Shown: piece by piece, positions 1 through 64,000 of the stretch
How the letters are laid out: each line of letters opens with the position of its first letter
How positions within the stretch are numbered: the stretch's first letter is position 1
Assembly: GCF_001988955.1 (NCBI RefSeq)
Contig: NZ_CP014263.1
Coordinates: forward strand, 3,132,001-3,196,000
Source: Spirosoma montaniterrae
GTDB lineage: Bacteria; Bacteroidota; Bacteroidia; Cytophagales; Spirosomataceae
Reading direction: 5' to 3'
DNA: 64,000 nucleotides
Notes under the pieces: model-generated
Seen by the model: the letters and a program-made list of their open reading frames with translations, nothing else
Told to the model about the DNA's origin: nothing
The model's database searches: none
Program-made: the position numbers and the translations under genes

Positions 1-126
1 TACGGCGGTACGCGCAAATATTGGGCGAATTTAAGTAGTTCTACTCAATCTCAAATTCGTCATGAATTAAAGTTGCAGAAAAGTTGTCGTTCAATAAATA
101 AATGGGCTTAATCCTTCATTTTTTCC
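1..126 (+). other. upstream edge, possible 3' end of a gene
   Basis: Frame 1 is open from the window edge to a TAA at 109-111 (36 codons), so this could be the C-terminus of a gene cut by the window. The residues match no family I recognise, and the stretch could equally be leader DNA for the channel gene that follows. Confidence 0.2.
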
Positions 127-1134
127 GTGAGAACAAGGCGTACGAATACCGTTGCCCAACCCGCAGAAAATCTGCGCGGAACTGACAGTCAATTGGTTCG
201 GCAGGAAGAACAGCGGCAGGACCTGGGCTTTGGCACAAAAATCAACTCAGGCTTTGGCCGGCTTATCAACAAAGACGGCAGCTTTAACATCAATCGACGC
301 AACGAGTCGTTCTGGGATCGACTCAACCTGTATAACCGGCTGATTACCATGAGTTGGCCGCAGTTTTTTGGTTGGGTGCTGCTGTTTTACCTTACGGCCA
401 ATCTGTTCTTCGCCAGTATTTATCTGCTGGCCGGGGCCGATGGACTGAAAGGCACTACTGACGTCGATAATTTCGGTCTGTTCTGGAAAGCCTATTTCTT
501 TAGCTCGCAGACTATGACCACGGTCGGCTACGGCCATATTGCCCCCAACACATTCACGGCCAGCTTAATAGCCTCGTTCGAATCAGTAATTGGGCTGCTG
601 GCTTTCGCGCTGGCAACGGGTTTGCTGTATGGGCGTTTTTCTCGCCCCGTAGCCCATATACGCTTCACCAAGAAATCGGTGCTTGCTCCATATTTAGACG
701 TGAATGCCTGGATGTTTCGGATTATTAACGCCCGCGCCAATCAACTCATCGACGTACAGATAGAAGTGTCATTGTCGATGCTCGAAACAAAACCCGATGG
801 AACACTGACGCGCCGGTATTCCAGCCTGAAATTAGAGCGGCAACAGGTCAATTTTTTCCCGACCAACTGGACGCTCGTGCATCCGATTACTGAAGACAGC
901 CCTTTGCACGGCTGCACCCCCGAAGACCTGGCCCGATCAGACGCCGAGTTCCTGATTTTGCTTCGGGCCACCGACGATACCTTCTCGCAGATTGTGCATA
1001 GCCGCCACTCATACCGCTACGACGAGGTGCTTTGGGGCCGCAAGTTCAAGCCCATGTTCGACAGCAGTCGGCAGGGTTTAGTGAGCGTTGACCTCAACGC
1101 GCTCGACGATACATACGTGGCCGCTCTGAATTAA
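127..1134 (+). CDS. Inward-rectifier (KirBac-type) potassium channel
   Basis: Inner-membrane K+ channel, 335 aa. Residues about 61-78 form the amphipathic slide helix (FWDRLNLYNRL), TM1 lies at about 78-100, and the pore helix leads into the selectivity filter TVGYG at 132-136. TM2 follows at about 143-168. The remaining ~165 residues match the cytoplasmic immunoglobulin-like Kir domain, for example RFTKKSVLAPYLD and the LVHPITEDSPL strand. This two-TM plus Ig-domain plan separates it from the six-TM K+ channel at 37132. The start is GTG; no ATG precedes the slide helix, which is essential in the family. It is probably monocistronic, since the next gene is a peptidoglycan enzyme. Assignment is firm; gating ligand is unknown. 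Confidence 0.9.
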   Translation: MRTRRTNTVAQPAENLRGTDSQLVRQEEQRQDLGFGTKINSGFGRLINKDGSFNINRRNESFWDRLNLYNRLITMSWPQFFGWVLLFYLTANLFFASIYLLAGADGLKGTTDVDNFGLFWKAYFFSSQTMTTVGYGHIAPNTFTASLIASFESVIGLLAFALATGLLYGRFSRPVAHIRFTKKSVLAPYLDVNAWMFRIINARANQLIDVQIEVSLSMLETKPDGTLTRRYSSLKLERQQVNFFPTNWTLVHPITEDSPLHGCTPEDLARSDAEFLILLRATDDTFSQIVHSRHSYRYDEVLWGRKFKPMFDSSRQGLVSVDLNALDDTYVAALN

Positions 1135-1210
1135 ATGCGGGAGAAGTGGCTTAAAAGTGGCGATCAACGAGTACTTTTATTTCACTAACATTCATCATTA
1201 CTTTTATTTT

Positions 1211-2128
1211 ATGCTTCTTCCTCCTTTCCTGCGCCCTGGCGATACCGTAGGCGTAGTATCGCCTGCGAGCTGGTTTCCGTATGACGAACTAAAAGAGGGT
1301 CTACGTATTCTGCGCGACGACTGGAAACTGAACGTTATCGAGGGTACAAGCTTGCAGGCTCAGGATGGCCCTTTTGCCGGTTCCGACGAACTGCGCCGGG
1401 CTGATTTACAACAGTTATTCGATAATCCTGACGTTCGGGCGGTGTTTGCCGCGCGAGGTGGTTACGGCTGCTACCGGCTGGTCGATGGCCTGGATCTGGG
1501 TGGTTTGCTGGCACACCCAAAATGGCTCGTCGGTTTCAGCGACGTTACGGTGCTGCTGAGTTTGCTGTATGCCAATGGCATTGGTAGTCTGCATGGTCTG
1601 ATGCCCCGGCAATATGGCCTTTCTGACCGGGCCGAGTCGCTCGAAACGGTTCGGCAGTGGCTCTTTGGCGAACCGCCTGCTATGTACACCGTGCCGACGC
1701 ACCCACTCAACCGACCGGGGCAGGCTACCGGACCGCTGGTAGGCGGCAACCTGACCATGCTCGTCAATTCACTCTCGACCCCGACCGACATTGCTTTTGA
1801 CAACAGCGTGCTGTTCATTGAAGACATAGACGAAACCTTGTTTTCACTCGACCGCATGATGCGGCAACTCCACCGGGCTGGTCGGCTTTCAAACCTGGCC
1901 GGGCTGGTTGTGGGGCAGTTCACCGACATGCGCGATAACAAATCACTTCCTTTCGGCGACGATGCTTTTGGTATTATTTCGGGAGCCGTGTCGGGCTATG
2001 ATTACCCCGTCATGTTCGATTTCCCGGTGGGTCACGTCCCGCAAAACCTCGCTATGCCCGTTGGTGCCAACGTCAGGCTGGAGGTGGGGAATGATGGGGG
2101 AAAAGTGGTTTTTAATATTGAATTCTGA
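1211..2128 (+). CDS. LD-carboxypeptidase (peptidase S66)
   Basis: Cytoplasmic murein-recycling enzyme that removes the terminal D-Ala from tetrapeptides. The protein is 305 aa when started at the ATG before LLPPFLRPGDTVGVVSPAS, the normal S66 N-terminus. An upstream in-frame ATG at 1157 adds 18 atypical aromatic residues and is less likely. The expected Ser-Glu-His triad is visible: Ser110 in LVGFSDVT, Glu in VLFIEDIDE and His in FPVGHVPQN. The arginine motif AARGGYGCYR lies before the serine. The TGA stop is inside the left arm of an inverted repeat (2117-2137). The lytic transglycosylases at 21-25 kb would make related muropeptide substrates, but no operon links them. Confidence 0.9.
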   Translation: MLLPPFLRPGDTVGVVSPASWFPYDELKEGLRILRDDWKLNVIEGTSLQAQDGPFAGSDELRRADLQQLFDNPDVRAVFAARGGYGCYRLVDGLDLGGLLAHPKWLVGFSDVTVLLSLLYANGIGSLHGLMPRQYGLSDRAESLETVRQWLFGEPPAMYTVPTHPLNRPGQATGPLVGGNLTMLVNSLSTPTDIAFDNSVLFIEDIDETLFSLDRMMRQLHRAGRLSNLAGLVVGQFTDMRDNKSLPFGDDAFGIISGAVSGYDYPVMFDFPVGHVPQNLAMPVGANVRLEVGNDGGKVVFNIEF

Positions 2129-2213
2129 ATGTTGAATTAATGCTTACCGCAAGTTCTCCACCTAACCCGCTGCCCTCCATTCAACATTCGCTATTCAACA
2201 TTCAACATTCAAT
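2117..2213. repeat. Inverted repeat, ATTCAAC 7-mer family
   Basis: Left arm 2117-2137 pairs with 2193-2213 (19 of 21 positions). The right side is five consecutive 7-nt units at 2179-2213 (ATTCAAC, ATTCGCT, ATTCAAC, ATTCAAC, ATTCAAT). The left arm contains the stop codon of the LD-carboxypeptidase. The right side ends ten nt before the SDR start codon, so the repeat fills the gap between two co-directional genes. Confidence 0.85.
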
Positions 2214-2222
2214 AGTACCTCT

Positions 2223-3017
2223 TTGTCTTCCTTCCAAAACTCCATCATCTGGATTACCGGCGCATCGTCGGGCATTGGCGAAGCCATTGCACTCGAACTG
2301 GCCCGGTATCGGCCCAAACTGATTCTGTCGGCCCGGCGCGAAGCTGAGCTGCAACGCGTGGCCCGGCAAACCGGATTACCGGCGTCCGACGTGCTGGTGC
2401 TGCCGCTCGACATGGCCGATACGGCCCGGCTTCCCGCGCAGGTCGAGGTGGTACGGCAGCGGTTTGGGCGCGTTGATTATCTGTTTCAAAATGCAGGGAT
2501 CACACAGCGCAGTGCCGTTGTCGATACTGATTTTTCGGTGTATCAGCGGCTGATGGACGTTAATTTTTTCGGCGTTGTGGCCTTGACCAAAGCCGTGCTG
2601 CCGCTGATGCTGGCGCAGGGCAGTGGTCATTTCGTTGTTACGAGCAGTGTAGCAGGCAAGATTGGCACAAAACAACGGTCGGGCTATTGCGCGAGCAAAC
2701 ACGCCCTGCACGGTTTTTTCGACGCGCTCCGGGCCGAAACCCACGATGCGGGGCTGCACGTTACGCTGGTATGCCCCGGCTACATCCAAACGCCTATTTC
2801 ACTCCACGCCCTCGGCCCCGATGGGCGCGTACACGGCAAAATGGACGAGAATCAGCAGCAGGGAATGCCCGCCGACGACTTTGCCCGTCGGCTGCTGCGG
2901 GCCGTAACACGCAAACGTGAAGAGGTCTTCATCGGCGGCAAAGAAGTAGCCGGTGTTTACCTAAAACGGTTTTTACCGGGTCTGCTGTCGCGCATTGTTC
3001 GGGCAATGAAGTCGTAA
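2223..3017 (+). CDS. SDR family NAD(P)-dependent oxidoreductase
   Basis: Short-chain dehydrogenase, 264 aa, of the classical cytosolic type. The Rossmann motif GASSGIGEA is at about 13-21, NAG in LFQNAGITQ, the catalytic Ser region is VTSSVAGKIG and the active-site YxxxK reads YCASKHAL. The C-terminus MKS follows a hydrophobic stretch (FLPGLLSRIVRAM) resembling DHRS7/YqjQ-type SDRs. The substrate cannot be told from sequence. The only start that keeps the nucleotide-binding strand is TTG at 2223. The gene lies 27 nt before the DPP-IV gene and may be co-transcribed with it. Confidence 0.88.
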   Translation: MSSFQNSIIWITGASSGIGEAIALELARYRPKLILSARREAELQRVARQTGLPASDVLVLPLDMADTARLPAQVEVVRQRFGRVDYLFQNAGITQRSAVVDTDFSVYQRLMDVNFFGVVALTKAVLPLMLAQGSGHFVVTSSVAGKIGTKQRSGYCASKHALHGFFDALRAETHDAGLHVTLVCPGYIQTPISLHALGPDGRVHGKMDENQQQGMPADDFARRLLRAVTRKREEVFIGGKEVAGVYLKRFLPGLLSRIVRAMKS

Positions 3018-3044
3018 TTTTTGGCAACTGTTTAGTACATTCCC

Positions 3045-5228
3045 ATGAAAATCAACCGCTTTCTTTTTGTTTTTTTAACCCTTCCTGCTTTTGCTCAACT
3101 TAAAAAGCCGGTTACGCTCGATGACGTTTGGGGGCGTAGCGCGGGGGTATTCAGTCAACGCACCGTTGAAGCCGTCAATTGGATGAAGGCGGGTGGTTTT
3201 TACACCACGCTCGACGGCGGCAAAATCAGCAAATTCGACATCACTACCGGCAACGTGGCCGAAGTACTCTTCGATGCCAGTCAACAAACAGCGGCAGGCC
3301 CGCGATTGGGTATTGATGGGTATCAGCTTTCTGCCGATGAACGTAAACTGCTGTTAACCACGCAGGAAGAACCCATTTATCGCCGGTCGAGCCGGGCCGC
3401 GTATTTCGTGTACGACCTGACGACAAAGCGATTGACGCCCCTTAGTCAGCAGGGCAAGCAGATGTATGCCACGTTCTCGCCCGACGGTAAACGGGTGGCG
3501 TTCGTTCGTGACAATAATTTGTTTGTCGTTGATCTGGCAACGGGGAAGGAAACGCAGCTAACCACAGACGGCAAGCCAAACGCTGTTATTAATGGGGCGG
3601 CAGACTGGGTGTATGAAGAAGAATTCAGCATGTCGCGGGCGTTCGAGTGGTCGTCCGATAGCCGCCGGATTGCCTGGATTCGATTCGACGAACGGCGCGT
3701 TCCCGAATACAACATGCAGGTTTGGGGGCCGCTTTATCCGAGTGATTATCGCTACAAATACCCAAAAGCAGGCGAAGCCAATTCCGTTGTGTCGGTATGG
3801 ATGGTCGATGTAGTTTCGGGCAGGAAGATTCTGGCTCAAACCGGGGCAGAAACAGACATCTATCTGCCACGTATTCAGTGGACAAAGAACCCAAATCTGC
3901 TGTCGGTACGGCGCATGAACCGGTTGCAAAACCAACTCGATCTGCTGCACGTCAACGCCACAACCGGCGCGGCTACCACCGTTCTGACTGAACAAAGCAG
4001 TACCTACGTTGATCTTGAATTAACCGACGACCTGACGTATCTGCCCGACGGCAAATCGTTTCTGTGGACGAGCGAACGGAGCGGTTTCAAACACCTGTAT
4101 CGGTATGACCTCAGCGGCAAACTGATGCAGGCCATCACATCGGGTAATTTTGAGGTGGGTACGATTGCCGGTGTCGATGAAAAAAACGCGCAGGTTTATT
4201 TCACCTCGACGGAAGTTTCGGCGTTGGAGCGTCACCTCTACCGCATCGGTATCGACGGTCAGAATAAGCAACGTCTGACCAATCAGCCCGGCACCTACAC
4301 GGCTACGTTCAGCCCCGATTTTTCGTACTACCTACTGTATCACAGTTCGGCCACTTCGCCCATGCGCGTGACCCTGCGCGATACCAAAACTACCGACGAC
4401 CGGCGGGTACTGGAAGCCAACGATGCCCTCAAAACCCGGCTGGCAACGTATCAGATCAGTCAAAAACAATTTTTCCAGACCAAAGCCGCCGATGGAACCC
4501 CGCTTAACGGCTGGATGATTCGCCCGGCTGACTTCGACAGTTCCGCTACGAAAAAGTACCCCGTTTTGATGTTCGTGTATGGCGGGCCGGGGTCGCAGAC
4601 AGTGAAAAACGATTGGGACAGCCGCGACTTTTTCTGGTATCAGACGCTGGCTCAGAAAGGCTACGTAATTGTGTCGGTCGATGGGCGCGGCACGGGCGGG
4701 CGCGGTCATGCGTTCCGGGCGGCTACCTATGCGCAGTTGGGCAAACTCGAAACCGAAGACCAGCTTTTCGTGGCGCGGTCGCTGAAGACGCTGCCCTGGG
4801 TTGATGCCAACCGCGTAGGTATTTGGGGCTGGAGTTACGGCGGCTATATGACGGCTCTTTGCATGACGCTTGGTGCCGATGTTTTCAAGGCGGGCATCTC
4901 CGTTGCGCCCGTTACCAACTGGCGATTCTACGACACCATTTATACCGAACGCTACCTGAAACGCCCACAGGACAATCCCGGCGGCTACGATAACAATAGC
5001 CCCGTTACGCACGCGGCCAAACTACGCGGCCCATTTCTGCTGGTTCACGGCACCGGCGACGATAACGTGCATTTTCAGAACTCTGTGGAGTTTGTGAATG
5101 CGCTGGTAGCGGCTGGGCGTCCGTTTCAGTCGTTTTATTACCCCAATCGCAACCACGGCATTTACGGCGGCAACACCCGCCTGCATCTATACACGATGAT
5201 GACCGAGTTTCTGGAGAAGAATCTTTGA
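3045..5228 (+). CDS. Dipeptidyl-peptidase IV (S9B), secreted
   Basis: Periplasmic serine exopeptidase releasing X-Pro/X-Ala dipeptides, 727 aa, the usual length for bacterial DPP-IV. A signal peptide (KINRFLFVFLTLPAFAQ) is followed by the eight-bladed propeller. The double-glutamate substrate anchor is in DWVYEEEF (Glu191-193 region). The alpha/beta-hydrolase domain carries Ser597 in GWSYGGYM, Asp672 in GTGDDNVHF and His704 in NRNHGIYGG, a complete triad. Bacteroidota use such enzymes to feed on peptides; nothing nearby suggests a more specific role. The gene ends against a strong inverted repeat at 5235-5323. Confidence 0.95.
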   Translation: MKINRFLFVFLTLPAFAQLKKPVTLDDVWGRSAGVFSQRTVEAVNWMKAGGFYTTLDGGKISKFDITTGNVAEVLFDASQQTAAGPRLGIDGYQLSADERKLLLTTQEEPIYRRSSRAAYFVYDLTTKRLTPLSQQGKQMYATFSPDGKRVAFVRDNNLFVVDLATGKETQLTTDGKPNAVINGAADWVYEEEFSMSRAFEWSSDSRRIAWIRFDERRVPEYNMQVWGPLYPSDYRYKYPKAGEANSVVSVWMVDVVSGRKILAQTGAETDIYLPRIQWTKNPNLLSVRRMNRLQNQLDLLHVNATTGAATTVLTEQSSTYVDLELTDDLTYLPDGKSFLWTSERSGFKHLYRYDLSGKLMQAITSGNFEVGTIAGVDEKNAQVYFTSTEVSALERHLYRIGIDGQNKQRLTNQPGTYTATFSPDFSYYLLYHSSATSPMRVTLRDTKTTDDRRVLEANDALKTRLATYQISQKQFFQTKAADGTPLNGWMIRPADFDSSATKKYPVLMFVYGGPGSQTVKNDWDSRDFFWYQTLAQKGYVIVSVDGRGTGGRGHAFRAATYAQLGKLETEDQLFVARSLKTLPWVDANRVGIWGWSYGGYMTALCMTLGADVFKAGISVAPVTNWRFYDTIYTERYLKRPQDNPGGYDNNSPVTHAAKLRGPFLLVHGTGDDNVHFQNSVEFVNALVAAGRPFQSFYYPNRNHGIYGGNTRLHLYTMMTEFLEKNL

Positions 5229-5234
5229 GGTTTT

Positions 5235-5323
5235 TTTAAACGCAGAGAGCGCGGAGCCTTCCGCAGAGAACACTCAGAAAACTCTGTATCTCTGCGGAAA
5301 ACTCCGCGCTCTCTGCGTTTAAA
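5235..5323. repeat. Nested inverted repeat, CGCAGAG family, convergent-gene terminator
   Basis: Outer arms 5235-5256 and 5302-5323 are a perfect 22-bp inverted repeat. Inner arms 5259-5269 and 5289-5299 add a perfect 11 bp. The core is rich in GCAGAGA units. It lies between the convergent DPP-IV and Dabb genes, flanked by T and A runs, so it should work as a terminator in both directions. Confidence 0.85.
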
Positions 5324-5326
5324 GAA

Positions 5327-5731
5327 CTACTTTGCCTGATTCACGAAATCCACAACCGTCAAATCAGCCAGCCAGGGGCCAACGATCTTGCCAAACTCTT
5401 TATGAGCGGGGTGTGGCAGATAAGCATCGCGGTCTTTGGCGTTGTCGAACGTCAGGATAAAGGCATGGGTCAGGCCCTTGTCGTGTTTTTCGGGGCTGTT
5501 GTTGGTGCCCCACTGGAATCCTTTAATCTCCTTGATTTTCGACGGTAACGCTTCAAAAGCCGCAACAATTTCGGTCACTTTTTCGGGCGTCGCTTCGGGC
5601 TTGAACTTAAACAATACGACATGTTGTAGCTGTCCGGTTTTCATGGGTTTCTTCGGCTTACGGGTCGGCTCGTTACCTGCGTAAGTGGTTAAGGCCATTA
5701 GCGTGAGTAGACTGATTAATAGGTATTTCAT
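5327..5731 (-). CDS. Secreted Dabb-domain protein
   Basis: A 134-aa protein with an N-terminal signal peptide (KYLLISLLTLMALTTYAG) and one stress-responsive A/B barrel (Dabb) domain. Family landmarks include QHVVLFKFKPEATPEKV at the start, FQWGTNNSPE in the middle and the THAFILTFDNAKDRDAYLPHP segment. Dabb domains are ferredoxin-like dimers; some are enzymes but most are uncharacterised, and no active site can be assigned here. Start chosen at the signal peptide methionine. The gene is convergent with DPP-IV. Confidence 0.85.
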   Translation of the reverse strand: MKYLLISLLTLMALTTYAGNEPTRKPKKPMKTGQLQHVVLFKFKPEATPEKVTEIVAAFEALPSKIKEIKGFQWGTNNSPEKHDKGLTHAFILTFDNAKDRDAYLPHPAHKEFGKIVGPWLADLTVVDFVNQAK

Positions 5732-5745
5732 GCGTTTGTAAAGGG

Positions 5746-5940
5746 TTATTGTTGCTGATTTTTTTGCTGCCAGACACGCCGTAACTCGGTAATACGTGCG
5801 TCGATTTCCTCACGGGTAATGAGCGGCTTTGCACCGCTGAAACGCTCAGCCAGCTCCCTTGCTACTTCATCCCGGTCTCGCCCAGTCGCAGTTTTAGCGA
5901 CAATTTGGTCGACAGTATAGGTCGTTAATCTCTTTTCCAT
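5746..5940 (-). CDS. Small hypothetical protein, antitoxin-like partner
   Basis: A 64-aa charged protein not recognised as a named family. It has a TVDQIVAKTATGRDRDEVARELAERF stretch, then ITREEIDARITELRRVWQQ, both predicted helical, with a poly-Gln-like tail (KNQQQ). Its start lies 47 nt inside the end of the preceding gene on the same strand, indicating translational coupling. Size and arrangement suit the antitoxin of a two-gene module, but no DNA-binding fold can be shown. Confidence 0.5.
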   Translation of the reverse strand: MEKRLTTYTVDQIVAKTATGRDRDEVARELAERFSGAKPLITREEIDARITELRRVWQQKNQQQ

Positions 5941-6175
5941 CCGCTATGTAAATTTCGTCAATGATAACGCTATTTTGTTCAAATGCAAAGGTGAACAGGA
6001 CGCGTAGCATCTTCATCCCTGTGTAGCCAATAACGAAGCCTCCATCTCCTTCCAGATACACAACCCGGTATTCGCCGTAAAATAACCGCTCAATTTCACC
6101 ATCAATAATCTTAAGCCGATTCAATTCTTCCAGCGTGAACGCATCGCCGAATACAATATCAAAACTGTCGAACAT
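5894..6175 (-). CDS. Hypothetical protein, possibly BrnT/DUF4258-like toxin
   Basis: A 93-aa protein. After a helical N-terminus (FTLEELNRLKIIDGEIERLFYGE) it shows alternating strands YRVVYLEGD, GGFVIGYTG and RVLFTFAFE. That helix-then-antiparallel-sheet pattern recalls BrnT/DUF4258 RNase toxins, although the usual sequence signatures are not clear. The overlapping 64-aa downstream gene fits a toxin-antitoxin pair with the toxin first, as in brnTA. This is inference from fold pattern and context only. Confidence 0.5.
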   Translation of the reverse strand: MFDSFDIVFGDAFTLEELNRLKIIDGEIERLFYGEYRVVYLEGDGGFVIGYTGMKMLRVLFTFAFEQNSVIIDEIYIADGKEINDLYCRPNCR

Positions 6176-6200
6176 AAAGAGTGAGTACGTCTAAAAATAC

Positions 6201-6228
6201 CTGTGCCACGACCAAAGCCGTGGCACAG
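6201..6228 (-). terminator. Hairpin terminator downstream of icd
   Basis: CTGTGCCACG (6201-6210) pairs perfectly with CGTGGCACAG (6219-6228) around an 8-nt loop. Read on the minus strand it is followed by GTATTTTTAG, a weak U tract. It lies between icd and the small toxin-like gene. Confidence 0.65.
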
Positions 6229-6231
6229 CGT

Positions 6232-6275
6232 ATAAATCCTGTTTAATCTTGATAATCCCGGCTAATCCTGCCGGG
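6232..6275. repeat. AATCCTG-type degenerate repeat remnant
   Basis: Near-periodic units AATCCTG, AATCTTG, AATCCCG and AATCCTG lie between 6234 and 6271. A 6-bp stem CCCGGC/GCCGGG falls at about 6257-6275. It looks like a single arm of a periodic intergenic repeat; I do not see a good opposite arm. Confidence 0.4.
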
Positions 6276-6288
6276 CCAGCGTTCTGGT

Positions 6289-7506
6289 TCAGGATAGTTT
6301 CGCCTGCAACGCTTCGTCCAACGCTTCGAGGAAGTCTTCCGTGTACAGGTAATGTTCGCCCGCTACGAGATTCTTCACGTCGGGGAAGGCCGACAGCGCA
6401 AGGTCTTTCGTCATTTTACCACTTTCGACCACCTCTACGCACACCTGTTCGAGTGCGTTGGCAAAATCAATAAGCGGTTGATTACCATCGAGTTTCCCTC
6501 TAAAGGCCAGGCCGCGCGTCCAGGCGTAGATGCTGGCAATGGGGTTGGTGCTGGTTTTGTTGCCTTTCTGGTATTCGCGGTAGTGGCGCGTTACGGTTCC
6601 GTGAGCGGCTTCGGCCTCCATCGTGTTGCCATCGGGCGTGAGCAGCACCGAGGTCATCAGGCCCAGCGAACCGAAGCCTTGCGCTACGGTGTCCGACTGC
6701 ACGTCGCCGTCGTAGTTTTTGCAGGCCCATACAAAGTTGCCTTCCCATTTCAGAGCCGAGGCCACCATATCATCGATCAGGCGGTGTTCGTACTGCACTT
6801 TTCCGGCAAACTCGGCGTCGTAGATTTCCTGGAAAATGTCTTTAAACCGACCGTCGTATTTTTTCAGGATTGTATTCTTAGTAGAGAGGTAAAGCGGCCA
6901 GCCTTTTTGCATTGCCACGTTGAAGCACGACCGGGCAAAGCCACGAATCGATTCATCAACGTTATACATACCCATTGCCACGCCCGGTGCTTTGAAATTG
7001 AAGACTTCATACTCCATCACGGTGCCGTCTTCGCCTTCAAATTTCATGGTCAGCTTGCCCTTGCCCGGCACCAGAAAATCAGTAGCGCGGTACTGATCGC
7101 CAAACGCGTGACGACCCACAATGATCGGGGCTTTCCAGTTGATGACCAAGCGCGGTACGTTGCTCATCACGATGGGTTCACGGAACACCGTACCATCGAG
7201 AATATTGCGGATGGTGCCGTTGGGCGACTTCCACATCTGCTTGAGGTTGAACTCCTTTACGCGGGCTTCGTCGGGCGTGATGGTGGCGCATTTGATACCA
7301 ACGCCGTATTCTTTGATGGCATTGGCCGCGTCGACAGTTACCTGATCGTTTGTTTCGTCGCGGTATTCGATGCCGAGGTCGAAGTATTTAATATCAACGT
7401 CAACGTAGGGTAGAATCAGTTTGTCTTTGATGAATTTCCAGATGATGCGGGTCATTTCGTCGCCATCCAGTTCGACAACCGGATTTGCCACTTTAATTTT
7501 CTCCAT
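6289..7506 (-). CDS. icd: NADP-dependent isocitrate dehydrogenase, eukaryote-like
   Basis: TCA-cycle enzyme converting isocitrate to 2-oxoglutarate with NADPH formation, 405 aa. The N-terminus ([17 protein letters not shown]) and the substrate loop [19 protein letters not shown] are those of the homodimeric type II IDH shared with eukaryotes and many Bacteroidota, rather than the E. coli type. Further landmarks are [13 protein letters not shown], the metal-binding [17 protein letters not shown] and [12 protein letters not shown]. The gene stands alone with its own -7 box (7552-7559) and ends in a hairpin. Start is the ATG before EKIKVANP. Confidence 0.96.
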
Positions 7507-7551
7507 TGTGTAAGGTATAAACGATTAAAAACGATTTAGAAAATTTGGGGG

Positions 7552-7559
7552 CAAAGGTA
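7552..7559 (-). promoter_or_regulatory. Bacteroidota -7 box for icd
   Basis: On the minus strand this reads TACCTTTG, an exact match to the Bacteroidota TAnnTTTG consensus, 46 nt before the icd start. No clear -33 TTG is seen at the expected distance. Confidence 0.5.
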
Positions 7560-7599
7560 CAGAAAATGGCTACATCATTCGACATCTTGGGTAAATGAC

Positions 7600-7630
7600 T
7601 TGCACCGGGTTTCAACCGAATGTATCTTTA
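7600..7630 (+). promoter_or_regulatory. Promoter of the M20 amidohydrolase gene
   Basis: TTG at 7600-7602, a 20-nt spacer and TATCTTTA at 7623-7630 (seven of eight positions of TAnnTTTG). The spacing is that of the Bacteroidota primary sigma factor. The start codon lies at 7649. Confidence 0.6.
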
Positions 7631-7648
7631 ACCAAAACCGTCCCAGCC

Positions 7649-9310
7649 ATGAAACAAATCTTCTTTCTGTTACTCACTTTGCCCTTGCTCACCGTAGCTC
7701 AGCGCAGAGCCAAACCCCTTACCGACCCGCTCGACCGGCTCAAAGCGGAAGCCGTTGCTGCCGTCGAAAGCCGCGCAACGCAGGCCCAGCAAATCAACGA
7801 CATGCTCTTCAGCTTTTCGGAATTGGGGTTTCAGGAAGTTGAAACGTTTAATTACCTGACTTCGCTGCTGGAGAAAGAAGGCTTCACCATACAGAAGGGC
7901 ATTTCGGGAATGCCGACGGCCTGGATTGCCACCTGGGGCAGCGGCAAACCCGTTATCGCCATCGGTTCCGATGTAGATTGTATTCCTAAAGCCAGCCAAA
8001 AACCGGGCGTGGCCTATAAAGACCCGATTGTTGAGGGAGCACCGGGTCACGGCGAAGGGCATAACTCCGGGCAGGCACTGAACATTGTAGCCGCGCTGGC
8101 CGTGAAGCAGTTAATGGAGAAAAATAAACTCTCCGGTACGCTGATGCTGTGGCCGGGCGTGGCCGAAGAACTCGTTGGCGCAAAGGCGTTTTACATCCGC
8201 GATGGTTACTTCAAAAACGTTGATGCCTGTATTTTTACGCACGTTGGCGATAACCTCGTTACGTCGTATGGCGACGCGGGCAACAACGGGCTGGTTTCCG
8301 TAAAGTTCACGTTTGAAGGTTCGGCGGCCCACGCAGCCGGGGCACCCTGGCGCGGGCGCAGTGCGCTCGATGCCGTTGAGTTGATGAATATCGGCTGGAA
8401 CTTCCGGCGCGAACACCTCGAACTCACGCAACGCTCGCATTACGTAATCTCCGACGGGGGCGATCAGCCGAACGTCGTGCCCTCGAAAGCGGCAGTCTGG
8501 TACTATTTTCGCGAACGTAGCTACCCAAAAATCAAGAAGTTATTTGAAACGGGAATAGCAATGGCCGAAGGAGCCGCCAAAATGACCGACACGAAGTTTA
8601 CGTATGAGATTCTGGGATCGGCCTGGCCGGGGCATTTTAACAAGCCCATTGCCGAAGCCATGTATCAGAATATCAGGAAAGTAGGGTTGCCCACCTGGTC
8701 GTCCGACGATCAGATGCTGGCAAAAGCAACGCAGAAAGAATTGCAGGCCCGCAAAACCGAAGGGCTGGCCGTGAAGTTAGACAGCATCGGCCTACCCGCC
8801 GGAACGGCCCCAACGATGATGATGGGCGGGCAAACCTACGTACCGCTTACGGGCGGCTCCGACGACATCGCCGATATTTCATGGTCGCTGCCTACGATTG
8901 TACTGCGCTATCCAAGCAACATTCCCGATTTGCCCGGCCACCACTGGAGTAATGCTATTTCGATGGCAACGCCCATTGCCCACAAAGGAATCGTAGCCGG
9001 AGCCAAAGCCGAAGCCATGACCCTGCTCGATTTGCTGCTGAAGCCGGAAATCATAAAAAACGCCTGGGCCTATTACAACGATGAGCAAACGAAAGAGCAG
9101 AAGTATACGCCCCTGATTTCGCCGAAAGAGTTTCCGGCTATTTATCTGAACCAGAAGATTATGGCCGACTTCAAGCCAAAGTTGCAGAAATACTACTATG
9201 ACCCGGCGAAGTATAAAACCTATCTGGAGCAGTTAGGCATCAAGTACCCAACCCTGCGCGACGACCAGCGAGCCGAACTCGAAAAGGCCAAAGAGTCGAA
9301 AGGCAAGTAA
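7649..9310 (+). CDS. M20 family amidohydrolase, AbgB-like, secreted
   Basis: Zinc amidohydrolase, 553 aa including a signal peptide (KQIFFLLLTLPLLTVAQ). The order is that of aminobenzoyl-glutamate hydrolase subunit B: IGSDVDCIPKASQ with the first metal Asp, GHGEGHNSGQALN with metal His residues, then AEELVGAKAFYI with the catalytic Glu pair. The lid domain contains GSAAHAAGAPWRGRSA. A C-terminal extension after ATPIAHKGIVAGAKA runs to a Lys-rich end. The substrate may be a p-aminobenzoyl-glutamate or other N-acyl amino acid, but the secreted location differs from E. coli AbgB. The ATG at 7649 is chosen over 7595 because it begins the signal peptide and follows a promoter. Confidence 0.9.
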   Translation: MKQIFFLLLTLPLLTVAQRRAKPLTDPLDRLKAEAVAAVESRATQAQQINDMLFSFSELGFQEVETFNYLTSLLEKEGFTIQKGISGMPTAWIATWGSGKPVIAIGSDVDCIPKASQKPGVAYKDPIVEGAPGHGEGHNSGQALNIVAALAVKQLMEKNKLSGTLMLWPGVAEELVGAKAFYIRDGYFKNVDACIFTHVGDNLVTSYGDAGNNGLVSVKFTFEGSAAHAAGAPWRGRSALDAVELMNIGWNFRREHLELTQRSHYVISDGGDQPNVVPSKAAVWYYFRERSYPKIKKLFETGIAMAEGAAKMTDTKFTYEILGSAWPGHFNKPIAEAMYQNIRKVGLPTWSSDDQMLAKATQKELQARKTEGLAVKLDSIGLPAGTAPTMMMGGQTYVPLTGGSDDIADISWSLPTIVLRYPSNIPDLPGHHWSNAISMATPIAHKGIVAGAKAEAMTLLDLLLKPEIIKNAWAYYNDEQTKEQKYTPLISPKEFPAIYLNQKIMADFKPKLQKYYYDPAKYKTYLEQLGIKYPTLRDDQRAELEKAKESKGK

Positions 9311-9324
9311 GCTGCGTGTCGGCG

Positions 9325-9660
9325 TTACCGCTTGTGGTGCGCGTGTGTGATTTCCCGAATGGATTCGATCAGGCTTTTCCAGTGATGTGCCGCTTTTTTG
9401 TGGGGTGATTTAGCCGATGCAGGTTGCCCGGCTGTTGGTTCAGTTTTCTCAGCCGAGGCAACGGGCGTTGACGTATTACGCGCCAGCACTACATGTCGGG
9501 TCGGCTTACCCGGCTCGGCTTTCGGCGCAGGTTGTTCGTGCACTGGTAAGCCAGTTAACGCAGTGGCTTTCGCTATTGCCGGATGGACGTCACACACCGA
9601 TAGAGCAACCGATGCGACGCAGACAACGTATGTTGCCAAAGAATTGGGTAAGAAATTCAT
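9325..9660 (-). CDS. Hypothetical small secreted protein
   Basis: A 111-aa protein not recognised. An N-terminal hydrophobic segment (LATYVVCVASVALSVCDVHPAIA) could be a signal peptide. The rest is low-complexity, rich in Pro, Ala, Lys and Thr, and ends His-rich (AAHHWKSLIESIREITHAHHKR). Overlapping frames on the plus strand are open over similar distances, so the coding call rests on the signal-like start. Confidence 0.45.
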   Translation of the reverse strand: MNFLPNSLATYVVCVASVALSVCDVHPAIAKATALTGLPVHEQPAPKAEPGKPTRHVVLARNTSTPVASAEKTEPTAGQPASAKSPHKKAAHHWKSLIESIREITHAHHKR

Positions 9661-10064
9661 ACGTTAGAATTACATAGTGAGTGTCGCGTCGGCTAATCCA
9701 TGTATACATGAACAAACTTTCACGAATATAACGACATCGTTCAACTTGTAGTACAATTGTGTATAATTAGGTCATAAGATAGCATCTTTTCACGTTGACT
9801 TCACATTGTCTCGTTGTGCGTTCACTAACAAACACCTTGCCAAGTTTAACCGCCCGCCCCACTCTCCGACCGTTTGTACGGAAATGTCTCACTTACAGTG
9901 CCATTCAATTGTAGAATAGGCAAGAAACCTGTATATTTATCGTTTATCAGAGAAGCTGCAGACGGGTTAAATTTTATTAATAAGGAGTTTGGCCAAACTT
10001 TTCAATTGCCCGTTCATGTTTTATCGGTAAACCTTTTTTGTACATTATCAATTAGTTTTTTCGC
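9661..10064. other. Intergenic region, leader of FKBP gene
   Basis: AT-rich DNA between divergent genes. I see no hairpin array or RNA gene. A loose promoter-like TAAACCTTTTTTG lies at about 10027-10039 before the isomerase start. The short frame open at 9874-10068 has no protein-like features. Confidence 0.5.
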
Positions 10065-10832
10065 ATGAAGTTCAACCAATGGATGGTAGCCGGTGCGGTA
10101 TCGGCCCTGTTTGTAACAGGCTCAGCCACGGCACAAGTAAAGAAATCAAGTCCCAAACCCGCAGGTGCAAAACCAGCCGCTACCACTAAACCCGCTGCCA
10201 GCGCATCATTAGCCACCCCCCGCGATTCGATAAGCTATAGCATTGGCCTGTATATGGCGCAAAACCTGAAGCAGAATGGCATGAACGACCTTAACACAAC
10301 TGTGTTGATTCGTGGGTTGGAAGACGCGCTGAAAGGGCAGAAAACCCAACTTTCGCAGGAGCAGGCCGGGCAGATTCTGAACGCGTTCGGGCAAAAGAAG
10401 ATGGCAGCACAGCAGGCCGAAGCCATGAAAGCCTCGGCAGAGAACAAGCAAATCGGCAACGCATTCCTGACCGAGAACAAAGCGAAAGCGGGCGTAACGA
10501 CTACCACCAGTGGTTTGCAGTATTCTGTGCAAAAAGAAGGCACAGGGGCGAAACCAACCGCCACAGATCGAGTTAAAGTACACTATACGGGTAAACTGCT
10601 CGACGGCAAAGTGTTTGATAGTTCGGTAGAACGGGGGCAACCGGCAGAATTTGGCGTAAGCGAAGTTATCAAAGGCTGGACCGAAGCACTGCAATTGATG
10701 CCTGTAGGCTCGAAATGGACACTCTACATCCCATCTGATCTCGCTTATGGCGACCGGGGGGCGGGTGCCGACATTAAACCCGGTTCGACACTGGTGTTCG
10801 ACGTTGAGTTGCTCGATATTGTGAAACAGTAA
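10065..10832 (+). CDS. FKBP-type peptidyl-prolyl isomerase, periplasmic
   Basis: Proline isomerase of the Mip/FkpA type, 255 aa. A signal peptide (VAGAVSALFVTGSATAQ) precedes a Lys/Pro/Ala-rich linker. Residues about 53-135 form the helical dimerisation domain (ISYSIGLYMAQNLKQNG onward). The C-terminal FKBP domain shows VKVHYTGKLLDGKVFDSS, KGWTEALQLMPVGSKW and IPSDLAYGDRGAG, with the conserved active-site aromatics. It presumably helps fold exported proteins. The next gene downstream is a periplasmic processing protease. Confidence 0.94.
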   Translation: MKFNQWMVAGAVSALFVTGSATAQVKKSSPKPAGAKPAATTKPAASASLATPRDSISYSIGLYMAQNLKQNGMNDLNTTVLIRGLEDALKGQKTQLSQEQAGQILNAFGQKKMAAQQAEAMKASAENKQIGNAFLTENKAKAGVTTTTSGLQYSVQKEGTGAKPTATDRVKVHYTGKLLDGKVFDSSVERGQPAEFGVSEVIKGWTEALQLMPVGSKWTLYIPSDLAYGDRGAGADIKPGSTLVFDVELLDIVKQ

Positions 10833-10850
10833 ATAGTTTATTGTACTCAT

Positions 10851-10932
10851 GAATAGTGAATGCGAACTCCTGATTAACAAAGTAATACCGGCGTCAGCCT
10901 AATTTGTTGGTCATAGTTAATATTCACTATTC
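10851..10932. repeat. Short inverted repeat between FKBP and protease genes
   Basis: GAATAGTGAAT (10851-10861) and ATTCACTATTC (10922-10932) are a perfect 11-bp inverted pair 60 nt apart, filling the gap between two co-directional genes. They are shorter than the other repeats in this window but in the same position type. Confidence 0.6.
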
Positions 10933-10950
10933 GATATTTTTTCATACTAC

Positions 10951-13035
10951 ATGAACAAGTATCTGGTAACCCTTGTACCCGTGCTGATGCTGAGCTTTCA
11001 GCCGGATTCGCCTTCGGGCGCGTTTACTCCAGGGACTGCGCTTCGGTCGGCCCAGGCAACAACCGGCGATGAGTTGAAACCATCCGTTTCGCAGGAAAAA
11101 GTGCAGACGCTGGTCGCCAAATTGCTGACTACCTACCATTATCGGAAGGTTCGGCTCAACGATTCATTGTCGTCGGTCGTTTGGGATAACTACCTGAAGG
11201 AGGTCGATGGCAACAAAACGTACCTGCTGGCATCAGACGTAACCGCGTTTGAGAAATATCGTTACCAGATCGACGATGCGCTGATCAACGGGGATCTGAC
11301 GGCAGCTTATGAACTGTATAACGTGTTCCGCAAACGGTATCAGGAGCGGAGTGCGTTCATCAAAGAGCAGATCAAAAAGCCGTTTGCGTTTACTGCCGAC
11401 GAGACATTCAATACAGACCGGGAGAAGGCAGCCTGGCCCAAAAACCAGGAAGAGCAGGAAGACCTGTGGCGGAAAATTCTTAAGAATCAGGCTCTTGAGC
11501 TGAAACTTGGCAATCGGTCCGACAGTGCCGTGGCGGCTTTGATGACGCAACGATATAACAACCTGGACCGGGCAATTAACCGAATTAAAGGTGGCGATGT
11601 GTTTCAGTTGTACATGAACTCGTTCGCCGAAGCCCTCGACCCGCACACCAACTATCTTTCGCCCAGCAACGCCGACCGGTTCAATCAGGAAATGAGTCAG
11701 TCGCTGGAAGGCATAGGAGCTATGTTGCAGGAAGATGGCGATTACATCAAAATCACGAGCGTATTGCCCGGTGGCCCTGCTTTCAAGTCGAATCAGTTGA
11801 AAACCAACGACAAAATTGCGGGCGTAGCACAGGGCGACAACGGCGCGATGGTCAACACCATGAACTGGCAGGTCGATGAGGTGGTAAAGCTTATCAAAGG
11901 CCCGAAAGGAACGGTGGTGCGGTTGCAGGTGCTATCGCCCGACGCCCTTGCGGGTGCTCCGCCGAAAGAGATTCGGCTTGTTCGCGAAAAAATCAAGCTC
12001 GAAGAGCAACGCGCCAAGAAAGAAATTATCGACGTAGTTGACAATGGCAAGTCGTTCAAGATCGGTGTTATCAACGTGCCGATGTTTTACCGCGATTTTG
12101 AGGGCGCGCGTCGGCGGGAAGAAGGCTTCAGCAGCACAACCAACGACGTAAAGAAATTCATCGACGAACTGAAGGTTGACAAAGTAGATGGCATTGTAAT
12201 CGACCTGCGCGATAACGGCGGTGGTTCGCTCACGGAGGCTATTAACCTGACGGGCTTGTTTATTCCAAAAGGTCCGGTAGTGCAGGTTCGTGAGTCGACG
12301 GGTGAAACCGAAGTGTATACCGACCCCGATCCATCGGTGCTGTACGATGGACCGCTGGCCGTGCTGGTAAATCGGTTTAGCGCATCGGCATCGGAGATTT
12401 TCGCGGCTGCGATTCAGGATTATCGGCGTGGTGTTATCGTAGGTGGTCAGACGTTCGGGAAAGGCACCGTACAGACGCTCATCGACCTGAACCAGTGGTT
12501 GCCCAAAGAGCCGGAAAAGGTTGGTCAGGTAAAAATGACCATTCAGAAGTTTTACCGCATTAATGGCAGCAGTACCCAACACCGGGGCGTAACGCCTGAT
12601 ATTGAGTTGCCATCGGCATTCTCGGCAGAAGAATACGGCGAAAGTTCACAGCCAAGTGCCTTGCCGTGGGATCAGATCAACTCAACACGTTACGAACAGG
12701 GCCGTGCCATTGACGATAAGATTCTGACCCGCCTGCGCGACCGCTTCGATCAGCGTCTGAAATCAGATCCTGAACTAAAGCAACTGGCACAGGATTTAGC
12801 CGACTTCCGGAAAGCGAAAGAAAATACAGTGGTTTCGTTGCAGGAAAGTAAACGCCGGAAAGAGCGCGAAGAAGCCGAGCGCAAACGGGCAGCAGCCAAC
12901 AAAGTGTCGCACATTACGGCCCCCGTTGACGAAACCGGTACGCCTTCGCCTACTACTCCGAAGAAAAAGAAAGATCTGTATCTCAACGAAGCAGGTCTGG
13001 TATTGGCCGATTACATCCTTGCAGTTAACAAATAA
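10951..13035 (+). CDS. Carboxy-terminal processing protease (S41)
   Basis: Periplasmic tail-specific protease of the Prc/Tsp class, 694 aa. After an N-terminal hydrophobic segment comes the long helical domain typical of Prc. The PDZ domain lies at about 258-345 (GIGAMLQEDGDYIKITSVLPGG). The S41 core contains IDLRDNGGGSLTEAI. The catalytic Ser479 is in FSASASEIFAAA and Lys504 in FGKGTVQ, exactly 25 residues apart as in E. coli Prc. A Lys/Arg-rich segment near the C-terminus precedes LYLNEAGLVLADYI. It ends with a factor-independent terminator. Confidence 0.95.
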   Translation: MNKYLVTLVPVLMLSFQPDSPSGAFTPGTALRSAQATTGDELKPSVSQEKVQTLVAKLLTTYHYRKVRLNDSLSSVVWDNYLKEVDGNKTYLLASDVTAFEKYRYQIDDALINGDLTAAYELYNVFRKRYQERSAFIKEQIKKPFAFTADETFNTDREKAAWPKNQEEQEDLWRKILKNQALELKLGNRSDSAVAALMTQRYNNLDRAINRIKGGDVFQLYMNSFAEALDPHTNYLSPSNADRFNQEMSQSLEGIGAMLQEDGDYIKITSVLPGGPAFKSNQLKTNDKIAGVAQGDNGAMVNTMNWQVDEVVKLIKGPKGTVVRLQVLSPDALAGAPPKEIRLVREKIKLEEQRAKKEIIDVVDNGKSFKIGVINVPMFYRDFEGARRREEGFSSTTNDVKKFIDELKVDKVDGIVIDLRDNGGGSLTEAINLTGLFIPKGPVVQVRESTGETEVYTDPDPSVLYDGPLAVLVNRFSASASEIFAAAIQDYRRGVIVGGQTFGKGTVQTLIDLNQWLPKEPEKVGQVKMTIQKFYRINGSSTQHRGVTPDIELPSAFSAEEYGESSQPSALPWDQINSTRYEQGRAIDDKILTRLRDRFDQRLKSDPELKQLAQDLADFRKAKENTVVSLQESKRRKEREEAERKRAAANKVSHITAPVDETGTPSPTTPKKKKDLYLNEAGLVLADYILAVNK

Positions 13036-13058
13036 ACGACGTCCGCTACTGGGCTATG

Positions 13059-13091
13059 AAAAACCGCGCAGCGAACCGTTGCGCGGTTTTT
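13059..13091 (+). terminator. Rho-independent terminator of the S41 protease gene
   Basis: AAAAACCGCGCA (13059-13070) pairs with TGCGCGGTTTTT (13080-13091) around a 9-nt loop. A GC core followed by a T run gives a classic terminator, and the A/T symmetry lets it act on both strands. Confidence 0.9.
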
Positions 13092-13140
13092 AGTTAACCA
13101 ATCATTTATAATACATCGATTACATAGCATTAAACATCCT

Positions 13141-13380
13141 GTGTGGTACTTCCTTATCCGACACGACTCCGTCAGCACAGCGCAGTATCAAAATCTGCAA
13201 CAACGAGCTTCACTGACCGAAGTCGAACTATTTAGCGAACCATACATAAACTGGTATGTCTTTTCGGTCGAGAAGCAACACTATATTGCTTTTATGAATT
13301 ATCTTGACGGTGAAGGTATTAGCTACGACCTGACCGCTGACCGACCTTCCCGCGACGACCTGCTGGCTGCCATGCGTTAA
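13141..13380 (+). CDS. Hypothetical small protein
   Basis: A 79-aa soluble protein not recognised, GTG start. The pattern WYFLIRHDSV, then LTEVELFSEPYINWYVFSVE, HYIAFMNYLDGEGISYDL and a closing helix DRPSRDDLLAAMR suggests a compact alpha/beta fold of ferredoxin-like order. It sits alone between two hairpins. Codon use and acidic composition are like the neighbours. Confidence 0.55.
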   Translation: MWYFLIRHDSVSTAQYQNLQQRASLTEVELFSEPYINWYVFSVEKQHYIAFMNYLDGEGISYDLTADRPSRDDLLAAMR

Positions 13381-13383
13381 AAT

Positions 13384-13408
13384 TGGCCCACCGATAATCG
13401 GTGGGCCA
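13384..13408. terminator. Perfect hairpin after the small gene
   Basis: TGGCCCACCGAT (13384-13395) and ATCGGTGGGCCA (13397-13408) are a perfect 12-bp inverted repeat with a single base at the centre. There is no T run, so the terminator role is inferred from its position five bases after a stop codon. Confidence 0.6.
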
Positions 13409-13505
13409 TACACAATGCTTTACAGAAAGGAACTGGGATAGAAGAAAGAGACGACCGCAAGTTCGGTACGTGAGGCTGTCAAAAAAATACCTATGATAAG
13501 GATAT

Positions 13506-13560
13506 AATTTGGCAAGTAACTTTAGAGTAAATAAGGCAACTTGCCTGGCTTTGCCAAATT
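13506..13560. promoter_or_regulatory. Inverted repeats ahead of LuxR-type gene
   Basis: AATTTGGCAA (13506-13515) and TTGCCAAATT (13551-13560) are a perfect 10-bp inverted pair. Inside them GGCAAGT (13511-13517) and ACTTGCC (13539-13545) form a second, overlapping pair. They could be a paired operator or alternative hairpins in the leader, 33 nt before the regulator's start. Confidence 0.45.
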
Positions 13561-13592
13561 GGTTAGTATACTCACGTTACTCTCTCTCCGTT

Positions 13593-14438
13593 ATGAGCAC
13601 TCGAAAACAGCCCGACCCGGTTGATCAGGAATATCAGCGTATCGAGTCATTTATCAATGATCTGTTCCCGCCTGTTGAACAGCTCATTTATGTGGTGCCA
13701 CCTGAAGTGCAACAAGCTGAATTAGACACGCTGCGCTTAGGTCGCCGGGCCGAGCAATTGTATTTCGTGGTTGACCTGACCAGTATGTCGATTATAGCAG
13801 CGGGCGGTTTGCAGGAAATTGGCTATAACTCCGACTCATTTACGTTCCGCCATTATTTGTCAACTATTCCCTCGCAGGGCATGTTGCAGCTTATTACGTT
13901 GCTGGGTAAGCTGACGTTTATGATGTCGGCGGCATCAGATAAGCCATTGGTATCGTTTTTAAATCCGAAGTTCATTGCCAACGTACCTATTACCCGCGCC
14001 GATGGGCAGGTTGTTCTGGTAAAACGTACCATTTCGCCCTGGCAATACACGCAGGAAGGATATATTACGGCCTACCTGTCGGAGATGACTATTCTGAAAC
14101 CGTTTGAAAACGAGCCGGTTATGCCCCGGTTTATTAATATTCCGCCGAATGTAGAAGCCGAATTCAATAGTATGATGGCGAAACTGTTCGCCAATTTACC
14201 GGCTAAAGTAAACCTGTTTTCCCCCAAGCAGATGGTTCTGCTGAGATTGTACGTTGAAAACGAAGACGAATTATCGGCCAAAGAATTAGCTTCACTGGCG
14301 GGCATTACCGTTCATACGGCCCATACGCACAACCGCAATATTCTGATGAAAGCGAAAACCATGTTCGGCAAGAGCCTACAGGCCAAAACCGCCCGCGACG
14401 TGGCTATCTTTCTGAAACGATGTGGTATGCTGGGCTGA
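13593..14438 (+). CDS. LuxR-type transcriptional regulator
   Basis: A 281-aa single-domain-type regulator of the kind common in Cytophagales. Residues about 20-180 contain a PAS-like sensory region (QLYFVVDLTSMSIIAAGG, then IGYNSDSFTFRHYLSTI). The C-terminal helix-turn-helix runs SPKQMVLLRLYVENED, SAKELASLAGIT and VHTAHTHNRNI, the LuxR/GerE layout. There is no receiver domain. The ATG at 13593 (MSTRKQPDP) is preferred; an earlier in-frame start at 13509 would run through the inverted-repeat region. Targets are unknown, and the gene converges on a MATE pump whose stop lies 3 nt away. Confidence 0.75.
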   Translation: MSTRKQPDPVDQEYQRIESFINDLFPPVEQLIYVVPPEVQQAELDTLRLGRRAEQLYFVVDLTSMSIIAAGGLQEIGYNSDSFTFRHYLSTIPSQGMLQLITLLGKLTFMMSAASDKPLVSFLNPKFIANVPITRADGQVVLVKRTISPWQYTQEGYITAYLSEMTILKPFENEPVMPRFINIPPNVEAEFNSMMAKLFANLPAKVNLFSPKQMVLLRLYVENEDELSAKELASLAGITVHTAHTHNRNILMKAKTMFGKSLQAKTARDVAIFLKRCGMLG

Positions 14439-14441
14439 TAA

Positions 14442-15815
14442 TCAGGCTCGTTCGGCCCGTTCAACAGCACTCGTCTGTATGCGTCGATTAAGCCGGAAAA
14501 ATCGCCATGTCAGCAACACAGCCGCCAGCGACAGCCCCGCCAGCAACCCAATCCAGACGCCCACAGCATCGAGCTTGAGCGGAAATGCCAGCACATAACT
14601 CAGCGGCAGTGCCATGCCCCAGTAAGCAATCAGCGTAATCACGGTTGGCACGTTCACGTCTGATAAACCGCGCAGACAACCGAGCGCAACCACCTGAATG
14701 CCATCGGAAAGCTGGAAGAAACCAGCCACCGACATCAACGTTACGGCAATGCTCGACACCGCCGGATTATCGCGGATATACAGAGCTACCAACCAGTTAT
14801 TGGCCGTTAGAAACAGCAGTGCGGCTAAACTCATAAAGACTGCCGACAGCAGAAAAGCTGCCACACCCGCTCGCCGGACACCCTCGCGACTGCCTGACCC
14901 CACAGCCGCACCCACCCGAATAGCCGCAGCCGACGAAATACCCGTAGCCATCATGTATGTTACCGACGCCATATTGATGGCAATCTGATGAGCCGCCAGC
15001 CGATCTTCGCCAAGCCACCCCACAATAACGACCGCCAGCGAGAACGTAGCAACCTCAAAAAAGAACGTCAGCCCGCCCGGAATGCCCAGCCGCAAAATGG
15101 TTTCAGCTTCAGCGCGGATCGGTTGCAGCACTAATGAACGCGATAAAAATCGTTTAAACCGGCCTGCCCCGTAAACATACGCCAGCATAGCCCCGGCCAT
15201 GTATAGCCGCGACAGTAGCGTGGCCGTTGCCGACCCCATCAGGCCCATTTCAGGAAATGGCCCCACACCTTTAATGAGCAGGTAGTTGAACAATGCGTTT
15301 ACGACTAATGCCGACAGCGTAATTGCCATTGCCACGCGGGGTTGTCGCAACCCATCAGCCAATTGGCGGGTTGCCACAAAAATCAGCAGCGGCAGCAGCG
15401 ACGCGCTCAGAATCAACATAAAATCGCGGGCCAGCCGCGTTACTTCCGCCGATTGGTCGAACAAGTCAAAGTTATAAGCCAGCAGAGCCGACAATCCGCC
15501 CAGTGCAATACTCAGCCCCACGGCCACGCGTAACCCTGCCCGAAACAACCGGTTTACCGCAGCCGTATCCTGTTGGCTATTGGCCTTCGACACCAGCGCG
15601 GCCACTACCGACAGCCCTCCCACGCCAATACTCGACATTAAAAACGACAGCGAATTTGCCAGTCCGGCGGCTCCGAGCGGCACAGCCCCCAACAATCGGC
15701 CCACAAACAGATTATCCGTTACACCCATCAGCACCACGCCTAACTGAGCAATCACAATCGGAACACTCAATCGAAGCGTATCGGCAATTTCGGGGCGATA
15801 TATGCGGAAGTTCAT
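14442..15815 (-). CDS. MATE family efflux transporter
   Basis: Inner-membrane cation-coupled multidrug exporter, 457 aa with about twelve TM helices. Family landmarks are PIVIAQLGVVLMGVTDNLFVGRLLG at the start, GGLSVVAALVSKANSQQD, the second-half repeat GIPGGLTFFFEVATFSLAVVIVGWLGE and AAHQIAINMASVTYM, close to NorM/DinF. Substrate unknown. The gene is divergent from the DUF4290 gene with a -7 box at 15891-15898, and converges on the LuxR-type regulator. Confidence 0.93.
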   Translation of the reverse strand: MNFRIYRPEIADTLRLSVPIVIAQLGVVLMGVTDNLFVGRLLGAVPLGAAGLANSLSFLMSSIGVGGLSVVAALVSKANSQQDTAAVNRLFRAGLRVAVGLSIALGGLSALLAYNFDLFDQSAEVTRLARDFMLILSASLLPLLIFVATRQLADGLRQPRVAMAITLSALVVNALFNYLLIKGVGPFPEMGLMGSATATLLSRLYMAGAMLAYVYGAGRFKRFLSRSLVLQPIRAEAETILRLGIPGGLTFFFEVATFSLAVVIVGWLGEDRLAAHQIAINMASVTYMMATGISSAAAIRVGAAVGSGSREGVRRAGVAAFLLSAVFMSLAALLFLTANNWLVALYIRDNPAVSSIAVTLMSVAGFFQLSDGIQVVALGCLRGLSDVNVPTVITLIAYWGMALPLSYVLAFPLKLDAVGVWIGLLAGLSLAAVLLTWRFFRLNRRIQTSAVERAERA

Positions 15816-15838
15816 GCAACAGGCAGTTCTCGGTAAAT

Positions 15839-15980
15839 AGTTGGCAGTCTTCAGCTAATACAACTCAATTACAATTAGCCCGAATGGCAACAAAGGTACT
15901 TCTTTCTCCCTGCATGGCTACCCGTTACGCCATGTACTGAAAACTCTTTACTGCCAACCGAAGGCTGAAAACTGCCAACT
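15839..15980. repeat. Inverted repeat, AGTTGGCAGT family
   Basis: AGTTGGCAGTCTTCAGC (15839-15855) pairs with 15964-15980 with one mismatch in 17. A second partial copy, ACTGAAAAC...TGCCAACC, lies at 15937-15959. Unlike most repeats here it occupies a divergent promoter region. Confidence 0.65.
15891..15898 (-). promoter_or_regulatory. -7 box for MATE gene
   Basis: Minus-strand TACCTTTG matches TAnnTTTG exactly and gives a leader of about 70 nt. No -33 element is evident at the usual spacing. Confidence 0.4.
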
Positions 15981-15993
15981 GTTTTTCGTACTT

Positions 15994-16764
15994 TTGTTTC
16001 TTTACACGAACTCAGTAATTCCTTTGAAAGAATACGGCAGCAGTATCCAAAAACTGGTTGACAACATGGTCAACATCGAAGATCGGGAGAAGCGAACCCG
16101 TTATGCGCACATCCTGGTCGAATTGATGCGGCAGATTCATCCCAATATGAAAGATGGGCAGGATTACTACAACAAGTTGTGGGACGACCTCTATATCATA
16201 TCAGGATTTACGCTCGACGTCGATAGCCCCTACCCGCCCCCGTCGGAGGAGGCACTTGGCAAAAAGCCACAGCACGTTCCATATAATACGCATCCGCTCA
16301 AATTCAAGCACTTTGGTCAGAACGTTAACCTTCTGGCAGCCAAAGCCGTAGCACTTGAAGATGCCGACGAACGCCGGGCGTTTGTGTCGTATCTGGTTCG
16401 GCTGATGCGCAGCTTTTACCAGATATGGAACAAAGAATCCGTTGAGGAAGAAACTATTTATCAAAGCCTGATCGACATCTCGAACGGTAAGCTTGCCGAT
16501 GATATTCAACTGATTCGCGAGCAGGGTTTGGTAGAATCGACCCCACGCGAACGGGCGGGCGAGGCCGTACAACCGCAGCGGCTCGGCAGCGGTAACTTCA
16601 ACCGCCCAAATCAGGGCAACCGCACGAATCAGGGCAACAACCGCAATTTCCGCAACAACAATCAGGGTAATCGCAACAATCAGGGCAACAACCGCAATTT
16701 CCGCAACGGCGGTGGGCAGGGTAATTCGGGCAATAACCGCAACAATGACCGCCGGAGACGGTAA
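15994..16764 (+). CDS. DUF4290 domain-containing protein
   Basis: A 256-aa cytoplasmic protein of a Bacteroidota-specific family of unknown function. The DUF4290 core covers residues about 9-175 (PLKEYGSSIQKLVDNMVNIEDREKRTRYA and the paired RLMRSFYQIWNKE). After it comes a disordered Asn/Gly/Arg-rich tail with repeated NQGNNRNFRN units and an Arg-rich end, suggestive of RNA binding. The TTG start is chosen because homologues begin about ten residues before xEYGxxxQKLV. A TACTTTTG box overlaps this start (15989-15996), so a later start cannot be excluded. Confidence 0.85.
   Translation: MFLYTNSVIPLKEYGSSIQKLVDNMVNIEDREKRTRYAHILVELMRQIHPNMKDGQDYYNKLWDDLYIISGFTLDVDSPYPPPSEEALGKKPQHVPYNTHPLKFKHFGQNVNLLAAKAVALEDADERRAFVSYLVRLMRSFYQIWNKESVEEETIYQSLIDISNGKLADDIQLIREQGLVESTPRERAGEAVQPQRLGSGNFNRPNQGNRTNQGNNRNFRNNNQGNRNNQGNNRNFRNGGGQGNSGNNRNNDRRRR
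16627..16707 (+). repeat. 30-nt direct repeat encoding NQGNNRNFRN
   Basis: The 30 nt at 16627-16656 recur identically at 16678-16707, a 51-nt offset that keeps frame. They encode the two NQGNNRNFRN units of the DUF4290 tail. Identity at synonymous positions points to recent slippage or unequal exchange. Confidence 0.85.
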
Positions 16765-16770
16765 TTTTTA

Positions 16771-16868
16771 AGTGATGAGCGATGAACGATGAGTGATGAG
16801 TTTGCTGACGCCAGTGTATTTCCTTTTGCGTCAGCAAACTCATCACTCATCGTTCATCGCTCATCACT
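16771..16868. repeat. Perfect 41-bp inverted repeat, GATGARY family
   Basis: Positions 16771-16811 and 16828-16868 are exact reverse complements over 41 nt with a 16-nt loop. The outer part of each arm is built of 7-nt units (GATGAGC, GATGAAC, GATGAGT, GATGAG). The rest is unique sequence including TTTGCTGACGC. It lies between the co-directional DUF4290 and murA genes, 6 nt after a stop and 24 nt before a start. Confidence 0.95.
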
Positions 16869-16892
16869 AACAAATATTCATCATTTACAAGA

Positions 16893-18200
16893 ATGGCTTC
16901 TTTCAAAATTACAGGTGGGCGTCGGCTCAAGGGTGAATTAATTCCACAGGGGGCAAAAAACGAAGCTCTCCAGATTCTTTGCGCCGTATTGCTGACCAAA
17001 GAACCCGTCACAATCCACAACATTCCAAACATTCGCGATGTCAATCAACTAATTGACCTGCTGGGCGACCTGGGTGTTTGGGTTACGAAAATTGGCGAAA
17101 GTTCGTACCGATTTCAGGCCAGTGATGTCAATTTAGACTACCTCGAAACCGATACCTACAAGCGCAAAGCTGCTGCCCTGCGCGGGTCGGTTATGTTGCT
17201 GGGGCCGATGCTGGCGCGGTTCAAAAAAGGCCGTATTCCACGTCCCGGTGGCGATAAAATCGGGCGTCGGCGGTTAGATACGCACTTCCTGGGTTTCGAG
17301 AAACTCGGTGCTCAGTTCAACTACGACCCCAACGACGGCGGTTATTATCAGGTTGATGCCAGCAATCTGCGCGGCACCTACATGCTGCTCGATGAAGCGT
17401 CGGTAACGGGTACGGCCAACGTGTTGATGGCCGCCGTAATGGCCGACGGAACCACCACCATTTACAATGCCGCCTGCGAGCCGTATCTGCAACAATTGAG
17501 CAAAATGCTGAATAGCATGGGCGCGAAAATTACCGGCGTCGGCTCAAATCTCCTCACCATCGAAGGCGTGTCGGAACTGAACGGCACCGAGCACACCATG
17601 CTGCCCGACATGATCGAGATCGGCTCGTTTATTGGCATGGCGGCTATGACACAGTCGGAGATTACGATCAAAAACTGCCGCATTCCTGAACTGGGCATCA
17701 TTCCCGATCAGTTTCGGCGGTTGGGAATACAAATGGAGTTTCGGGGCGACGATATTCACATCCCGGCGCAGGAGCATTATCAGATCGAGAGCTTCCTAGA
17801 CGGCGGTATGATGACCGTAGCCGACGCGCCCTGGCCCGGCTTCACGCCCGACCTGCTTAGCATTGTGCTTGTGACCGCCGTGCAGGCGCAGGGTACGCTG
17901 CTGATTCACCAGAAAATGTTTGAAAGCCGACTGTTCTTTGTCGACAAGCTTATCGACATGGGTGCGCAAATTATTCTCTGCGACCCGCACCGCGCTACGG
18001 TCGTGGGCCTGAACCGGCAGATTCCGCTAAAAGGCATCCGCATGTCATCGCCCGATATTCGGGCCGGGGTGGCTCTGCTCATCGCGGCAATGTCGGCGCA
18101 GGGCACAAGCATTATCGACAACATCGAGCAAATCGACCGGGGCTACCAGAACATCGACACCCGGCTCAACGCCATCGGTGCCGAGATTGTGCGGTTGTAA
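16893..18200 (+). CDS. murA: UDP-GlcNAc 1-carboxyvinyltransferase
   Basis: First committed step of peptidoglycan synthesis, transfer of enolpyruvate from PEP to UDP-GlcNAc, 435 aa. The N-terminal lysine region reads GELIPQGAKNEALQIL, and the C-terminal arginine region includes SSPDIRAGVALLIAAM. The active-site loop reads RPGGDKIGRRRLD, so the usual catalytic cysteine (GGCAIG in E. coli) is Asp121 here. Cys-to-Asp at this site is known to leave the enzyme active but insensitive to fosfomycin, as in Mycobacterium and Chlamydia. The upstream 41-bp hairpin separates it from DUF4290. Confidence 0.96.
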   Translation: MASFKITGGRRLKGELIPQGAKNEALQILCAVLLTKEPVTIHNIPNIRDVNQLIDLLGDLGVWVTKIGESSYRFQASDVNLDYLETDTYKRKAAALRGSVMLLGPMLARFKKGRIPRPGGDKIGRRRLDTHFLGFEKLGAQFNYDPNDGGYYQVDASNLRGTYMLLDEASVTGTANVLMAAVMADGTTTIYNAACEPYLQQLSKMLNSMGAKITGVGSNLLTIEGVSELNGTEHTMLPDMIEIGSFIGMAAMTQSEITIKNCRIPELGIIPDQFRRLGIQMEFRGDDIHIPAQEHYQIESFLDGGMMTVADAPWPGFTPDLLSIVLVTAVQAQGTLLIHQKMFESRLFFVDKLIDMGAQIILCDPHRATVVGLNRQIPLKGIRMSSPDIRAGVALLIAAMSAQGTSIIDNIEQIDRGYQNIDTRLNAIGAEIVRL

Positions 18201-18229
18201 TATATAGCCTGATGTTGTATTCCGCCCCA

Positions 18230-18259
18230 TCCCGGTCAGCAATAAAAGTGCGACCGGGA
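18230..18259. terminator. Bidirectional hairpin after murA
   Basis: TCCCGGTC (18230-18237) pairs with GACCGGGA (18252-18259) around a 14-nt loop, between convergent genes. There is no strong T run. Confidence 0.5.
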
Positions 18260-18272
18260 CGGGTACATTGCA

Positions 18273-18830
18273 TCACTTCAAGCTGCTCAGATACGTCTTG
18301 TTGCCGTTTTTATTGATGTAGTACTTGCCACCACGCGGGCCGGTGTAAACGGTTTCGCCATTGGGTCCTTTGCTGCTGCGATCAACCGGAGCTTTGTAGT
18401 CGGCGGGCGTAGCTTTTTCCTCCTTCATGGCCGAAGATACTTTGGACACTTTTTTCACGGCCTTATCTGCCTTAACCACTTTATCCACCTTGTCTTCTGC
18501 CCTGGCAACCCGACTGCTTAATTTGTCGTCTTTCAAGTCAGTTCCGGCGTCTTTGGCTTTCTTGTCGGCTTTTGCCGCTTTCTTATCGGCCTTATCAGTT
18601 GCATCTTTTCCATCGGCTCTGGCGGATTTGATTGCTTCTTTCGCTGCTTTCTTAGCCAATTTAGCTTCGGCTTTGGCTACAAGATCGTCGGTGTTCTTAG
18701 CCTTCGCGTCTTTCTTCTCGGCTTTTTCCTTCGTAGCCTTCTCTTTCTTCGGCTTTTCGTCCTGGGCTGCGCCGTTGAGGGCAATCAGCAGGCCAAGCAC
18801 AAGGCTTAGCAAGGCAAGGGTCTTTTTCAT
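18273..18830 (-). CDS. Lys/Ala-rich secreted protein with basic C-terminal module
   Basis: A 185-aa protein with a signal peptide (KKTLALLSLVLGLLIALNGAAQ). About 100 residues are almost only Lys, Ala, Asp and Glu, predicted as a long charged helix or coiled coil. It ends in a compact module, PNGETVYTGPRGGKYYINKN then KTYLSSLK, which resembles the small basic domain first noted in chlorella virus proteins (PBCV basic adaptor). The function is unknown; a cell-wall or nucleic-acid binding role for the tail is speculation. Low-complexity codon runs explain the long open frames on the opposite strand. Confidence 0.75.
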   Translation of the reverse strand: MKKTLALLSLVLGLLIALNGAAQDEKPKKEKATKEKAEKKDAKAKNTDDLVAKAEAKLAKKAAKEAIKSARADGKDATDKADKKAAKADKKAKDAGTDLKDDKLSSRVARAEDKVDKVVKADKAVKKVSKVSSAMKEEKATPADYKAPVDRSSKGPNGETVYTGPRGGKYYINKNGNKTYLSSLK

Positions 18831-18879
18831 AGATCACGGTGTTTAGTTGAATGGATTTAATTTCAGGCGAAATATAGCA

Positions 18880-18980
18880 GGATGGAACACGGATTGTACG
18901 GATGTTACAGATGAACACCGATAAATTCTACAAAAACATCCGTGTCAATCTGTGACATCCGTGCAATCTGTGTTCCATCC
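18880..18980. repeat. Inverted repeat, ATCCGTGT family
   Basis: Arms 18880-18922 and 18938-18980 pair over 43 positions with about six differences. At least three differences are G/T changes that still allow G-U pairing in RNA. Units such as ATCCGTGTCA and ATCTGTGAC recur every 9-10 nt. It fills the space between a minus-strand gene start and recQ. Confidence 0.85.
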
Positions 18981-18995
18981 CAACCGGAAAATTCG

Positions 18996-19003
18996 TATTT
19001 TTG
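18996..19003 (+). promoter_or_regulatory. -7 box for recQ
   Basis: TATTTTTG matches TAnnTTTG, 25 nt before the recQ ATG and directly after the inverted repeat. The -33 position falls in the right arm and reads TTC rather than TTG. Confidence 0.45.
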
Positions 19004-19028
19004 ATAGTCAGACGCTTATCCCACTACC

Positions 19029-21182
19029 ATGACAGTAACCGACCAATCGCCCGCCGACTTTCTTAAACGTTATTACGGTTATGACCGCTTCCGACCCATG
19101 CAGGAAGCAATTATCCGGTCGGTGCTGGGCGGGCGCGATACGGTGGTACTGATGCCTACCGGGGGCGGCAAATCGGTGTGTTTTCAGATTCCGGCCCTCA
19201 TGCTGCCCGGCCTTACGGTGGTGGTTTCACCACTGATTGCCTTGATGAAAGATCAGGTTGGTGCGTTGCACATGAACGGCATTCCGGCAGCTTTTTACAA
19301 TAGCACCCAAACCGCCCGCGAACAGCGCGATATTGAAGCCGACTGCGTTCGGGGCAAGCTGAAACTGCTCTATGTTTCGCCCGAGAAACTCCTCAGCGAA
19401 TCATTTTTTGCCTTTCTTGACCGGATCAGCGTCTCGCTGTTTGCCATCGACGAAGCGCACTGTATCTCGTCGTGGGGCCACGATTTCCGGCCCGAATACA
19501 CGCAGTTGGGCATCCTGAAACAACGCTACCCGAACATACCCACCATAGCCCTGACCGCCACCGCCGACAAGCTGACCCGGCAGGATATTGCCCAGCGGCT
19601 TGGTATGAACGACCCCGCCATTTTTACGGCCTCGTTCAACCGCGCCAACCTCAGTTTGCAGGTGCTGCCCGGCCAGAATCGCATAGGGCAAATTGTGCGA
19701 CTCTTGCAGCGAAAGCCCGACACGTCGGGAATTATCTATTGCCTGAGCCGCAAATCGTGCGAGTCGATAGCGGGTAAGTTACAGGAGAAAGGCTTTAGCG
19801 CGGCTTTCTACCACGCCGGCATGCCCTCCGACGAACGTTCGCGCACGCAGGAAGCCTTTCTACGCGACGACGTGCGGATTATCTGTGCTACCATTGCGTT
19901 CGGCATGGGCATCGACAAGAGTAACGTGCGCTGGGTGATTCATTACAATATGCCCAAAAATATCGAGGGCTTTTACCAGGAAATTGGCCGGGCCGGGCGC
20001 GACGGAGCTGCTGCGCAAACGGTGCTGTTCTATAGCTTCGCCGATGTGGTGACGTACAAGGACATGCTGACCGAGAATAACCCGCCCAACCTCGGTTTGC
20101 AGTTAGCCAAACTGGAGCGGATGCAGCAATATGCCGACGCTCACACCTGCCGCCGTCAGATTTTGCTGTCTTACTTTTCGGAAGACCTGCCCGAACCTTG
20201 TGGCAACTGCGACGTATGCCGCGACCCGCGCGTAACCTTCGACGGCACCGTGCTGGCCCAGAAAGCCCTATCGGCTATTGTGCGGTCGGGCGAACGCGTA
20301 CCGATGAACCTGCTTATCGACATTCTGCGCGGTTCGCGATCACAGGCGGTGATGCAGGGTGGCTACGACCAGATCAAAACCTACGGCGCGGGCCGCGATT
20401 TGCGATTTGAGGAGTGGCGGAGTTACCTCCACCAGCTTATCAACATCGGCGTTATTGAAATTGCCTACGACCAGCATTATGCCCTGCACCGGGGAATTCT
20501 GGCCGATCAGGTGCTGTTTGGTGGCCGAAAAATTGAACTGGTACGGCCCGACGATGCGCCGAAGCCAGTGGTCGAAAAAGCGAAAGCCAAACCCGAAGGT
20601 GTGCGCGACGAATTATTTGAGCAGTTGCGGGTGTTGCGCAAACAACTCGCCGACGAGCAGAACGTGCCGCCTTACGTTATTTTTACCGACTCAACGCTCG
20701 AAGACATGGCCCGGCAACGGCCCACCTCGCCCGACGCGCTACGCAATGTAAGCGGAGTCGGCGAACGCAAGCTCGACCTGTTCGGACCGCAGTTTCTGAG
20801 CGTTATCCGGGCTTACGTGGGCGAAGATGGCCCCATGCCCGACGCTACACCCCGCTCCGCCCGAAAACCAAAAGGCTCAACCCAGTTAGCCACCCTCGAC
20901 CTGTTTAATCGGGGCATGACAATTGACGAGATTGCCGCCGAGCGACAACTTACGACCGGGTCAATTGCCGGGCATTTAGTGCAGTTGGCAAAAGCGGGCC
21001 AGCCGCTTGATCTGAAAGAAATTTTACGGAGCTACGTATCGCGTCATGAGCAGGCCGAAATTGAGCAGGCTATCGCCGAAGTAGGCGTGTCCGACGGTCG
21101 TTTAAAGGCTGTTTTCGACCATTTGGACGGTCGCTACGATTATGGTAAACTGACATTAGTAGCAGGGGTGCTGAATCGATAA
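19029..21182 (+). CDS. recQ: ATP-dependent DNA helicase RecQ
   Basis: 3'-5' DNA helicase for recombination and fork repair, 717 aa. Walker A is MPTGGGKSVCFQIP, the aromatic loop and DEAH box are IDEAHCISSWGHDFRPEY, and motif VI reads QEIGRAGRDG. The RQC zinc-binding cysteines are in CRRQILLSYF and CGNCDVC, followed by winged helix. An HRDC domain follows (LFEQLRVLRKQLADEQN to NVSGVGERKLDLFG). The last ~100 residues are a helix-turn-helix extension (LDLFNRGMTIDEIAAERQLT) found in many Bacteroidota RecQ proteins. Confidence 0.96.
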   Translation: MTVTDQSPADFLKRYYGYDRFRPMQEAIIRSVLGGRDTVVLMPTGGGKSVCFQIPALMLPGLTVVVSPLIALMKDQVGALHMNGIPAAFYNSTQTAREQRDIEADCVRGKLKLLYVSPEKLLSESFFAFLDRISVSLFAIDEAHCISSWGHDFRPEYTQLGILKQRYPNIPTIALTATADKLTRQDIAQRLGMNDPAIFTASFNRANLSLQVLPGQNRIGQIVRLLQRKPDTSGIIYCLSRKSCESIAGKLQEKGFSAAFYHAGMPSDERSRTQEAFLRDDVRIICATIAFGMGIDKSNVRWVIHYNMPKNIEGFYQEIGRAGRDGAAAQTVLFYSFADVVTYKDMLTENNPPNLGLQLAKLERMQQYADAHTCRRQILLSYFSEDLPEPCGNCDVCRDPRVTFDGTVLAQKALSAIVRSGERVPMNLLIDILRGSRSQAVMQGGYDQIKTYGAGRDLRFEEWRSYLHQLINIGVIEIAYDQHYALHRGILADQVLFGGRKIELVRPDDAPKPVVEKAKAKPEGVRDELFEQLRVLRKQLADEQNVPPYVIFTDSTLEDMARQRPTSPDALRNVSGVGERKLDLFGPQFLSVIRAYVGEDGPMPDATPRSARKPKGSTQLATLDLFNRGMTIDEIAAERQLTTGSIAGHLVQLAKAGQPLDLKEILRSYVSRHEQAEIEQAIAEVGVSDGRLKAVFDHLDGRYDYGKLTLVAGVLNR

Positions 21183-21302
21183 AATCCTACTTTTTGGCAG
21201 ACCGTTGGATAATTCTTAGACACTTAGCTTGGTAAGTACATTGCTTTTACCTAATTTCGTAATTGTATACTCAACAAACCCGCGCCATCAGGCCGGGTTT
21301 CG

Positions 21303-22418
21303 TTGTCTGATGTCTCACCAAAAATACCTTGTATTTTGATAAGAGAGCTAAGTTTATCCTTACTGATGGCCGCTGTGAAACCCGCTGTCAATGCTCCATT
21401 TTCAGGGGCAGACACCAGCCGGGTTGGGCCGTTAGACACCCCATCGCTATTAGTCGTTGATTCGTCAAAACGTGTATTTCCTATTTATTTCTGCGGTGAA
21501 GAAGTGCCGGTCGATGACCCGCGCGTAGCCCGCCGGTGGGTGCAAACGTTACGCACGTATGGGGCACAACAGGAATGCCTGTTCGACATGCGGCACCGCG
21601 CTTCTACCTTCTTCCCGATCATCGACCCTATTCTGCGTAAGTACAAAATTCCGCGCGATTTCCGGTTTATGCCATTGGCCGAAAGTGCTCTCATCAACGA
21701 TTGTGTGTCACCAAAGGGCGCGTCGGGCTACTGGCAACTGATGCCCGGCACCGCCCGCGAACTCGGCCTGCGCGTAAACGGGAACGTAGACGAACGTCAC
21801 GATCTTGAAAAGGCCACGGTGGCGGTGTGTCGGTATCTGCACCAGCTTTACCGCGAACTGGGATCGTGGACACTCGTGGCGGCTGCTTACAATGGCGGCA
21901 TTACGCACGTGCAGAACCGCATGGAACAGCAGGGCCACTCCAACTATTACCGGTTGCGGCTACACCGCGAAACCAGCCACTACCTCTTCCGCATTCTGGC
22001 CTACAAAGAGCTGCTCAGTAACCCGCGCCAATACGCTTTACTGCTGCGTGGCTCTACCGTTGCCGAACTAACCCGGCCTTTGCCAAGCTGGAATAAACCG
22101 CTGGCCTTGCCGAAGAAAATCAAAGATGCGCCCGTGGTTGAACTGGTTGATGAAGGCTACACCGACCTGACATGGGGGCCTCGCCCAAACAACGCGCTGA
22201 CCAAAACGCCGTCGGATACAGAACAACTGATTGCCAAAGCAACAGCCGGGAAAAAGTTGCCGGGCGGCCCCTCGTCCGACGTAGAAGAGCAGGGAATGCG
22301 ATTGCCTATCCAGAATCTAATGATGGGCCTGACCGTACTGCGCTTCCGTCGGCCCCGCTTCCTGCAATGGAAAAAAGGCGAAGGCATTCGCCCGCTGCAT
22401 TTCTGGGACTGGATTTAG
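21303..22418 (+). CDS. Lytic transglycosylase, MltD-like (copy 1)
   Basis: Murein-cleaving enzyme of the SLT/GH23 fold, 371 aa from TTG (an ATG at 21366 would give 350). The catalytic Glu is in MPLAESALINDC (codon 21681), followed by GASGYWQLMPGTARELGL and AAYNGGITHVQNRM. A segment YFCGEEVPVDD before the domain is shared with the next two genes. It lacks the C-terminal domain present in copies 2 and 3 and ends FLQWKKGEGIRPLHFWDWI. The signal peptide is weak in either start. It is the first of three tandem paralogues. Confidence 0.85.
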   Translation: MSDVSPKIPCILIRELSLSLLMAAVKPAVNAPFSGADTSRVGPLDTPSLLVVDSSKRVFPIYFCGEEVPVDDPRVARRWVQTLRTYGAQQECLFDMRHRASTFFPIIDPILRKYKIPRDFRFMPLAESALINDCVSPKGASGYWQLMPGTARELGLRVNGNVDERHDLEKATVAVCRYLHQLYRELGSWTLVAAAYNGGITHVQNRMEQQGHSNYYRLRLHRETSHYLFRILAYKELLSNPRQYALLLRGSTVAELTRPLPSWNKPLALPKKIKDAPVVELVDEGYTDLTWGPRPNNALTKTPSDTEQLIAKATAGKKLPGGPSSDVEEQGMRLPIQNLMMGLTVLRFRRPRFLQWKKGEGIRPLHFWDWI

Positions 22419-22442
22419 TTTTTGACTTCATTCATTAATAAG

Positions 22443-22474
22443 GAGGTGTCGATGGAAACATTGGCACCTCTTTT
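22443..22474 (+). terminator. Terminator between transglycosylase copies 1 and 2
   Basis: GAGGTGTC (22443-22450) pairs with GGCACCTC (22463-22470, one G-U), followed by TTTT at 22471-22474. Confidence 0.65.
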
Positions 22475-22582
22475 GATTTGTCCAAAAAGAATTCTTTGTT
22501 AAAAAGCCTTTACTATACTGTTACTATAGAGCTATTTCGTAGTCAAAAGAATGTACCCATAAAATAGCGTATCCGCCGTTTG

Positions 22583-23818
22583 ATGAACTTGTTATCTTGC
22601 CTCATCCTGACTTCCGGGTTGACGGTGGCAAGCGTCTCGACCAACGTGTCGCTGCTTTCCTCTTCAACACCAGATTACCGACTCACCGTAACTTCTGATC
22701 GTTCATTTGAGCCAAATCTGACCCCAATGCTGCCACCGGTTTATTTCTGTGGCGAATCGGTGCCGTTACACGAAGAAGCGGTTGCCCGTCGGTTAGTGTC
22801 GGCACTGGTGCGAAATACGTCGCGTAGTCAGATGCTGTATCGAATGCGGCAGCGGGCCGCTGTTTTTTTCCCGGTTATCGAACCCATTCTGGCAAAACAC
22901 CGCGTTCCGCTCGACTTTAAATACCTGCCGCTGGTGGAGAGTGCATTAACAGGCTTTGCCGTATCGCCGAAAGGAGCCGTTGGCTATTGGCAGTTTATGC
23001 CCGAAACGGCCCGCGAACTGGGCCTGAGCATACGCCCCGGCCACGACGACCGGCAGCATTTGATTAAGTCGACTGAAGCCGCCTGCCGCTATTTAAATTT
23101 TCTGCACCATCGGCTGGGGTCGTGGACATTGGCCGCAGCAGCCTACAACAACGGCATTGGCGCCTTATTAAGTAACATTCGGCGGCAGCGGCAGCGCGAT
23201 TATTACTACCTGCGCCTAAACGCCGAAACCGGTAAATATTTGTACCGGATTCTGGCCTTCAAGGAGTTGTTCTCCAACTACCGCAGCTACGAACACATTA
23301 TTCCGGGCCGGATGCTGGCATATCTGCAACAGCCTCTTTCGCCCGAAACTGAAGCCGAAACCGACGATGTGTTAATCCCCGAAATTATTGTCAGCGAAGC
23401 AACGCAGGCAGCAGTCAATGAACCGGTAGAGGCACTATCACAGTTGGGCACTGACCGCGACATAGATGTTCCACTGCCGAATGCCGCCGACGTATTTCGG
23501 GGCGGTATCAAAGCCCGTCTGACCGAAATGGCAGGACTGCAACGCGGCCAAATATGGACATTCAACCTCACTCGCAACGGCATGGCCGATGGCAAATCCG
23601 TCGATGAAGGTGATGTGCTGTACGCTATCGTTGAAGATATCGATGTCAAAACCAACCGGGTTTACCTCCGTGCCGACCGCATTTATTCAATTACGGAAAA
23701 GCACACATACAACCTAACTTTAGCCGCTGTTGATGCATCGACCGGGCGCATTGGCATAAAAATGCCCGATGTCGATCAGGTAAAAGCAGGCTGGATTCTG
23801 ACCTGGAAGGCATTGTAA
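22583..23818 (+). CDS. Lytic transglycosylase, MltD-like (copy 2)
   Basis: A 411-aa SLT-domain protein with a signal-like N-terminus (LLSCLILTSGLTVASVS). The shared YFCGESVPLHE segment, catalytic Glu119 in LVESALTGFA, GAVGYWQFMPETARELGL and AAYNNGIGALLSN follow the copy-1 order. It adds a roughly 100-residue C-terminal domain (RAGLQ-type LQRGQIWTFNLTRNGMADG to VKAGWILTWKAL) with repeated strands, shared with copy 3. There is no LysM repeat, unlike E. coli MltD. ATG at 22583 is preferred to the TTG three nt earlier. Confidence 0.88.
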   Translation: MNLLSCLILTSGLTVASVSTNVSLLSSSTPDYRLTVTSDRSFEPNLTPMLPPVYFCGESVPLHEEAVARRLVSALVRNTSRSQMLYRMRQRAAVFFPVIEPILAKHRVPLDFKYLPLVESALTGFAVSPKGAVGYWQFMPETARELGLSIRPGHDDRQHLIKSTEAACRYLNFLHHRLGSWTLAAAAYNNGIGALLSNIRRQRQRDYYYLRLNAETGKYLYRILAFKELFSNYRSYEHIIPGRMLAYLQQPLSPETEAETDDVLIPEIIVSEATQAAVNEPVEALSQLGTDRDIDVPLPNAADVFRGGIKARLTEMAGLQRGQIWTFNLTRNGMADGKSVDEGDVLYAIVEDIDVKTNRVYLRADRIYSITEKHTYNLTLAAVDASTGRIGIKMPDVDQVKAGWILTWKAL

Positions 23819-23906
23819 CGTCTCAAGTCGGGTGCGCAGGCTAACTCGCTGAACTAAACCTGCTCCCTGCTTCGTTGTCCAACCGTCTGACCATCTGCTG
23901 ATTGTT

Positions 23907-25154
23907 TTGACTTTATCCATTCGATACTTCACATTGCTGACAGCCAGCGTTTTGCTTTTGCAAACGGCAGGGCTGGCCCAAAAAAAGAGCCAATCGGGAA
24001 AACCCGTTCGGGGCCGTCTCCCGATGGCACAGCCCCGAACAATGGCGGGAGCGGGGCGGCTGCATTTTTGCGGTGAAATTGTACCCGTCCAACAGGGCGA
24101 TGTTTCGTCAAAGCTGGCTTTTGCCCTGGCAAACAGTTCGGGTTATGCCCGGCATGTAAATGGACTGAAAGCCCGTTCAGCTCCCTTTTTTGCCATCATC
24201 GAGCCTATTCTGGCTAAACACGGTATTCCAAACGACTTAAAATACCTGCCACTGATTGAGAGTGCGTGGCATGCCAATGCGGTGTCATCGGCGGGGGCCG
24301 TAGGGTACTGGCAATTTATGGACGACACGGCGCAGGATATGGGCCTACGCATCGACCCTGGTCACGATGAGCGCACCGATCTGCGCAAATCGACCGAAGC
24401 AGCCTGTAAATACCTGAAATTTCTGCACCGCAAACTCGGCTCCTGGACACTCGTAGCGGCTGCTTATAACGGGGGCATTGGCATGGTACAGCGCAAGATT
24501 GGCAAAACAGGCCACCGCGATTATTACAACATGACCATGAACGCCGAAACCGGTTATTACCTGTACCGGATTCTGGCTATGAAAGAATTGTTCACTAACC
24601 CAGCCTATGGGTTTGGTTCAGTGGGTATGATGCTGGCCTCAAATGCAGGAGGTGATGCCTACGAAGCCGAACGCGAACAGGCCCGGCGCATGGGCTGGCT
24701 CAACGACAACGAACCCGATCCTGTTGGTACGCCTGTTGACGCTGAACCGGCCTACAGCTCGCCTATGTCGACTAATAACGTTGCGCTGATGGACAGCGTG
24801 TTGGCCGAAATCCTGAAGAAACAGCCAGCTACAACAACCGTTTTCACGGGCGATATTTCGGCTAAATTAGTACGGGCGGGTTTGCCCAAACGCGGTCAAA
24901 GCTGGGCGTTTACCCTGAGCGAAGACGTGCTGATCGGCGAAGATGAACTCCACACTGGCGACGTGCTATATGCACTCGTTGATGACATAGATGAACGGGG
25001 CACGCTGTTTCTTCGGGCTACGAAAGTTATTTCAGCAGAAACCAAAGCTACTATTCCACTCACGCTGATAGCAATTAATCCGGCCACCGGTTTAGCGGGT
25101 ATTCCCAGGCCAAAAGTGCTCAAACCCGGCTGGCTTGTGCAGTGGAAACTGTAG
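23907..25154 (+). CDS. Lytic transglycosylase, MltD-like (copy 3)
   Basis: A 415-aa paralogue with a good signal peptide (RYFTLLTASVLLLQTAGLAQ), TTG start. FCGEIVPVQQG precedes the SLT domain, catalytic Glu118 is in LIESAWHANA, then GAVGYWQFMDDTAQDMGL and AAYNGGIGMVQRK. The C-terminal domain (AGLPKRGQSWAFTLSEDVLI to LKPGWLVQWKL) matches that of copy 2. Copies 2 and 3 are therefore closer to each other than to copy 1. The gene converges on the DUF4249 gene. Confidence 0.88.
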   Translation: MTLSIRYFTLLTASVLLLQTAGLAQKKSQSGKPVRGRLPMAQPRTMAGAGRLHFCGEIVPVQQGDVSSKLAFALANSSGYARHVNGLKARSAPFFAIIEPILAKHGIPNDLKYLPLIESAWHANAVSSAGAVGYWQFMDDTAQDMGLRIDPGHDERTDLRKSTEAACKYLKFLHRKLGSWTLVAAAYNGGIGMVQRKIGKTGHRDYYNMTMNAETGYYLYRILAMKELFTNPAYGFGSVGMMLASNAGGDAYEAEREQARRMGWLNDNEPDPVGTPVDAEPAYSSPMSTNNVALMDSVLAEILKKQPATTTVFTGDISAKLVRAGLPKRGQSWAFTLSEDVLIGEDELHTGDVLYALVDDIDERGTLFLRATKVISAETKATIPLTLIAINPATGLAGIPRPKVLKPGWLVQWKL

Positions 25155-25164
25155 CCTTCGCGGG

Positions 25165-26199
25165 CTACGGCCAGCCAGCAGGCAGCGTTACTGGCACCGG
25201 GCCGTATGTGTTCCGGCAATCGCCCTGCGGTACGGGCTGCGTACTGATAAATCCAAAAACGGCAGCACTGCTACGTGCCTCCCGCGCATCGTTTCGGATA
25301 CGCAACCGAGATACCGACGTAACAGCAAAGTAGCCACGGGCCACATCGGTGGCATCCTCGGTATTGGCTAAGTTGCCCACCACGGGCGCGGGCAATGGGT
25401 CGAAAATGCTTCCGGTTCGGGCGCGTTGCTGCTGATACAATTTCCAGAACTGATAGTTTGTCTGCGTGATGCCATACTGCTGTACTTCCACAAACTGCGG
25501 CCAAACGGCGTATACGGGCAACTGAAACACGGCCCGGTTCCGAATGGGATTTCCGTTTACAGCAATATCACTGAACACGTTAACCTCATTAGTCGATTCG
25601 GTGGTGTAGCAATTATCCAAACAGATAGCAGAGCTACCCAGACTGCACGGCACCCCTGTCGATTTTCGAACAGTCAAACCAAAGGCAGTCCATCGGTAAA
25701 AGTTACGATCAGCCGCCGGGTCGCGGGTCGAGACCGAGTATGCGTATCGGTAAGGCGTGTTGAAGTTATTGACCTGAACCAGCCGTGCCGACACGCTGTC
25801 AACGGGCGGTACGTTGGGCATTTGTTCGGGTTTGGTTTCGTAGCGTTTGCCATCGGCCAGCACTACCGTAAGTTTATAGGTGCGGCCCACTTCGCCCCGA
25901 AAATTCATATCTGTTGTTTGATACTCACCCCCGGTTCGGTCAAAAAAACGTACTACCCGGCCCCGGTCGTCGGTTACTGTTACCTGTGCACCCGACGCTA
26001 CAAGCGTAGCCGGTCGTTGATCGCCCGTCAGGCCAAAGGGGCCGGTGTACGTGAGTCGAATCGTGTACGGCGGAGCTTCGTTGGTTATCTGCCCATCGAT
26101 AACCAAACGCGGTTCCTCCTGCCGAATGGGTAACTCAACCCGGTCGATACAGGCAGTTAATCCACAGATTATGAGCGAAGTAACGATGAGCGAACGCAT
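25165..26199 (-). CDS. DUF4249 lipoprotein
   Basis: A 344-aa outer-membrane-associated lipoprotein with lipobox LIICGLTAC. The N-terminal strand-rich domain starts EEPRLVIDGQITNEAPPYTIRLTYTG, the DUF4249 signature, and the family-specific Cys pattern CSLGSSAICLDNCYT follows. DUF4249 genes lie next to TonB-dependent receptors in Bacteroidota, as here with a 3-nt gap. It probably acts as a surface or periplasmic partner of that receptor, but substrate is unknown. Confidence 0.9.
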   Translation of the reverse strand: MRSLIVTSLIICGLTACIDRVELPIRQEEPRLVIDGQITNEAPPYTIRLTYTGPFGLTGDQRPATLVASGAQVTVTDDRGRVVRFFDRTGGEYQTTDMNFRGEVGRTYKLTVVLADGKRYETKPEQMPNVPPVDSVSARLVQVNNFNTPYRYAYSVSTRDPAADRNFYRWTAFGLTVRKSTGVPCSLGSSAICLDNCYTTESTNEVNVFSDIAVNGNPIRNRAVFQLPVYAVWPQFVEVQQYGITQTNYQFWKLYQQQRARTGSIFDPLPAPVVGNLANTEDATDVARGYFAVTSVSRLRIRNDAREARSSAAVFGFISTQPVPQGDCRNTYGPVPVTLPAGWP

Positions 26200-26202
26200 G
26201 AA

Positions 26203-28560
26203 TTAAAAATAAAAATTGTAGGCTATGGATGGAATTAACGTACCGAAAACGGCCAGCCGGTAAGCTTCAGTACGCTGATTGGTTCGGGTGAAATAGATCG
26301 AATACGGATTCTTCCGGGCATACAGATTGTATATACCAAGCGTCCAGATACCGTAGCGTTTCTGCGCTTTATTGAAACGGGTGTCTTTCGAGAACGCCAC
26401 GTCGAGCCGGTGATAGTCGGGAATGCGGTCGGCGTTGCGTCGGGAGAAATCCTGTACGGGTTCGCCATTGAAAATAAACAGCCCATCGGGGTACGTGGCC
26501 GGAACGCCAGTATAATACACGAAGTTGGTCGAGAACGTCCAGTTGTGCGGCAATGTCCAGCGAGCCTGTAGGTTGAGCGTATGGGGCCGGTCGATGTACG
26601 AGGGGTAGTACTGCCCCCCGTTAACGCGCAGTTCATCGAACGGTGTTTGCACGGCAATCAGCGAACGGGCGTAGGTGTAGTTAAGCTGACCCGTTAGCCG
26701 ACCAGCGTTTTTACCAATGCCAAACTCTACGCCATAAGCCCGCCCGGCAGCCTGCAACAGTACCCGTTCGAGCGCGGGGTTCAGCACTAAATCAGCTCCA
26801 AAACGATAATCGAGCTGGTTTTGCAGTCGTTTATAATAACCCTCTATACTCAGCTCGAACATATTATCACGCAGGTTCTGGAATAAGCCGACCGATACCT
26901 GATCGGCAATTTGGGGCGGTACGTAGCGGTCGCTGAGTTTCCAGAAATCGAGGGGCGTAATGGCCGTGGTGTTCGAGATGAGGTTAACATACTGCCGGGT
27001 TCGGCCCGCACTGGCTTTCAGCGACGTAGCTTTGGCAACCTGAATGCGTAAAGCCAGCCGGGGTTCCAGTCCGCCGTATGCCTGCACGGTCTGCCCGGCT
27101 CCATAACGGGTGGAATCCGTAACGGTTTCGGCAGAAATGGGAATATTCTCGGCATATTGATACACCGTGCGCGGCCCCAGATACGCATAAGCCGAGTAGC
27201 GCAGCCCCGCCTGCAACGTAATCTGCGGAGTCAGTTCCCATTCAGTGTTCAGATACGCACCCAGTTCGCGGCCTTGTTCAGGCTCGTTTCGCCGGGGATT
27301 TATGCTCGAATTTTGGCCCGTTGGTTCGGCTTCACCGGTCTGAATACGGTATAAGATTGCGTTCGTACCTACCTGAATTTTGTGTTTTTGATTCAGGGTG
27401 TAAAACAGATCCGCTTTGCCCTCCCGCTGTTCAATAAACGATGAAAACCGGAATGTGAGGCCGGGTGTAATACCATCGACGTTTAGCCGGTAATCGCTGT
27501 ATAGGCCCGTCAGGTTCAGTTGCAGATTAGGTCGAACAAGGTAACTCCAGCGACCCGTCAGTACGTTCGATTGCCAGCCGTAGAGCGTATCGCCCGGAAA
27601 CTTGAAATCGTCCTGACTCCGGTAGGCCGAGAGCGAAATGGTGTTTTGTTCGTTAGGCGTATAGGTCAGTTTCAGATTGGCATCGTAAAAAAAAGCCCGG
27701 CTATTCTTCACGCTCTGCACCGGGAATGCCCGCAGCAGATAGTTCGGAAAGGCCACGCGTCCGCCCGCCAGCAGGGTCAGCTTTTTGCTGATTGGCCCGT
27801 CGACCAGCACCCGCGCACTCACCGGACTCACCCCACCCGACAGCCGCCAGCCGTCGCGGTTGCCATTGCGCGTACTCATCAGCAACAGGCTCGACACCCG
27901 CCCACCATACTGCGCTGAAAACGCGCCCTTGCTGAGGTTCACATCCTGTACCATGTCGGGATTGACGTTGCTGTAGAAGCCCAGCAGGTGATTGGTGTTG
28001 AACAACGGTGCCCCATCGAGCAGCACCAGATTCTGATCGGCCCGGCCTCCGCGCACATTGAAGCCCCCCGCCCCTTCGCCCGCTGTTGTCACGCCTGCCT
28101 GTAGAGTCAGGGCTTTCAGAATATCGGGTTCGCCCAGCACCACCGGCATTCGTTTCAGTTCGGGCATACTCAACTGAATCTGCCCCATCTGTACGCTGCG
28201 CACGTTGGCATCTTCACGAACCGCCTTTACGTCAACTTCATCCAGATTGGTAGAGCGCGGTTGCAGCATGTATTCAACCTGCTTGTTGTTGGTACTCAGC
28301 ACGGTCGTTTGTCGGTTGCGCAGGTAGCCCACGCAGGAGATGTAAACCGTCAGTGTTCCGGGTGGATGGCTTAGTAGAATAACCCCCAAACTGTCGGCCC
28401 GCGCCCCAAGTTGCGTTTCGGCTACCAGCAAACTGGCACCCGGCAACGGTTTTTTCGTAACGGCATCGCGCACGGTGGCAATCAGGCGAAGCCGTTGTTG
28501 GGCATGTGACTGGATAATAAAGAGCAGGAACAGAATAACAAGCGGAGAACGTTTGGGCAT
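26203..28560 (-). CDS. TonB-dependent outer-membrane receptor
   Basis: A 785-aa outer-membrane transporter. A signal peptide (SPLVILFLLFIIQSHAQ) is followed by a carboxypeptidase-regulatory-like domain (RDAVTKKPLPGASLLVAETQ). The plug follows (ELKRMPVVLGEPDILKALTLQAG, FNVRGGRADQNLVLLDGAPL) and then the beta-barrel to the terminal aromatic IPSIAYNFYF. It lacks SusC hallmarks and is shorter than SusC, so it belongs to the DUF4249-paired class. The ATG at 28560 opens the signal peptide; the ATG 24 nt upstream adds residues unlike a signal. Co-transcription with DUF4249 is very likely. Confidence 0.92.
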   Translation of the reverse strand: MPKRSPLVILFLLFIIQSHAQQRLRLIATVRDAVTKKPLPGASLLVAETQLGARADSLGVILLSHPPGTLTVYISCVGYLRNRQTTVLSTNNKQVEYMLQPRSTNLDEVDVKAVREDANVRSVQMGQIQLSMPELKRMPVVLGEPDILKALTLQAGVTTAGEGAGGFNVRGGRADQNLVLLDGAPLFNTNHLLGFYSNVNPDMVQDVNLSKGAFSAQYGGRVSSLLLMSTRNGNRDGWRLSGGVSPVSARVLVDGPISKKLTLLAGGRVAFPNYLLRAFPVQSVKNSRAFFYDANLKLTYTPNEQNTISLSAYRSQDDFKFPGDTLYGWQSNVLTGRWSYLVRPNLQLNLTGLYSDYRLNVDGITPGLTFRFSSFIEQREGKADLFYTLNQKHKIQVGTNAILYRIQTGEAEPTGQNSSINPRRNEPEQGRELGAYLNTEWELTPQITLQAGLRYSAYAYLGPRTVYQYAENIPISAETVTDSTRYGAGQTVQAYGGLEPRLALRIQVAKATSLKASAGRTRQYVNLISNTTAITPLDFWKLSDRYVPPQIADQVSVGLFQNLRDNMFELSIEGYYKRLQNQLDYRFGADLVLNPALERVLLQAAGRAYGVEFGIGKNAGRLTGQLNYTYARSLIAVQTPFDELRVNGGQYYPSYIDRPHTLNLQARWTLPHNWTFSTNFVYYTGVPATYPDGLFIFNGEPVQDFSRRNADRIPDYHRLDVAFSKDTRFNKAQKRYGIWTLGIYNLYARKNPYSIYFTRTNQRTEAYRLAVFGTLIPSIAYNFYF

Positions 28561-28656
28561 AGCGTTGAAGCGGGCATACGGCATCGACCCGCAATCTACG
28601 GAAACGGTTGGTTTTTTGACTCGTCTTTTGATGAGCGGGCCGTTTGGGCCATGAGT

Positions 28657-29961
28657 TTACTTTGCCAGCCCACGTTTATAGGTATCAATGGCTCGCTGCC
28701 GCGCAAACGCATGATCGACCATTGGGGGCGGATAGCCAAAATTGTTGAACTCCGGCACCCATTTGCGGATGTATTCGCCCTGCGGATCAAACTTCTGCGC
28801 CTGCAATGTTGGGTTAAACACCCGAAAATAGGGAGCCGCGTCGGTGCCGGAACCAGCCGCCCATTGCCACCCACCGTTGTTGGCCGCCAAGTCGAAATCG
28901 CGGAGTTTTTTGGCGAAATACGCTTCGCCCAGCCGCCAGTCGATGAGCAGGTGCTTGATGCAGAAACTTGCCACAATCATCCGAACCCGGTTGTGCATCC
29001 AGCCGGTTTGGTTGAGTTGCCGCATCCCGGCGTCTACAATCGGGTAGCCGGTTTCGCCCGCGCACCAGCGGTCAAATTCAGCTTCGTTGTTGCGAAACGG
29101 AATGTTGTCGTACTCGCGTCGGAAGGCGTGTTTTTCGACGTGGGGAAAATGATCGAGCACCTGAAAGTAGAAATCACGCCAGGCCAGTTCTTTCAGAAAC
29201 GTCGGTGATGTTTCTTTAGCCTGCCGCGCCAGGTCGCGAATGCTGATCGTGCCGAACCGCAGGTGAATACCCAATTCGCTTGTGCCGGTGCGGGCCGGAT
29301 AATCGCGCATTTTCTGGTAGTTCTGTAACAACTCCGCCGATACGATTGGCTCCGGGTATGACTCGCCTACGGGCTGAAAATTCATCTCGGCCAGCGTTGG
29401 AATGGGGCCGGGCGTGGTCTTGTAAAAGTGGTTGAAATAGGCTTCGGTTGGATACGATTTTAACTGAAAATCACCGAGTTTACTGAGCCAGTTGTTGCTG
29501 TAGGGCGTGAACACGGTGTAGGGCGAACCGCTGCCGCTCAGCACTTCGTCGCGGTCGAGCAAAGTATGGTCTTTGCTGGTATGGAAGCCAATACCCCGCT
29601 CGGCCAGCATAGCTTTTACGACCGCATCGCGTTCTTTAGCATACACTTCGTAGTCGTAGTTCGTGTATACGTCGGCAACGGTATACTCCTCTGTTAGTTG
29701 CTTCACCACGTCGATGGGCCGACCGTAACGGGCTATCATACCCGACCCCAGCCGGGTCAGTTCGTCGTTAAGCTGGTGAATGTGTTTGTGAATGAATTCC
29801 ACGCGCCGGTCGCGCCGATCTTCGAGAATGTCGAGAATAAGCCGGTCAAAGATAAACAGGACCAGTACCGGACGACCACTTTTAAGCGCGTGATACAACG
29901 CTGCGTTGTCGTGCAGCCGCAAATCGCGACGGAGCCAGACAACGGAAACAGGTTCAGCCAT
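28657..29961 (-). CDS. phrB: Deoxyribodipyrimidine photolyase
   Basis: Light-driven repair of cyclobutane pyrimidine dimers, 434 aa, class I cryptochrome/photolyase family. The N-terminal alpha/beta antenna domain begins VSVVWLRRDLRLHDNAALYHAL. The FAD domain contains RTGTSELGIHLRFGTISIR, GYPIVDAGMRQLNQTGWMHNR and the signature DLAANNGGWQWAAGSGTDAAPYFRVFNP. Residues typical of photolyases rather than plant cryptochromes are kept. It precedes the TonB-receptor pair on the same strand by 96 nt, probably a separate unit. Confidence 0.95.
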   Translation of the reverse strand: MAEPVSVVWLRRDLRLHDNAALYHALKSGRPVLVLFIFDRLILDILEDRRDRRVEFIHKHIHQLNDELTRLGSGMIARYGRPIDVVKQLTEEYTVADVYTNYDYEVYAKERDAVVKAMLAERGIGFHTSKDHTLLDRDEVLSGSGSPYTVFTPYSNNWLSKLGDFQLKSYPTEAYFNHFYKTTPGPIPTLAEMNFQPVGESYPEPIVSAELLQNYQKMRDYPARTGTSELGIHLRFGTISIRDLARQAKETSPTFLKELAWRDFYFQVLDHFPHVEKHAFRREYDNIPFRNNEAEFDRWCAGETGYPIVDAGMRQLNQTGWMHNRVRMIVASFCIKHLLIDWRLGEAYFAKKLRDFDLAANNGGWQWAAGSGTDAAPYFRVFNPTLQAQKFDPQGEYIRKWVPEFNNFGYPPPMVDHAFARQRAIDTYKRGLAK

Positions 29962-30012
29962 TTCGATAAGTTTGATTCAAGGCTAACCGACCGTTTCTGC
30001 GAAATGTTTGCT

Positions 30013-30103
30013 CATAATGTAACGCGGCTGGAAAGCCGCCGATGCACCAGCGGAGTAGCCCTACTGGATTACAAGGGCGGCTTTCCAGCCGCGTTACGTT
30101 ATG
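30013..30103. repeat. Inverted repeat, GCGGCTGGAAAGCCGCC family
   Basis: Arms 30013-30040 and 30076-30103 match over 28 nt with one difference that allows U-G pairing. Each arm is itself partly palindromic (GGCTGGAAAGCC), so branched folding is possible. It lies between two minus-strand genes. Confidence 0.9.
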
Positions 30104-30109
30104 TTCACG

Positions 30110-30454
30110 CTATTCTGGCTGGAAGCGCAACCGAACGGTGTATACTTCACCAGTGTCGCTGCCGTAGCCAACCAGCTTTTTGCCAGTCAGTTGCTGCTTC
30201 AGCGCGTTGTTTAATTGTTGGTTTTGACTAAAGACCTCCAACTGACTGAGTTCGTTTTCGGCGTTCACCCTGAACTGGATGACGACCACCCCGGCCTTGT
30301 GCGTTTGCAGCACGTCGGGGTATGAAACGTATTTCGCTAACTGTTGCTCCAGTTTGGCTTTAGGAGCTTTGGTTTTGCGGGTTTTTGTCGGCGTAGCGTA
30401 GGCTTGCGTCGCCAGGAAGCCTACCAGCGTAAGAAGAAAAAGGGACTTTTTCAT
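30110..30454 (-). CDS. Periplasmic TonB-C-like protein
   Basis: A 114-aa exported protein. Signal peptide KKSLFLLTLVGFLATQAYA, a Lys-rich linker (TKTRKTKAPKAK), then a domain resembling the TonB C-terminus: KYVSYPDVLQTHKAGVVVIQFRVNAENELSQLEVFSQ and EVYTVRLRFQPE. It has no transmembrane anchor and no proline-rich spacer, so it is not a full energy transducer; such stand-alone domains are common in Cytophagales. The ATG at 30454 is chosen over a longer frame because it opens the signal peptide. Confidence 0.7.
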   Translation of the reverse strand: MKKSLFLLTLVGFLATQAYATPTKTRKTKAPKAKLEQQLAKYVSYPDVLQTHKAGVVVIQFRVNAENELSQLEVFSQNQQLNNALKQQLTGKKLVGYGSDTGEVYTVRLRFQPE

Positions 30455-30848
30455 GACTTCGTTTATGTTAAAAATGAACAATGCCCACTCGCCCGAATCT
30501 CTCTGTCGAGTCGTAAGGACTAATGTGATTGTAATATTACGCAAATATTAAGTAAATGTTAAGTTTTTATGAAAATATATTTTTCAGACATACGTGATTA
30601 TCTGTTTACACTATGGTCATAAGCACATTTCATATGTCTTACCCCCGCGTTATTGCTATTAAAATTGTATTTTATCTGTTTTAGCAAAATTTCCTTTTTC
30701 GACTCAATATTAAATTAATGTTAAGAGTAGAGAAGTTAAGCGCAAACGGCCCTGATAAAATTTACGTTGCCGTATAAACAAATCCTCATAAACAAAATAC
30801 TAAAACAAACGCTACTTGTATCTTTCCAACTCCTAATTACAAACCCGA
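30455..30848. other. AT-rich divergent intergenic region with direct repeat
   Basis: Separates the divergent TonB-C-like and acylase genes. A 19-nt direct repeat (ATATTAAGTAAATGTTAAG at 30545-30563, ATATTAAATTAATGTTAAG at 30707-30725, two differences) lies 162 nt apart. A TATCTTTC -7-like box at about 30821-30828 precedes the acylase. No RNA gene seen. Confidence 0.5.
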
Positions 30849-32915
30849 ATGAAGCCTTACCGTCTACTTGCTTTTCTGTTGTTATTGACTCAATCGCTAC
30901 ATGCTCAAATTAACCCCGCCAGCGTAACTATTGCCCGCGATACGTTCGGCGTACCGCATATCTTCGCTAAAGCCGACGCTGAAGTGGCCTACGGGCTGGC
31001 CTGGGCACACGCCGAAGATAATTTTCGCACCATTCAACTCTTGGTTATGCCCGCAAAAGGGCTGCTGGGGCGGCAATTAGGCAAAACCGGGGCCGCTGCC
31101 GATTATGTGGTCGAACTCCTGCACGCGCCGGAGTTGGTGGCCGCTGAAGGTGACAAAGCACTCTCGCCCGATTTCCGGGCGGTGCTGGAAGGCTATTTGC
31201 AGGGCCTGAACGACTACGCCCGCACGCACCCCGCCGACGTGATCAACAAACGGCTATTTCCGCTCACAGTGGCCGATTATCTGAAAACGTCGGTATTATC
31301 GCTGTCGGTCATTTCGGGCGTCGAACGGGCGTTGAAAGCGATTTATGATGGAAAAGTATCGGGCATCGATGGACTAAAACCGGCAGGGTCGAACGCGATT
31401 GCAGTGCATCGGAATAAGACCGTGGAAGACGAAACAATGCTGGCGATCAACTCGCATCAGCCGCTCGAAGGGCCGGTGGCGTGGTACGAAGCGCACCTGT
31501 GCAGCGAACAGGGCTGGAACGCGCTGGGCGGGCTGTTTCCGGGTGGAGCTACCATCTTCCACGGCGTAAACGAACACCTCGCCTGGGCACACACGGTAAA
31601 TTACCAGGACAAAATCGATACGTATCAACTGCAAACCGACAACGCCCATCCGAATGAATATTTGTTTGACAACCAGTGGCTTACGCTCGATCAAAAGCGT
31701 GTTCGGCTGCGGGTGAAAGGCATTCCGTTTGCCATTGGCCGGAAAGCCTACTGGAGTAAATACGGGCCAACCATCAAGACTAAGCGCGGCTGGTTCGCGC
31801 TCCGAACAGGGTCGTTTATGGAACTGCGTGGTATGGAACAGTGGTATCGGATGAACAAGGCGCGGTCGTTTTCGGAGTTTCGGCAGGCGTTGCAAATGAC
31901 GGCTATTCCGGGCTTCAACATCATCTATGCCGACCGCGACACCATCTTCTACGTCAGCAACGGTAAGATACCCTACCGCGACCCCGCCTACGACTGGAGT
32001 GGCACGCTGCCCGGCAACACGGCTAAAACACTTTGGACCAAATTCCGTCCTTTGTCCGACTTTCCGCAATATGTGAATCCGCCAAGTGGTTATCTGTTCA
32101 ACATGAACCATACGCCGTTCAACGCTACTGGCTCCGCCGATAACCTGCGCCCCGAACAGTTCGACAAAACGATGGGCTATGAACGCTGGAACACCAATCG
32201 GAGTCTGCGGTTCATGGAACTCATCGGCCAATACGACAAGCTCAGTTACGCCGATTTCAAGCGGATCAAATACGACCTGCAACTGCCCAAAACCCTCTCC
32301 TACGCGCAAGGTCCCGACGCCAACGCACTCTTCACGCTCCGTCCCGATACTCATCCTGACATTCGCGAACAAATCGAAATGCTGACAAACTGGAACCGTC
32401 AGGCCACCACCGACAGCCGGGGCGCGACTACGTTTCTGGTATTTTATCACTACTGGCAGGATAAATTGCAGCACGAAGGGCGGCAATCGAACGCCACGCG
32501 GATGCTTACCGCCGACGAGTGCGCCGAGGGCTTGCGGCACGTGAAAACGTACTTACAGAAGTATTTTGGCCGTACCGACGTTGCGCTGGGCGATTACCAG
32601 AAGCACGTTCGCGGCCCGAAAGAACTGCCTGTCTGGGGTATTCCCGACGTACTGGCGTCCATTTATGCCAAACCCTACCGCAACGGCCTGGTTCGAAGCG
32701 ACGCGGGCGAGTCATATATTGAGTTGGTGCGGTTCCCAAAAACGGGATTGCCCATCATCGAAAGCATCAACTGTTTCGGAGCCAGTGCCCACCCCGACAG
32801 CCCGCACTATACCGACCAGATGGAGTTGTTCGTGCAGATGAAAACCAAACCGATGACGCTCGACAAGGCCGCCGTGTTGCAAACGGCAAAGCGGATATAT
32901 CATCCGGGAGAGTGA
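30849..32915 (+). CDS. Penicillin acylase family protein (Ntn hydrolase)
   Basis: Exported N-terminal nucleophile amidase, 688 aa. After the signal peptide (YRLLAFLLLLTQSLHAQ) the alpha chain starts VTIARDTFGVPHIFAKADAEVAYGLAWAHAED. Autocleavage is expected before Ser181 (AGSNAIAVH), the nucleophile of the beta chain. Oxyanion and substrate residues are in NSHQPLEGPVAWYEAHL and GATIFHGVNEHLAWAHTVNYQD, and C-terminal ESINCFGASAHPDSPHY is also family-like. Members cleave penicillins, acyl-homoserine lactones or other N-acyl amides; sequence alone does not decide. A quorum-quenching or scavenging role is possible. Confidence 0.92.
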   Translation: MKPYRLLAFLLLLTQSLHAQINPASVTIARDTFGVPHIFAKADAEVAYGLAWAHAEDNFRTIQLLVMPAKGLLGRQLGKTGAAADYVVELLHAPELVAAEGDKALSPDFRAVLEGYLQGLNDYARTHPADVINKRLFPLTVADYLKTSVLSLSVISGVERALKAIYDGKVSGIDGLKPAGSNAIAVHRNKTVEDETMLAINSHQPLEGPVAWYEAHLCSEQGWNALGGLFPGGATIFHGVNEHLAWAHTVNYQDKIDTYQLQTDNAHPNEYLFDNQWLTLDQKRVRLRVKGIPFAIGRKAYWSKYGPTIKTKRGWFALRTGSFMELRGMEQWYRMNKARSFSEFRQALQMTAIPGFNIIYADRDTIFYVSNGKIPYRDPAYDWSGTLPGNTAKTLWTKFRPLSDFPQYVNPPSGYLFNMNHTPFNATGSADNLRPEQFDKTMGYERWNTNRSLRFMELIGQYDKLSYADFKRIKYDLQLPKTLSYAQGPDANALFTLRPDTHPDIREQIEMLTNWNRQATTDSRGATTFLVFYHYWQDKLQHEGRQSNATRMLTADECAEGLRHVKTYLQKYFGRTDVALGDYQKHVRGPKELPVWGIPDVLASIYAKPYRNGLVRSDAGESYIELVRFPKTGLPIIESINCFGASAHPDSPHYTDQMELFVQMKTKPMTLDKAAVLQTAKRIYHPGE

Positions 32916-32925
32916 TTGGGGGAGC

Positions 32926-33031
32926 AGGTTGTTACGCAGAGATACGCCGAGCAAAAGAGGTACACCGAGATTCAGTTAAATAGCCTCTGCGTATCTTCCT
33001 GATTGCTCTGCGAAACTCTGTGCAACAACCT
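32926..33031. repeat. Imperfect inverted repeat, CGCAGAG family
   Basis: Left arm 32926-32970 begins AGGTTGTTACGCAGAG; right arm 32985-33031 ends CTCTGTGCAACAACCT. The arms pair along their outer ~25 nt with several mismatches. It is the same family as 5235-5323 and 42661-42764 and lies between convergent genes. Confidence 0.75.
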
Positions 33032-33036
33032 AATTA

Positions 33037-33726
33037 TTACACAGCAATCACCAGCAGAACGGCCTCATTCGATAAGGCTTCAAAGTCCAGTTCGGCAGCT
33101 TGTTGGTAGCGAAGGGCTAAGCCGTCGCGGGCGTGGAGCAAGCGATTTGCAACTTCAAACACACCACTCAGCACAAACACGAAAACGTTTTGGCCCGCAC
33201 CAACCACAAACGCACCTTCTTCGCGACCGTCGTAGCGGCCAATATACCCTCGTCTGCCTGTTTCGGTAGTATCCAAGAAAGACAGCAGCGTGTTTTTTTG
33301 CGAAAGGTCGAATGTTGACACGTTCACGGCAGGTGCGAACGCCGTTTCCCCGTGTATAAGCCAGATTTGGAGGAAGTTGATAAATTCCGTTTCATAGGGA
33401 TTACCAACGGTGTACGCCATGCCCGCGCCCAACGACAACACAACCGACTGACCCGGTTCGAGAAAGTCGGTGGTTTGCTCGGTGCGGTATTCCAGACCGC
33501 CCGTTATGGGCAACAGCACCACCGACGTGGGTTCGTCGACCCCCAGGCTCAGGCTGGCACCGGCCTGCAGTATATCATCGTTCAGCAGACACAACGCGCC
33601 GAACGGTTCGCGGCCTTCGGCGCGGTATGGCCCGAAATTGAACGTATGATAGCTATGCAGGTCGGGCGTCTGCGACGCGCCACGCTGCTCGGCCAGAAAA
33701 ATCCGGGCTTCGGTTTGCGAAGTCAT
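33037..33726 (-). CDS. Pirin-like bicupin protein
   Basis: A 229-aa protein with the pirin/YhaK layout. The opening SYHTFNFGPYRAEGREPFGALCLLNDD and GLEYRTEQTTDFLEPGQSVVLSLGAGMAYTVGN are pirin-like. However, the HPHRGFET-type metal-binding histidines of pirins are replaced (GVDEPTSVVLLPITG), so iron binding and quercetinase activity are doubtful. It starts 2 nt after the stop of the dioxygenase gene on the same strand and is surely co-transcribed with it. Confidence 0.7.
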   Translation of the reverse strand: MTSQTEARIFLAEQRGASQTPDLHSYHTFNFGPYRAEGREPFGALCLLNDDILQAGASLSLGVDEPTSVVLLPITGGLEYRTEQTTDFLEPGQSVVLSLGAGMAYTVGNPYETEFINFLQIWLIHGETAFAPAVNVSTFDLSQKNTLLSFLDTTETGRRGYIGRYDGREEGAFVVGAGQNVFVFVLSGVFEVANRLLHARDGLALRYQQAAELDFEALSNEAVLLVIAV

Positions 33727-33728
33727 AC

Positions 33729-34466
33729 TTACGCGCTGACAACAATGGTATGCGTCAGCGTATAGCCGCCCGACAGACTGCCCGATACGGTAGCCAATTC
33801 GGTGGTGAAGCCATCCCGGAACACGTTATCCGATTCATTTCTCGTATCCTGCGCCCCTTTCGTGTAGCCGTATGATTGCCCCGTGGTGTACACCGTATTC
33901 GCCACGTCGTATGGAAACGCAATCTGCGTAATCAACAGCGACCGGCCTGCCGAGTTGTAAATATGTACGTGAATGTGTGGCGCACGGCCCGAATACCAGC
34001 CGGGGAAAATAGTGGTAAAGCTGACCAGTCCGTTGCTGTCTGTAGTCTGGCGACCGCGCAAAAAGTCAACACTCTGCAAATTAACGCTTTGCATACCCGT
34101 TCCACCGTATTCGGAGTAATATCCATCTTTGTCGCAGTGCCACACGTCGACCAGCGCACCGGCCAGTGCGGCACAACTGGCGTTGGCATTTTTAATGGTG
34201 ATGTTCATGGTCGTTGCTACGCCTGTGCGGTCGTCGCGAATGTCTTTACGAACAAAATTGGCGGGTTGCTTCGTCGGGAACGGCCCTTCTGTTTCGGTAG
34301 GCGTTACGGCGCAATTGGTCGATGAACTACCGTTGGTCGAACCGGTAGTGGTGGTGGCAGTGGTTGGTTCTACTTCGGTCTGCGAACAGGCACCCAACAT
34401 AGGGCCGATGGCGGCAAGGCCGAGTAGGCTATTAAAACCGCGCTTCAAAAATTCTTTACGTTCCAT
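33729..34466 (-). CDS. Intradiol ring-cleavage dioxygenase-like lipoprotein
   Basis: A 245-aa protein of the protocatechuate/catechol 1,2-dioxygenase fold. The N-terminus has a lipobox (LAAIGPMLGAC) after MERKEFLKRGF, which resembles a twin-arginine-type leader with the second Arg displaced. Fe(III) ligands are visible: Tyr in DKDGYYSEYGG, Tyr in FPGWYSGRAPHIHVHIY and the two His of HIHVH. The opening TETEGPFPTKQPANFVRKDIRDD is typical of the exported subgroup. Membrane anchoring and no aromatic-degradation genes nearby leave substrate open. The downstream pirin-like gene may be its partner. Confidence 0.85.
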   Translation of the reverse strand: MERKEFLKRGFNSLLGLAAIGPMLGACSQTEVEPTTATTTTGSTNGSSSTNCAVTPTETEGPFPTKQPANFVRKDIRDDRTGVATTMNITIKNANASCAALAGALVDVWHCDKDGYYSEYGGTGMQSVNLQSVDFLRGRQTTDSNGLVSFTTIFPGWYSGRAPHIHVHIYNSAGRSLLITQIAFPYDVANTVYTTGQSYGYTKGAQDTRNESDNVFRDGFTTELATVSGSLSGGYTLTHTIVVSA

Positions 34467-34611
34467 ATCTGCACTATGCTTTGAGGGGTTATCCGTCGTT
34501 GAGTGAATAACGCGCAGCAGGCGGGCGTCGTTGCAGACAAAATCGGCTCAGTCGGCCAAGTAGGGCAATGTGTCGATGAACGAACGGTATGTGTCGGCGT
34601 GGTTATGCATG

Positions 34612-34638
34612 AAAAAGCCGCACCCATTGGGCGCGGCT
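34612..34638 (-). terminator. Rho-independent terminator of GNAT gene
   Basis: On the minus strand AGCCGCGCCC pairs with GGGTGCGGCT (one mismatch) around a 3-nt loop and is followed by TTTTT. Confidence 0.85.
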
Positions 34639-34677
34639 CTGCATAGTCTTAACGTAGCAACGTGGTAGTTGGAAGAA

Positions 34678-35403
34678 TCAGGCTGTTTCCAGTTCACGCT
34701 CCCGGCGAGACACGCGCGAACGCGGGCGGTCGCTTTGCAACCGCAGCAGAATGCGTTCTTTGATACGCATCCAGCGTTCGTAGAGTTTCGACTCTTTCAG
34801 GAAATTCCACTTCGTCTCTTTCTCCTCTTCGGGTTTCTTATGTTCGTCGGGATCGTAGAGCATGCCCGTGCAAAGGCAGTGCTTGCGGTTGGTACGGGTC
34901 AGAATATCGAAGTTGGCGCAGGTTTGGCACCCTTTCCAGAATGCTTCGTCGCCGGGCAGTTCACTGAGCGTAACGGGCTGATAACCCAGATCTGAGTTAA
35001 TCTTCATCACCGCTAAGCTTGTAGTGATTCCGATAATTTTAGCCGTCGGAAACATCTTGCGCGACAGTTCAAAGGCTTTTGCTTTGATGCGCGTGGCAAT
35101 GCCGCTTTTGCGGTGGTCGGGCCGTACAATCAGGCCGGAGTTCGCTACAAACTTACCGTGTTCCCACGTTTCGATGTAACAGAATCCAACCCATTCACCT
35201 GCCAGTGTGGTTGCTACGATGGCTTTGCCTTCGAGCATTTTTTCCATGATATAAATGGGCGAGCGTTTGGCAATGCCGGTTCCCCGTGCTTTCGCGCTTT
35301 CTTCCATTTCGCGGCAGATTGTTTCGGCCAGCGTCAGGTGGTTTTCATTAGCCACCTGAACCATGTATTGGTCATTAACTACTTCTGGAGTAATCATCGT
35401 CAT
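34678..35403 (-). CDS. GNAT N-acetyltransferase, arginine-pathway type
   Basis: A 241-aa acetyltransferase. The acetyl-CoA region reads FVANSGLIVRPDHRKSGIATRIK. The preceding AKRSPIYIMEKMLEGKAIVATT and the C-terminal WKGCQTCANFDILTRTNRK and HCLCTGMLYDPDEH resemble the GNAT encoded next to argG in many Bacteroidota arginine operons, a proposed N-acylglutamate synthase. The four cysteines (CxxC...CxC) may bind metal. The last ~60 residues are a charged helical extension. Here no arg gene is adjacent. Function by analogy only; confidence in GNAT fold is high. Confidence 0.82.
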   Translation of the reverse strand: MTMITPEVVNDQYMVQVANENHLTLAETICREMEESAKARGTGIAKRSPIYIMEKMLEGKAIVATTLAGEWVGFCYIETWEHGKFVANSGLIVRPDHRKSGIATRIKAKAFELSRKMFPTAKIIGITTSLAVMKINSDLGYQPVTLSELPGDEAFWKGCQTCANFDILTRTNRKHCLCTGMLYDPDEHKKPEEEKETKWNFLKESKLYERWMRIKERILLRLQSDRPRSRVSRRERELETA

Positions 35404-35758
35404 TTATAGGGCAGAACGGCCCATGAATCGGAGACGGTGTGATCCGTGCTGTTGAGAAAAAGGTGAACTGAAAGAATCGATGAGAGAAGGCATCGGCCAC
35501 GTAGGCCAACTAAATTATATAGTCCTTTCGGACCTAAACCGAAATGGCGTAGTATGCAGGAAGGCCGGTATGACAACGAGCTGTACCATCGGTTTGAGCT
35601 GAAAACGCGGACAATGTTCGGTATATTATCCGGGTCGTGCAATAGATAAACGGATTTTTTTAGCTATAGTTCGCAAACGGCAAAAACATATTCATTCGTC
35701 AGCGAGTACACCCCGTGCGTCTGGTTTAAGAGACGGTCTTTTGTACGCAACGTCACGA
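35404..35758. other. Intergenic region between divergent genes
   Basis: Leader region for the GNAT and MFS genes. A minus-strand frame at 35400-35642 is open but has no protein-like sequence, and I see no hairpin array or RNA gene. Confidence 0.4.
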
Positions 35759-37093
35759 ATGATTTCGGCCCTTCCTTCACCTGCCTATCCGCTTACGCTC
35801 AGCCAAAGCCGCCCGCTGCGATACGCTGTTTTTCTGTACCTCTACGTCATGCAGGGCATCCCGGCTGGCTTTTACACCACTGCGCTGACCAATTACTTCA
35901 CCGCCGAAGGTGTTCGCCCAAAGGCTGTGGGTGCTTTTGTGGCCGTTATCGGTCTGCCGTGGGCGTTTCAGTTCATCTGGGGACCGCTCATCGACCGGTT
36001 TCAGGCGTCGTCGATGGGCCGCCGAAAACCGTGGGTAGTTGGATCGCAGCTTATGACCGTGCTGGCCTCGGTTGTGCTGCTTTGGGTGCGTGACCCGGTA
36101 GCGCAAATCACCACGCTGGGCTGGTTATTCTGCTTGCGCAGTTTGTTTGCGGCCATTCAGGATGCAAGTGTCGACGCGATGGCGATTACCATAATTCCCG
36201 AAGACGAGCGTGGACGGGTCAATGCTTTTATGCGGGCAGGTTTTCTGATTGGTACGGGCGTAGGAGCGGCTGTGTTTGCCGTGCTGCTGCGTAAATATGG
36301 TTTTCACGGCGCGGCTTTAGCTCAGATTGGTTGCCTGCTCACGGGCGTTGTGGTGATGTTTTTCGTGCGCGAACAACCCAATGACCGCCTGTTGCCTTCG
36401 TTGGGGCGACGTAATGGCTTCGTGTCGGCTGGTGGCTCTATGAACCCCAAAATACGACCGGAACGGCCATTTGTCGAACACAATTTCCGTTGGCTGTTTA
36501 CCGAACTGTTTCGGGGGATATTCGCCCGGCAGAGTTTGCTGTTATTCAGTGCCATTTTACTCGTCTACGCCTGTAATGCGCTGTTTATGCGGGCGTACAA
36601 CCATCACCTGATCGACGTGATTGGCTGGCGCGACGAAGACCTGTCGGTGCTAACGGGTACGTATGGCATGGTTGCGGCCACACTCATTGCGCTCACAGGC
36701 GGTTATTTAGCCGACCGGTTCGGGGCGCGTCGGCTGCTGCTGGTTATGATGAGCATAGTAGCGGTTTACCTGCTGGGTTTCAATTTAGCGTCAGACGCCT
36801 GGGCGCAGCACAAGGTAGCACAAACGGGCCTGGTCGCCCTCTATTTTATGGACCCCGCCGTTAGTGCAGCCGCTATGCCCGTGCTGATGGGTATCTGCCG
36901 ACCGGGTGTTGAAGGGTCGCAGTTCACGACTTATATGGCGTTTGTCAATCTCTGCGACATTGCCGGTACGTATGTGGCCGGAACCGCGCTGGAATACATA
37001 GCCGCTCCGTACATTGGGCTAACAGCGGGTGCGCTGGCCGCTGTGGCTACGGCTGTAACAATGTTGGTAGTGCGGCATTATCGAACTCACTAA
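35759..37093 (+). CDS. MFS transporter, AmpG-like
   Basis: A 444-aa inner-membrane transporter with about twelve TM helices. The start PLRYAVFLYLYVMQGIPAGFYTTAL, then VIGLPWAFQFIWGPLIDRF and MGRRKPWVVGSQL, follows the AmpG/acetyl-CoA-transporter pattern (QGIP, GLPW, WxPLxDR). AmpG imports anhydromuropeptides, which would suit the murein enzymes in this window, but homology is not close enough to fix substrate. ATG at 35759 is preferred to TTG at 35741. The K+ channel gene follows after 38 nt. Confidence 0.85.
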   Translation: MISALPSPAYPLTLSQSRPLRYAVFLYLYVMQGIPAGFYTTALTNYFTAEGVRPKAVGAFVAVIGLPWAFQFIWGPLIDRFQASSMGRRKPWVVGSQLMTVLASVVLLWVRDPVAQITTLGWLFCLRSLFAAIQDASVDAMAITIIPEDERGRVNAFMRAGFLIGTGVGAAVFAVLLRKYGFHGAALAQIGCLLTGVVVMFFVREQPNDRLLPSLGRRNGFVSAGGSMNPKIRPERPFVEHNFRWLFTELFRGIFARQSLLLFSAILLVYACNALFMRAYNHHLIDVIGWRDEDLSVLTGTYGMVAATLIALTGGYLADRFGARRLLLVMMSIVAVYLLGFNLASDAWAQHKVAQTGLVALYFMDPAVSAAAMPVLMGICRPGVEGSQFTTYMAFVNLCDIAGTYVAGTALEYIAAPYIGLTAGALAAVATAVTMLVVRHYRTH

Positions 37094-37131
37094 TCAATGG
37101 CTAACTTGCAGCACTGCCAATTCCCTGTGCC

Positions 37132-37938
37132 ATGCTGCATTTTCGCAAAACCCTCTTTCGGATTCTGGAAACTTCGGCGGGCAACCGCCGGGGCATTAGC
37201 CTTCTGTTCAACGTTGTGCTGATCACGATCATCACGCTTAATGCCATCGCTATTGTACTGAATACGGTTCCGGCTTATAATCAACGATTTGCCCGCCTGT
37301 TTTATGACCTGGAATTATTTTCAGTTATGTTTTTCACGATTGAGTACATAGCCCGCTTATGGGTTTGTGTGGAGCAGGAGCGGTATCAGCACTGGTTTTG
37401 GGGGCGATTACGATACATGCTCTCTACGCCCGCCATTATTGATTTCTTAGCTATTTTCCCTTTCTATTTTACGCTGTTCGCTACCGATCTGGCAGTTGTG
37501 CGGATTCTGCGGCTATTCCGTATTTTCAGACTGTTCCGTATCTCCAAATACTCACACGCCGTTCGGGTGATTCGGGCGGTTGTCGACAACACAAAAGAGG
37601 AGTTGATTCTGGTGCTGGTATTCGTGGTATTCATGCTTATCATTATTTCGAGCGTCGTCTACTACATCGAACACCCGGTTCAGCCCGACAAATTCAGTAG
37701 CATTCCGGCTACCATGTGGTGGGGTACGAGTGCCATGACCACCGTTGGTTACGGCGACCTTCACCCGATTACACCCCTCGGCAAATTTATTGGTGGATTG
37801 GCTTCGATATTAGGCATCATGCTATTCGCCCTGCCAACGAGTATTCTGGTATCCGGCTTCAACGAATACATGCGTACACACCGGAAATCGCCCACCACCC
37901 GCCAATGCCCGCACTGTGGGAAGGTGTTGAATGATTGA
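37132..37938 (+). CDS. Voltage-gated-type potassium channel
   Basis: A 268-aa six-TM channel. S1 is about residues 22-45, S4 carries spaced arginines (RILRLFRIFRLFRISKYSHAVRVIR), and the pore loop WWGTSAMTTVGYGDLHP has filter TVGYG at 204-208. S6 is GLASILGIMLFALPTSILVSGF. The C-terminus CPHCGKVLND looks like half of a zinc ribbon, as in KvAP-like bacterial channels with CxxC tails. The TGA stop (37936-37938) is inside an inverted repeat. It is probably co-transcribed with the MFS gene. Confidence 0.92.
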   Translation: MLHFRKTLFRILETSAGNRRGISLLFNVVLITIITLNAIAIVLNTVPAYNQRFARLFYDLELFSVMFFTIEYIARLWVCVEQERYQHWFWGRLRYMLSTPAIIDFLAIFPFYFTLFATDLAVVRILRLFRIFRLFRISKYSHAVRVIRAVVDNTKEELILVLVFVVFMLIIISSVVYYIEHPVQPDKFSSIPATMWWGTSAMTTVGYGDLHPITPLGKFIGGLASILGIMLFALPTSILVSGFNEYMRTHRKSPTTRQCPHCGKVLND

Positions 37939-38092
37939 GTGATGGAGTGATAGAATGATAGAATGATAGAATGATAGAATGATAGAATGGAGCGCAGTGG
38001 TCTGATTCGATAATTCAACCATTCAACCATTCAATCATTCAATCATTCAATCATTCAATCACTCAATCACTCAATCTTTTCCATCATTCAAC
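37926..38092. repeat. Long inverted 8-mer arrays between convergent genes
   Basis: Left side 37926-37989 includes five exact GATAGAAT units (37949-37988). Right side 38012-38092 is a run of AACCATTC, AATCATTC and AATCACTC 8-mers. The two sides pair imperfectly in the same 8-nt register around a 22-nt unique centre. Both flanking genes, the K+ channel and the minus-strand glycosidase, terminate with TGA codons inside the arrays. Confidence 0.9.
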
Positions 38093-39361
38093 CTTTTTCA
38101 TTACTTCGGGGTAGGTTCCCAAACGCTGAAACGCCCACAGGCTTTCGATGGTCGATTCAGCCCCGGAATTGCGGTTTACTACGCCATTTGGCCCGATGCC
38201 ATCGTAGCCCCGGCCCGTAGTACGATCATACATGGGGGTGCTGGCCGGGTTTTTGCCCATGAACCAGCCTGCCAACTGCGCGGCCAAGTCGGCGTAACGC
38301 GGCTCTTTGGTTTGATCATACGCTTCGAGCGTGGCCCAGATCATAGGGCGAATGCCATACGCGATTTGCGAAAACTGGCTCTCGTTCAGCAACTTCACGG
38401 CACTTCCCGACTGCTCGACCGCAAACGATTCCAGATAATTCCTTTGAATAAGGTACGGGTAAAAGTTATCGATTTCGCGCCGGGCGGCTGCTTGCCACGC
38501 GGGCTTATTCAACACCTTGCCTGCCCGTAGCAGTGCATAAGCCTGATCACTCGCGTAGGCGTGCCAGTTGTTCTCAAAACTCAGAAACGCGCTGTGTGGA
38601 AACTGATTGGCATCGCCGAATTGCATCGCCAGAATTCCCTCGGCCAATTGCTCCATCAGCCGTAGCCCCTCCGCCGAGGGCGTTTGCTGATAGCGATTGA
38701 GCAACCCCAGCAGCATTACAGCCGCCTGATCGCTGCCCGACCCGAACGGCAACCACTTCGGCACCGACACGCCCCGAATAAATGTAAAATCGCGCGGTTT
38801 GCCGCCAAAATCGCGAAGCATCGCGGTTAGCAGCCGTTGGTTGGCCTGCTCGATGCGCGTTGCCAGTGCGGGGTCCGTTTTCTGGAAATATGGCTGCACC
38901 TCCGTCAGGTGCCAAAATGCCCGCCACGACCAGAAGTTTGGTTCGGCCACACTGGTTTTGAAGGTTTTGTTAATCGTTCGGTCGGGCCACAGAAAGTTAT
39001 AGAAGTACCCGTTTTCGGCCTGCAATTGCAGCACAAACTCGGTCATCTGGCGTAGTTTGGTCTGCTTGTCGGCGTTGGTGGCAAGGTCGGGTTCGTTAAC
39101 CAGTAATATAGCGGCCCGCGAAACATCGTCAACGCAGGTAAATCCCTCGTCGGCATCGGTTACGAGCCGGTAGTCGGGGGCTTCGCTGTAGATGGCAACA
39201 GTGCCGACGTCGGCTCCGTTGGGCAGTTTTACGGTTTGATACAGCCGGTCGAGATGGCTCAGATTGACGTACCGATTGGCCGGTGTGGTGGTCTGCGCTG
39301 CGGGTTGGTCTTTCCGGCAGGAGAGCGAGAAAATGATAATAAAAACGCTGAGTAGTCGCAT
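38084..39361 (-). CDS. Lipoprotein, predicted (alpha/alpha) six-hairpin glycosidase
   Basis: A 425-aa lipoprotein with lipobox FIIIFSLSC. The body is helical with Trp- and Asp-rich segments (TDADEGFTCVDDVSRAAIL, ENGYFYNFLWPDRTIN, EPNFWSWRAFWHLTEV, FGSGSDQAAVMLLGLLNRY, NNWHAYASDQAYALLRAG). This pattern is that of alpha/alpha-toroid glycosidases; I cannot name the GH family. VDD and SDQ acids are candidate catalytic residues. It is the last gene of the SusCD/ABC carbohydrate run. The ATG at 39361 abuts the next inverted repeat; a longer frame would run into the repeat. Confidence 0.7.
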   Translation of the reverse strand: MRLLSVFIIIFSLSCRKDQPAAQTTTPANRYVNLSHLDRLYQTVKLPNGADVGTVAIYSEAPDYRLVTDADEGFTCVDDVSRAAILLVNEPDLATNADKQTKLRQMTEFVLQLQAENGYFYNFLWPDRTINKTFKTSVAEPNFWSWRAFWHLTEVQPYFQKTDPALATRIEQANQRLLTAMLRDFGGKPRDFTFIRGVSVPKWLPFGSGSDQAAVMLLGLLNRYQQTPSAEGLRLMEQLAEGILAMQFGDANQFPHSAFLSFENNWHAYASDQAYALLRAGKVLNKPAWQAAARREIDNFYPYLIQRNYLESFAVEQSGSAVKLLNESQFSQIAYGIRPMIWATLEAYDQTKEPRYADLAAQLAGWFMGKNPASTPMYDRTTGRGYDGIGPNGVVNRNSGAESTIESLWAFQRLGTYPEVMKKVE

Positions 39362-39365
39362 AAAT

Positions 39366-39494
39366 GGAACACAGATTAAACGGATGCTACGGATAAACAC
39401 GGATTTTGATGAAACGCGGATTGTACGGATGAACACAGTTTATTTGAAAAATGGAAATCTGTGTTCATCCGTAGCATCTGTATCATCCGTGTTC
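39366..39494. repeat. Inverted repeat, ATCCGTGT family
   Basis: Left arm 39366-39405 pairs with 39456-39494 with about six differences over 40 nt; a third partial unit lies at 39411-39438. It is the same family as 18880-18980. It occupies the gap between the MalG-like permease and the glycosidase gene, starting 5 nt upstream of the latter's start codon. Confidence 0.85.
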
Positions 39495-39507
39495 CTCTTA
39501 TAAATTT

Positions 39508-40314
39508 TCAATCTTTCAACCCCGAAGACGCCATGCTGCGGATGAAGTGTTTCTGAAAAAATAGGTACAGCAAAATGATTGGTAATGCCAGCATCACGGC
39601 AGCGGCAATCTTCACGCCCAACTGCCCCTCGGCGCGGCCACCAACCGAAAACAGCGTTACCAACTGCGGCAGGGTCATAGTCGGTTCGTCGCGGATGACG
39701 ATGAGCGGCCAGAGTGCTTCGTTCCACAAGCCCATGAATGTCAGGATGGTGATTGTTAGAGCCGTAGGTAGCACATTAGGCACCAGAATCTGAAAGATGA
39801 TGCGCAACTCCCCCGCCCCATCGATGCGTGCCGCGTCGATCAGGGCCTGCGGCAAACTCTGAAACGCCTGCCGGAACAGCAAAATCGACAGTGAGTTGAG
39901 CGCGAACGGCACAATCAGCGCAAAATACGTATCGACCCAGCCAAGTTTCACCATCGTAATGTAGTTGGGAATGAGCGTAATCTGAAACGGCAGCGTCATC
40001 GTGAAAATGATGAGGTAAAAAATCAGATTGCGCCCCGCAAACTGCATCCGGGCGAGCGCGTAGCCGACCATCGCGCCCGAAATCAACACTAAACCTGTGG
40101 TCAGCACAGCCACGAACGCACTGTTTAAAAATGCCCGGCCCAGCGGAATTTTGGTAAATACTGTCTCGTAGTTAGCCCACGTAAAGCCCTGCGGCAGCAG
40201 AACCAGATCGCCCAGCCCACTCTCCGACGACAGCGACGCGCTCACCATCCAGATAAACGGATAGATGAACGACAGAGCCGCGAGCGTGAGGAGGGTGTAG
40301 CGAAGGAGTCTCAT
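39508..40314 (-). CDS. Carbohydrate ABC transporter permease, MalG-type
   Basis: A 268-aa inner-membrane subunit with six TM helices. The start LLRYTLLTLAALSFIYPFIWMVSASLS and the EAA loop (LIDAARIDGAGELRIIFQILVPNVLPT) are those of the CUT1 sugar family, second permease. It pairs with the MalF-type protein encoded just upstream. The gap to that gene is filled by an 8-mer inverted repeat that starts 8 nt before this start codon. Confidence 0.93.
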   Translation of the reverse strand: MRLLRYTLLTLAALSFIYPFIWMVSASLSSESGLGDLVLLPQGFTWANYETVFTKIPLGRAFLNSAFVAVLTTGLVLISGAMVGYALARMQFAGRNLIFYLIIFTMTLPFQITLIPNYITMVKLGWVDTYFALIVPFALNSLSILLFRQAFQSLPQALIDAARIDGAGELRIIFQILVPNVLPTALTITILTFMGLWNEALWPLIVIRDEPTMTLPQLVTLFSVGGRAEGQLGVKIAAAVMLALPIILLYLFFQKHFIRSMASSGLKD

Positions 40315-40321
40315 GATTTTG

Positions 40322-40437
40322 AGTGGTTGAATGATTGAATGAGTGAGTGGTTGAATGATAGAATGGTTGAATGGATGCGTTACCTGACTACTTCATTCAA
40401 TCATTTAACCACTCACTCATTCAATCATTCAACCATT
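40322..40437. repeat. Inverted 8-mer repeat between ABC permease genes
   Basis: Arms 40322-40365 and 40394-40437 match over 44 nt with three differences. Units are GTGGTTGA, ATGATTGA and ATGAGTGA. The TGA stop of the upstream permease (40429-40431) is within the right arm. Confidence 0.92.
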
Positions 40438-41283
40438 TTCCTGTTCCACATACCGTTTTTGAATCACTACCACGAACAGAATAATCAGCGCGAAGCAAAA
40501 ACCGAGCGTGGCCGAATAACCCATGTGGTAGTATTGAAATGCCTGTTTGTAAATATACATCACTGCCGAAAGGGTGCTGTTGAGCGGCCCGCCCTCGGTC
40601 ATGATATACGGTTCGATGAACAGCGAAAACCCGCCAATGGTCGATAGCACCACAACCGTGAAAATGGTTGGGTTGATAATCGGTAACGTAATGTGCCGGA
40701 ACTTTTGCCATTCGGTTGCGCCCTCTAAATCAGCCGCTTCGTAGTAGGCCACCGGCACCGATTGCAAGCCCACTAAAAACAGAATCACGTATAAACCCAC
40801 GTTTTTCCAGGTCGCCATGAGCGCGATGGAGTACATCGCCACGTCGGGATCGTCGAGCCACGACACGCGCGGCAGGGCCAGCGATACCAGCACCCGGTTA
40901 ATCAGTCCCGCGTTGAAGCCCAGCAATTGCTGCCACAAAATCGTGACGACCACGCCCGACACAATCACGGGCAGAAAGAAAGCCGCCCGGAAAAAACTCG
41001 CCCCCCGAATCGTTCGGTTCAGCAACTCGGCCAGCAGCAATGCCACCGCAATTTGCAGTGGAATATGCACGACCAGAAACCGCAGCGTGTTCAGAATGGC
41101 CTGCCAGAACAGCCGATCTTTCAGCACCCGCTCGTAGTTTGCCAGCCCCACCCAGCGCATCGGGGCAATGATGTTCCAGTCGTGGAAGGTCAGCACCACC
41201 GAAAACACCACTGGAAACGCCACAAACAGGCCAAAATGCAGCAAATACGGGCTGGCGAGGAGGTAGGGCGTGAGCTTCTTCAT
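40429..41283 (-). CDS. Carbohydrate ABC transporter permease, MalF/UgpA-type
   Basis: A 284-aa six-TM inner-membrane subunit. The start LTPYLLASPYLLHFGLFVAFPVVFSVVLTFHDWN is typical of the first CUT1 permease, and the EAA loop is YYEAADLEGATEWQKFRHITLPIINPTIF. It should form a heterodimer with the MalG-type protein. No ATPase gene is present in the cluster, so a shared MsmK/MalK-like ATPase from elsewhere is presumed. It is flanked on both sides by 8-mer inverted repeats. Confidence 0.93.
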   Translation of the reverse strand: MKKLTPYLLASPYLLHFGLFVAFPVVFSVVLTFHDWNIIAPMRWVGLANYERVLKDRLFWQAILNTLRFLVVHIPLQIAVALLLAELLNRTIRGASFFRAAFFLPVIVSGVVVTILWQQLLGFNAGLINRVLVSLALPRVSWLDDPDVAMYSIALMATWKNVGLYVILFLVGLQSVPVAYYEAADLEGATEWQKFRHITLPIINPTIFTVVVLSTIGGFSLFIEPYIMTEGGPLNSTLSAVMYIYKQAFQYYHMGYSATLGFCFALIILFVVVIQKRYVEQENG

Positions 41284-41306
41284 ATTGAATGACTGAATGA
41301 CTGAAT

Positions 41307-41416
41307 GATTGAATGATAGAGTGGTTGAATGGTTGAATGATAGAGTGGTTGAATATTCCTTCTATTCCATTCAATCATTCTATCATTCAACCATTCAACC
41401 ACTCTATCATTCAACC
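41307..41416. repeat. Inverted 8-mer repeat between binding-protein and permease genes
   Basis: Arms 41307-41354 and 41369-41416 match over 48 nt with three differences, around a 14-nt loop. The TGA stop of the binding-protein gene (41411-41413) lies in the right arm. The array continues to 41286, three nt from the permease start codon. Confidence 0.93.
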
Positions 41417-42772
41417 CCCCAATAGCACGTCTACTGCCTTTGCTGCGTCGGCAATGGCGGCTTCGGGCGTTTTTTTGTTGAAAATCACGCAGGCTTCGTA
41501 CTCCTGCGAAATGATGTCGAAAACCTCCACAATCACCTCGCAGTTGTCGACGCCTTTGATGTAGCGCGTTTGTTCGGCGAAGGGTTTCAGGCGCGGGTTG
41601 CGTTGCAGAAACGGCGTAAAAAATGGGTCGGTGTCCAACTGTTTCCGACGCGGAAACTGCCCCGTTAGCTCCAGCAGCCGTAAATCGCCCGGCTGATCGA
41701 TGAGTGTTTTGATAAACGCCCACGCGGTTGTAGGGTCGCGGCAGGTGTTGAATACCACAATGTTTTTCGGATCGCCGTAGGTGTATGTCGGACCAGTGTG
41801 ACCATCGGGAACAGGCATCGGGTAGAAGTTATACGCCAGCCCCGACTCTTTGTATTTCTCAAGATAGCTCACCTGCCACGGCCCGGTAAACTGGGTAGCG
41901 ATGCGGCCATCGAGAAACGGGTCGCGGGTGGCCGACAGCCGTTCGCGGGCGAAGTAGTTTTTCCGATACAATTCCTGCAAAAACCGAAAGACGCCAATCG
42001 CGTGCTGGTTATTGAAAGCCGCCCGATTGTTCTGAACGAGCGGTGCCCCGTTCGACGCAGCCAGATATAACGGATAGAAATTGAACAGCCGCTGATACCA
42101 GATTGCCTTCACTTCGGTATAGCCTAACCACCGGTCTACATAGCCGTCGCTATCGCGGTCTTGCTTCACGGCCTCGCCTGCCCGCAGGTAACGCCCGTAG
42201 GTGTACGGTGGCCCTTCGCCCGTGCCGGGTCTGACTATATTCGTGTTGCAGAGCGTCATAATCGGGTTCACTTTCCACGGCACCTGATAGATATGCCCAT
42301 CAGACGAGGTGATTTCGCGCAGTACGGCACTGTCGCAGCGGGCCGTTATGAATGCCCGGAAGCCCGGAATCGTGTCGAGCGGCACCAGCACACCGGCTTT
42401 GGCGTACATTTCTACGCTGCCCTGCCACATGTTGGCGTAGATGTCGGGCGTGGTTTTGCCCACCACCGACGCCAGAATTATCTCCTCGCTCGATTGGCCT
42501 TCCGGGATAGGCTGATAACGCAGCGGCTTATCGGGCCGGGTGCGTTGCCAACGGTCGGCAAACTCTTTGGTAAAGGCAATTTCAGGTCCGTTGTTTGAGC
42601 ACCAGAACGTCATTGGCCGCGCATCAGTGGTGTCGTTGCGCTGACAGGCGGAGAAGAAAAGGTTATTACACAGAGATACACCGAGATAGCACAGAGACAC
42701 ACCGAGTTTTTTTAGCATTCTCTGTGCATCTCTTCTTTTCTCTGCGTATCTCTGTGTCATAGCCCTTCTCAT
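41411..42772 (-). CDS. ABC transporter solute-binding lipoprotein (family 1)
   Basis: A 453-aa sugar-binding lipoprotein. Lipobox LFFSAC is at about 38-43. The mature part (TFWCSNNGPEIAFTKEFADRW, ILASVVGKTTPDIYANMWQGS, ATQFTGPWQVSYLEKY, DPKNIVVFNTCRDPTTAWAFIKTL) follows CUT1 binding proteins. The ATG at 42772 overlaps the TAA of the LamG gene (TAATG), suggesting coupling. The first ~40 codons, including the hydrophobic signal (GVSLCYLGVSLCNNLFFSAC), are read from an intergenic-type inverted repeat. A later ATG at 42718 is possible and also lies in the repeat. Confidence 0.88.
   Translation of the reverse strand: MRRAMTQRYAEKRRDAQRMLKKLGVSLCYLGVSLCNNLFFSACQRNDTTDARPMTFWCSNNGPEIAFTKEFADRWQRTRPDKPLRYQPIPEGQSSEEIILASVVGKTTPDIYANMWQGSVEMYAKAGVLVPLDTIPGFRAFITARCDSAVLREITSSDGHIYQVPWKVNPIMTLCNTNIVRPGTGEGPPYTYGRYLRAGEAVKQDRDSDGYVDRWLGYTEVKAIWYQRLFNFYPLYLAASNGAPLVQNNRAAFNNQHAIGVFRFLQELYRKNYFARERLSATRDPFLDGRIATQFTGPWQVSYLEKYKESGLAYNFYPMPVPDGHTGPTYTYGDPKNIVVFNTCRDPTTAWAFIKTLIDQPGDLRLLELTGQFPRRKQLDTDPFFTPFLQRNPRLKPFAEQTRYIKGVDNCEVIVEVFDIISQEYEACVIFNKKTPEAAIADAAKAVDVLLGG
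42661..42764. repeat. Inverted repeat, CACAGAG family, overlapping a coding start
   Basis: Left arm 42661-42706 and right arm 42720-42764 pair imperfectly; the outer 20 nt match best (ACACAGAGATAC on both). It lies inside the 5' end of the binding-protein gene rather than between genes. Confidence 0.8.
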
Positions 42773-43866
42773 TACGGTTTCTCGGCGTTATAAATCGACC
42801 GAATCTGCGTACCGCCAAGCACTACGTTGTACATCCGAACTTCGTCAATATCGCCAGTGAAGAAGCCGCCCCATGGCCCGTGAAAATTGTTCCCGTCGGC
42901 ATCGTTTTTTTCGTTAAACTGATACAAACCAGTCGGCAGGTCCTGCCCAATGGTCAGGTTGATGGTACTTTTCACGGCAAACGGATCGCCCGTTACGTCG
43001 GTCCAGGTTTTCACGGGTGTACCGTTAATGTAAAAGACCATCTCGCCCGATTTATAGGTCACAGCGGCATGATACCATTTGTTCAGGTCGAGCGTAGGCG
43101 ATTCGTTGTCTCTATCAAAAATTTTGTCAGGTGCGGTTTTCACGGTCATAAACACCTTGTTGACACTCTGAAGCTGGAATTTATAACCGTTCCAGCGGTT
43201 CAGCGAAACGATGTAATTGCTTTCGTTCACTTTTGTTGGCCGTACCCAGGCAGCAATGGTCAGTTCTTTACTGGGGTTCAGCACCGAGTTATACGGCACT
43301 TCAATGTTCGCGCCTTTATCGAAACTATAGGCCCGGTTGTCGTTGCCGTATCGGTCTTTCGTGGCAACGGGTAGATTTGTACTGGTGCCGCCCCAGCCGG
43401 TCCAGCTACCTACGCCCGTGGCACCGGGTTTCAGCGTACCGTTCAGCCCTTTGCCCGATGCGTCGTTGGCGTTTCCGTCCATTTTCAGGAACAACACTAA
43501 GTTAGCCGGGGCAATCTCCTGCACCTGCTTGCTGGCAAAAGTTGTCTGCGCCTGTCCTAAATTCACATAAGCGTTGTTCACTTCCGACTGCGTTGCACCG
43601 GCGTTGGTGTTTACCGTCGTTGCTGCGTCGATGGCGGTTTTGAACACAGCCCGCGAACCAACCTCATACTGACCTACCTGTACGCCTTCCTGCGCGGCAG
43701 TGTAGGTAGCAGTGGCACTGTCTAACCGGGCTTTCAATCGGGTTTTATCGACCGGGGGCGTTACCGGGCCATCGTCTTTGCTACACGCCTGAAACAGCAC
43801 CGCCAGCAGTACCATAGCGAACAGGCTCGACAGAAGTGAACGGAGTGAAATTTGTGCGTTTTTCAT
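42772..43866 (-). CDS. LamG/concanavalin-like domain lipoprotein
   Basis: A 364-aa lipoprotein with lipobox VLLAVLFQAC. Residues about 40-118 resemble a FIVAR-type helical repeat (LKARLDSATATYTAAQEG, FKTAIDAATTVNTNAGATQSEV). From about 125 a LamG jellyroll follows (NLVLFLKMDGNANDASGKGLNGT, LTIAAWVRPTK, KWYHAAVTYKSGEMVFYINGTPVKTW, GDIDEVRMYNVVL). Such proteins follow SusD in polysaccharide loci and probably bind glycan at the surface. Confidence 0.9.
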   Translation of the reverse strand: MKNAQISLRSLLSSLFAMVLLAVLFQACSKDDGPVTPPVDKTRLKARLDSATATYTAAQEGVQVGQYEVGSRAVFKTAIDAATTVNTNAGATQSEVNNAYVNLGQAQTTFASKQVQEIAPANLVLFLKMDGNANDASGKGLNGTLKPGATGVGSWTGWGGTSTNLPVATKDRYGNDNRAYSFDKGANIEVPYNSVLNPSKELTIAAWVRPTKVNESNYIVSLNRWNGYKFQLQSVNKVFMTVKTAPDKIFDRDNESPTLDLNKWYHAAVTYKSGEMVFYINGTPVKTWTDVTGDPFAVKSTINLTIGQDLPTGLYQFNEKNDADGNNFHGPWGGFFTGDIDEVRMYNVVLGGTQIRSIYNAEKP

Positions 43867-43929
43867 ATGGAGTACTTGATTTATTGGTTGCTTGATTGTG
43901 ATTCTGGCGCGAGCATGTGCGCGTACCAG

Positions 43930-45432
43930 TTAAAACCGCAGGGCTTTGTTGGTATCCCGTTCGCTTTGCGGGATGGGGAAATAGCGGGTCGTTTCGTACC
44001 TGAACTGCGGTTTGTCGCGCAGAGCGGCCTGGGCGTAGTCGCGACCGTAGCGCATGACGTCGAAGTAGCGGTGGAACTCGAAGCCGAGTTCTACGCGCCG
44101 TTCATGGCGGATGGCCTCGCGCAGTGCCGATTGGCTCACGTTCGCTACGTTGGGCAGCAGGCCGGGCGGCACGGCGGGCGTTGCGCTTAGGCTACGGTCG
44201 TTGAGGTAGCTTTCGCGGGCGCGTCTGCGAACCTGATTCAACAGCGGCAAGGCTTCGGCAGTGCGTCCCAGTTCGTTGAGTGCTTCGGCCTGAATCAGCA
44301 GGACTTCAGCATAGCGTAGGGTTACGTAGTTCAGATTTCCATCGCCTTTGGTAGCTACCGACACCTCGGCCAGCGGCTGTACGTGCTTTTTGTTCAGATA
44401 CCCCGTTGGCGACCACGACGGATCGAACGCTTCGCCGTTGACCCACAGACGCCCGGCCCGGCCCACCGTGTAATCTAACCGTGGATCGACCACACCCGCC
44501 GACGTCTTCTCGAACTCATCGACAAAATTTTGCGTCGGCACGTTGAAGAAATAGCCATTTTCGCCGGGCCGTGGGGCAAACCACTGGTTCAGCCGATTGC
44601 CCGTAAACGGCACCTGCGCGGTGAGGTGTTGCACCGAAAAAATAGCTTCGGCACTGTTCTTGGCATCCTGACTGAAATTCTGTGAATACACCGGCAGCAG
44701 CGCGTAATTGCCAAGAGCCTGCACCTGCCCGGCGGTAGTAGCGGCCTGCTGCCATTTTTGCTGGAACAGATACGCCTTTGCCAGCAGGGCGGTGGCGGCT
44801 CCTTTGGTGGCCCGGCCTATGTTGCCGCCCGTATGACTGGCGGGCAGATTTTTGATAGCCTCCTGCAAATCCGGCTCGATACCCTGCTCATAGATTATGT
44901 TGACCGGCGACTGCGGAATCTGCAACTGATCGGCATTTTTCGTCTCCAGCAGCAGCGGCACAGGGCCGTAGATGTTTACCAAATAGAAGTAGTACAACGC
45001 CCGCAGAAACCGCGCTTCGCCCAAAATCCGGGTCTGCACGGCGGGTGTAATGTTACTAATTTTCGGTACGCGGGCCAGCACCTGATTGCAGCGGGCAATA
45101 CCTTCATACAACTCCCCCCACTGCGACTCGATGACGCCGTTGCTCGGAAAAATCTGGAAATTATCGACCAGCCCAATATCGGCCTGATCGCCGGGGTCGC
45201 CCCCTTTGGCCGCATCGTCGGAAGCTACGTCGCCGAATACCCACAACCGGTTTCGGTCGCTCGAAAACGTCAGGGGCGTGTAGGCCGCGTTGATTGCCAG
45301 CACAGCCTGGGCCTCGTTCTGGTAGAATGTGCCGTCGGAATATGTGCCGAGCAATTGCTCATCCAGATAGTTGCGGCATCCCGCTGCGGTGAGCAGGGTA
45401 AGTAGTATTGTGGTGGATATAATGTGTCTCAT
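43930..45432 (-). CDS. susD: SusD/RagB family glycan-binding lipoprotein
   Basis: A 500-aa surface lipoprotein, lipobox LLTLLTAAGC. SusD landmarks are the start LDEQLLGTYSDGTFYQNEAQAVLAINAAYTPL, the TPR segment RFLRALYYFYLVNIYGPVPLL, GAATALLAKAYLFQQKW and the C-terminal RHERRVELGFEFHRYFDVMRYGRD plus YFPIPQSERD. It caps the SusC pore and binds oligosaccharide. A perfect 35-bp inverted repeat separates it from susC. Confidence 0.96.
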   Translation of the reverse strand: MRHIISTTILLTLLTAAGCRNYLDEQLLGTYSDGTFYQNEAQAVLAINAAYTPLTFSSDRNRLWVFGDVASDDAAKGGDPGDQADIGLVDNFQIFPSNGVIESQWGELYEGIARCNQVLARVPKISNITPAVQTRILGEARFLRALYYFYLVNIYGPVPLLLETKNADQLQIPQSPVNIIYEQGIEPDLQEAIKNLPASHTGGNIGRATKGAATALLAKAYLFQQKWQQAATTAGQVQALGNYALLPVYSQNFSQDAKNSAEAIFSVQHLTAQVPFTGNRLNQWFAPRPGENGYFFNVPTQNFVDEFEKTSAGVVDPRLDYTVGRAGRLWVNGEAFDPSWSPTGYLNKKHVQPLAEVSVATKGDGNLNYVTLRYAEVLLIQAEALNELGRTAEALPLLNQVRRRARESYLNDRSLSATPAVPPGLLPNVANVSQSALREAIRHERRVELGFEFHRYFDVMRYGRDYAQAALRDKPQFRYETTRYFPIPQSERDTNKALRF

Positions 45433-45445
45433 AACGTTATTGTTT

Positions 45446-45541
45446 ACCCCACCCCCGTCCCCTCCCCGTTAGGGAGGGGTGAAGCCTGAAAAGCTTCGCG
45501 TTATGCACCCCTCCCTAACGGGGAGGGGACGGGGGTGGGGT
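45446..45541. repeat. Perfect 35-bp GC-rich inverted repeat between susC and susD
   Basis: Positions 45446-45480 and 45507-45541 are exact reverse complements. Each arm contains its own palindrome (CCCCTCCC, loop CGTTA, GGGAGGGG), so it resembles a paired REP (BIME) element. The 26-nt centre has a further hairpin GAAGC/GCTTC. Same family as 48690-48778. Confidence 0.96.
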
Positions 45542-45546
45542 GATTT

Positions 45547-48500
45547 TCAAAATCCTACATTCAGTCCGAACATATATGTTCTTGCTGCGGGGTACGTGCC
45601 CCAGTCGATGCCAACGGCTACGTCGCCCCGAAACTGTTCGCCATTGACATTGTCGCTGGTATGCTGTTCGGGGTCTAAGCCGGGGTATTTTGTGAACGTC
45701 AGCAGGTTTTGCCCGGCCACGTACATCCGCACACTCGACGCGCCAAACTTCTGACTCAGCTTGCCCGGCAGCGTATAACCCACTTGCAGGTTTCGCAGAC
45801 GCGTGTAAGCACCGCTTTCCAGAAAACGGGTAGACGGCTGCTTGTTGTTGGCAGCCCCCCGCCACGACACCCTCGGCTGTGTGCTGCTGGTGCCTTCGCC
45901 CCGCCAACGCTCCTCCACAACCCGCTGCGTAACATTAAACGAGCGATAAAACCCTTCGATATCCGTGGCGACCTGATAAAAAACCGAGTTGCCCGACACG
46001 CCCTGAAAAAACACCGACAGGTCGAAGTTGCGCCACTGGGCGTTGGCAGTCAGGCCGTAGGTGAGCGTTGGAATCGGGCTGCCAACATGAGCGCGGTCGT
46101 CCTGCGTAATGCGGCCATCTCCGTTGGTATCGGCAAACTTCACGTCGCCGGGGCGAACGTCGTTGCTCTGGAACGCGCTTGTGAAAATCTCGCTGGCGTT
46201 CTGGAAAATACCCGCCTGTTGCAGCAGGTAAAAGGACCCAATGGGGTGGCCCGGCTCGGTCAGTGTGGCAAATATACCATTGTCGACGCGCCCGCCCGGA
46301 ATGGGCCGACCATCGCTGAGCGACAGTACTTTGTTGCGAATAAACGCGCCATTGGCCGTAATGTCGTAACTGACGGCACCTTTGCGGTCGCGGTAGATAA
46401 GGTCAAGTTCCAGCCCCCGGTTTTCGACCCGACCGGCGTTTACGAATGGTACGCCCGACGTACCGCCCGAACGTGGCAGCGGCACCGGCACCAGAATATC
46501 AGACGTCGTTTTAATGAAATAATCGGCGGTTAGCTGGATACGGTTGCGCAGAAAGCTGGCATCGATACCCACGTCGGTTTGGGTCGATGATTCCCAGCGC
46601 ACATTGCTGTTACCCCGGCCCACGATAGCGTAGCCGTTCTGCGTTTGCTGCGGGTTGCCAAGCGGATAATTGAACCCGCTACCCACAACAGACGCATACG
46701 GATAATTACCGATGTCCTGATTGCCCAACTGCCCCGCACTGACCCGCAGTTTCAGGGCCGAGACGACATTCGTGAATCGCTGGAAAAACTGTTCCTGATC
46801 GATGTTCCAGCCCACCGAACCCGACAGGAACGTGGCGTACCGATTCTGGGGTGAAAACCGCGACGAACCATCGCGCCGGACGTTGGCCGTGACCAAATAG
46901 CGATTCTGGTAGGCGTAGTTGACCCGCGCAAACTGCGAAAACAGTTTCCACCGCTGATCGCCTTCCGACGCCTGCCGACCGAGCGGATCATTGCCTACAC
47001 CGAGAAAGCGCAGGTTTGGCGACTGGTCGATGAAATTACGGTCGGAGCCAACCAAATCGCGGCCAATGTTCTGAATGGCCTCGGTGCCGACCAACACCGA
47101 TACGTCGTGCTTGCCACCAAATGTGCGGGTGTAGGTCAGCGTATTGTTCCAGTTCAGGTTACTGAGTGTACTGATGCGGTTGCTGAGCGTGGCCGGGCTG
47201 TTGATACGGCTATTAGTACCCCAGTTTTCGTTGAATCGTTTCTGATTAACGAACTGTAGATCAAGCCCGCCATCGGTACGAAACCGTAATCCTTCCAGAA
47301 TCTGCCACTCGCCGAAGAGGTTGCCGAATGCCCGGTATTGCCGCTCTTTATTGTCCTGTTTCAACGCTAATGCAACAGGGTTGTAGCCATCGCCATAGAG
47401 ATCAGGGCGGGCGGGGAGATCGATGTAGTCGCCGGTGGCGGGGTCAGTAATGGCAATAGCCGGTGCGCGAAACAGCGCGTAGCGAACAATGCTGCCACCG
47501 TTGCCACCAAATCCATCGCCCGAACTGCCCACGATGTTGCGCGTCGAAAACGTAAGATTCAGGTTTGTACCCACTTTCACCTTTCCGCCCATGTCGGTAT
47601 CAACGCTGGTGCGGAGGGCGTAGCGTTTGTAGCCGGAGTTGAGCACAATACCCTGCTGCTCGAAATAATTACCCGAAATCAGGTAATGCGACCGCTCGGT
47701 GCCGCCACTGAAACTAAGCTGGTAGTTCTGAATGGGTGCCGTGCGGAAAATGGCCCGTTGCCAGTCGGTGTTGGGCAGTTGGCTGGGGTCGTCGGTAATA
47801 AGTTTACGGAACAGCGTTGGGTCGGCGAGCTCGGCGTTATCGGTATTGGCGGCTTCGTTGTAAATTTCAACGTACTGCGCCGTGTTCGCCATCGGGATCA
47901 GTCGGCTTGCCTGTTGCAGCCCGGTATAACTATTGAATGTGATGCGCGGTGCGCCCGTTTGCCCGCGCTTGGTGGTAACAACAATTACACCGTTGGCGGC
48001 CCGCGCTCCGTAGATAGCCGCCGACGACGCATCTTTCAGCACCGACATGGTTTCAATATCGGCGGGTGTCAGAATGCTGAACGCGTCCTTGGTTGGAACG
48101 CCATCGACAATGAACAAGGGACTGTTGTCATTAATCGTACCAACGCCCCGGATGCGTACAGCCACGCCTTCGCCTGGCGCGCCCGACGATTGCGTCACGC
48201 GTACGCCAGCGGCTTTACCCTGCAACGCCTGATCGATACCTGCCAGCGGCAACCGGCCAATATCTTTTGCCGTTACGGTTGAAACGGCCCCCGTGAGGTC
48301 GCTTTTTTTCTGGGTGCCATAACCAATTACTACTACTTCATTGAGCGATTTACTGTCTTCGACCAGCGTGATGGTTAGTTCGGAACGATTGCCTACGGCC
48401 ACCTCCTGAGTGACGTAGCCGATATACGAAACCTGGAGGATGCTACTCTGATCGGGTACGGTGATCTGGAAACGTCCGTTCGGGTCGGTGGTGGTGCCGC

Positions 48501-48669
48501 GCTGCGTCCCTTTGATCACAACACTAACGCCCGGCAATGGCTGGTTTTTTTCGTCGCGCACTACGCCCGAAACGGGTACGTCGGCCAGCGCGGTGAGGGT
48601 AGTGAGAAAAAATAGCAGGAAGCCGACGATTGGTTTCCCACGCAGGCAGGACGGTATCGGTTTTTTCAT
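45547..48669 (-). CDS. susC: SusC/RagA TonB-linked outer-membrane protein
   Basis: A 1040-aa outer-membrane glycan transporter. Signal peptide (GFLLFFLTTLTALA), then carboxypeptidase-like domain VSGVVRDEKNQPLPGVSVVIKG, then the SusC signature NEVVVIGYGTQKKSDLTGAVSTV. The plug (RIRGVGTINDNSPLFIVDGV) and barrel end in YPAARTYMFGLNVGF. It works with the SusD encoded next. There is no adjacent anti-sigma, hybrid two-component or SusR-like regulator. The start at 48669 is preferred to 48696 because it opens the signal peptide. GC-rich inverted repeats lie both upstream and downstream of the gene. Confidence 0.96.
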   Translation of the reverse strand: MKKPIPSCLRGKPIVGFLLFFLTTLTALADVPVSGVVRDEKNQPLPGVSVVIKGTQRGTTTDPNGRFQITVPDQSSILQVSYIGYVTQEVAVGNRSELTITLVEDSKSLNEVVVIGYGTQKKSDLTGAVSTVTAKDIGRLPLAGIDQALQGKAAGVRVTQSSGAPGEGVAVRIRGVGTINDNSPLFIVDGVPTKDAFSILTPADIETMSVLKDASSAAIYGARAANGVIVVTTKRGQTGAPRITFNSYTGLQQASRLIPMANTAQYVEIYNEAANTDNAELADPTLFRKLITDDPSQLPNTDWQRAIFRTAPIQNYQLSFSGGTERSHYLISGNYFEQQGIVLNSGYKRYALRTSVDTDMGGKVKVGTNLNLTFSTRNIVGSSGDGFGGNGGSIVRYALFRAPAIAITDPATGDYIDLPARPDLYGDGYNPVALALKQDNKERQYRAFGNLFGEWQILEGLRFRTDGGLDLQFVNQKRFNENWGTNSRINSPATLSNRISTLSNLNWNNTLTYTRTFGGKHDVSVLVGTEAIQNIGRDLVGSDRNFIDQSPNLRFLGVGNDPLGRQASEGDQRWKLFSQFARVNYAYQNRYLVTANVRRDGSSRFSPQNRYATFLSGSVGWNIDQEQFFQRFTNVVSALKLRVSAGQLGNQDIGNYPYASVVGSGFNYPLGNPQQTQNGYAIVGRGNSNVRWESSTQTDVGIDASFLRNRIQLTADYFIKTTSDILVPVPLPRSGGTSGVPFVNAGRVENRGLELDLIYRDRKGAVSYDITANGAFIRNKVLSLSDGRPIPGGRVDNGIFATLTEPGHPIGSFYLLQQAGIFQNASEIFTSAFQSNDVRPGDVKFADTNGDGRITQDDRAHVGSPIPTLTYGLTANAQWRNFDLSVFFQGVSGNSVFYQVATDIEGFYRSFNVTQRVVEERWRGEGTSSTQPRVSWRGAANNKQPSTRFLESGAYTRLRNLQVGYTLPGKLSQKFGASSVRMYVAGQNLLTFTKYPGLDPEQHTSDNVNGEQFRGDVAVGIDWGTYPAARTYMFGLNVGF

Positions 48670-48689
48670 AAATCGTTGAGTAAAATGGC

Positions 48690-48778
48690 ACCCCACCCCA
48701 ACCCCTCCCCGTTAGGGAGGGGCTTATTAAGCCGGATGGTTTTAGTCCCTCCCTAACGGGGAGGGGTTGGGGTGGGGT
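48690..48778. repeat. Perfect 32-bp GC-rich inverted repeat upstream of susC
   Basis: Positions 48690-48721 and 48747-48778 are exact reverse complements with the same CCCCTCCCCGTTAGGGAGGGG palindromic core (21 nt, perfect stem) as the susC-susD repeat. It starts 20 nt upstream of the susC start codon, so it is probably in the leader. Confidence 0.95.
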
Positions 48779-48916
48779 ATGTGATAAAAAAAGCAATTTA
48801 ATTTCATTGTATAGTTCTATAACGTCGCAAATCCGACATTGTTACAAATTGATAAAGCTTGTAAACACGGCTACCTACTCTATTGTAAGCAAATAAATAA
48901 ACCCACCCGGCTTCGT

Positions 48917-48947
48917 TTGCCTTTCCGGGCCTGACCCGCTAACTTGC
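48917..48947 (+). promoter_or_regulatory. Promoter of dnaX, near-leaderless
   Basis: TTG at 48917-48919, a 20-nt spacer and TAACTTGC at 48940-48947 (six of eight consensus positions). The ATG begins at 48951, so transcription would start at or within a few nt of the start codon. Confidence 0.4.
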
Positions 48948-48950
48948 GGT

Positions 48951-50813
48951 ATGGAAAATTTCGTGGTTTCGGCCCGCAAGTACCGCCCTGCTACGTTCGA
49001 CACGGTTGTTGGGCAGGAACATATTACGACTACGCTTAAGAACGCTATCAAAACCAATCACTTAGCGTCGGCGTTTTTGTTTTGTGGGCCGCGCGGAGTC
49101 GGAAAAACCACCTGCGCCCGGATTCTGGCGAAGACGATCAACTGCCAAAACCTGACACCCGATGGCGAAGCCTGCGACCAATGTGAGTCGTGTGTAAGTT
49201 TCAGTCAGAATGCATCGTTCAATATTCATGAACTCGATGCGGCTTCCAACAACTCGGTCGAAGACATCCGAAACCTGATTGATCAGGTGCGCTACCCGCC
49301 CCAGTCGGGCAAATACAAGATTTATATTATCGACGAGGTGCATATGCTCTCGTCGGCAGCTTTCAACGCCTTTCTGAAAACGCTGGAAGAACCGCCCAGT
49401 TACGCCATTTTTATTCTGGCGACCACTGAGAAGCACAAAATTCTGCCTACGATTCTGTCACGTTGCCAGATTTTCGACTTCAACCGGATTCAGCCGGGGC
49501 ATATTGCGGGCCATTTGGCTAAAATTGCTCAGAACGAAGGCATTACCGCCGAAACCGAAGCCCTCGACCTCATTGCTCAGAAAGCCGACGGCGGGCTGCG
49601 CGACGCGCTCAGCATGTTCGACCTGAACGTGACTTTTGCCACCGACCGGGTGCTACGATACAAGGAAGTGCTGGATAATCTGCATATTCTCGACTACGAT
49701 TATTACTTTAAACTGACCGACCTACTGCTGGCGGGCAACCTGCCACAAAGCCTGCTGACGGTCGACGAGATTCTGCGCAAAGGCTTCGACGGGCACCAGT
49801 TTGTGGTGGGTCTTTGCCGCCATTTTCGCGATTTGCTGGTCTGTAAAGATGCTGCAACGGTGCAGTTGTTGCAGGTAACAGAGAACGTTCGGCGGCAATA
49901 CCTCGACCAATCGGCGCGGGCACCGATGTCGTTTTTGTTATCGGCTCTTAGTTTGGGCGGTCAGTGCGACATGAACTACAAGCAGGCAAAAGACCAGCGG
50001 CTGCATACCGAACTGTGGCTGATGAAAGTAGCCAGCCTGCGTAACCTGCTCGACTGGGAAAATCTGCCCAACACGCTGCCGCTCAACGGCATCCACAGTA
50101 CTGATGGTAATGTTCACGGGGAGGTGGCCGAAAAAAAAAAGCCATCGCCCGATAACGGCCTGACTGAGCAGCACTTTGTAACGAGCGAACCCGCAGCCGG
50201 GTATCAGCCAACGTCTGTCGCCAGGAATGGGAATGGACACCTCCCAACCCCGGCCACCAACGGCCACCCAACGAATGGCACTGCTACGGTGGTTGCGACC
50301 GTACCCGTTGCCGCACCACCATCAAAAGCCGCCCCGCCTACGCGCCCGGCCAGTAGCCGCCTACGCTCAACGGTTTCGCTACATGCAGGTTCTACGCAGT
50401 CTATTGCCGAGATTGTTGAGGAAGTAGCCGCTCCTGCCCGGCCCGACAAATCGTTCAGCTTCGAGCAGTTACAGACAGCATGGGTTGAATTTGCCCGACT
50501 ACGGCAACAGCAGACCGATTCGGCCAGTGAGCAGTTGATTCTGAACCGCGACCTTGTACTGAACGGTACTACGGTATTTCTGACGCTTGACAACACGCTG
50601 CAACCCGGTATTTTGACTGAGTTTAAGGTCGAGTTGGTGGGGTATCTGCGCAATCAGTTGCAGAATAGCCAGATTCAGGTCGAACACGAGGTGCGGCTAC
50701 AGGAGGTGAAGAAAATGATTTACAGCCCGCAGGATAAATACAATTATCTGGCCGAAAAAAACCCGGCCCTGCACGAACTCCGTAAAGTGCTGAATCTGGA
50801 GGTCGATTATTAG
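48951..50813 (+). CDS. dnaX: DNA polymerase III subunit gamma/tau
   Basis: Clamp-loader ATPase of the replisome, 620 aa. Walker A FCGPRGVGKTTCARILAK, zinc cysteines CQNLTPDGEACDQCESC, Walker B YIIDEVHMLS and the sensor region ATTEKHKILPTILSRC are complete. Domain III ends near residue 385. A Pro/Ala/Thr-rich linker follows, then a C-terminal tau region (FSFEQLQTAWVEFARLRQQ to LHELRKVLNLEVDY). At 50131-50140, codons 394-397, the gene has ten consecutive A. A -1 shift there gives a stop at 50153-50155, a 401-aa gamma-like product. Confidence 0.96.
   Translation: MENFVVSARKYRPATFDTVVGQEHITTTLKNAIKTNHLASAFLFCGPRGVGKTTCARILAKTINCQNLTPDGEACDQCESCVSFSQNASFNIHELDAASNNSVEDIRNLIDQVRYPPQSGKYKIYIIDEVHMLSSAAFNAFLKTLEEPPSYAIFILATTEKHKILPTILSRCQIFDFNRIQPGHIAGHLAKIAQNEGITAETEALDLIAQKADGGLRDALSMFDLNVTFATDRVLRYKEVLDNLHILDYDYYFKLTDLLLAGNLPQSLLTVDEILRKGFDGHQFVVGLCRHFRDLLVCKDAATVQLLQVTENVRRQYLDQSARAPMSFLLSALSLGGQCDMNYKQAKDQRLHTELWLMKVASLRNLLDWENLPNTLPLNGIHSTDGNVHGEVAEKKKPSPDNGLTEQHFVTSEPAAGYQPTSVARNGNGHLPTPATNGHPTNGTATVVATVPVAAPPSKAAPPTRPASSRLRSTVSLHAGSTQSIAEIVEEVAAPARPDKSFSFEQLQTAWVEFARLRQQQTDSASEQLILNRDLVLNGTTVFLTLDNTLQPGILTEFKVELVGYLRNQLQNSQIQVEHEVRLQEVKKMIYSPQDKYNYLAEKNPALHELRKVLNLEVDY
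50131..50155 (+). promoter_or_regulatory. Candidate slippery A10 tract in dnaX
   Basis: Ten A residues (50131-50140) followed by G. In frame 0 it reads GAA AAA AAA AAG CCA. The -1 frame continues AAA GCC ATC GCC CGA TAA and stops; the +1 frame also stops soon, at TGA 50161-50163. Position at the end of the ATPase core matches where other bacteria make gamma. Confidence 0.65.
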
Positions 50814-50851
50814 TGCGTGCCCCTGCATACCTATCCGACGTTTGCGGGTAA

Positions 50852-51532
50852 TCAATTCAGGTTCAGCCCGAACAGCACGCCGAACCACGGCTGACGCTGG
50901 TACAGCCAGACCCGGCGGTTGGGGTCCATCAGATTATCGACGCCCACGGCCAGGCCAATGTTGAAGATGTGCGCGTCGTAGATGGCAGCAATACCAACAT
51001 CAAGAATTACCCCTTCATAGGTGTAGTTGATTTGCTTATTTGTTACCAGTTCGTTGATGGTTGCCGAACCAATACCGGCAAACAGGCCATAGCCGAAGCC
51101 CTGACTACGAAGTTTGCGAACGCCGAACGAAGGTGTAACGGGCTGATAGGTGTACCGATGAAAATCGAGCCGCCGACCAGCATACAGGGCCGCGTTGAAA
51201 TTTGAGTTTAGCTGGGGCGGCAAACCCGACCGCGCCGGACGAACCTTAAACGGCAGCGTAAACACGTCGATGTCGATTTTGGGGCTGTAAAAGGCCCAGT
51301 TCTGTGCTGCTTTTGCCGAAACGATACGCTGTTGGCCCGTTCCGGGTATCAACAGTTTCAGGCTGTCGGCAGTGTCGATAACATATACGCGCCGGGGCAA
51401 ATCTGATTCTGGCGAACGTAGTACTCGATAGTATCCCGGATTGAGCGTACTCGTCGGCGACGATACCCGGCACCCCGACAGTAGCAGCAGCATTGCCAGA
51501 CAGATCACCAGGAAATGGTAGCTGTTTCTCAT
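50852..51532 (-). CDS. Hypothetical lipoprotein
   Basis: A 226-aa lipoprotein (lipobox LLLLSGC) not recognised as a named family. A short N-terminal domain (NPGYYRVLRSPESDLPRRVYVID) is followed by strand-rich sequence with Gly pairs (GFGYGLFAGIGSATINELV, DVGIAAIYDAHIFNIGLAVGVDNLMDP, WFGVLFGLNLN) that looks like a small outer-membrane or periplasmic beta structure. Start at MRNSYHF. It converges on dnaX. Confidence 0.7.
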   Translation of the reverse strand: MRNSYHFLVICLAMLLLLSGCRVSSPTSTLNPGYYRVLRSPESDLPRRVYVIDTADSLKLLIPGTGQQRIVSAKAAQNWAFYSPKIDIDVFTLPFKVRPARSGLPPQLNSNFNAALYAGRRLDFHRYTYQPVTPSFGVRKLRSQGFGYGLFAGIGSATINELVTNKQINYTYEGVILDVGIAAIYDAHIFNIGLAVGVDNLMDPNRRVWLYQRQPWFGVLFGLNLN

Positions 51533-51570
51533 TGTTAACACACGGTAGATGCCACATTCGGCATCACGCT

Positions 51571-52323
51571 CTATTTCCGAACAATGGTTGTTGCAGCAGC
51601 CTGTGCGCTGGCTAAGATCGTCAGGTCGGCAATGGTAACATGGGCGGGGGCCGTCACGGCATACACGATGGCATCGGCAATGTCGGTGGCTTCGAGTGGC
51701 GTAAAGCCTTCGTAGACTTTGGCGGCCCGCTCAGTATCGCCTTTGAAACGCACCGCCGAAAACTCGGTTTCGACCGCGCCGGGTGCAATATTCGTCACTT
51801 TAATGCCGTGCTGGGTGAGGTCGAGCCGCATACCGGTGCTGAGTGCTTCTACGGCGGCTTTACTGGCGCAGTACACAGCCCCGTTGGCGTAGGTTTGTTT
51901 GCCAGCTATCGAACTGATGTTTATAATATGCCCGCGCTGCCGCGCCACCATGCCCGCTATCACAGCCCTCGAAACATACAGCAACCCCTGCACATTGCCG
52001 TCGATCATCTGATCCCAGTCGGCCACGTCGCCATCCTGAATCGCGCTCAGGCCGTGAGCATTACCGGCGTTATTGACCAGAATATCAATTGTTTGCCAGT
52101 CGGCAGGCAGCGAATTAATAGCTGTTTCAACGGCTTCGCGGTCACGCACGTCGAACAGGAGTGTGGTAACGGCAGTTTTCGTGCCAAGCTTCTGTTGTAG
52201 TTCCTGAAGCCGGTCTTCCCGACGACCACAGAGGATAAGACGGTACTCCATATCGGCAAAAGCATCGGCGGTGGCCCGTCCAATACCCGACGTAGCTCCG
52301 GTAATTAATGCGGTACGAAACAT
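51571..52323 (-). CDS. SDR family oxidoreductase, YdfG-like
   Basis: A 250-aa NADP-type short-chain dehydrogenase. GATSGIGRATADAF binds the cofactor, CGRREDR supplies the Arg for NADP, NNAGNAHGL is the NAG motif, and the active site reads INISSIAGKQTYANGAVYCASKAAV. The C-terminal VYAVTAPAHVTIADLTILAS is that of serine 3-dehydrogenase/YdfG homologues acting on 3-hydroxy acids. Its role is probably general detoxification or amino-acid metabolism. No partner gene nearby. Confidence 0.92.
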   Translation of the reverse strand: MFRTALITGATSGIGRATADAFADMEYRLILCGRREDRLQELQQKLGTKTAVTTLLFDVRDREAVETAINSLPADWQTIDILVNNAGNAHGLSAIQDGDVADWDQMIDGNVQGLLYVSRAVIAGMVARQRGHIINISSIAGKQTYANGAVYCASKAAVEALSTGMRLDLTQHGIKVTNIAPGAVETEFSAVRFKGDTERAAKVYEGFTPLEATDIADAIVYAVTAPAHVTIADLTILASAQAAATTIVRK

Positions 52324-52388
52324 GATAGGCGTTAATACGTTTGCAAATGTATAGTGACTTTGGACGACAAAACTGGCTCCAAAACGGC

Positions 52389-52461
52389 CATCTGAAAGAT
52401 TTTTCCTGATTTTTCAGATGATGCGTAACGTTGGCGCAAGTTTTGCCAACGAATTACGCAT
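52389..52461 (+). promoter_or_regulatory. Two tandem hairpins before the glycosyltransferase gene
   Basis: CATCTGAAA (52389-52397) pairs with TTTCAGATG (52412-52420). Immediately after, ATGCGTAA-CGTTGGC (52421-52435) pairs with GCCAACG-AA-TTACGCAT (52445-52461), 15 bp with a two-base bulge. The second ends just before a possible ATG at 52464. Confidence 0.6.
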
Positions 52462-52484
52462 AAATGCCTTTACCAACTTCCACT

Positions 52485-53474
52485 ATGATACCAGAATTTT
52501 CGGTCGTGATTCCAACGTATCAGCGACCGGCTCTACTCCTCAAATGTTTGGATGCGCTGGGACGGCAGCTTCTTGCCCGCGACCAGTTTGAAATTATTGT
52601 GGTTGACGACGCCCACTCGCCCGAAACCGAGACGGCGGTGCAGTTATTTGCGCGTCAGATTGCCCGGTCGGGTAGCCCGCTCGAAGTACGCTACCTCGGT
52701 CAGCCTACCCGACGTGGCCCGGCTGCGGCCCGAAACCGGGGCTGGCGGGCCGCTCGCGGGCGGGTGGTAGCCTTTACTGATGACGACTGCCTGCCACAAC
52801 CGAACTGGCTTCCATCGGCATTGGTTTGTTTTCAGCGCGGGGCACAGGTTGTGACCGGCCAACTGCGTTTTAATAACCCCAGCGATACCCCCATTCACGA
52901 CCGCACGCTGGCGTTGCTCGAAACAGCGGAGTTTGTTACCGCCAATTGTTTCTGCCGCAAATCGGTGCTGGAGCGCGTGGGTGGTTTTGAGGAAGCCTTC
53001 GATGTAGCCTGGGACGACGACAACGATTTTCGATTTAAGCTGATTCAGGCGGGTATTCCGGTTGGCAAGTGCCCCGAAGCCGTGGTGCTGCACCCCATTC
53101 CCGAAAGCCCCTGGTACGCGCCTATTTATGCCGAACGCCGAAATAGCTACGATGCCCTGCTCTACAAGCGTCATCCCGATCTGTTCCGGGAACGAATGCC
53201 CAACTACCGGGGATTGGTTCTACAATATTATGTCTGCGTACTGAGTGTGCTGATGGCTTTGATAGGTTTGTTGGCGGGCTCTGTACCGGCCATAACGCTT
53301 GGGGTAGGCACGTGGGCAACCTTATCAGCCGACCTGATTCTGCGATTCCTGCCCGATGGGCGTTTGGACTGGCGCACCATTAAACACGCGATACTGACCG
53401 GATTAGCCACGCCATTTGTGTCGGTCTACTGGCGGCTGTACGGAGCAGTGAAGTACAAAGTGCTGTATTGGTAA
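52485..53474 (+). CDS. Family 2 glycosyltransferase
   Basis: A 329-aa GT-A enzyme. It opens PEFSVVIPTYQRPALLLKCLDAL, with the nucleotide Asp in IIVVDDAHSPET, GPAAARNRGWRAARG, the metal-binding FTDDDCLPQPNWL and an acceptor-side ED-like WDDDNDFRFKLIQAG. Two hydrophobic segments near the C-terminus (VCVLSVLMALIGLLAGSVPAITLGVG) anchor it to the membrane. Substrate unknown. The ATG at 52485 fits the domain start and leaves room for the upstream hairpins; 52464 would add seven residues. Confidence 0.9.
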   Translation: MIPEFSVVIPTYQRPALLLKCLDALGRQLLARDQFEIIVVDDAHSPETETAVQLFARQIARSGSPLEVRYLGQPTRRGPAAARNRGWRAARGRVVAFTDDDCLPQPNWLPSALVCFQRGAQVVTGQLRFNNPSDTPIHDRTLALLETAEFVTANCFCRKSVLERVGGFEEAFDVAWDDDNDFRFKLIQAGIPVGKCPEAVVLHPIPESPWYAPIYAERRNSYDALLYKRHPDLFRERMPNYRGLVLQYYVCVLSVLMALIGLLAGSVPAITLGVGTWATLSADLILRFLPDGRLDWRTIKHAILTGLATPFVSVYWRLYGAVKYKVLYW

Positions 53475-53606
53475 TAGCATTTACGAAAAAAGAGCGTAAA
53501 GCCCCCGTGCTTTAGCCGGGGGATATAAGCGATAGCCGTAGGCTAAGGTCTGTTAACTTCTAACATTTTCTATTGTTAATGTTAAAAATTTGCGTAACTT
53601 TGGCCC

Positions 53607-54785
53607 ATGTTAAAAGCCTATCACTACCGGCTATACCCGAACGCTACACAAACCGAGTTGCTTAACAAGCATTTTGGCAGTGTGCGTTATGTGTATAATT
53701 GGGCGTTAGGCATCAAGACCAATGCCTATCAGCTTGAATCAAAAACCGTTAGCCGCTTTGAGTTGGATAAGCAGTTAACCCGCCTGAAAACGGAATTAAC
53801 GTGGTTAGGCGAGATTAACGCACAGGCATTGCAGGCATCACTCCGGCATTTAGATTCGGCGTACACCCGCTTTTTTCGGGAAAAGAAAGGGTTTCCCCGC
53901 TTCAAGTCGAAGAAAGACAACCGGCATAGTTTCCAGTGTCCCCAGAACTGCAAGGTTGATTTTGCAGCCGGCACGTTGCAACTTCCCAAAATCGGCAGGA
54001 TCAACGTTGTATTCAGCCGGGAGTTCACGGGTACTATCAAGACCGTGACGGTAGCGAAGTCGGCCACGGGAAAAGTCTTTGCGTCGGTGCTGGTTGAAAC
54101 AGACGACGTTGTACTGGTGAAGTCAGCACCTAATCCGACTACTGCGGTGGGCATTGATGTTGGCCTGAAATACTTTGCTACCCTCTCAACCGGCGAAGTA
54201 ATTGCCAACCCACGTTTCTTAAAGAAGTCGCTCAAAAAACTGCGTCGGCTTTCCCGCCAGCACAGCAAAAAGCAGAAAGGCAGTAGCAACAGAAATAAGT
54301 CCAAAATCAGACTCGCCCGCCAGCATGAGCGCGTAACTAACCAGCGCAACGACTTTCTCCACAAGACCAGTACGGCAATAACCAAGCGGTACGGTACGGT
54401 CTGCGTGGAGAACCTGAACATATCGGGCATGATGAAGAACAGCCGACTTAGCCGTGCCATTGCGGACGTAAGTTGGGGTAGTTTCGTTTCCATGCTCGAA
54501 TACAAATGCGACTGGCAGGGTAAAAACCTTGTCAGAATCGGACGGTTTGAGCCATCAAGCAAGCTCTGTACGTGTGGCACCATAAACCACAGCCTGACTC
54601 TGAAAGACCGGGTGTGGACGTGTAGCCGTTGTGGTGTGACACATGACAGGGATATTTTGGCGGCTAACAACATCGTTCGGTTTGCGTTTCAGAAGCAAAA
54701 CTTAATAGGCATGGACAGTGCCGAATCTACGCTTGGGGAGAGGAACGGTAGTTTATCATTGAGCCAAGAATCTCCCAGCCTTTAG
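53607..54785 (+). CDS. tnpB: RNA-guided endonuclease TnpB (OrfB)
   Basis: A 392-aa TnpB, the Cas12-like nuclease guided by an RNA from the element's right end. The N-terminal domain LKAYHYRLYPNATQTELLNKHFG is typical. RuvC acids are all present: Asp in GIDVGLKYFATLS, Glu in VCVENLNISGMM and Asp in HDRDILAANNI. The zinc-binding segment reads CTCG and CSRCG. The full length and intact active site suggest it is functional. The TAG stop (54783-54785) lies in the loop of the right-end hairpin, as expected when the guide RNA overlaps the 3' end of the gene. Confidence 0.93.
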   Translation: MLKAYHYRLYPNATQTELLNKHFGSVRYVYNWALGIKTNAYQLESKTVSRFELDKQLTRLKTELTWLGEINAQALQASLRHLDSAYTRFFREKKGFPRFKSKKDNRHSFQCPQNCKVDFAAGTLQLPKIGRINVVFSREFTGTIKTVTVAKSATGKVFASVLVETDDVVLVKSAPNPTTAVGIDVGLKYFATLSTGEVIANPRFLKKSLKKLRRLSRQHSKKQKGSSNRNKSKIRLARQHERVTNQRNDFLHKTSTAITKRYGTVCVENLNISGMMKNSRLSRAIADVSWGSFVSMLEYKCDWQGKNLVRIGRFEPSSKLCTCGTINHSLTLKDRVWTCSRCGVTHDRDILAANNIVRFAFQKQNLIGMDSAESTLGERNGSLSLSQESPSL

Positions 54786-54800
54786 GCGGGAGAGTGTCAA
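54700..54800 (+). ncRNA. Probable omega (reRNA) scaffold of tnpB
   Basis: TnpB guide RNAs derive from the 3' end of tnpB and the right end of the element. Here the last ~85 nt of the gene plus the right-end hairpin (54772-54792) and AGTGTCAA would be the scaffold, with guide bases from 54801 on. Limits are by analogy. Confidence 0.45.
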
Positions 54801-56347
54801 TCCTGCTGGTATCTCGCTAAATCGCTGATCGAACGCAGATTCAGTTGTTGAGCCTGTGTTCGGCGCATCATCAGGCAGTAGCTGTTGCTGAAGCCCAGCG
54901 GTCGTTGCCAAACTAATCCGTATTGCCGGGCAAATTCCTGCCGAACAAACCGAAATACCAAATCTGATTGCATAGACAAGGTTTTGAGCTTAGCCGCCGT
55001 AGGTTGCAGAATCACCAGCAACCCCGTGCCGGTATATTCGGGATAGACGTCAATGGCCCCTGTGCGGAGGGCATCGAAGCAGATTTGGGTGCCGCCCAGC
55101 CCGGTTTTCGTTACCACCCGCAGCCGCGTATGTCCTTCCAGCAATTGCCGGTAGATTTCAGACAGAATATATTGCTCCGTAAACACCTTCGATCCTATCA
55201 CCACAGTCTCGGTCCGTTCGCCGGGTGCGGGACGTTTATATAGCCCCGTTCGTCTCAGAAAATCAGCAGCCACCCGTTCGGGCGAATGGCGCAGATAATC
55301 AGCCTCGTAATTTAGGGCCGTCATCACCGAATCGGTTAGTTTTCCGGCCAACAGATCGAGCGTAGGGCCAAGGTCGGGATGCCGCGTTAGTGCGGCTTTT
55401 CGTACTATGGGAGCCGCATCGTAGGGTGGGAAGGCATGGCGGTCGTCGGCAAGCACAACCAGGTTGAAAGCCCGGATGCGGCCATCGGTCGAGTAACCGC
55501 TGATGATATCAACCTGCTCACGGTGAATAGCTTCATACATCAGGCTTTGGTCGATCAGGCGCGGGCGCAGTGTGAGACCGTATGTTTTCTGCAAACCAGG
55601 ATAGCCATCGGCCCGTCCGTAAAATTCATGTGCGAAGCCAGCAATTAGTTTATCAGACCGGCTGATTGGCACTAAATAAAACGCCGACAGCAGCGGCAGT
55701 AATGCCACAAAAAGTAAGGCCCCAACGCGCATTTTTCGGCCCGAAAGCGTCTGTAAACGCGCCAGGCCCAAATCGAAGCCCACCGCCAGCAGTGCCGCCG
55801 GAATGGCTCCGGCCAGCATCATATTGGTATTACTGAGCGCAATACCGCCAAAAATAAATTCACCCAAACCACCAGCCGCCACATAAGCGGCCAGCGTTGC
55901 CACACCTACGTTGATGACTGCCGCCGTGCGAACGCCCGCAAAAATTACCGGCAACGCCAATGGCAATTCTACTTTCATCAATACCTGCCGATTCGTCATA
56001 CCAACGCCCCGCGCAGCTTCTGTTACCGACGCACTTACTTCCGTAATGCCCACGTAGGTGTTGCGGATGATGGGCAGCAATGCATACAGAAACAACGCTA
56101 CCAACGCCGGGCCGACGCCAATGCCAAGCAACGGAATCAGAAACCCCAGCAGGGCCACGCTCGGCACCGTTTGCAGCACGCCCGCTACACCCAGCACACC
56201 CGATGCCAGCCGTTTTTGCCGGGCAATGAGAATACCCAGCGGCACACCCGCAACTAAAGCCAGTAACAGCGAGACAAACGTTAGCCCAACGTGTGTCAGC
56301 GTTTGCTCAAGCAGTTTATCAGCGTTTTGTCGAATGAAATCAAGCAT
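54797..56347 (-). CDS. Betaine-type ABC permease fused to permuted binding domain
   Basis: A 516-aa OpuCB/OpuCC-type fusion. Residues 1-230 are the permease, with the EAA loop at about 110-133 (EAARGVGMTNRQVLMKVELP). The binding domain is in swapped order. Residues 231-370 are the C-terminal half (FAHEFYGRADGYPGLQKTYG, SGYSTDGRI, FPPYDAAPIVRK, ERVAADFLRRTGL). Residues 380-516 are the N-terminal half (VVIGSKVFTEQYILSEIYR, GLGGTQICFDALRTG, IDVYPEYTGTG, LGFSNSY, ISDLARYQQD). The substrate may be betaine, choline or a similar compound. The stop lies at the tnpB element's right end. Confidence 0.9.
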   Translation of the reverse strand: MLDFIRQNADKLLEQTLTHVGLTFVSLLLALVAGVPLGILIARQKRLASGVLGVAGVLQTVPSVALLGFLIPLLGIGVGPALVALFLYALLPIIRNTYVGITEVSASVTEAARGVGMTNRQVLMKVELPLALPVIFAGVRTAAVINVGVATLAAYVAAGGLGEFIFGGIALSNTNMMLAGAIPAALLAVGFDLGLARLQTLSGRKMRVGALLFVALLPLLSAFYLVPISRSDKLIAGFAHEFYGRADGYPGLQKTYGLTLRPRLIDQSLMYEAIHREQVDIISGYSTDGRIRAFNLVVLADDRHAFPPYDAAPIVRKAALTRHPDLGPTLDLLAGKLTDSVMTALNYEADYLRHSPERVAADFLRRTGLYKRPAPGERTETVVIGSKVFTEQYILSEIYRQLLEGHTRLRVVTKTGLGGTQICFDALRTGAIDVYPEYTGTGLLVILQPTAAKLKTLSMQSDLVFRFVRQEFARQYGLVWQRPLGFSNSYCLMMRRTQAQQLNLRSISDLARYQQD

Positions 56348-56349
56348 TC

Positions 56350-57063
56350 TTATACCTCCAGAAAGTCTCGTACAAATTCATTTACCGGCTTGCTCATCAA
56401 CTCCTCCGGGGTTCCAATCTGAACGATGCGCCCCCCGTCCATGAGCGCAATGCGGTCGGCCAGTTCGCGGGCTTCGGTTACGTCGTGCGTAACGAGGACA
56501 ACGGTAGTTTCCTGCAACTCGCTCAGGCTGAAGAGTTCGCGCCGGACGTGCTTTCGCGTGAAGGGGTCGAGTGCGCCAAACGGTTCGTCCATCAGCACTA
56601 CCGGCGGGCGGGCAGCTAAGGCTCGTGCCACGCCTACGCGCTGCCGCTGCCCCCCACTCAGGTTGGCAGGGTAGCGGGTTAGTACCGACGCAGGCAGTTG
56701 CAGCTTATCGATCAGTTCATGGGTACGGGCACGAATGGCGTCGGTCTCCCAGCCGAGCAGCGTTGGCACAGTGGCAATGGCCTCGGCTACGGTATAATGC
56801 GGAAACAGGCCGCCGTCCTGAATCACATAACCGATGCGTCGGCGCAGGTTGGGTGCATCCTGTTGCTGCACGTCGATTCCGTCGAGGCTGATCTGTCCGT
56901 CGTCAGGTTCGATGAGCCGGTTCAGCATTTTCAGCGTCGTAGTTTTGCCCGAACCGCTCGTACCGAGCAGCACCAGCGTTTCGCCCCGCGCTACGCTGAA
57001 CGACACACGATCAACTACCGTAGTGGTTCCGTAGCGTTTCACTACGTTCCGAACATGAATCAT
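56350..57063 (-). CDS. Betaine/choline-type ABC transporter ATPase
   Basis: A 237-aa ATP-binding subunit of the ProV/OpuCA class. Walker A is GTSGSGKTTTLKMLNRL, the Q-loop region RRRIGYVIQDGGLFPHYTV is characteristic of this class, the signature is NLSGGQRQRVGVARAL and Walker B is PPVVLMDEPFGALDP. It lacks the C-terminal CBS pair that senses ionic strength in OpuCA, so osmotic gating would have to come from elsewhere. It ends 2 nt before the permease-binding fusion. Confidence 0.95.
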   Translation of the reverse strand: MIHVRNVVKRYGTTTVVDRVSFSVARGETLVLLGTSGSGKTTTLKMLNRLIEPDDGQISLDGIDVQQQDAPNLRRRIGYVIQDGGLFPHYTVAEAIATVPTLLGWETDAIRARTHELIDKLQLPASVLTRYPANLSGGQRQRVGVARALAARPPVVLMDEPFGALDPFTRKHVRRELFSLSELQETTVVLVTHDVTEARELADRIALMDGGRIVQIGTPEELMSKPVNEFVRDFLEV

Positions 57064-57070
57064 TGGGCAT

Positions 57071-58494
57071 TCAATTAGTTGCGGGTAAGGTAATAATAAA
57101 ATCGGCCCCTTGCCCTTCGGTACTTTCTACCCAGATCTGCCCGTTGTGGCCTTTGGTTACAATGTCGTAACTGAGCGATAAGCCCAGTCCCGTGCCTTCG
57201 CCCGTGGGTTTGGTGGTGAAGAACGGCTGAAAAATCTTTTCTTTCACGGCGTCTGAAATGCCAAGTCCGTTGTCGCGAACGCGAATTTCGATTCGGTCTG
57301 GCATGCCTTTCTGTGTCAGATACTTTGTGCTAACCGATACTGTTGGCGCGTATGGAAAGGTATTACGGGCATGGGTGGCTCTTTGCTGTCGTTTCTGCAC
57401 GGCGTAAAAGGCGTTGTTGAAGAGGTTGAGCAGCACCCGGCCTATATCCTGCGGCACCATGTTTACGGCAGGCAACCTGGCATCGAAATCTGTTTTCAGC
57501 GTAGCATTGAATAACTTGTCTTTAGCTCGCAGGCCATGATACGCCAGCCGGATATACTCGTCGCAGAGCGCGTTTACGTTGGTTAGTTGCCATTCGCCCG
57601 CGCTCATGCGGCTGTGTTCGAGCATACTTTTTACGATACCCGACGCCCGCTTGCCGTGGTACACAACCTTTTGCAGGTTCTGCGTCAGGTCGTTCATTAT
57701 TTCGTCGGCGTACTCCCTGTCAGCATCGGAGAGCTTCGTTAGCGGCCCTTCTTTCAGCTCCTGAACCAGTTCGGTACTGACATCGGCAAAGTTATTGACG
57801 AAGTTGAGTGGGTTTTGAATTTCGTGGGCGATGCCTGCCGTTAATTCGCCCAGTCCCGCCATTTTTTCCTGCTGAATAAGCTGATTCTGAACCAGAACCA
57901 GTTCATCGTTCTTTTGAATCAAGCCGTTGATGGCCCGGTTTTTCTCGTCGTTAAACGCCAGCGTTATAAAAAACAGCACAATAATTTGCCCCATAATCGA
58001 CAGAAAGAAATACAAATCGCGCTTGGCCGGGTCGTAGTGAATGGGCATCTGCCCAACGCTTTGTTCATAGACGAAAAACCCGGTTGCAACGGCCAAACAA
58101 ACGTAGAGCCAAAATATGGCACTACGTCGGCCCAGTATCAGCATTGCCAGAGCAGGCAAAAAAAACAACGATGATACGCCCGGCGATTCGATGCCGCCCC
58201 CCAACACGCCTGCGTGGCAAACAGCACGGTATGAGCGGCAATGTTCAGGTTGGCGCAGACAGGCAGCGATAGCCCCCGTCGAAAGGCAAACAGCAGCAAC
58301 AGACAAATCAGGCTACCCACCATCAGCAGATAGCTAATCTCAGGAAAACCTAATAGTGATCCATTTTGAATGGAAACCAGTTGGCCTATCCCACCGTAAA
58401 GCAGCACAAACACCAGCAGCCGCGCCGATCTGCGGATTTCGTCGTGCTGGTGATACTGCGCCGGGATGAAATAATCGGCAAGTTTTGAGAGCAT
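57071..58494 (-). pseudogene. Sensor histidine kinase broken by a frameshift in a G6 tract
   Basis: Two frames together make one ~474-aa kinase. The first (58494 down to about 58200) encodes TM helices LLVFVLLYGGIGQLVSI, ISYLLMVGSLICLLLLFAF. The second continues from GGIESPGVSSLFFLPALAML through more TM helices, a coiled coil, the H-box GIAHEIQNPLNFVNNF, N-box DIGRVLLNLFNNAFYAV and GTGLGLSLSYDIV. The join is a run of six G on the coding strand (58197-58202); seven would restore frame. It may be a real mutation, phase variation or a sequence error. No response regulator is adjacent. Confidence 0.85.
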
Positions 58495-58505
58495 AGCCGC
58501 GCTGG

Positions 58506-59162
58506 TCAGATCAGTTTACCGTGTCGTCGCCAAAGTGAGTAAATATAGACAGAATCAAGTACGAAACAGGCGATTCCCAGCAGTTGCACGAACCGGCTTT
58601 CGGGAAAAAAGAAAAACAGCGAGATTGTGATAAATCCGGTTCCGAGCATTTTCGACCAGGCCAGCAGCATCGAAAACAGCGAGGTATCTTTGGTTTGCAG
58701 CAACAAAAACAGGCACTGCAACGACAGAATCACGTTGATGATATAGCCCGAATTGGCCCCGTTGAGCGTATCGTACCCCTCTGTCCGGTGCATAAAACAG
58801 AATAATATCCAGAAGCCGAAATTAATGATACAGAACAGTTTAAAGTATTTTGTCAGTTCGGGGTGAATCTGTTGTTTGGTGCCGTAGCGCAGGGTGGCGT
58901 AAAAAATGTAGCAGTCTAAAAAAAACGCGGCCTGATAACTGAGCGAGTAAAGCAACCCCGTGTTGGGGTGGTAAATAAAACTCCAGACAAACTCCCAGCC
59001 AATGTTCGCCCCAGCCACGTAAGCAGGCATTTCGACAAACTTTTTCCGGCGAATTTCGATCACCAGCACTACGTAGGCTACTACCCACAATAGGCAACCA
59101 ATGCCGTTAAAAAGTAAGCCTACAGGCGAGTAATCCCTAAAATTAATTAGCGGTTGATCCAT
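58506..59162 (-). CDS. Seven-TM protein, possibly transmembrane terpene-cyclase-like
   Basis: A 218-aa integral membrane protein with about seven TM helices. The segment GIGCLLWVVAYVVLVIEIRRKKF, then VAGANIGWEFVWSFIYHP and AAFFLDCYIFYATLRYGTKQ, resembles the PaxB-like transmembrane terpene cyclase family, in which an N-x-x-WEF motif and acids in the membrane drive cyclisation. I rely on recalled family patterns, and the match is partial. It lies 13 nt after the MpaB-like gene and 11 nt before the histidine kinase, in one apparent operon. An alternative is a signalling or uncharacterised membrane protein. Confidence 0.6.
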   Translation of the reverse strand: MDQPLINFRDYSPVGLLFNGIGCLLWVVAYVVLVIEIRRKKFVEMPAYVAGANIGWEFVWSFIYHPNTGLLYSLSYQAAFFLDCYIFYATLRYGTKQQIHPELTKYFKLFCIINFGFWILFCFMHRTEGYDTLNGANSGYIINVILSLQCLFLLLQTKDTSLFSMLLAWSKMLGTGFITISLFFFFPESRFVQLLGIACFVLDSVYIYSLWRRHGKLI

Positions 59163-59175
59163 CGTAGCGGTGTGT

Positions 59176-60474
59176 TTAGGCCGGATTTGCGAAACCCCAG
59201 TCTTTGGTGAGCGATGCAGGCAGGTAAAAATTCAGCCCGTCTTTTTTGTCCATATACTTTATTTGCGCCTGAAGCATCAGTTTACTAATACCCTGAATCA
59301 GCATCGCCATCAACAACGTATGATCGAGCAATTCGCCCACGCCGGTCACAAACCGCACTTTACCAGCTAATTTTTCAACGTCTTGTCGTTGGGCAGGTGG
59401 CACACCCAGCAGATCGGCCATGTTGTTGCCCATCATAAACCGCAGCATCTCAACGTTCACCTCATCGTCGATGAACGACGGCAGCAGTTTATGCTGAAAA
59501 TCGAGCAGGGCTTTAGTTAATGACTGGCCCTGCGGGCTGGCCGCCATTTGATGGTTCAGAATAGCGTGGCCGAGGGCGAGCGCGTCAGCCGCGTTGACTG
59601 GAATCAGGTCATCGTCTAAACCCATCAGGTGGCCGATTACCCGCCAGCAGTGGATATAGGCTTCCCGCTCGGCGTCGGTCAGGTCAACGTTCATAGTTTC
59701 AAGCCCCTCCAGAACCAGGGCAGAAAACGCCATCAGCGTACCGGCCATGTCTTCCTGATTAATCGGCTCATCGTACAAAGCCACGTCCCAGTTCTGTTGT
59801 CGCAGATAGTGCCGAATTACGGCGTGAATCAGCCGCACTTTCTGGGCCGCCCGAATGCCGCGCCCATTGGCCGACAAACCGCCCGGCGACATCGCATACA
59901 TCACAAATTGAGCGGTTTCGGCAATGCGTCGGGCGTAGGTGTCTACCGAGCCGTTTTGTTCGTTGAGCCGGGCCGTATGAAACAGCACCATCGCACCTTT
60001 AGCACAGGCATAACATTCGGGCAGCGATTTGTAGGATAGCAGCAGGCTAATCAGCACCCCGTGCCGAATGTAAATCTGCTGGCCCAGTTCAATCAGGTCG
60101 GGGTCGGCCCAGGGCGGCAGCGTAGCGGTTTGGTCAAAGTACTGGCGAACCTCGGCGGGCAGGTCGGCGGGCAGCGTACCATCGTCGGCTACGATGATGC
60201 TGAACAGGCGATTGACCTGATTTATCTCGCCCCGATTCAAAATCTGCTGCACCACACTGTCGGCAACGGGGTCGGTTCGGTGGCGTTTGCTGTCGAGAAA
60301 TTCGGGGGTCCAGTGATGGAGCGGAGCCTGTTCGGCTGGTACGGCCTTTGCTACGGCGCGTCGGCGCATTCGATAATACCAGATGGCATAGCCGGCCAGC
60401 GCAACGCCAGCGGCAAGAAGTACAAGAAACAGCATAGGTGAGAGAGCAGAAAGGACGGGTTTGTTCTCCCACAA
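59176..60474 (-). CDS. MpaB/Lcp-like oxygenase (DUF2236)
   Basis: A 432-aa protein with one N-terminal TM anchor (MLFLVLLAAGVALAGYAIWYY) and an extracytoplasmic or membrane-bound DUF2236 domain. Landmarks are AKGAMVLFHTARLNEQNGSVDTYARRIAETAQFV, KVRLIHAVIRHYL with the candidate heme His, and INQEDMAGTLMAFSALVLEGLE. The family includes rubber oxygenase Lcp (b-type heme) and fungal MpaB, which cleaves a prenyl chain in mycophenolate synthesis. First gene of the five-gene run. An ATG at 60435 is an alternative start. Confidence 0.8.
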   Translation of the reverse strand: MWENKPVLSALSPMLFLVLLAAGVALAGYAIWYYRMRRRAVAKAVPAEQAPLHHWTPEFLDSKRHRTDPVADSVVQQILNRGEINQVNRLFSIIVADDGTLPADLPAEVRQYFDQTATLPPWADPDLIELGQQIYIRHGVLISLLLSYKSLPECYACAKGAMVLFHTARLNEQNGSVDTYARRIAETAQFVMYAMSPGGLSANGRGIRAAQKVRLIHAVIRHYLRQQNWDVALYDEPINQEDMAGTLMAFSALVLEGLETMNVDLTDAEREAYIHCWRVIGHLMGLDDDLIPVNAADALALGHAILNHQMAASPQGQSLTKALLDFQHKLLPSFIDDEVNVEMLRFMMGNNMADLLGVPPAQRQDVEKLAGKVRFVTGVGELLDHTLLMAMLIQGISKLMLQAQIKYMDKKDGLNFYLPASLTKDWGFANPA

Positions 60475-60621
60475 AATGCATTAATTATCAGTGCGTTACC
60501 AAATATATATAGTTAACGGAGTAGTGGGTTGCAAGAAGTGCCATTGGGTTCGGGCAATACGGTTACGAAACCGCGCCCAAACCCAACGACGTTCTGCTAA
60601 AACTTCCAACAAAGCGTATGC

Positions 60622-62559
60622 TTACTTCAGCACTTGCACGTCAATCACCGAGTTTTCGTAAACCCGGTGTGTTGCTTTCTGAAAATCTGACTCCTCAGCT
60701 TTGAAAATATTATCGACGTACTTCTGCGGGTTGCGGTCGATGAGCGGGAACCAGGTGCTTTGTACCTGAATCATCATCCGGTGGCCCTTTTTGAATGTAT
60801 GCAGCACGTCCTGCAAGCGGAATGTTACGTCAGTAATTTCGCTGGGTTTGAACGGTTCGGGTTTCTCGAACGAGTTGCGGAACCGCCCGCGCATCGCTTC
60901 TGACCGCACCATCTGCTGATAGCCGCCCAGCACGATGTTTCGGTTGGGCATATACGGATGATTCGGCTCGTCGGGCGGGTACACGTCAATGAGTTTTACC
61001 ACCCAGTCGGCGTCGGTGCCGGTGGTGCTTACTTTCAGTTTGGCCGTAATTTCGCCCCCCAGCGTCAGATCTTCGGTCAACACCTCGGTCTGGAAGGTCA
61101 GTACGTCGGGCCGCCGACCGGCAAACCGCTGATCTTCCGACATATAGTTAAACGGCGTAAAGCCCTGCGTCGTGGTGTTATCTTCGGTGTAGGGCACCGG
61201 CTTCATTGGGTCAGACATAAACTCCGAAAAGCCATTACCGCTCGCATCGGGCGATCCCATAGTGCGGTTGGTTGCCAGCGCACCGTTCGCCAGCAGCGAA
61301 TAACTCCGGGTTTCGGCTTCGGCAGCGGGCCATTTGTCGAACGTGCGCCACTCGTTGCGGCCCGTGTTGAACAGGTAAGCTTCGGGCAAACTGGTTTTGC
61401 CATCGCCAGTGCCTTTCAGGAAATGATTAAAAAACTTCGCTTCGATGTTGCGCTGGTAAAACGTAGCGATGCTGTCGCCAAAATAAATGTTCGAGTGGAG
61501 TGTGTGGCCGGTTTCGCGGCTCCAGCGGCCATGCCCAAACGGCCCCATCACAAGCGTGTTGTAGGTGCCGGGCGACGTTTTCTCTATGGTTTTGTAGATG
61601 TTCAACGGGCCGTAGAGGTCTTCGGCGTCGAACCAGCCACCTACGGTCATCACGGCGGGTTTAACGTTTTTCAAGTGCGGCAAAATGCTGCGCTTCTGCC
61701 AGAACTCGTCGTAGTTGGGATGCTCAACGGTTTCCTGCCAGTAAAAGTTATCCTTGTAATAGTTCTGCACATTCTTGAGCGGGCCGAGATCAAGCTGCCA
61801 CTGATAACCATCTTTCGAGCCGGTGCGGATAAACGCATTATCGTACCACGATTTGGTGGTGGGGCCGGGCGTTTGGATGCCGAATACCGGATACGTGAAC
61901 AGATATGCCTGAATAAACGCGCCGTTGTGGTGAAAATCGTCGAAGAAAAAATCTGACACGGGTGCCTGTGGCGACGCGGCTTTCAGAGCCGGGTGCGCGT
62001 CGGGCAGCGAGGCCGCCGTATAAAAACCGGGGTAACTGATGCCCCACTGCCCTACCCGACCGTTGTTGTTCGGCACGTTTTTCAGCAGCCATTCAATAGT
62101 ATCATACGTATCCGAACTCTCATCGGGCGCACCCGCCGTTGACGTAGCGACGCCCGTCTGCGCTTTTTTGCCTTTCTTACCGGCTGCGGGCTGCGGATCG
62201 GGAATATTTGGCGTCATGTTGGTCCATTTACCTTCCGATGCCCACCGACCGCGCACGTCCTGATACACGAAAATGTACTTATCGCGCATGAGCGTACCCG
62301 ACGGGCCAACCTGAGCCGCATAAGCATCGGGGCCGTAAGGAGCCACGCTGTAGCACGTCCGCTGCATCAGAAACGGGTATTTGTTGGTAGACGAGGCATC
62401 TTTCGGCACGTAAACGGCAGTGTGTAGTTTCGTACCGTCGCGCGTGGGGATTTTGTACTCAAATTTCTGGTAATTCTCGCGGACGAAACTACCAGCGTTC
62501 TGCGCCTGCGCCGACAGGGCAAATGTTAGCGCAAGCAGGCTATATAGCCAGTTTTTCAT
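60622..62559 (-). CDS. CocE/NonD (S15-like) hydrolase, secreted
   Basis: A 645-aa exported alpha/beta hydrolase with signal peptide WLYSLLALTFALSAQA. The N-terminus YKIPTRDGTKLHTAVYVPKDA, FVYQDVRGRWASEG and the nucleophile elbow GQWGISYPGFYTAAS (Ser175) are those of CocE-like esterases and alpha-amino-acid ester hydrolases. Asp and His are expected around GGWFDAEDLYGPLN and GPFGHGRWSRETGH. The C-terminal jellyroll is the X-Pro dipeptidyl-peptidase C domain (LTEDLTLGGEITAKLKVSTTG). A GKKGKK insert near 130-137 is unusual. Confidence 0.93.
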   Translation of the reverse strand: MKNWLYSLLALTFALSAQAQNAGSFVRENYQKFEYKIPTRDGTKLHTAVYVPKDASSTNKYPFLMQRTCYSVAPYGPDAYAAQVGPSGTLMRDKYIFVYQDVRGRWASEGKWTNMTPNIPDPQPAAGKKGKKAQTGVATSTAGAPDESSDTYDTIEWLLKNVPNNNGRVGQWGISYPGFYTAASLPDAHPALKAASPQAPVSDFFFDDFHHNGAFIQAYLFTYPVFGIQTPGPTTKSWYDNAFIRTGSKDGYQWQLDLGPLKNVQNYYKDNFYWQETVEHPNYDEFWQKRSILPHLKNVKPAVMTVGGWFDAEDLYGPLNIYKTIEKTSPGTYNTLVMGPFGHGRWSRETGHTLHSNIYFGDSIATFYQRNIEAKFFNHFLKGTGDGKTSLPEAYLFNTGRNEWRTFDKWPAAEAETRSYSLLANGALATNRTMGSPDASGNGFSEFMSDPMKPVPYTEDNTTTQGFTPFNYMSEDQRFAGRRPDVLTFQTEVLTEDLTLGGEITAKLKVSTTGTDADWVVKLIDVYPPDEPNHPYMPNRNIVLGGYQQMVRSEAMRGRFRNSFEKPEPFKPSEITDVTFRLQDVLHTFKKGHRMMIQVQSTWFPLIDRNPQKYVDNIFKAEESDFQKATHRVYENSVIDVQVLK

Positions 62560-62591
62560 GTTGAAATTGGAGTTGGGAGGTTATGAATTCG

Positions 62592-62599
62592 TAAAGATA
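62592..62599 (-). promoter_or_regulatory. -7-like box for the CocE gene
   Basis: Minus-strand TATCTTTA, identical to the -7 box of the M20 gene, 33 nt before the start codon. No -33 TTG is seen. Confidence 0.35.
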
Positions 62600-62795
62600 A
62601 TCGCCAGTAGGCATAGTCGGTAGACTTCGCGTGTTTGGTTCTAATAGCTTTCTAATAATCAGTTAATTCGGCTTTAAGATAAGGGCTGCAATTTTGTATC
62701 AACCAAAGCGGAAACGCAGCGGGCTATCACTCAACAGGCCGCTTTCCGATTCGCACCGGTTCATTACACTTCATCAACAAACACGTATCATTCTC

Positions 62796-63230
62796 ATGAA
62801 AACGCACATAAAATCGCTCGCTTTAGTTGGTTTAGTAACCCTTTTCTCGACCGCTACGACGCTGGCGAATGATAATACCACGAACACCAGCAACCGCACA
62901 CCCAACAATATTCTGGGTTGGATAGCAAGCCCCAAAGCCACGCTTGAGGTTTGTACGCACAAAAAGAACAACTATCTGGTGGTGCAGGTGAAAAACAACG
63001 CCCGGCAAGCCATCAGCGTAGGTCTCTACACAACCGATGGGCTGGAGTTAGGCTTCTACCCCATCGGCAAACGCCAGGAAGCCCACGCCGTTCGGTTCGA
63101 CGTATCGGAACTTACCGATGCCAGCTACGTGGTAAAAGTGCGCAATCGCCACGAGACGATCACCAAAACGGTGACACTCGTTACTCCGCCCCAACCCTCC
63201 CGGCAGGCAATTATTGCCATTGCCGACTAA
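62796..63230 (+). CDS. Secreted beta-sandwich-like protein (paralogue A)
   Basis: A 144-aa exported protein with signal peptide KSLALVGLVTLFSTATTLA. After an Asn/Thr-rich spacer the domain WIASPKATLEVCTHKKNNYLVVQVKNNA to SELTDASYVVKVRNRHETITKTVTL has the strand order of small Ig-like domains, including the sorting-domain-like end DVSELTDASYVVKV. It aligns with the next gene. Function unknown. ATG at 62796 opens the signal peptide; a TTG 102 nt upstream is not needed. Confidence 0.75.
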   Translation: MKTHIKSLALVGLVTLFSTATTLANDNTTNTSNRTPNNILGWIASPKATLEVCTHKKNNYLVVQVKNNARQAISVGLYTTDGLELGFYPIGKRQEAHAVRFDVSELTDASYVVKVRNRHETITKTVTLVTPPQPSRQAIIAIAD

Positions 63231-63242
63231 CCAACTACTACT

Positions 63243-63671
63243 ATGAAACCGCTCCTGCTTGCCAGCCTGCTGCTTATCACGCAAATTGGGGCCGCGTTCG
63301 CAACCGATTCGCTGCGCACAGACCCGGAAGCACCGTCGCCGGTGTGGGTGGCATCGCCCAATGCATCGTTTGCGGTCCGAACCGTACATTCGCTCGATGG
63401 GCATCTGATGGTGGGAATCAATAACCTCGGTCAGCGCGATCTGACTCTGACGGTCTGGTCGGCGGATAATCGTGAGCTGGTATTCCTGAATCTCAACCGG
63501 CAACCCGGCCACGTAATTAGCCTCGACCTGCACGAATATGCCGACGGGCTGTACCGCATCGAGATTGCCAACGACGCTGAGAAGGTGGTAAAAGACGTAA
63601 AAATTGCAACCTCGGCCAGATTAGCCCGACAAACGTTTGTGACGGTAGCAGGCACTATGACCCGAATGTAA
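63243..63671 (+). CDS. Secreted beta-sandwich-like protein (paralogue B)
   Basis: A 142-aa exported protein, signal peptide KPLLLASLLLITQIGAAFA. Its domain (VWVASPNASFAVRTVHSLDG to LHEYADGLYRIEIANDAEKVVKDVKI) matches paralogue A over its whole length with low identity. Twelve nt separate the genes, so they form an operon closed by a terminator at 63695. The A/B pair could be a heteromer or diverged duplicates. Confidence 0.75.
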   Translation: MKPLLLASLLLITQIGAAFATDSLRTDPEAPSPVWVASPNASFAVRTVHSLDGHLMVGINNLGQRDLTLTVWSADNRELVFLNLNRQPGHVISLDLHEYADGLYRIEIANDAEKVVKDVKIATSARLARQTFVTVAGTMTRM

Positions 63672-63694
63672 TAGCTGATTGCTTCGTTTTCTGC

Positions 63695-63728
63695 AAAAAG
63701 CTCTGGCCGTATCGGTCGGGGCTTTTTT
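63695..63728 (+). terminator. Rho-independent terminator after the paralogue pair
   Basis: AAAAAGCTCTGGCCG (63695-63709) pairs with CGGTCGGGGCTTTTT using two or three G-U pairs, followed by further T residues. Confidence 0.85.
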
Positions 63729-63864
63729 TATTGGCAACACGCCCTTTTCTAATGCCTTTCTAATCGAACCCTAACCTGCACTTAAACCCGGTGGTGAATC
63801 TTTGCAGTGTCAAGTTAACACACAAATATGTGTCTGACGAACACGTTGTTTACGCTAAAAATCA

Positions 63865-64000
63865 TGAACGAGACCAACCAGTCATTGCCCGTAGTTACGC
63901 CAGAAACGGCTGTTGTACCAACCGCTTATGAGAATGCCCAGTCGAGCCTGTATTTAGGCTTTGGCAACCTCGTGTATGCGCTGGCAAAAGCAGATGGTCG
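63865..64000 (+). CDS. Partial gene, possibly TerB-like
   Basis: An ATG-started frame runs off the window after 45 codons. A Thr/Val/Pro-rich start (NQSLPVVTPETAVVPTAYEN) leads to SLYLGFGNLVYALAKADG, which recalls the first helix of TerB/DjlA-like domains (hydrophobic helix ending in ADG). Too short to be sure. Confidence 0.5.

What the first reader, a model, noticed from the sequence alone, without database searches (positions are those of the whole stretch)
2117..48778. Fifteen intergenic inverted repeats from several periodic families
Inverted repeats occur at 2117, 5235, 10851, 15839, 16771, 18880, 30013, 32926, 37926, 39366, 40322, 41307, 42661, 45446 and 48690. They do not share one sequence. 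Families include ATTCAAC 7-mers, GATTGAAT-like 8-mers, GATGARY 7-mers, ATCCGTGT ~10-mers, GCAGAG units and GC-rich REP-like palindromes. Within each site both arms use the same units, so arms seem to co-evolve or be copied from each other. In the ATCCGTGT and GCGGCTGG families several arm differences are G/T changes that keep G-U pairing. That points to selection on RNA structure, or to a copying process that makes foldback arrays from short words.
Basis: partly seen in the sequence, partly recalled or inferred. Interest (0 to 1): 0.75.

Follow-up and report, generated by a model that had tools for sequence, protein, structure and literature searches.

The report
Word-built hairpins behind stop codons
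A Spirosoma bacterium carries DNA hairpins built from short repeated words, most of them directly behind genes; in the places that could be followed, related species often keep a hairpin but with both arms rewritten together, which suggests that the arms are copied from each other and that the hairpins may help to end translation or protect messenger RNA.

Summary
An independent scan refound 14 of the 15 inverted repeats; the fifteenth (10851) is a real but weak 11-bp stem. Forty sampled stretches plus the window (864 kb of a 5.8-Mb Spirosoma chromosome) hold 168 such hairpins, one shuffle of each stretch none. Most are intergenic and follow a stop codon closely (median 5.5 nt in 102 co-directional gaps); in the window 11 of 15 do.

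Arms co-evolve. Two close Spirosoma species show 81 pairing-preserving double changes, about 14 doubles being expected. In two gene gaps followed through 28 and 29 species, a species' arms pair on average better with each other than with other species' arms. Two of 24 compared loops are clearly inverted. G-U intermediates are not favoured (46 G-U, 48 A-C). I read this as replication template switching rather than stepwise RNA selection.

Three Y1 (RAYT/IS200-like) genes exist; only the GCGGCTGG-like class lies beside one.

New lead: in several families the 5' arm is dense in TGA and often stops all three frames. This recurs in some relatives (G004, G012, Hymenobacter), not in all tested. Function is inferred. 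Verdict: new variant of a known kind.

The parts
2113..2217 (.). hairpin, ATTCAAC/TTGAAT 7-mer words, 22-25 nt arms; overlaps the end of the S66 peptidase gene (stop at 2128)
5232..5326 (.). hairpin, GCAGAG/CGCGGAG words, 35-38 nt arms, convergent gap (stops 5228 + and 5327 -)
10851..10932 (.). weak 11-bp hairpin in the FKBP -> tail-specific protease gap; stronger hairpins in the same gap of 20 of 28 Spirosoma genomes read
15835..15984 (.). imperfect hairpin, 21-nt arms (TTGGCAGTCTTCAGC / GCTGAAAACTGCCAAC), 108-nt loop; divergent gap
16764..16875 (.). hairpin, GATGARY 7-mer words plus TTTGCTGACGC, 48-nt arms, DUF4290 -> murA gap
18880..18980 (.). hairpin, CACGGAT/ATCCGTGT words, 43-nt arms; divergent gap
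30013..30103 (.). GC-rich REP-like hairpin GTAACGCGGCTGGAAAGCCGC in a divergent gap; a related class lies on both sides of a Y1-transposase match elsewhere (L155)
32926..33031 (.). hairpin, ACGCAGAGATACGCCGAG words, 29-nt arms, convergent gap
37927..38091 (.). hairpin, TTGAATGA/GATAGAAT 8-mer array, 58-62 nt arms, convergent gap; the + gene's stop codon (37936-37938) lies in the first word
39360..39501 (.). hairpin, CACGGAT/ACGGATG words, 41-47 nt arms, just after the stop (39508) of a minus-strand permease gene
40320..40437 (.). hairpin, TTGAATGA 8-mer array, 42-nt arms, overlaps the stop of the minus-strand permease gene 40429-41283
41285..41416 (.). hairpin, TTGAATGATAGAGTGG 8-mer array, 46-nt arms, between solute-binding protein gene and permease gene
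42658..42767 (.). hairpin, ACACAGAGAT words (period 10), 23-29 nt arms, between LamG-domain gene and solute-binding protein gene
45446..45541 (.). GC-rich hairpin ACCCCACCCCCGTCCCCTCCCCGTTAGGGAGGGG, 36-nt perfect arms, between TonB receptor gene and SusD gene
48690..48778 (.). GC-rich hairpin of the same class, divergent gap (TonB receptor gene and DNA polymerase III clamp-loader gene)

Best explanation
Most sites are post-stop foldback arrays: hairpins that fill the gap behind a stop codon and whose arms are built from short (mostly 7-8 nt) words. SHOWN: they are not chance, most sit close behind stop codons, arms change together between two close species, and in two gaps followed through the genus the place is kept in about two thirds of species while the letters are rewritten. 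INFERRED: the arms are kept alike mainly by replication template switching (one arm copied onto the other, sometimes inverting the loop), and selection keeps a hairpin in the place. The likeliest use is at the transcript end: an intercistronic or 3'-end RNA hairpin, as proposed for REPs; in the TGA-word families the 5' arm may also stop stray ribosomes in several frames. A minority (30013, and GTAG-tagged families elsewhere in the genome) look like REP/RAYT-type mobile elements.
For: Chance: 168 hairpins in 864 kb, 0 in one shuffle of each stretch. Place: 102 co-directional, 31 convergent, 15 divergent, 10 inside predicted genes, 10 at edges; per 10 kb of gap 9.5, 11.1 and 5.2. In co-directional gaps the hairpin starts a median 5.5 nt after the stop, 82 of 102 within 30 nt of it (45 of 102 within 30 nt of the next start); convergent median 3 nt. 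The hairpin overlaps the gene end in 47 of 132 ends. Of 44 arms (20 nt or more) with a clear period, 43 have 7, 8 or 14; shuffles give 2.8 in all, spread over 5-14. G004/G005: 92 hairpin comparisons (both directions, so many orthologues count twice) give 88 double changes, 81 still Watson-Crick, against about 14 doubles expected. Own-arm against other-species stem score: FKBP->Tsp, 28 species, 15.1 vs 9.6; DUF4290->murA, 29 species, 13.5 vs 8.1; 0 of 5000 permutations each. Loop inversion in the murA gap (CTGTTCGAAAA vs TTTTTCGAACAG), and a second one; 0 of 20000 shuffles each. No G-U excess. TGA 271 in 5' arms, 10 in 3' arms of 89 word-family hairpins; all frames stopped in 40 of 89 against 20.8 (s.d. 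2.8) for dinucleotide-shuffled arms. Stops in all frames within 45 nt, long-loop hairpin ends vs ends without hairpin: own 38 of 115 vs 29 of 287, G004 17 of 49 vs 43 of 310, G012 3 of 7 vs 0 of 16, Hymenobacter 5 of 7 vs 3 of 55.
Against: Selection with quick double substitution could also give co-evolving arms; the missing G-U excess (94 and 47 informative mismatches) does not exclude it. Sites were picked for arm pairing, so within-site likeness is biased upward. The permutations ignore relatedness, and own arms beat every other species' arm in only 9 of 28 and 13 of 29. Clear loop inversions are 2 of 24; the second was not flagged by the automatic comparison and I chose the stretch by eye. 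At the first, one mismatched pair of G004 is matched in G005, but one matched pair is mismatched there. A genus-wide loop test is weak (inverted matches 22 vs 11 expected, 7 vs 3.9). No hairpin of score 12 in 8 of 28 and 11 of 29 gaps; the 15835 gap has none in 4 of 4 relatives, though S. fluviale has one. Stop arrays: families D-I and K have few TGA and little or no asymmetry; G005 6 of 18 vs 28 of 179 (P 0.09), G031 1 of 2 vs 5 of 46, G018 0 of 7 vs 2 of 32, G019 0 of 4 vs 3 of 42; in G004 short-loop ends are high as well, 11 of 37. TGA polarity near against far from stops is reversed in G005 (11:7 near, 8:2 far). T-rich outer ends are commoner in word families (22 of 89 with 6 or more T of 11) than at random positions (8%). 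Some copies are dispersed near-identical elements with like loops. No expression data.
Confidence: 0.55

Rival explanations
1. Classic RNA-structure selection: arms stay complementary because single-arm mutations are removed or compensated one after the other, often through G-U pairs; no special copying process is needed.
For: Pairing is kept in 81 of 88 double changes and most hairpins sit at gene ends.
Against: No G-U preference on the sense strand: 46 vs 48 and 22 vs 25. Inverted loops are not explained. Several changes in concert in one stem, e.g. 5 in one 25-bp stem.
Confidence: 0.25
2. Mobile miniature elements (REPIN/MITE-like) spread by RAYT or another transposase; the families are mobile families.
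For: Three Y1 transposase genes, one with hairpins on both sides. In G004/G005, hairpins of a GTGCCACGG class are present in one species and absent from the other (1 seen from G004, 3 from G005). Some families have near-identical dispersed arms.
Against: Two gaps keep hairpins with a gap-specific word class in 20 of 28 and 18 of 29 species, which speaks for evolution in place. Loops and unit order mostly differ from site to site.
Confidence: 0.25
3. They are ordinary intrinsic transcription terminators.
For: Place behind stop codons and in convergent gaps. Some short-loop stems in the genus have A/T tracts. 22 of 89 word-family hairpins have 6 or more T of 11 at an outer end, against 8% of random positions.
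Against: Only 6 of 89 word-family hairpins reach 7 T of 11. 143 of 175 intergenic hairpins of score 13 or more have loops over 10 nt. Many lie in short gaps between co-directional genes, apparent operons.
Confidence: 0.15
4. Neutral by-product: short tandem repeats expand and fold back wherever sequence is unconstrained, without any function.
For: Word dictionaries differ by species and flare up sporadically, e.g. 309 and 0 matches in two members of one genus.
Against: Lower density in divergent gaps and close docking to stop codons; presence in the same gaps in most species read; TGA polarity stronger near stops than far from them in the own genome (240:9 near, 45:11 far) and G004 (38:6, 6:9), not in G005.
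Confidence: 0.2

Closest known systems
REP / REPIN elements with RAYT transposases (PMC2817692, PMC3116915: search listing only; PMC3733652: passages read)
   Same: Abundant extragenic palindromes, many downstream of coding regions; termini of GTAG REPs often supply the TAG stop to flanking ORFs (PMC3733652). The 30013-like class lies beside a Y1-transposase gene.
   Different: GTAG and CGTC REP stems are 5-13 bp with one consensus per family (PMC3733652); here stems are mostly 20-60 bp of repeated words with site-specific order, and no Y1 gene is tied to the word families.
TAACTGA intergenic direct repeats of Beggiatoaceae, cyanobacteria and a few Bacteroidetes (PMC4679880: passages read)
   Same: Sporadic 7-nt word arrays in gaps; forward repeats give stops in all three frames (stated in the paper).
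   Different: Those are direct repeats, mostly pointing at start codons; here arrays are paired as foldback hairpins, mostly behind stop codons, and many words are used.
Template-switch mutations in RNA hairpins and short inverted repeats (PMC8794818: abstract and passages read; PMC8604942: passages read)
   Same: Multi-base compensatory change, arm homogenisation and loop (spacer) inversion as signatures.
   Different: Shown there for rRNA (bacteria included), microRNA and yeast coding genes; here about 19 hairpins per 100 kb in one bacterial genome.
BrickBuilt MITE of Porphyromonas gingivalis (PMC4596501: abstract and section list read)
   Same: Intergenic Bacteroidota element with tandem units and inverted-repeat ends.
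   Different: One family with 23-nt units, 19 copies in one strain, 49-591 nt from genes; described as a tandem array with small inverted-repeat ends.

Membership tests
REP/REPIN-RAYT | short conserved palindromic core shared by all members of a family | tested here: not met
   Word families share words, not one core; unit order differs by site. Exceptions: GATGAG+TTTGCTGACGC, GTAGAGACGC and GCGGCTGG classes have a shared core.
REP/REPIN-RAYT | cognate RAYT gene flanked by the elements | tested here: inconclusive
   3 Y1_Tnp genes; L155 has GTAACGCGGGTGG-type hairpins on both sides of the match, related but not identical to the 30013 class. None seen for the word families.
REP/REPIN-RAYT | extragenic, downstream of genes | tested here: met
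   148 of 158 classifiable hairpins intergenic; 82 of 102 co-directional ones within 30 nt of a stop
Intrinsic terminator | stem with short loop followed by a T run | tested here: not met
   word families: 6 of 89 with 7 or more T of 11 at an outer end, 22 of 89 with 6 or more; a minority may qualify
Template-switch-maintained inverted repeats | arm homogenisation | tested here: met
   selection could mimic it
Template-switch-maintained inverted repeats | loop/spacer inversion between orthologues | tested here: met
   2 clear of 24 orthologous pairs, one of them chosen by eye; genus-wide test weak
Known RNA family | match to an Rfam model | tested here: not met
   0 matches in the window at gathering scores

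The most novel reading that the evidence does not exclude
A lineage of Bacteroidota ends many of its genes with self-renewing stop arrays: foldback hairpins whose 5' arm, read from either side, is a run of TGA-bearing 7-8 nt words that stop all three reading frames, while the hairpin marks the mRNA end. The place is inherited and the wording drifts by species. Replication template switching rewrites both arms at once, so structure is kept without selection on single base pairs.
Probability: 0.25. Interest if true: 0.8.

Novelty: new variant of a known kind. Interest (0 to 1): 0.62.

Why it matters
How long stems stay paired while their letters change is an old question. Here is a bacterium with, by extrapolation from 168 in 864 kb, about a thousand hairpins; in its genus arms change in concert in fixed gene gaps, and some loops are inverted: a natural laboratory for template switching. 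If the TGA polarity proves functional, it would be a failsafe for translation end built from word arrays. It also warns that compensatory change in bacterial 3' regions need not mean RNA-level selection.

Tried and rejected
G-U-preserving change as proof of RNA selection: not borne out. RAYT as a general explanation: only one hairpin class fits. Intrinsic terminators in general: few strong T runs, though T-rich ends are commoner than at random. Inverted loops among dispersed GATGAG copies: not used, because insertion in either orientation gives the same picture. The stop codon as the seed of the arrays: TGA words also follow TAA and TAG genes (own stop TGA in 28 of 49 TGA-word ends, 23 of 81 other hairpin ends, 216 of 573 genes), so it is not the sole origin. 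Window-wide comparison with G031, G018, G019 and G012: synteny is too short; only the 10851 gap (G018, G019) and the 15835 and 16764 gaps (all four) were reached; 15835 has no hairpin in any of the four, 16764 one in G019 only (score 12). A first identity table ignored strand and was redone. Rows dropped before counts: 2 of 30 Tsp loci (L242, L244: gap not the same) and 1 of 30 murA loci (L147: truncated); 6 of 36 genomes had no locus returned in each search. Gene ends come from my own simple ORF predictor, not a curated annotation. Family labels are mine, set by regular expression; 42 of 168 hairpins are unassigned and a few are misfiled (e.g. window 18880 and L107 2291), which was mended only for the former and only. 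Paper searches that listed no description of these hairpins in Spirosoma or Hymenobacter: (open-licence full text; I read listings, and six papers in abstract or passages).
Full report
Setting. The window is C1:3132001-3196000 of a 5.80-Mb single-contig genome. I place it in Spirosoma because the nearest named hit of its MurA is S. fluviale (96%; records very near the window may be left out there). Among the other genomes of its genus whose murA was compared, the closest is 84.5% identical in DNA (G012). Close comparison was therefore made in another pair, G004 and G005 (95.6% in murA; aligned blocks 91-95%).

The observation. Fourteen of the 15 sites were refound by an independent stem scan; three window shuffles gave 0, 2 and 0 hairpins. 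The weak site 10851 has 11-bp arms. In 40 evenly spaced 20-kb stretches plus the window there are 168 hairpins of score 14 or more, 107 of score 20 or more, and none in one shuffle of each stretch. Recurrent families, by my own labels, include TTGAATGA, GATGARY, TGAAAAG, ACACAGAG, CACGGAT, CCAGGATT, AACAGCC, GTTGTAG, GTGAAAGAG, a TCGTCGGATTATGCTGACTGAC class, GC-rich CCCCACCCC/CCCCTCCCC, GTAGAGACGCAA and GCGGCTGGAAAGCCGC; 42 of 168 are unassigned and a few misfiled. Among arms of 20 nt or more with a clear best period (44), 12 are of 7, 17 of 8, 14 of 14 and 1 of 10. Tandem Repeats Finder also gives periods of 9, 10 and 18 at the CACGGAT and ACACAGAG sites of the window, so 7-8 is not universal.

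Place. With a simple gene predictor (coding share 77%), 148 of 158 classifiable hairpins lie between genes; they are about half as dense in divergent gaps (5.2 per 10 kb) as in co-directional (9.5) and convergent (11.1) ones. In co-directional gaps they begin a median 5.5 nt after the upstream stop; 82 of 102 lie within 30 nt of it, 45 of 102 within 30 nt of the next start, and 85 are nearer to the stop. In 47 of 132 gene ends the hairpin overlaps the gene end. In the window 11 of 15 sites follow a stop and 4 (15835, 18880, 30013, 48690) lie in divergent gaps. The minus-strand run from the TonB receptor gene (45547-48696) through SusD, a LamG-domain protein, a solute-binding protein and two permeases to 38084-39436 carries a hairpin at six of its seven gene ends.

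Arms change together. In all 12 families compared, the mean likeness of the two arms of a site exceeds the mean of each arm's best match at any other site (e.g. CAACAG 0.90 vs 0.71, TTGAATGA 0.87 vs 0.78), and the sister arm is the best match at 69 of 117 sites; sites were chosen for arm pairing, so this is biased upward. The cleaner test is between G004 and G005. Ninety-two hairpin comparisons (from both genomes, so orthologues often appear twice) gave, for short-loop stems, 56 double changes (53 Watson-Crick) against 7.9 expected, and for long-loop stems 32 (28 Watson-Crick) against 6.5, at an arm divergence of about 9% and a flank divergence of 9.6%; 178 pairs with a gap were set aside and 133 pairs changed on one side only. 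Many of these stems look terminator-like; only a few are word arrays.

Fixed places, changing words. The FKBP->tail-specific-protease gap and the DUF4290->murA gap were read in 28 and 29 Spirosoma genomes. A hairpin of score 12 or more is found in 20 of 28 and 18 of 29. The first gap uses words like GAAAGAGTGAATGAG, the second words like GATGAATTATGA, usually with other order and letters in other species. A species' own arms pair on average better than mixed arms (15.1 vs 9.6; 13.5 vs 8.1; no permutation of 5000 reached the observed mean), though they beat every other species' arm in only 9 of 28 and 13 of 29. The permutations ignore relatedness. In other gaps the place is not kept: at 15835 none of four relatives has a hairpin, though S. 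fluviale has one of other letters.

Copying or selection. If single mutations were tolerated as G-U pairs in the transcript, mismatches should be G-U rather than A-C on the sense strand. They are 46 vs 48, and 22 vs 25 for single changes between G004 and G005. In the murA gap the loop is CTGTTCGAAAA in G004 and TTTTTCGAACAG, its inverse, in G005; one mismatched pair of G004 is matched in G005 and one matched pair is mismatched there. A second orthologous hairpin also has an inverted loop; no shuffle of 20000 reached either match, but the second was not flagged by the automatic comparison and I chose its stretch by eye. Of 24 orthologous loops compared, 2 are clearly inverted and 2 more, very short, are ambiguous. 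A genus-wide loop test gives only a weak excess of inverted matches (22 vs 11, 7 vs 3.9 expected). Arm homogenisation and loop inversion are reported marks of template switching (PMC8794818 and PMC8604942, passages read). I take template switching as the likelier keeper of pairing, with selection deciding which hairpins stay.

A polarity that was not in the finding. Because a hairpin is symmetric, its 5' arm is the arm met first from either side. In 89 word-family hairpins TGA occurs 271 times in 5' arms and 10 times in 3' arms; 40 of 89 5' arms stop all three frames, against 2 of the 3' arms and 20.8 (s.d. 2.8) after dinucleotide shuffling. The asymmetry comes from the TTGAATGA (94:3), GATGARY (95:0), TGAAAAG (36:1), TCGTCGGATT (20:0), TTGAAT (9:0) and GTGAAAGAG (6:0) classes; all-frame arms come mainly from TTGAATGA (12 of 15), GATGARY (15 of 16), TGAAAAG (8 of 13) and TTGAAT (3 of 3). 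The other named classes have at most 7 TGA each in the 5' arm and little or no asymmetry. Long-loop hairpin ends against ends without a hairpin, stops in all frames within 45 nt: own 38 of 115 vs 29 of 287; G004 17 of 49 vs 43 of 310; G012 3 of 7 vs 0 of 16; five Hymenobacter loci 5 of 7 vs 3 of 55; G005 6 of 18 vs 28 of 179; G031 1 of 2 vs 5 of 46; G018 0 of 7 vs 2 of 32; G019 0 of 4 vs 3 of 42. Short-loop ends are 1 of 23 in the own genome but 11 of 37 in G004. TGA in 5' against 3' arms of long-loop hairpins is 240:9 near stops and 45:11 far from them in the own genome, 38:6 and 6:9 in G004, 16:0 and 4:2 in Hymenobacter, but 11:7 and 8:2 in G005. A period of 7 or 8, not a multiple of 3, walks TGA through the frames; that link is my inference. 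The all-frame stop property was noted in print for TAACTGA direct repeats (PMC4679880, passages read).

Spread. In 80 named murA loci from the collection (1.48 Mb, nearly all Bacteroidota by their titles) 58 hairpins of score 16 or more were found, none in shuffles. Among the up to five printed per locus, word-array types appear in Hymenobacter (L048, L050, L075) and S. fluviale, perhaps in one Pedobacter (L070), and hardly elsewhere. TTGAATGATTGAATG flares up in single species of several genera of the family (367 own, 309 in G060 but 0 in its congener G081). GATGARY arrays occur in 64 of 395 genomes of the phylum, with 40 or more matches in 8 of them. Dictionaries are therefore sporadic.

RAYT. 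Three Y1-transposase genes were found in the genome. One has GTAACGCGGGTGG hairpins on both sides of the Pfam match (L155), a class related to site 30013, which is best filed as REP-like.

What is not shown. No transcript data were available, so terminator, mRNA-protecting, stop-array and neutral roles are inferences from place and letters. Literature coverage is limited to open-licence papers.

Noticed in passing
L153, L154, L155 (own genome, C1:747499, 659963 and 3915248): Three Y1 (RAYT/IS200-like) transposase genes; L155 with GTAACGCGGGTGGAAACCCGC hairpins on both sides of the match, L153 near a CGTCGCGTTAGCGAC hairpin.
   Followed up: partly
window 48690-48778; L084 9171-9264; L103 18741-18844; L104 11578-11644; L108 15138-15205: Loops of two unlike hairpin families (CCCCTCCCC and GTAGAGACGCAA) often hold a CCGGATGG/CCATCCGG-like motif.
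   Followed up: no
L156-L195 (G004/G005): A hairpin class with inner GTGCCACGGTT and varying outer arms, present in one of the two species and absent from the other at several places.
   Followed up: partly
L048, L050, L075 (Hymenobacter): Word-array hairpins with other dictionaries (e.g. TGAGACGGTGAGATATGAG, TGGGGTCTTGGGGTCTT).
   Followed up: partly
window 16599-16707: 51-nt / 18-nt direct repeats at the end of the DUF4290 gene (Asn/Arg/Gly-rich tail by eye) directly before the 16764 hairpin; similar tails are seen in other species.
   Followed up: no
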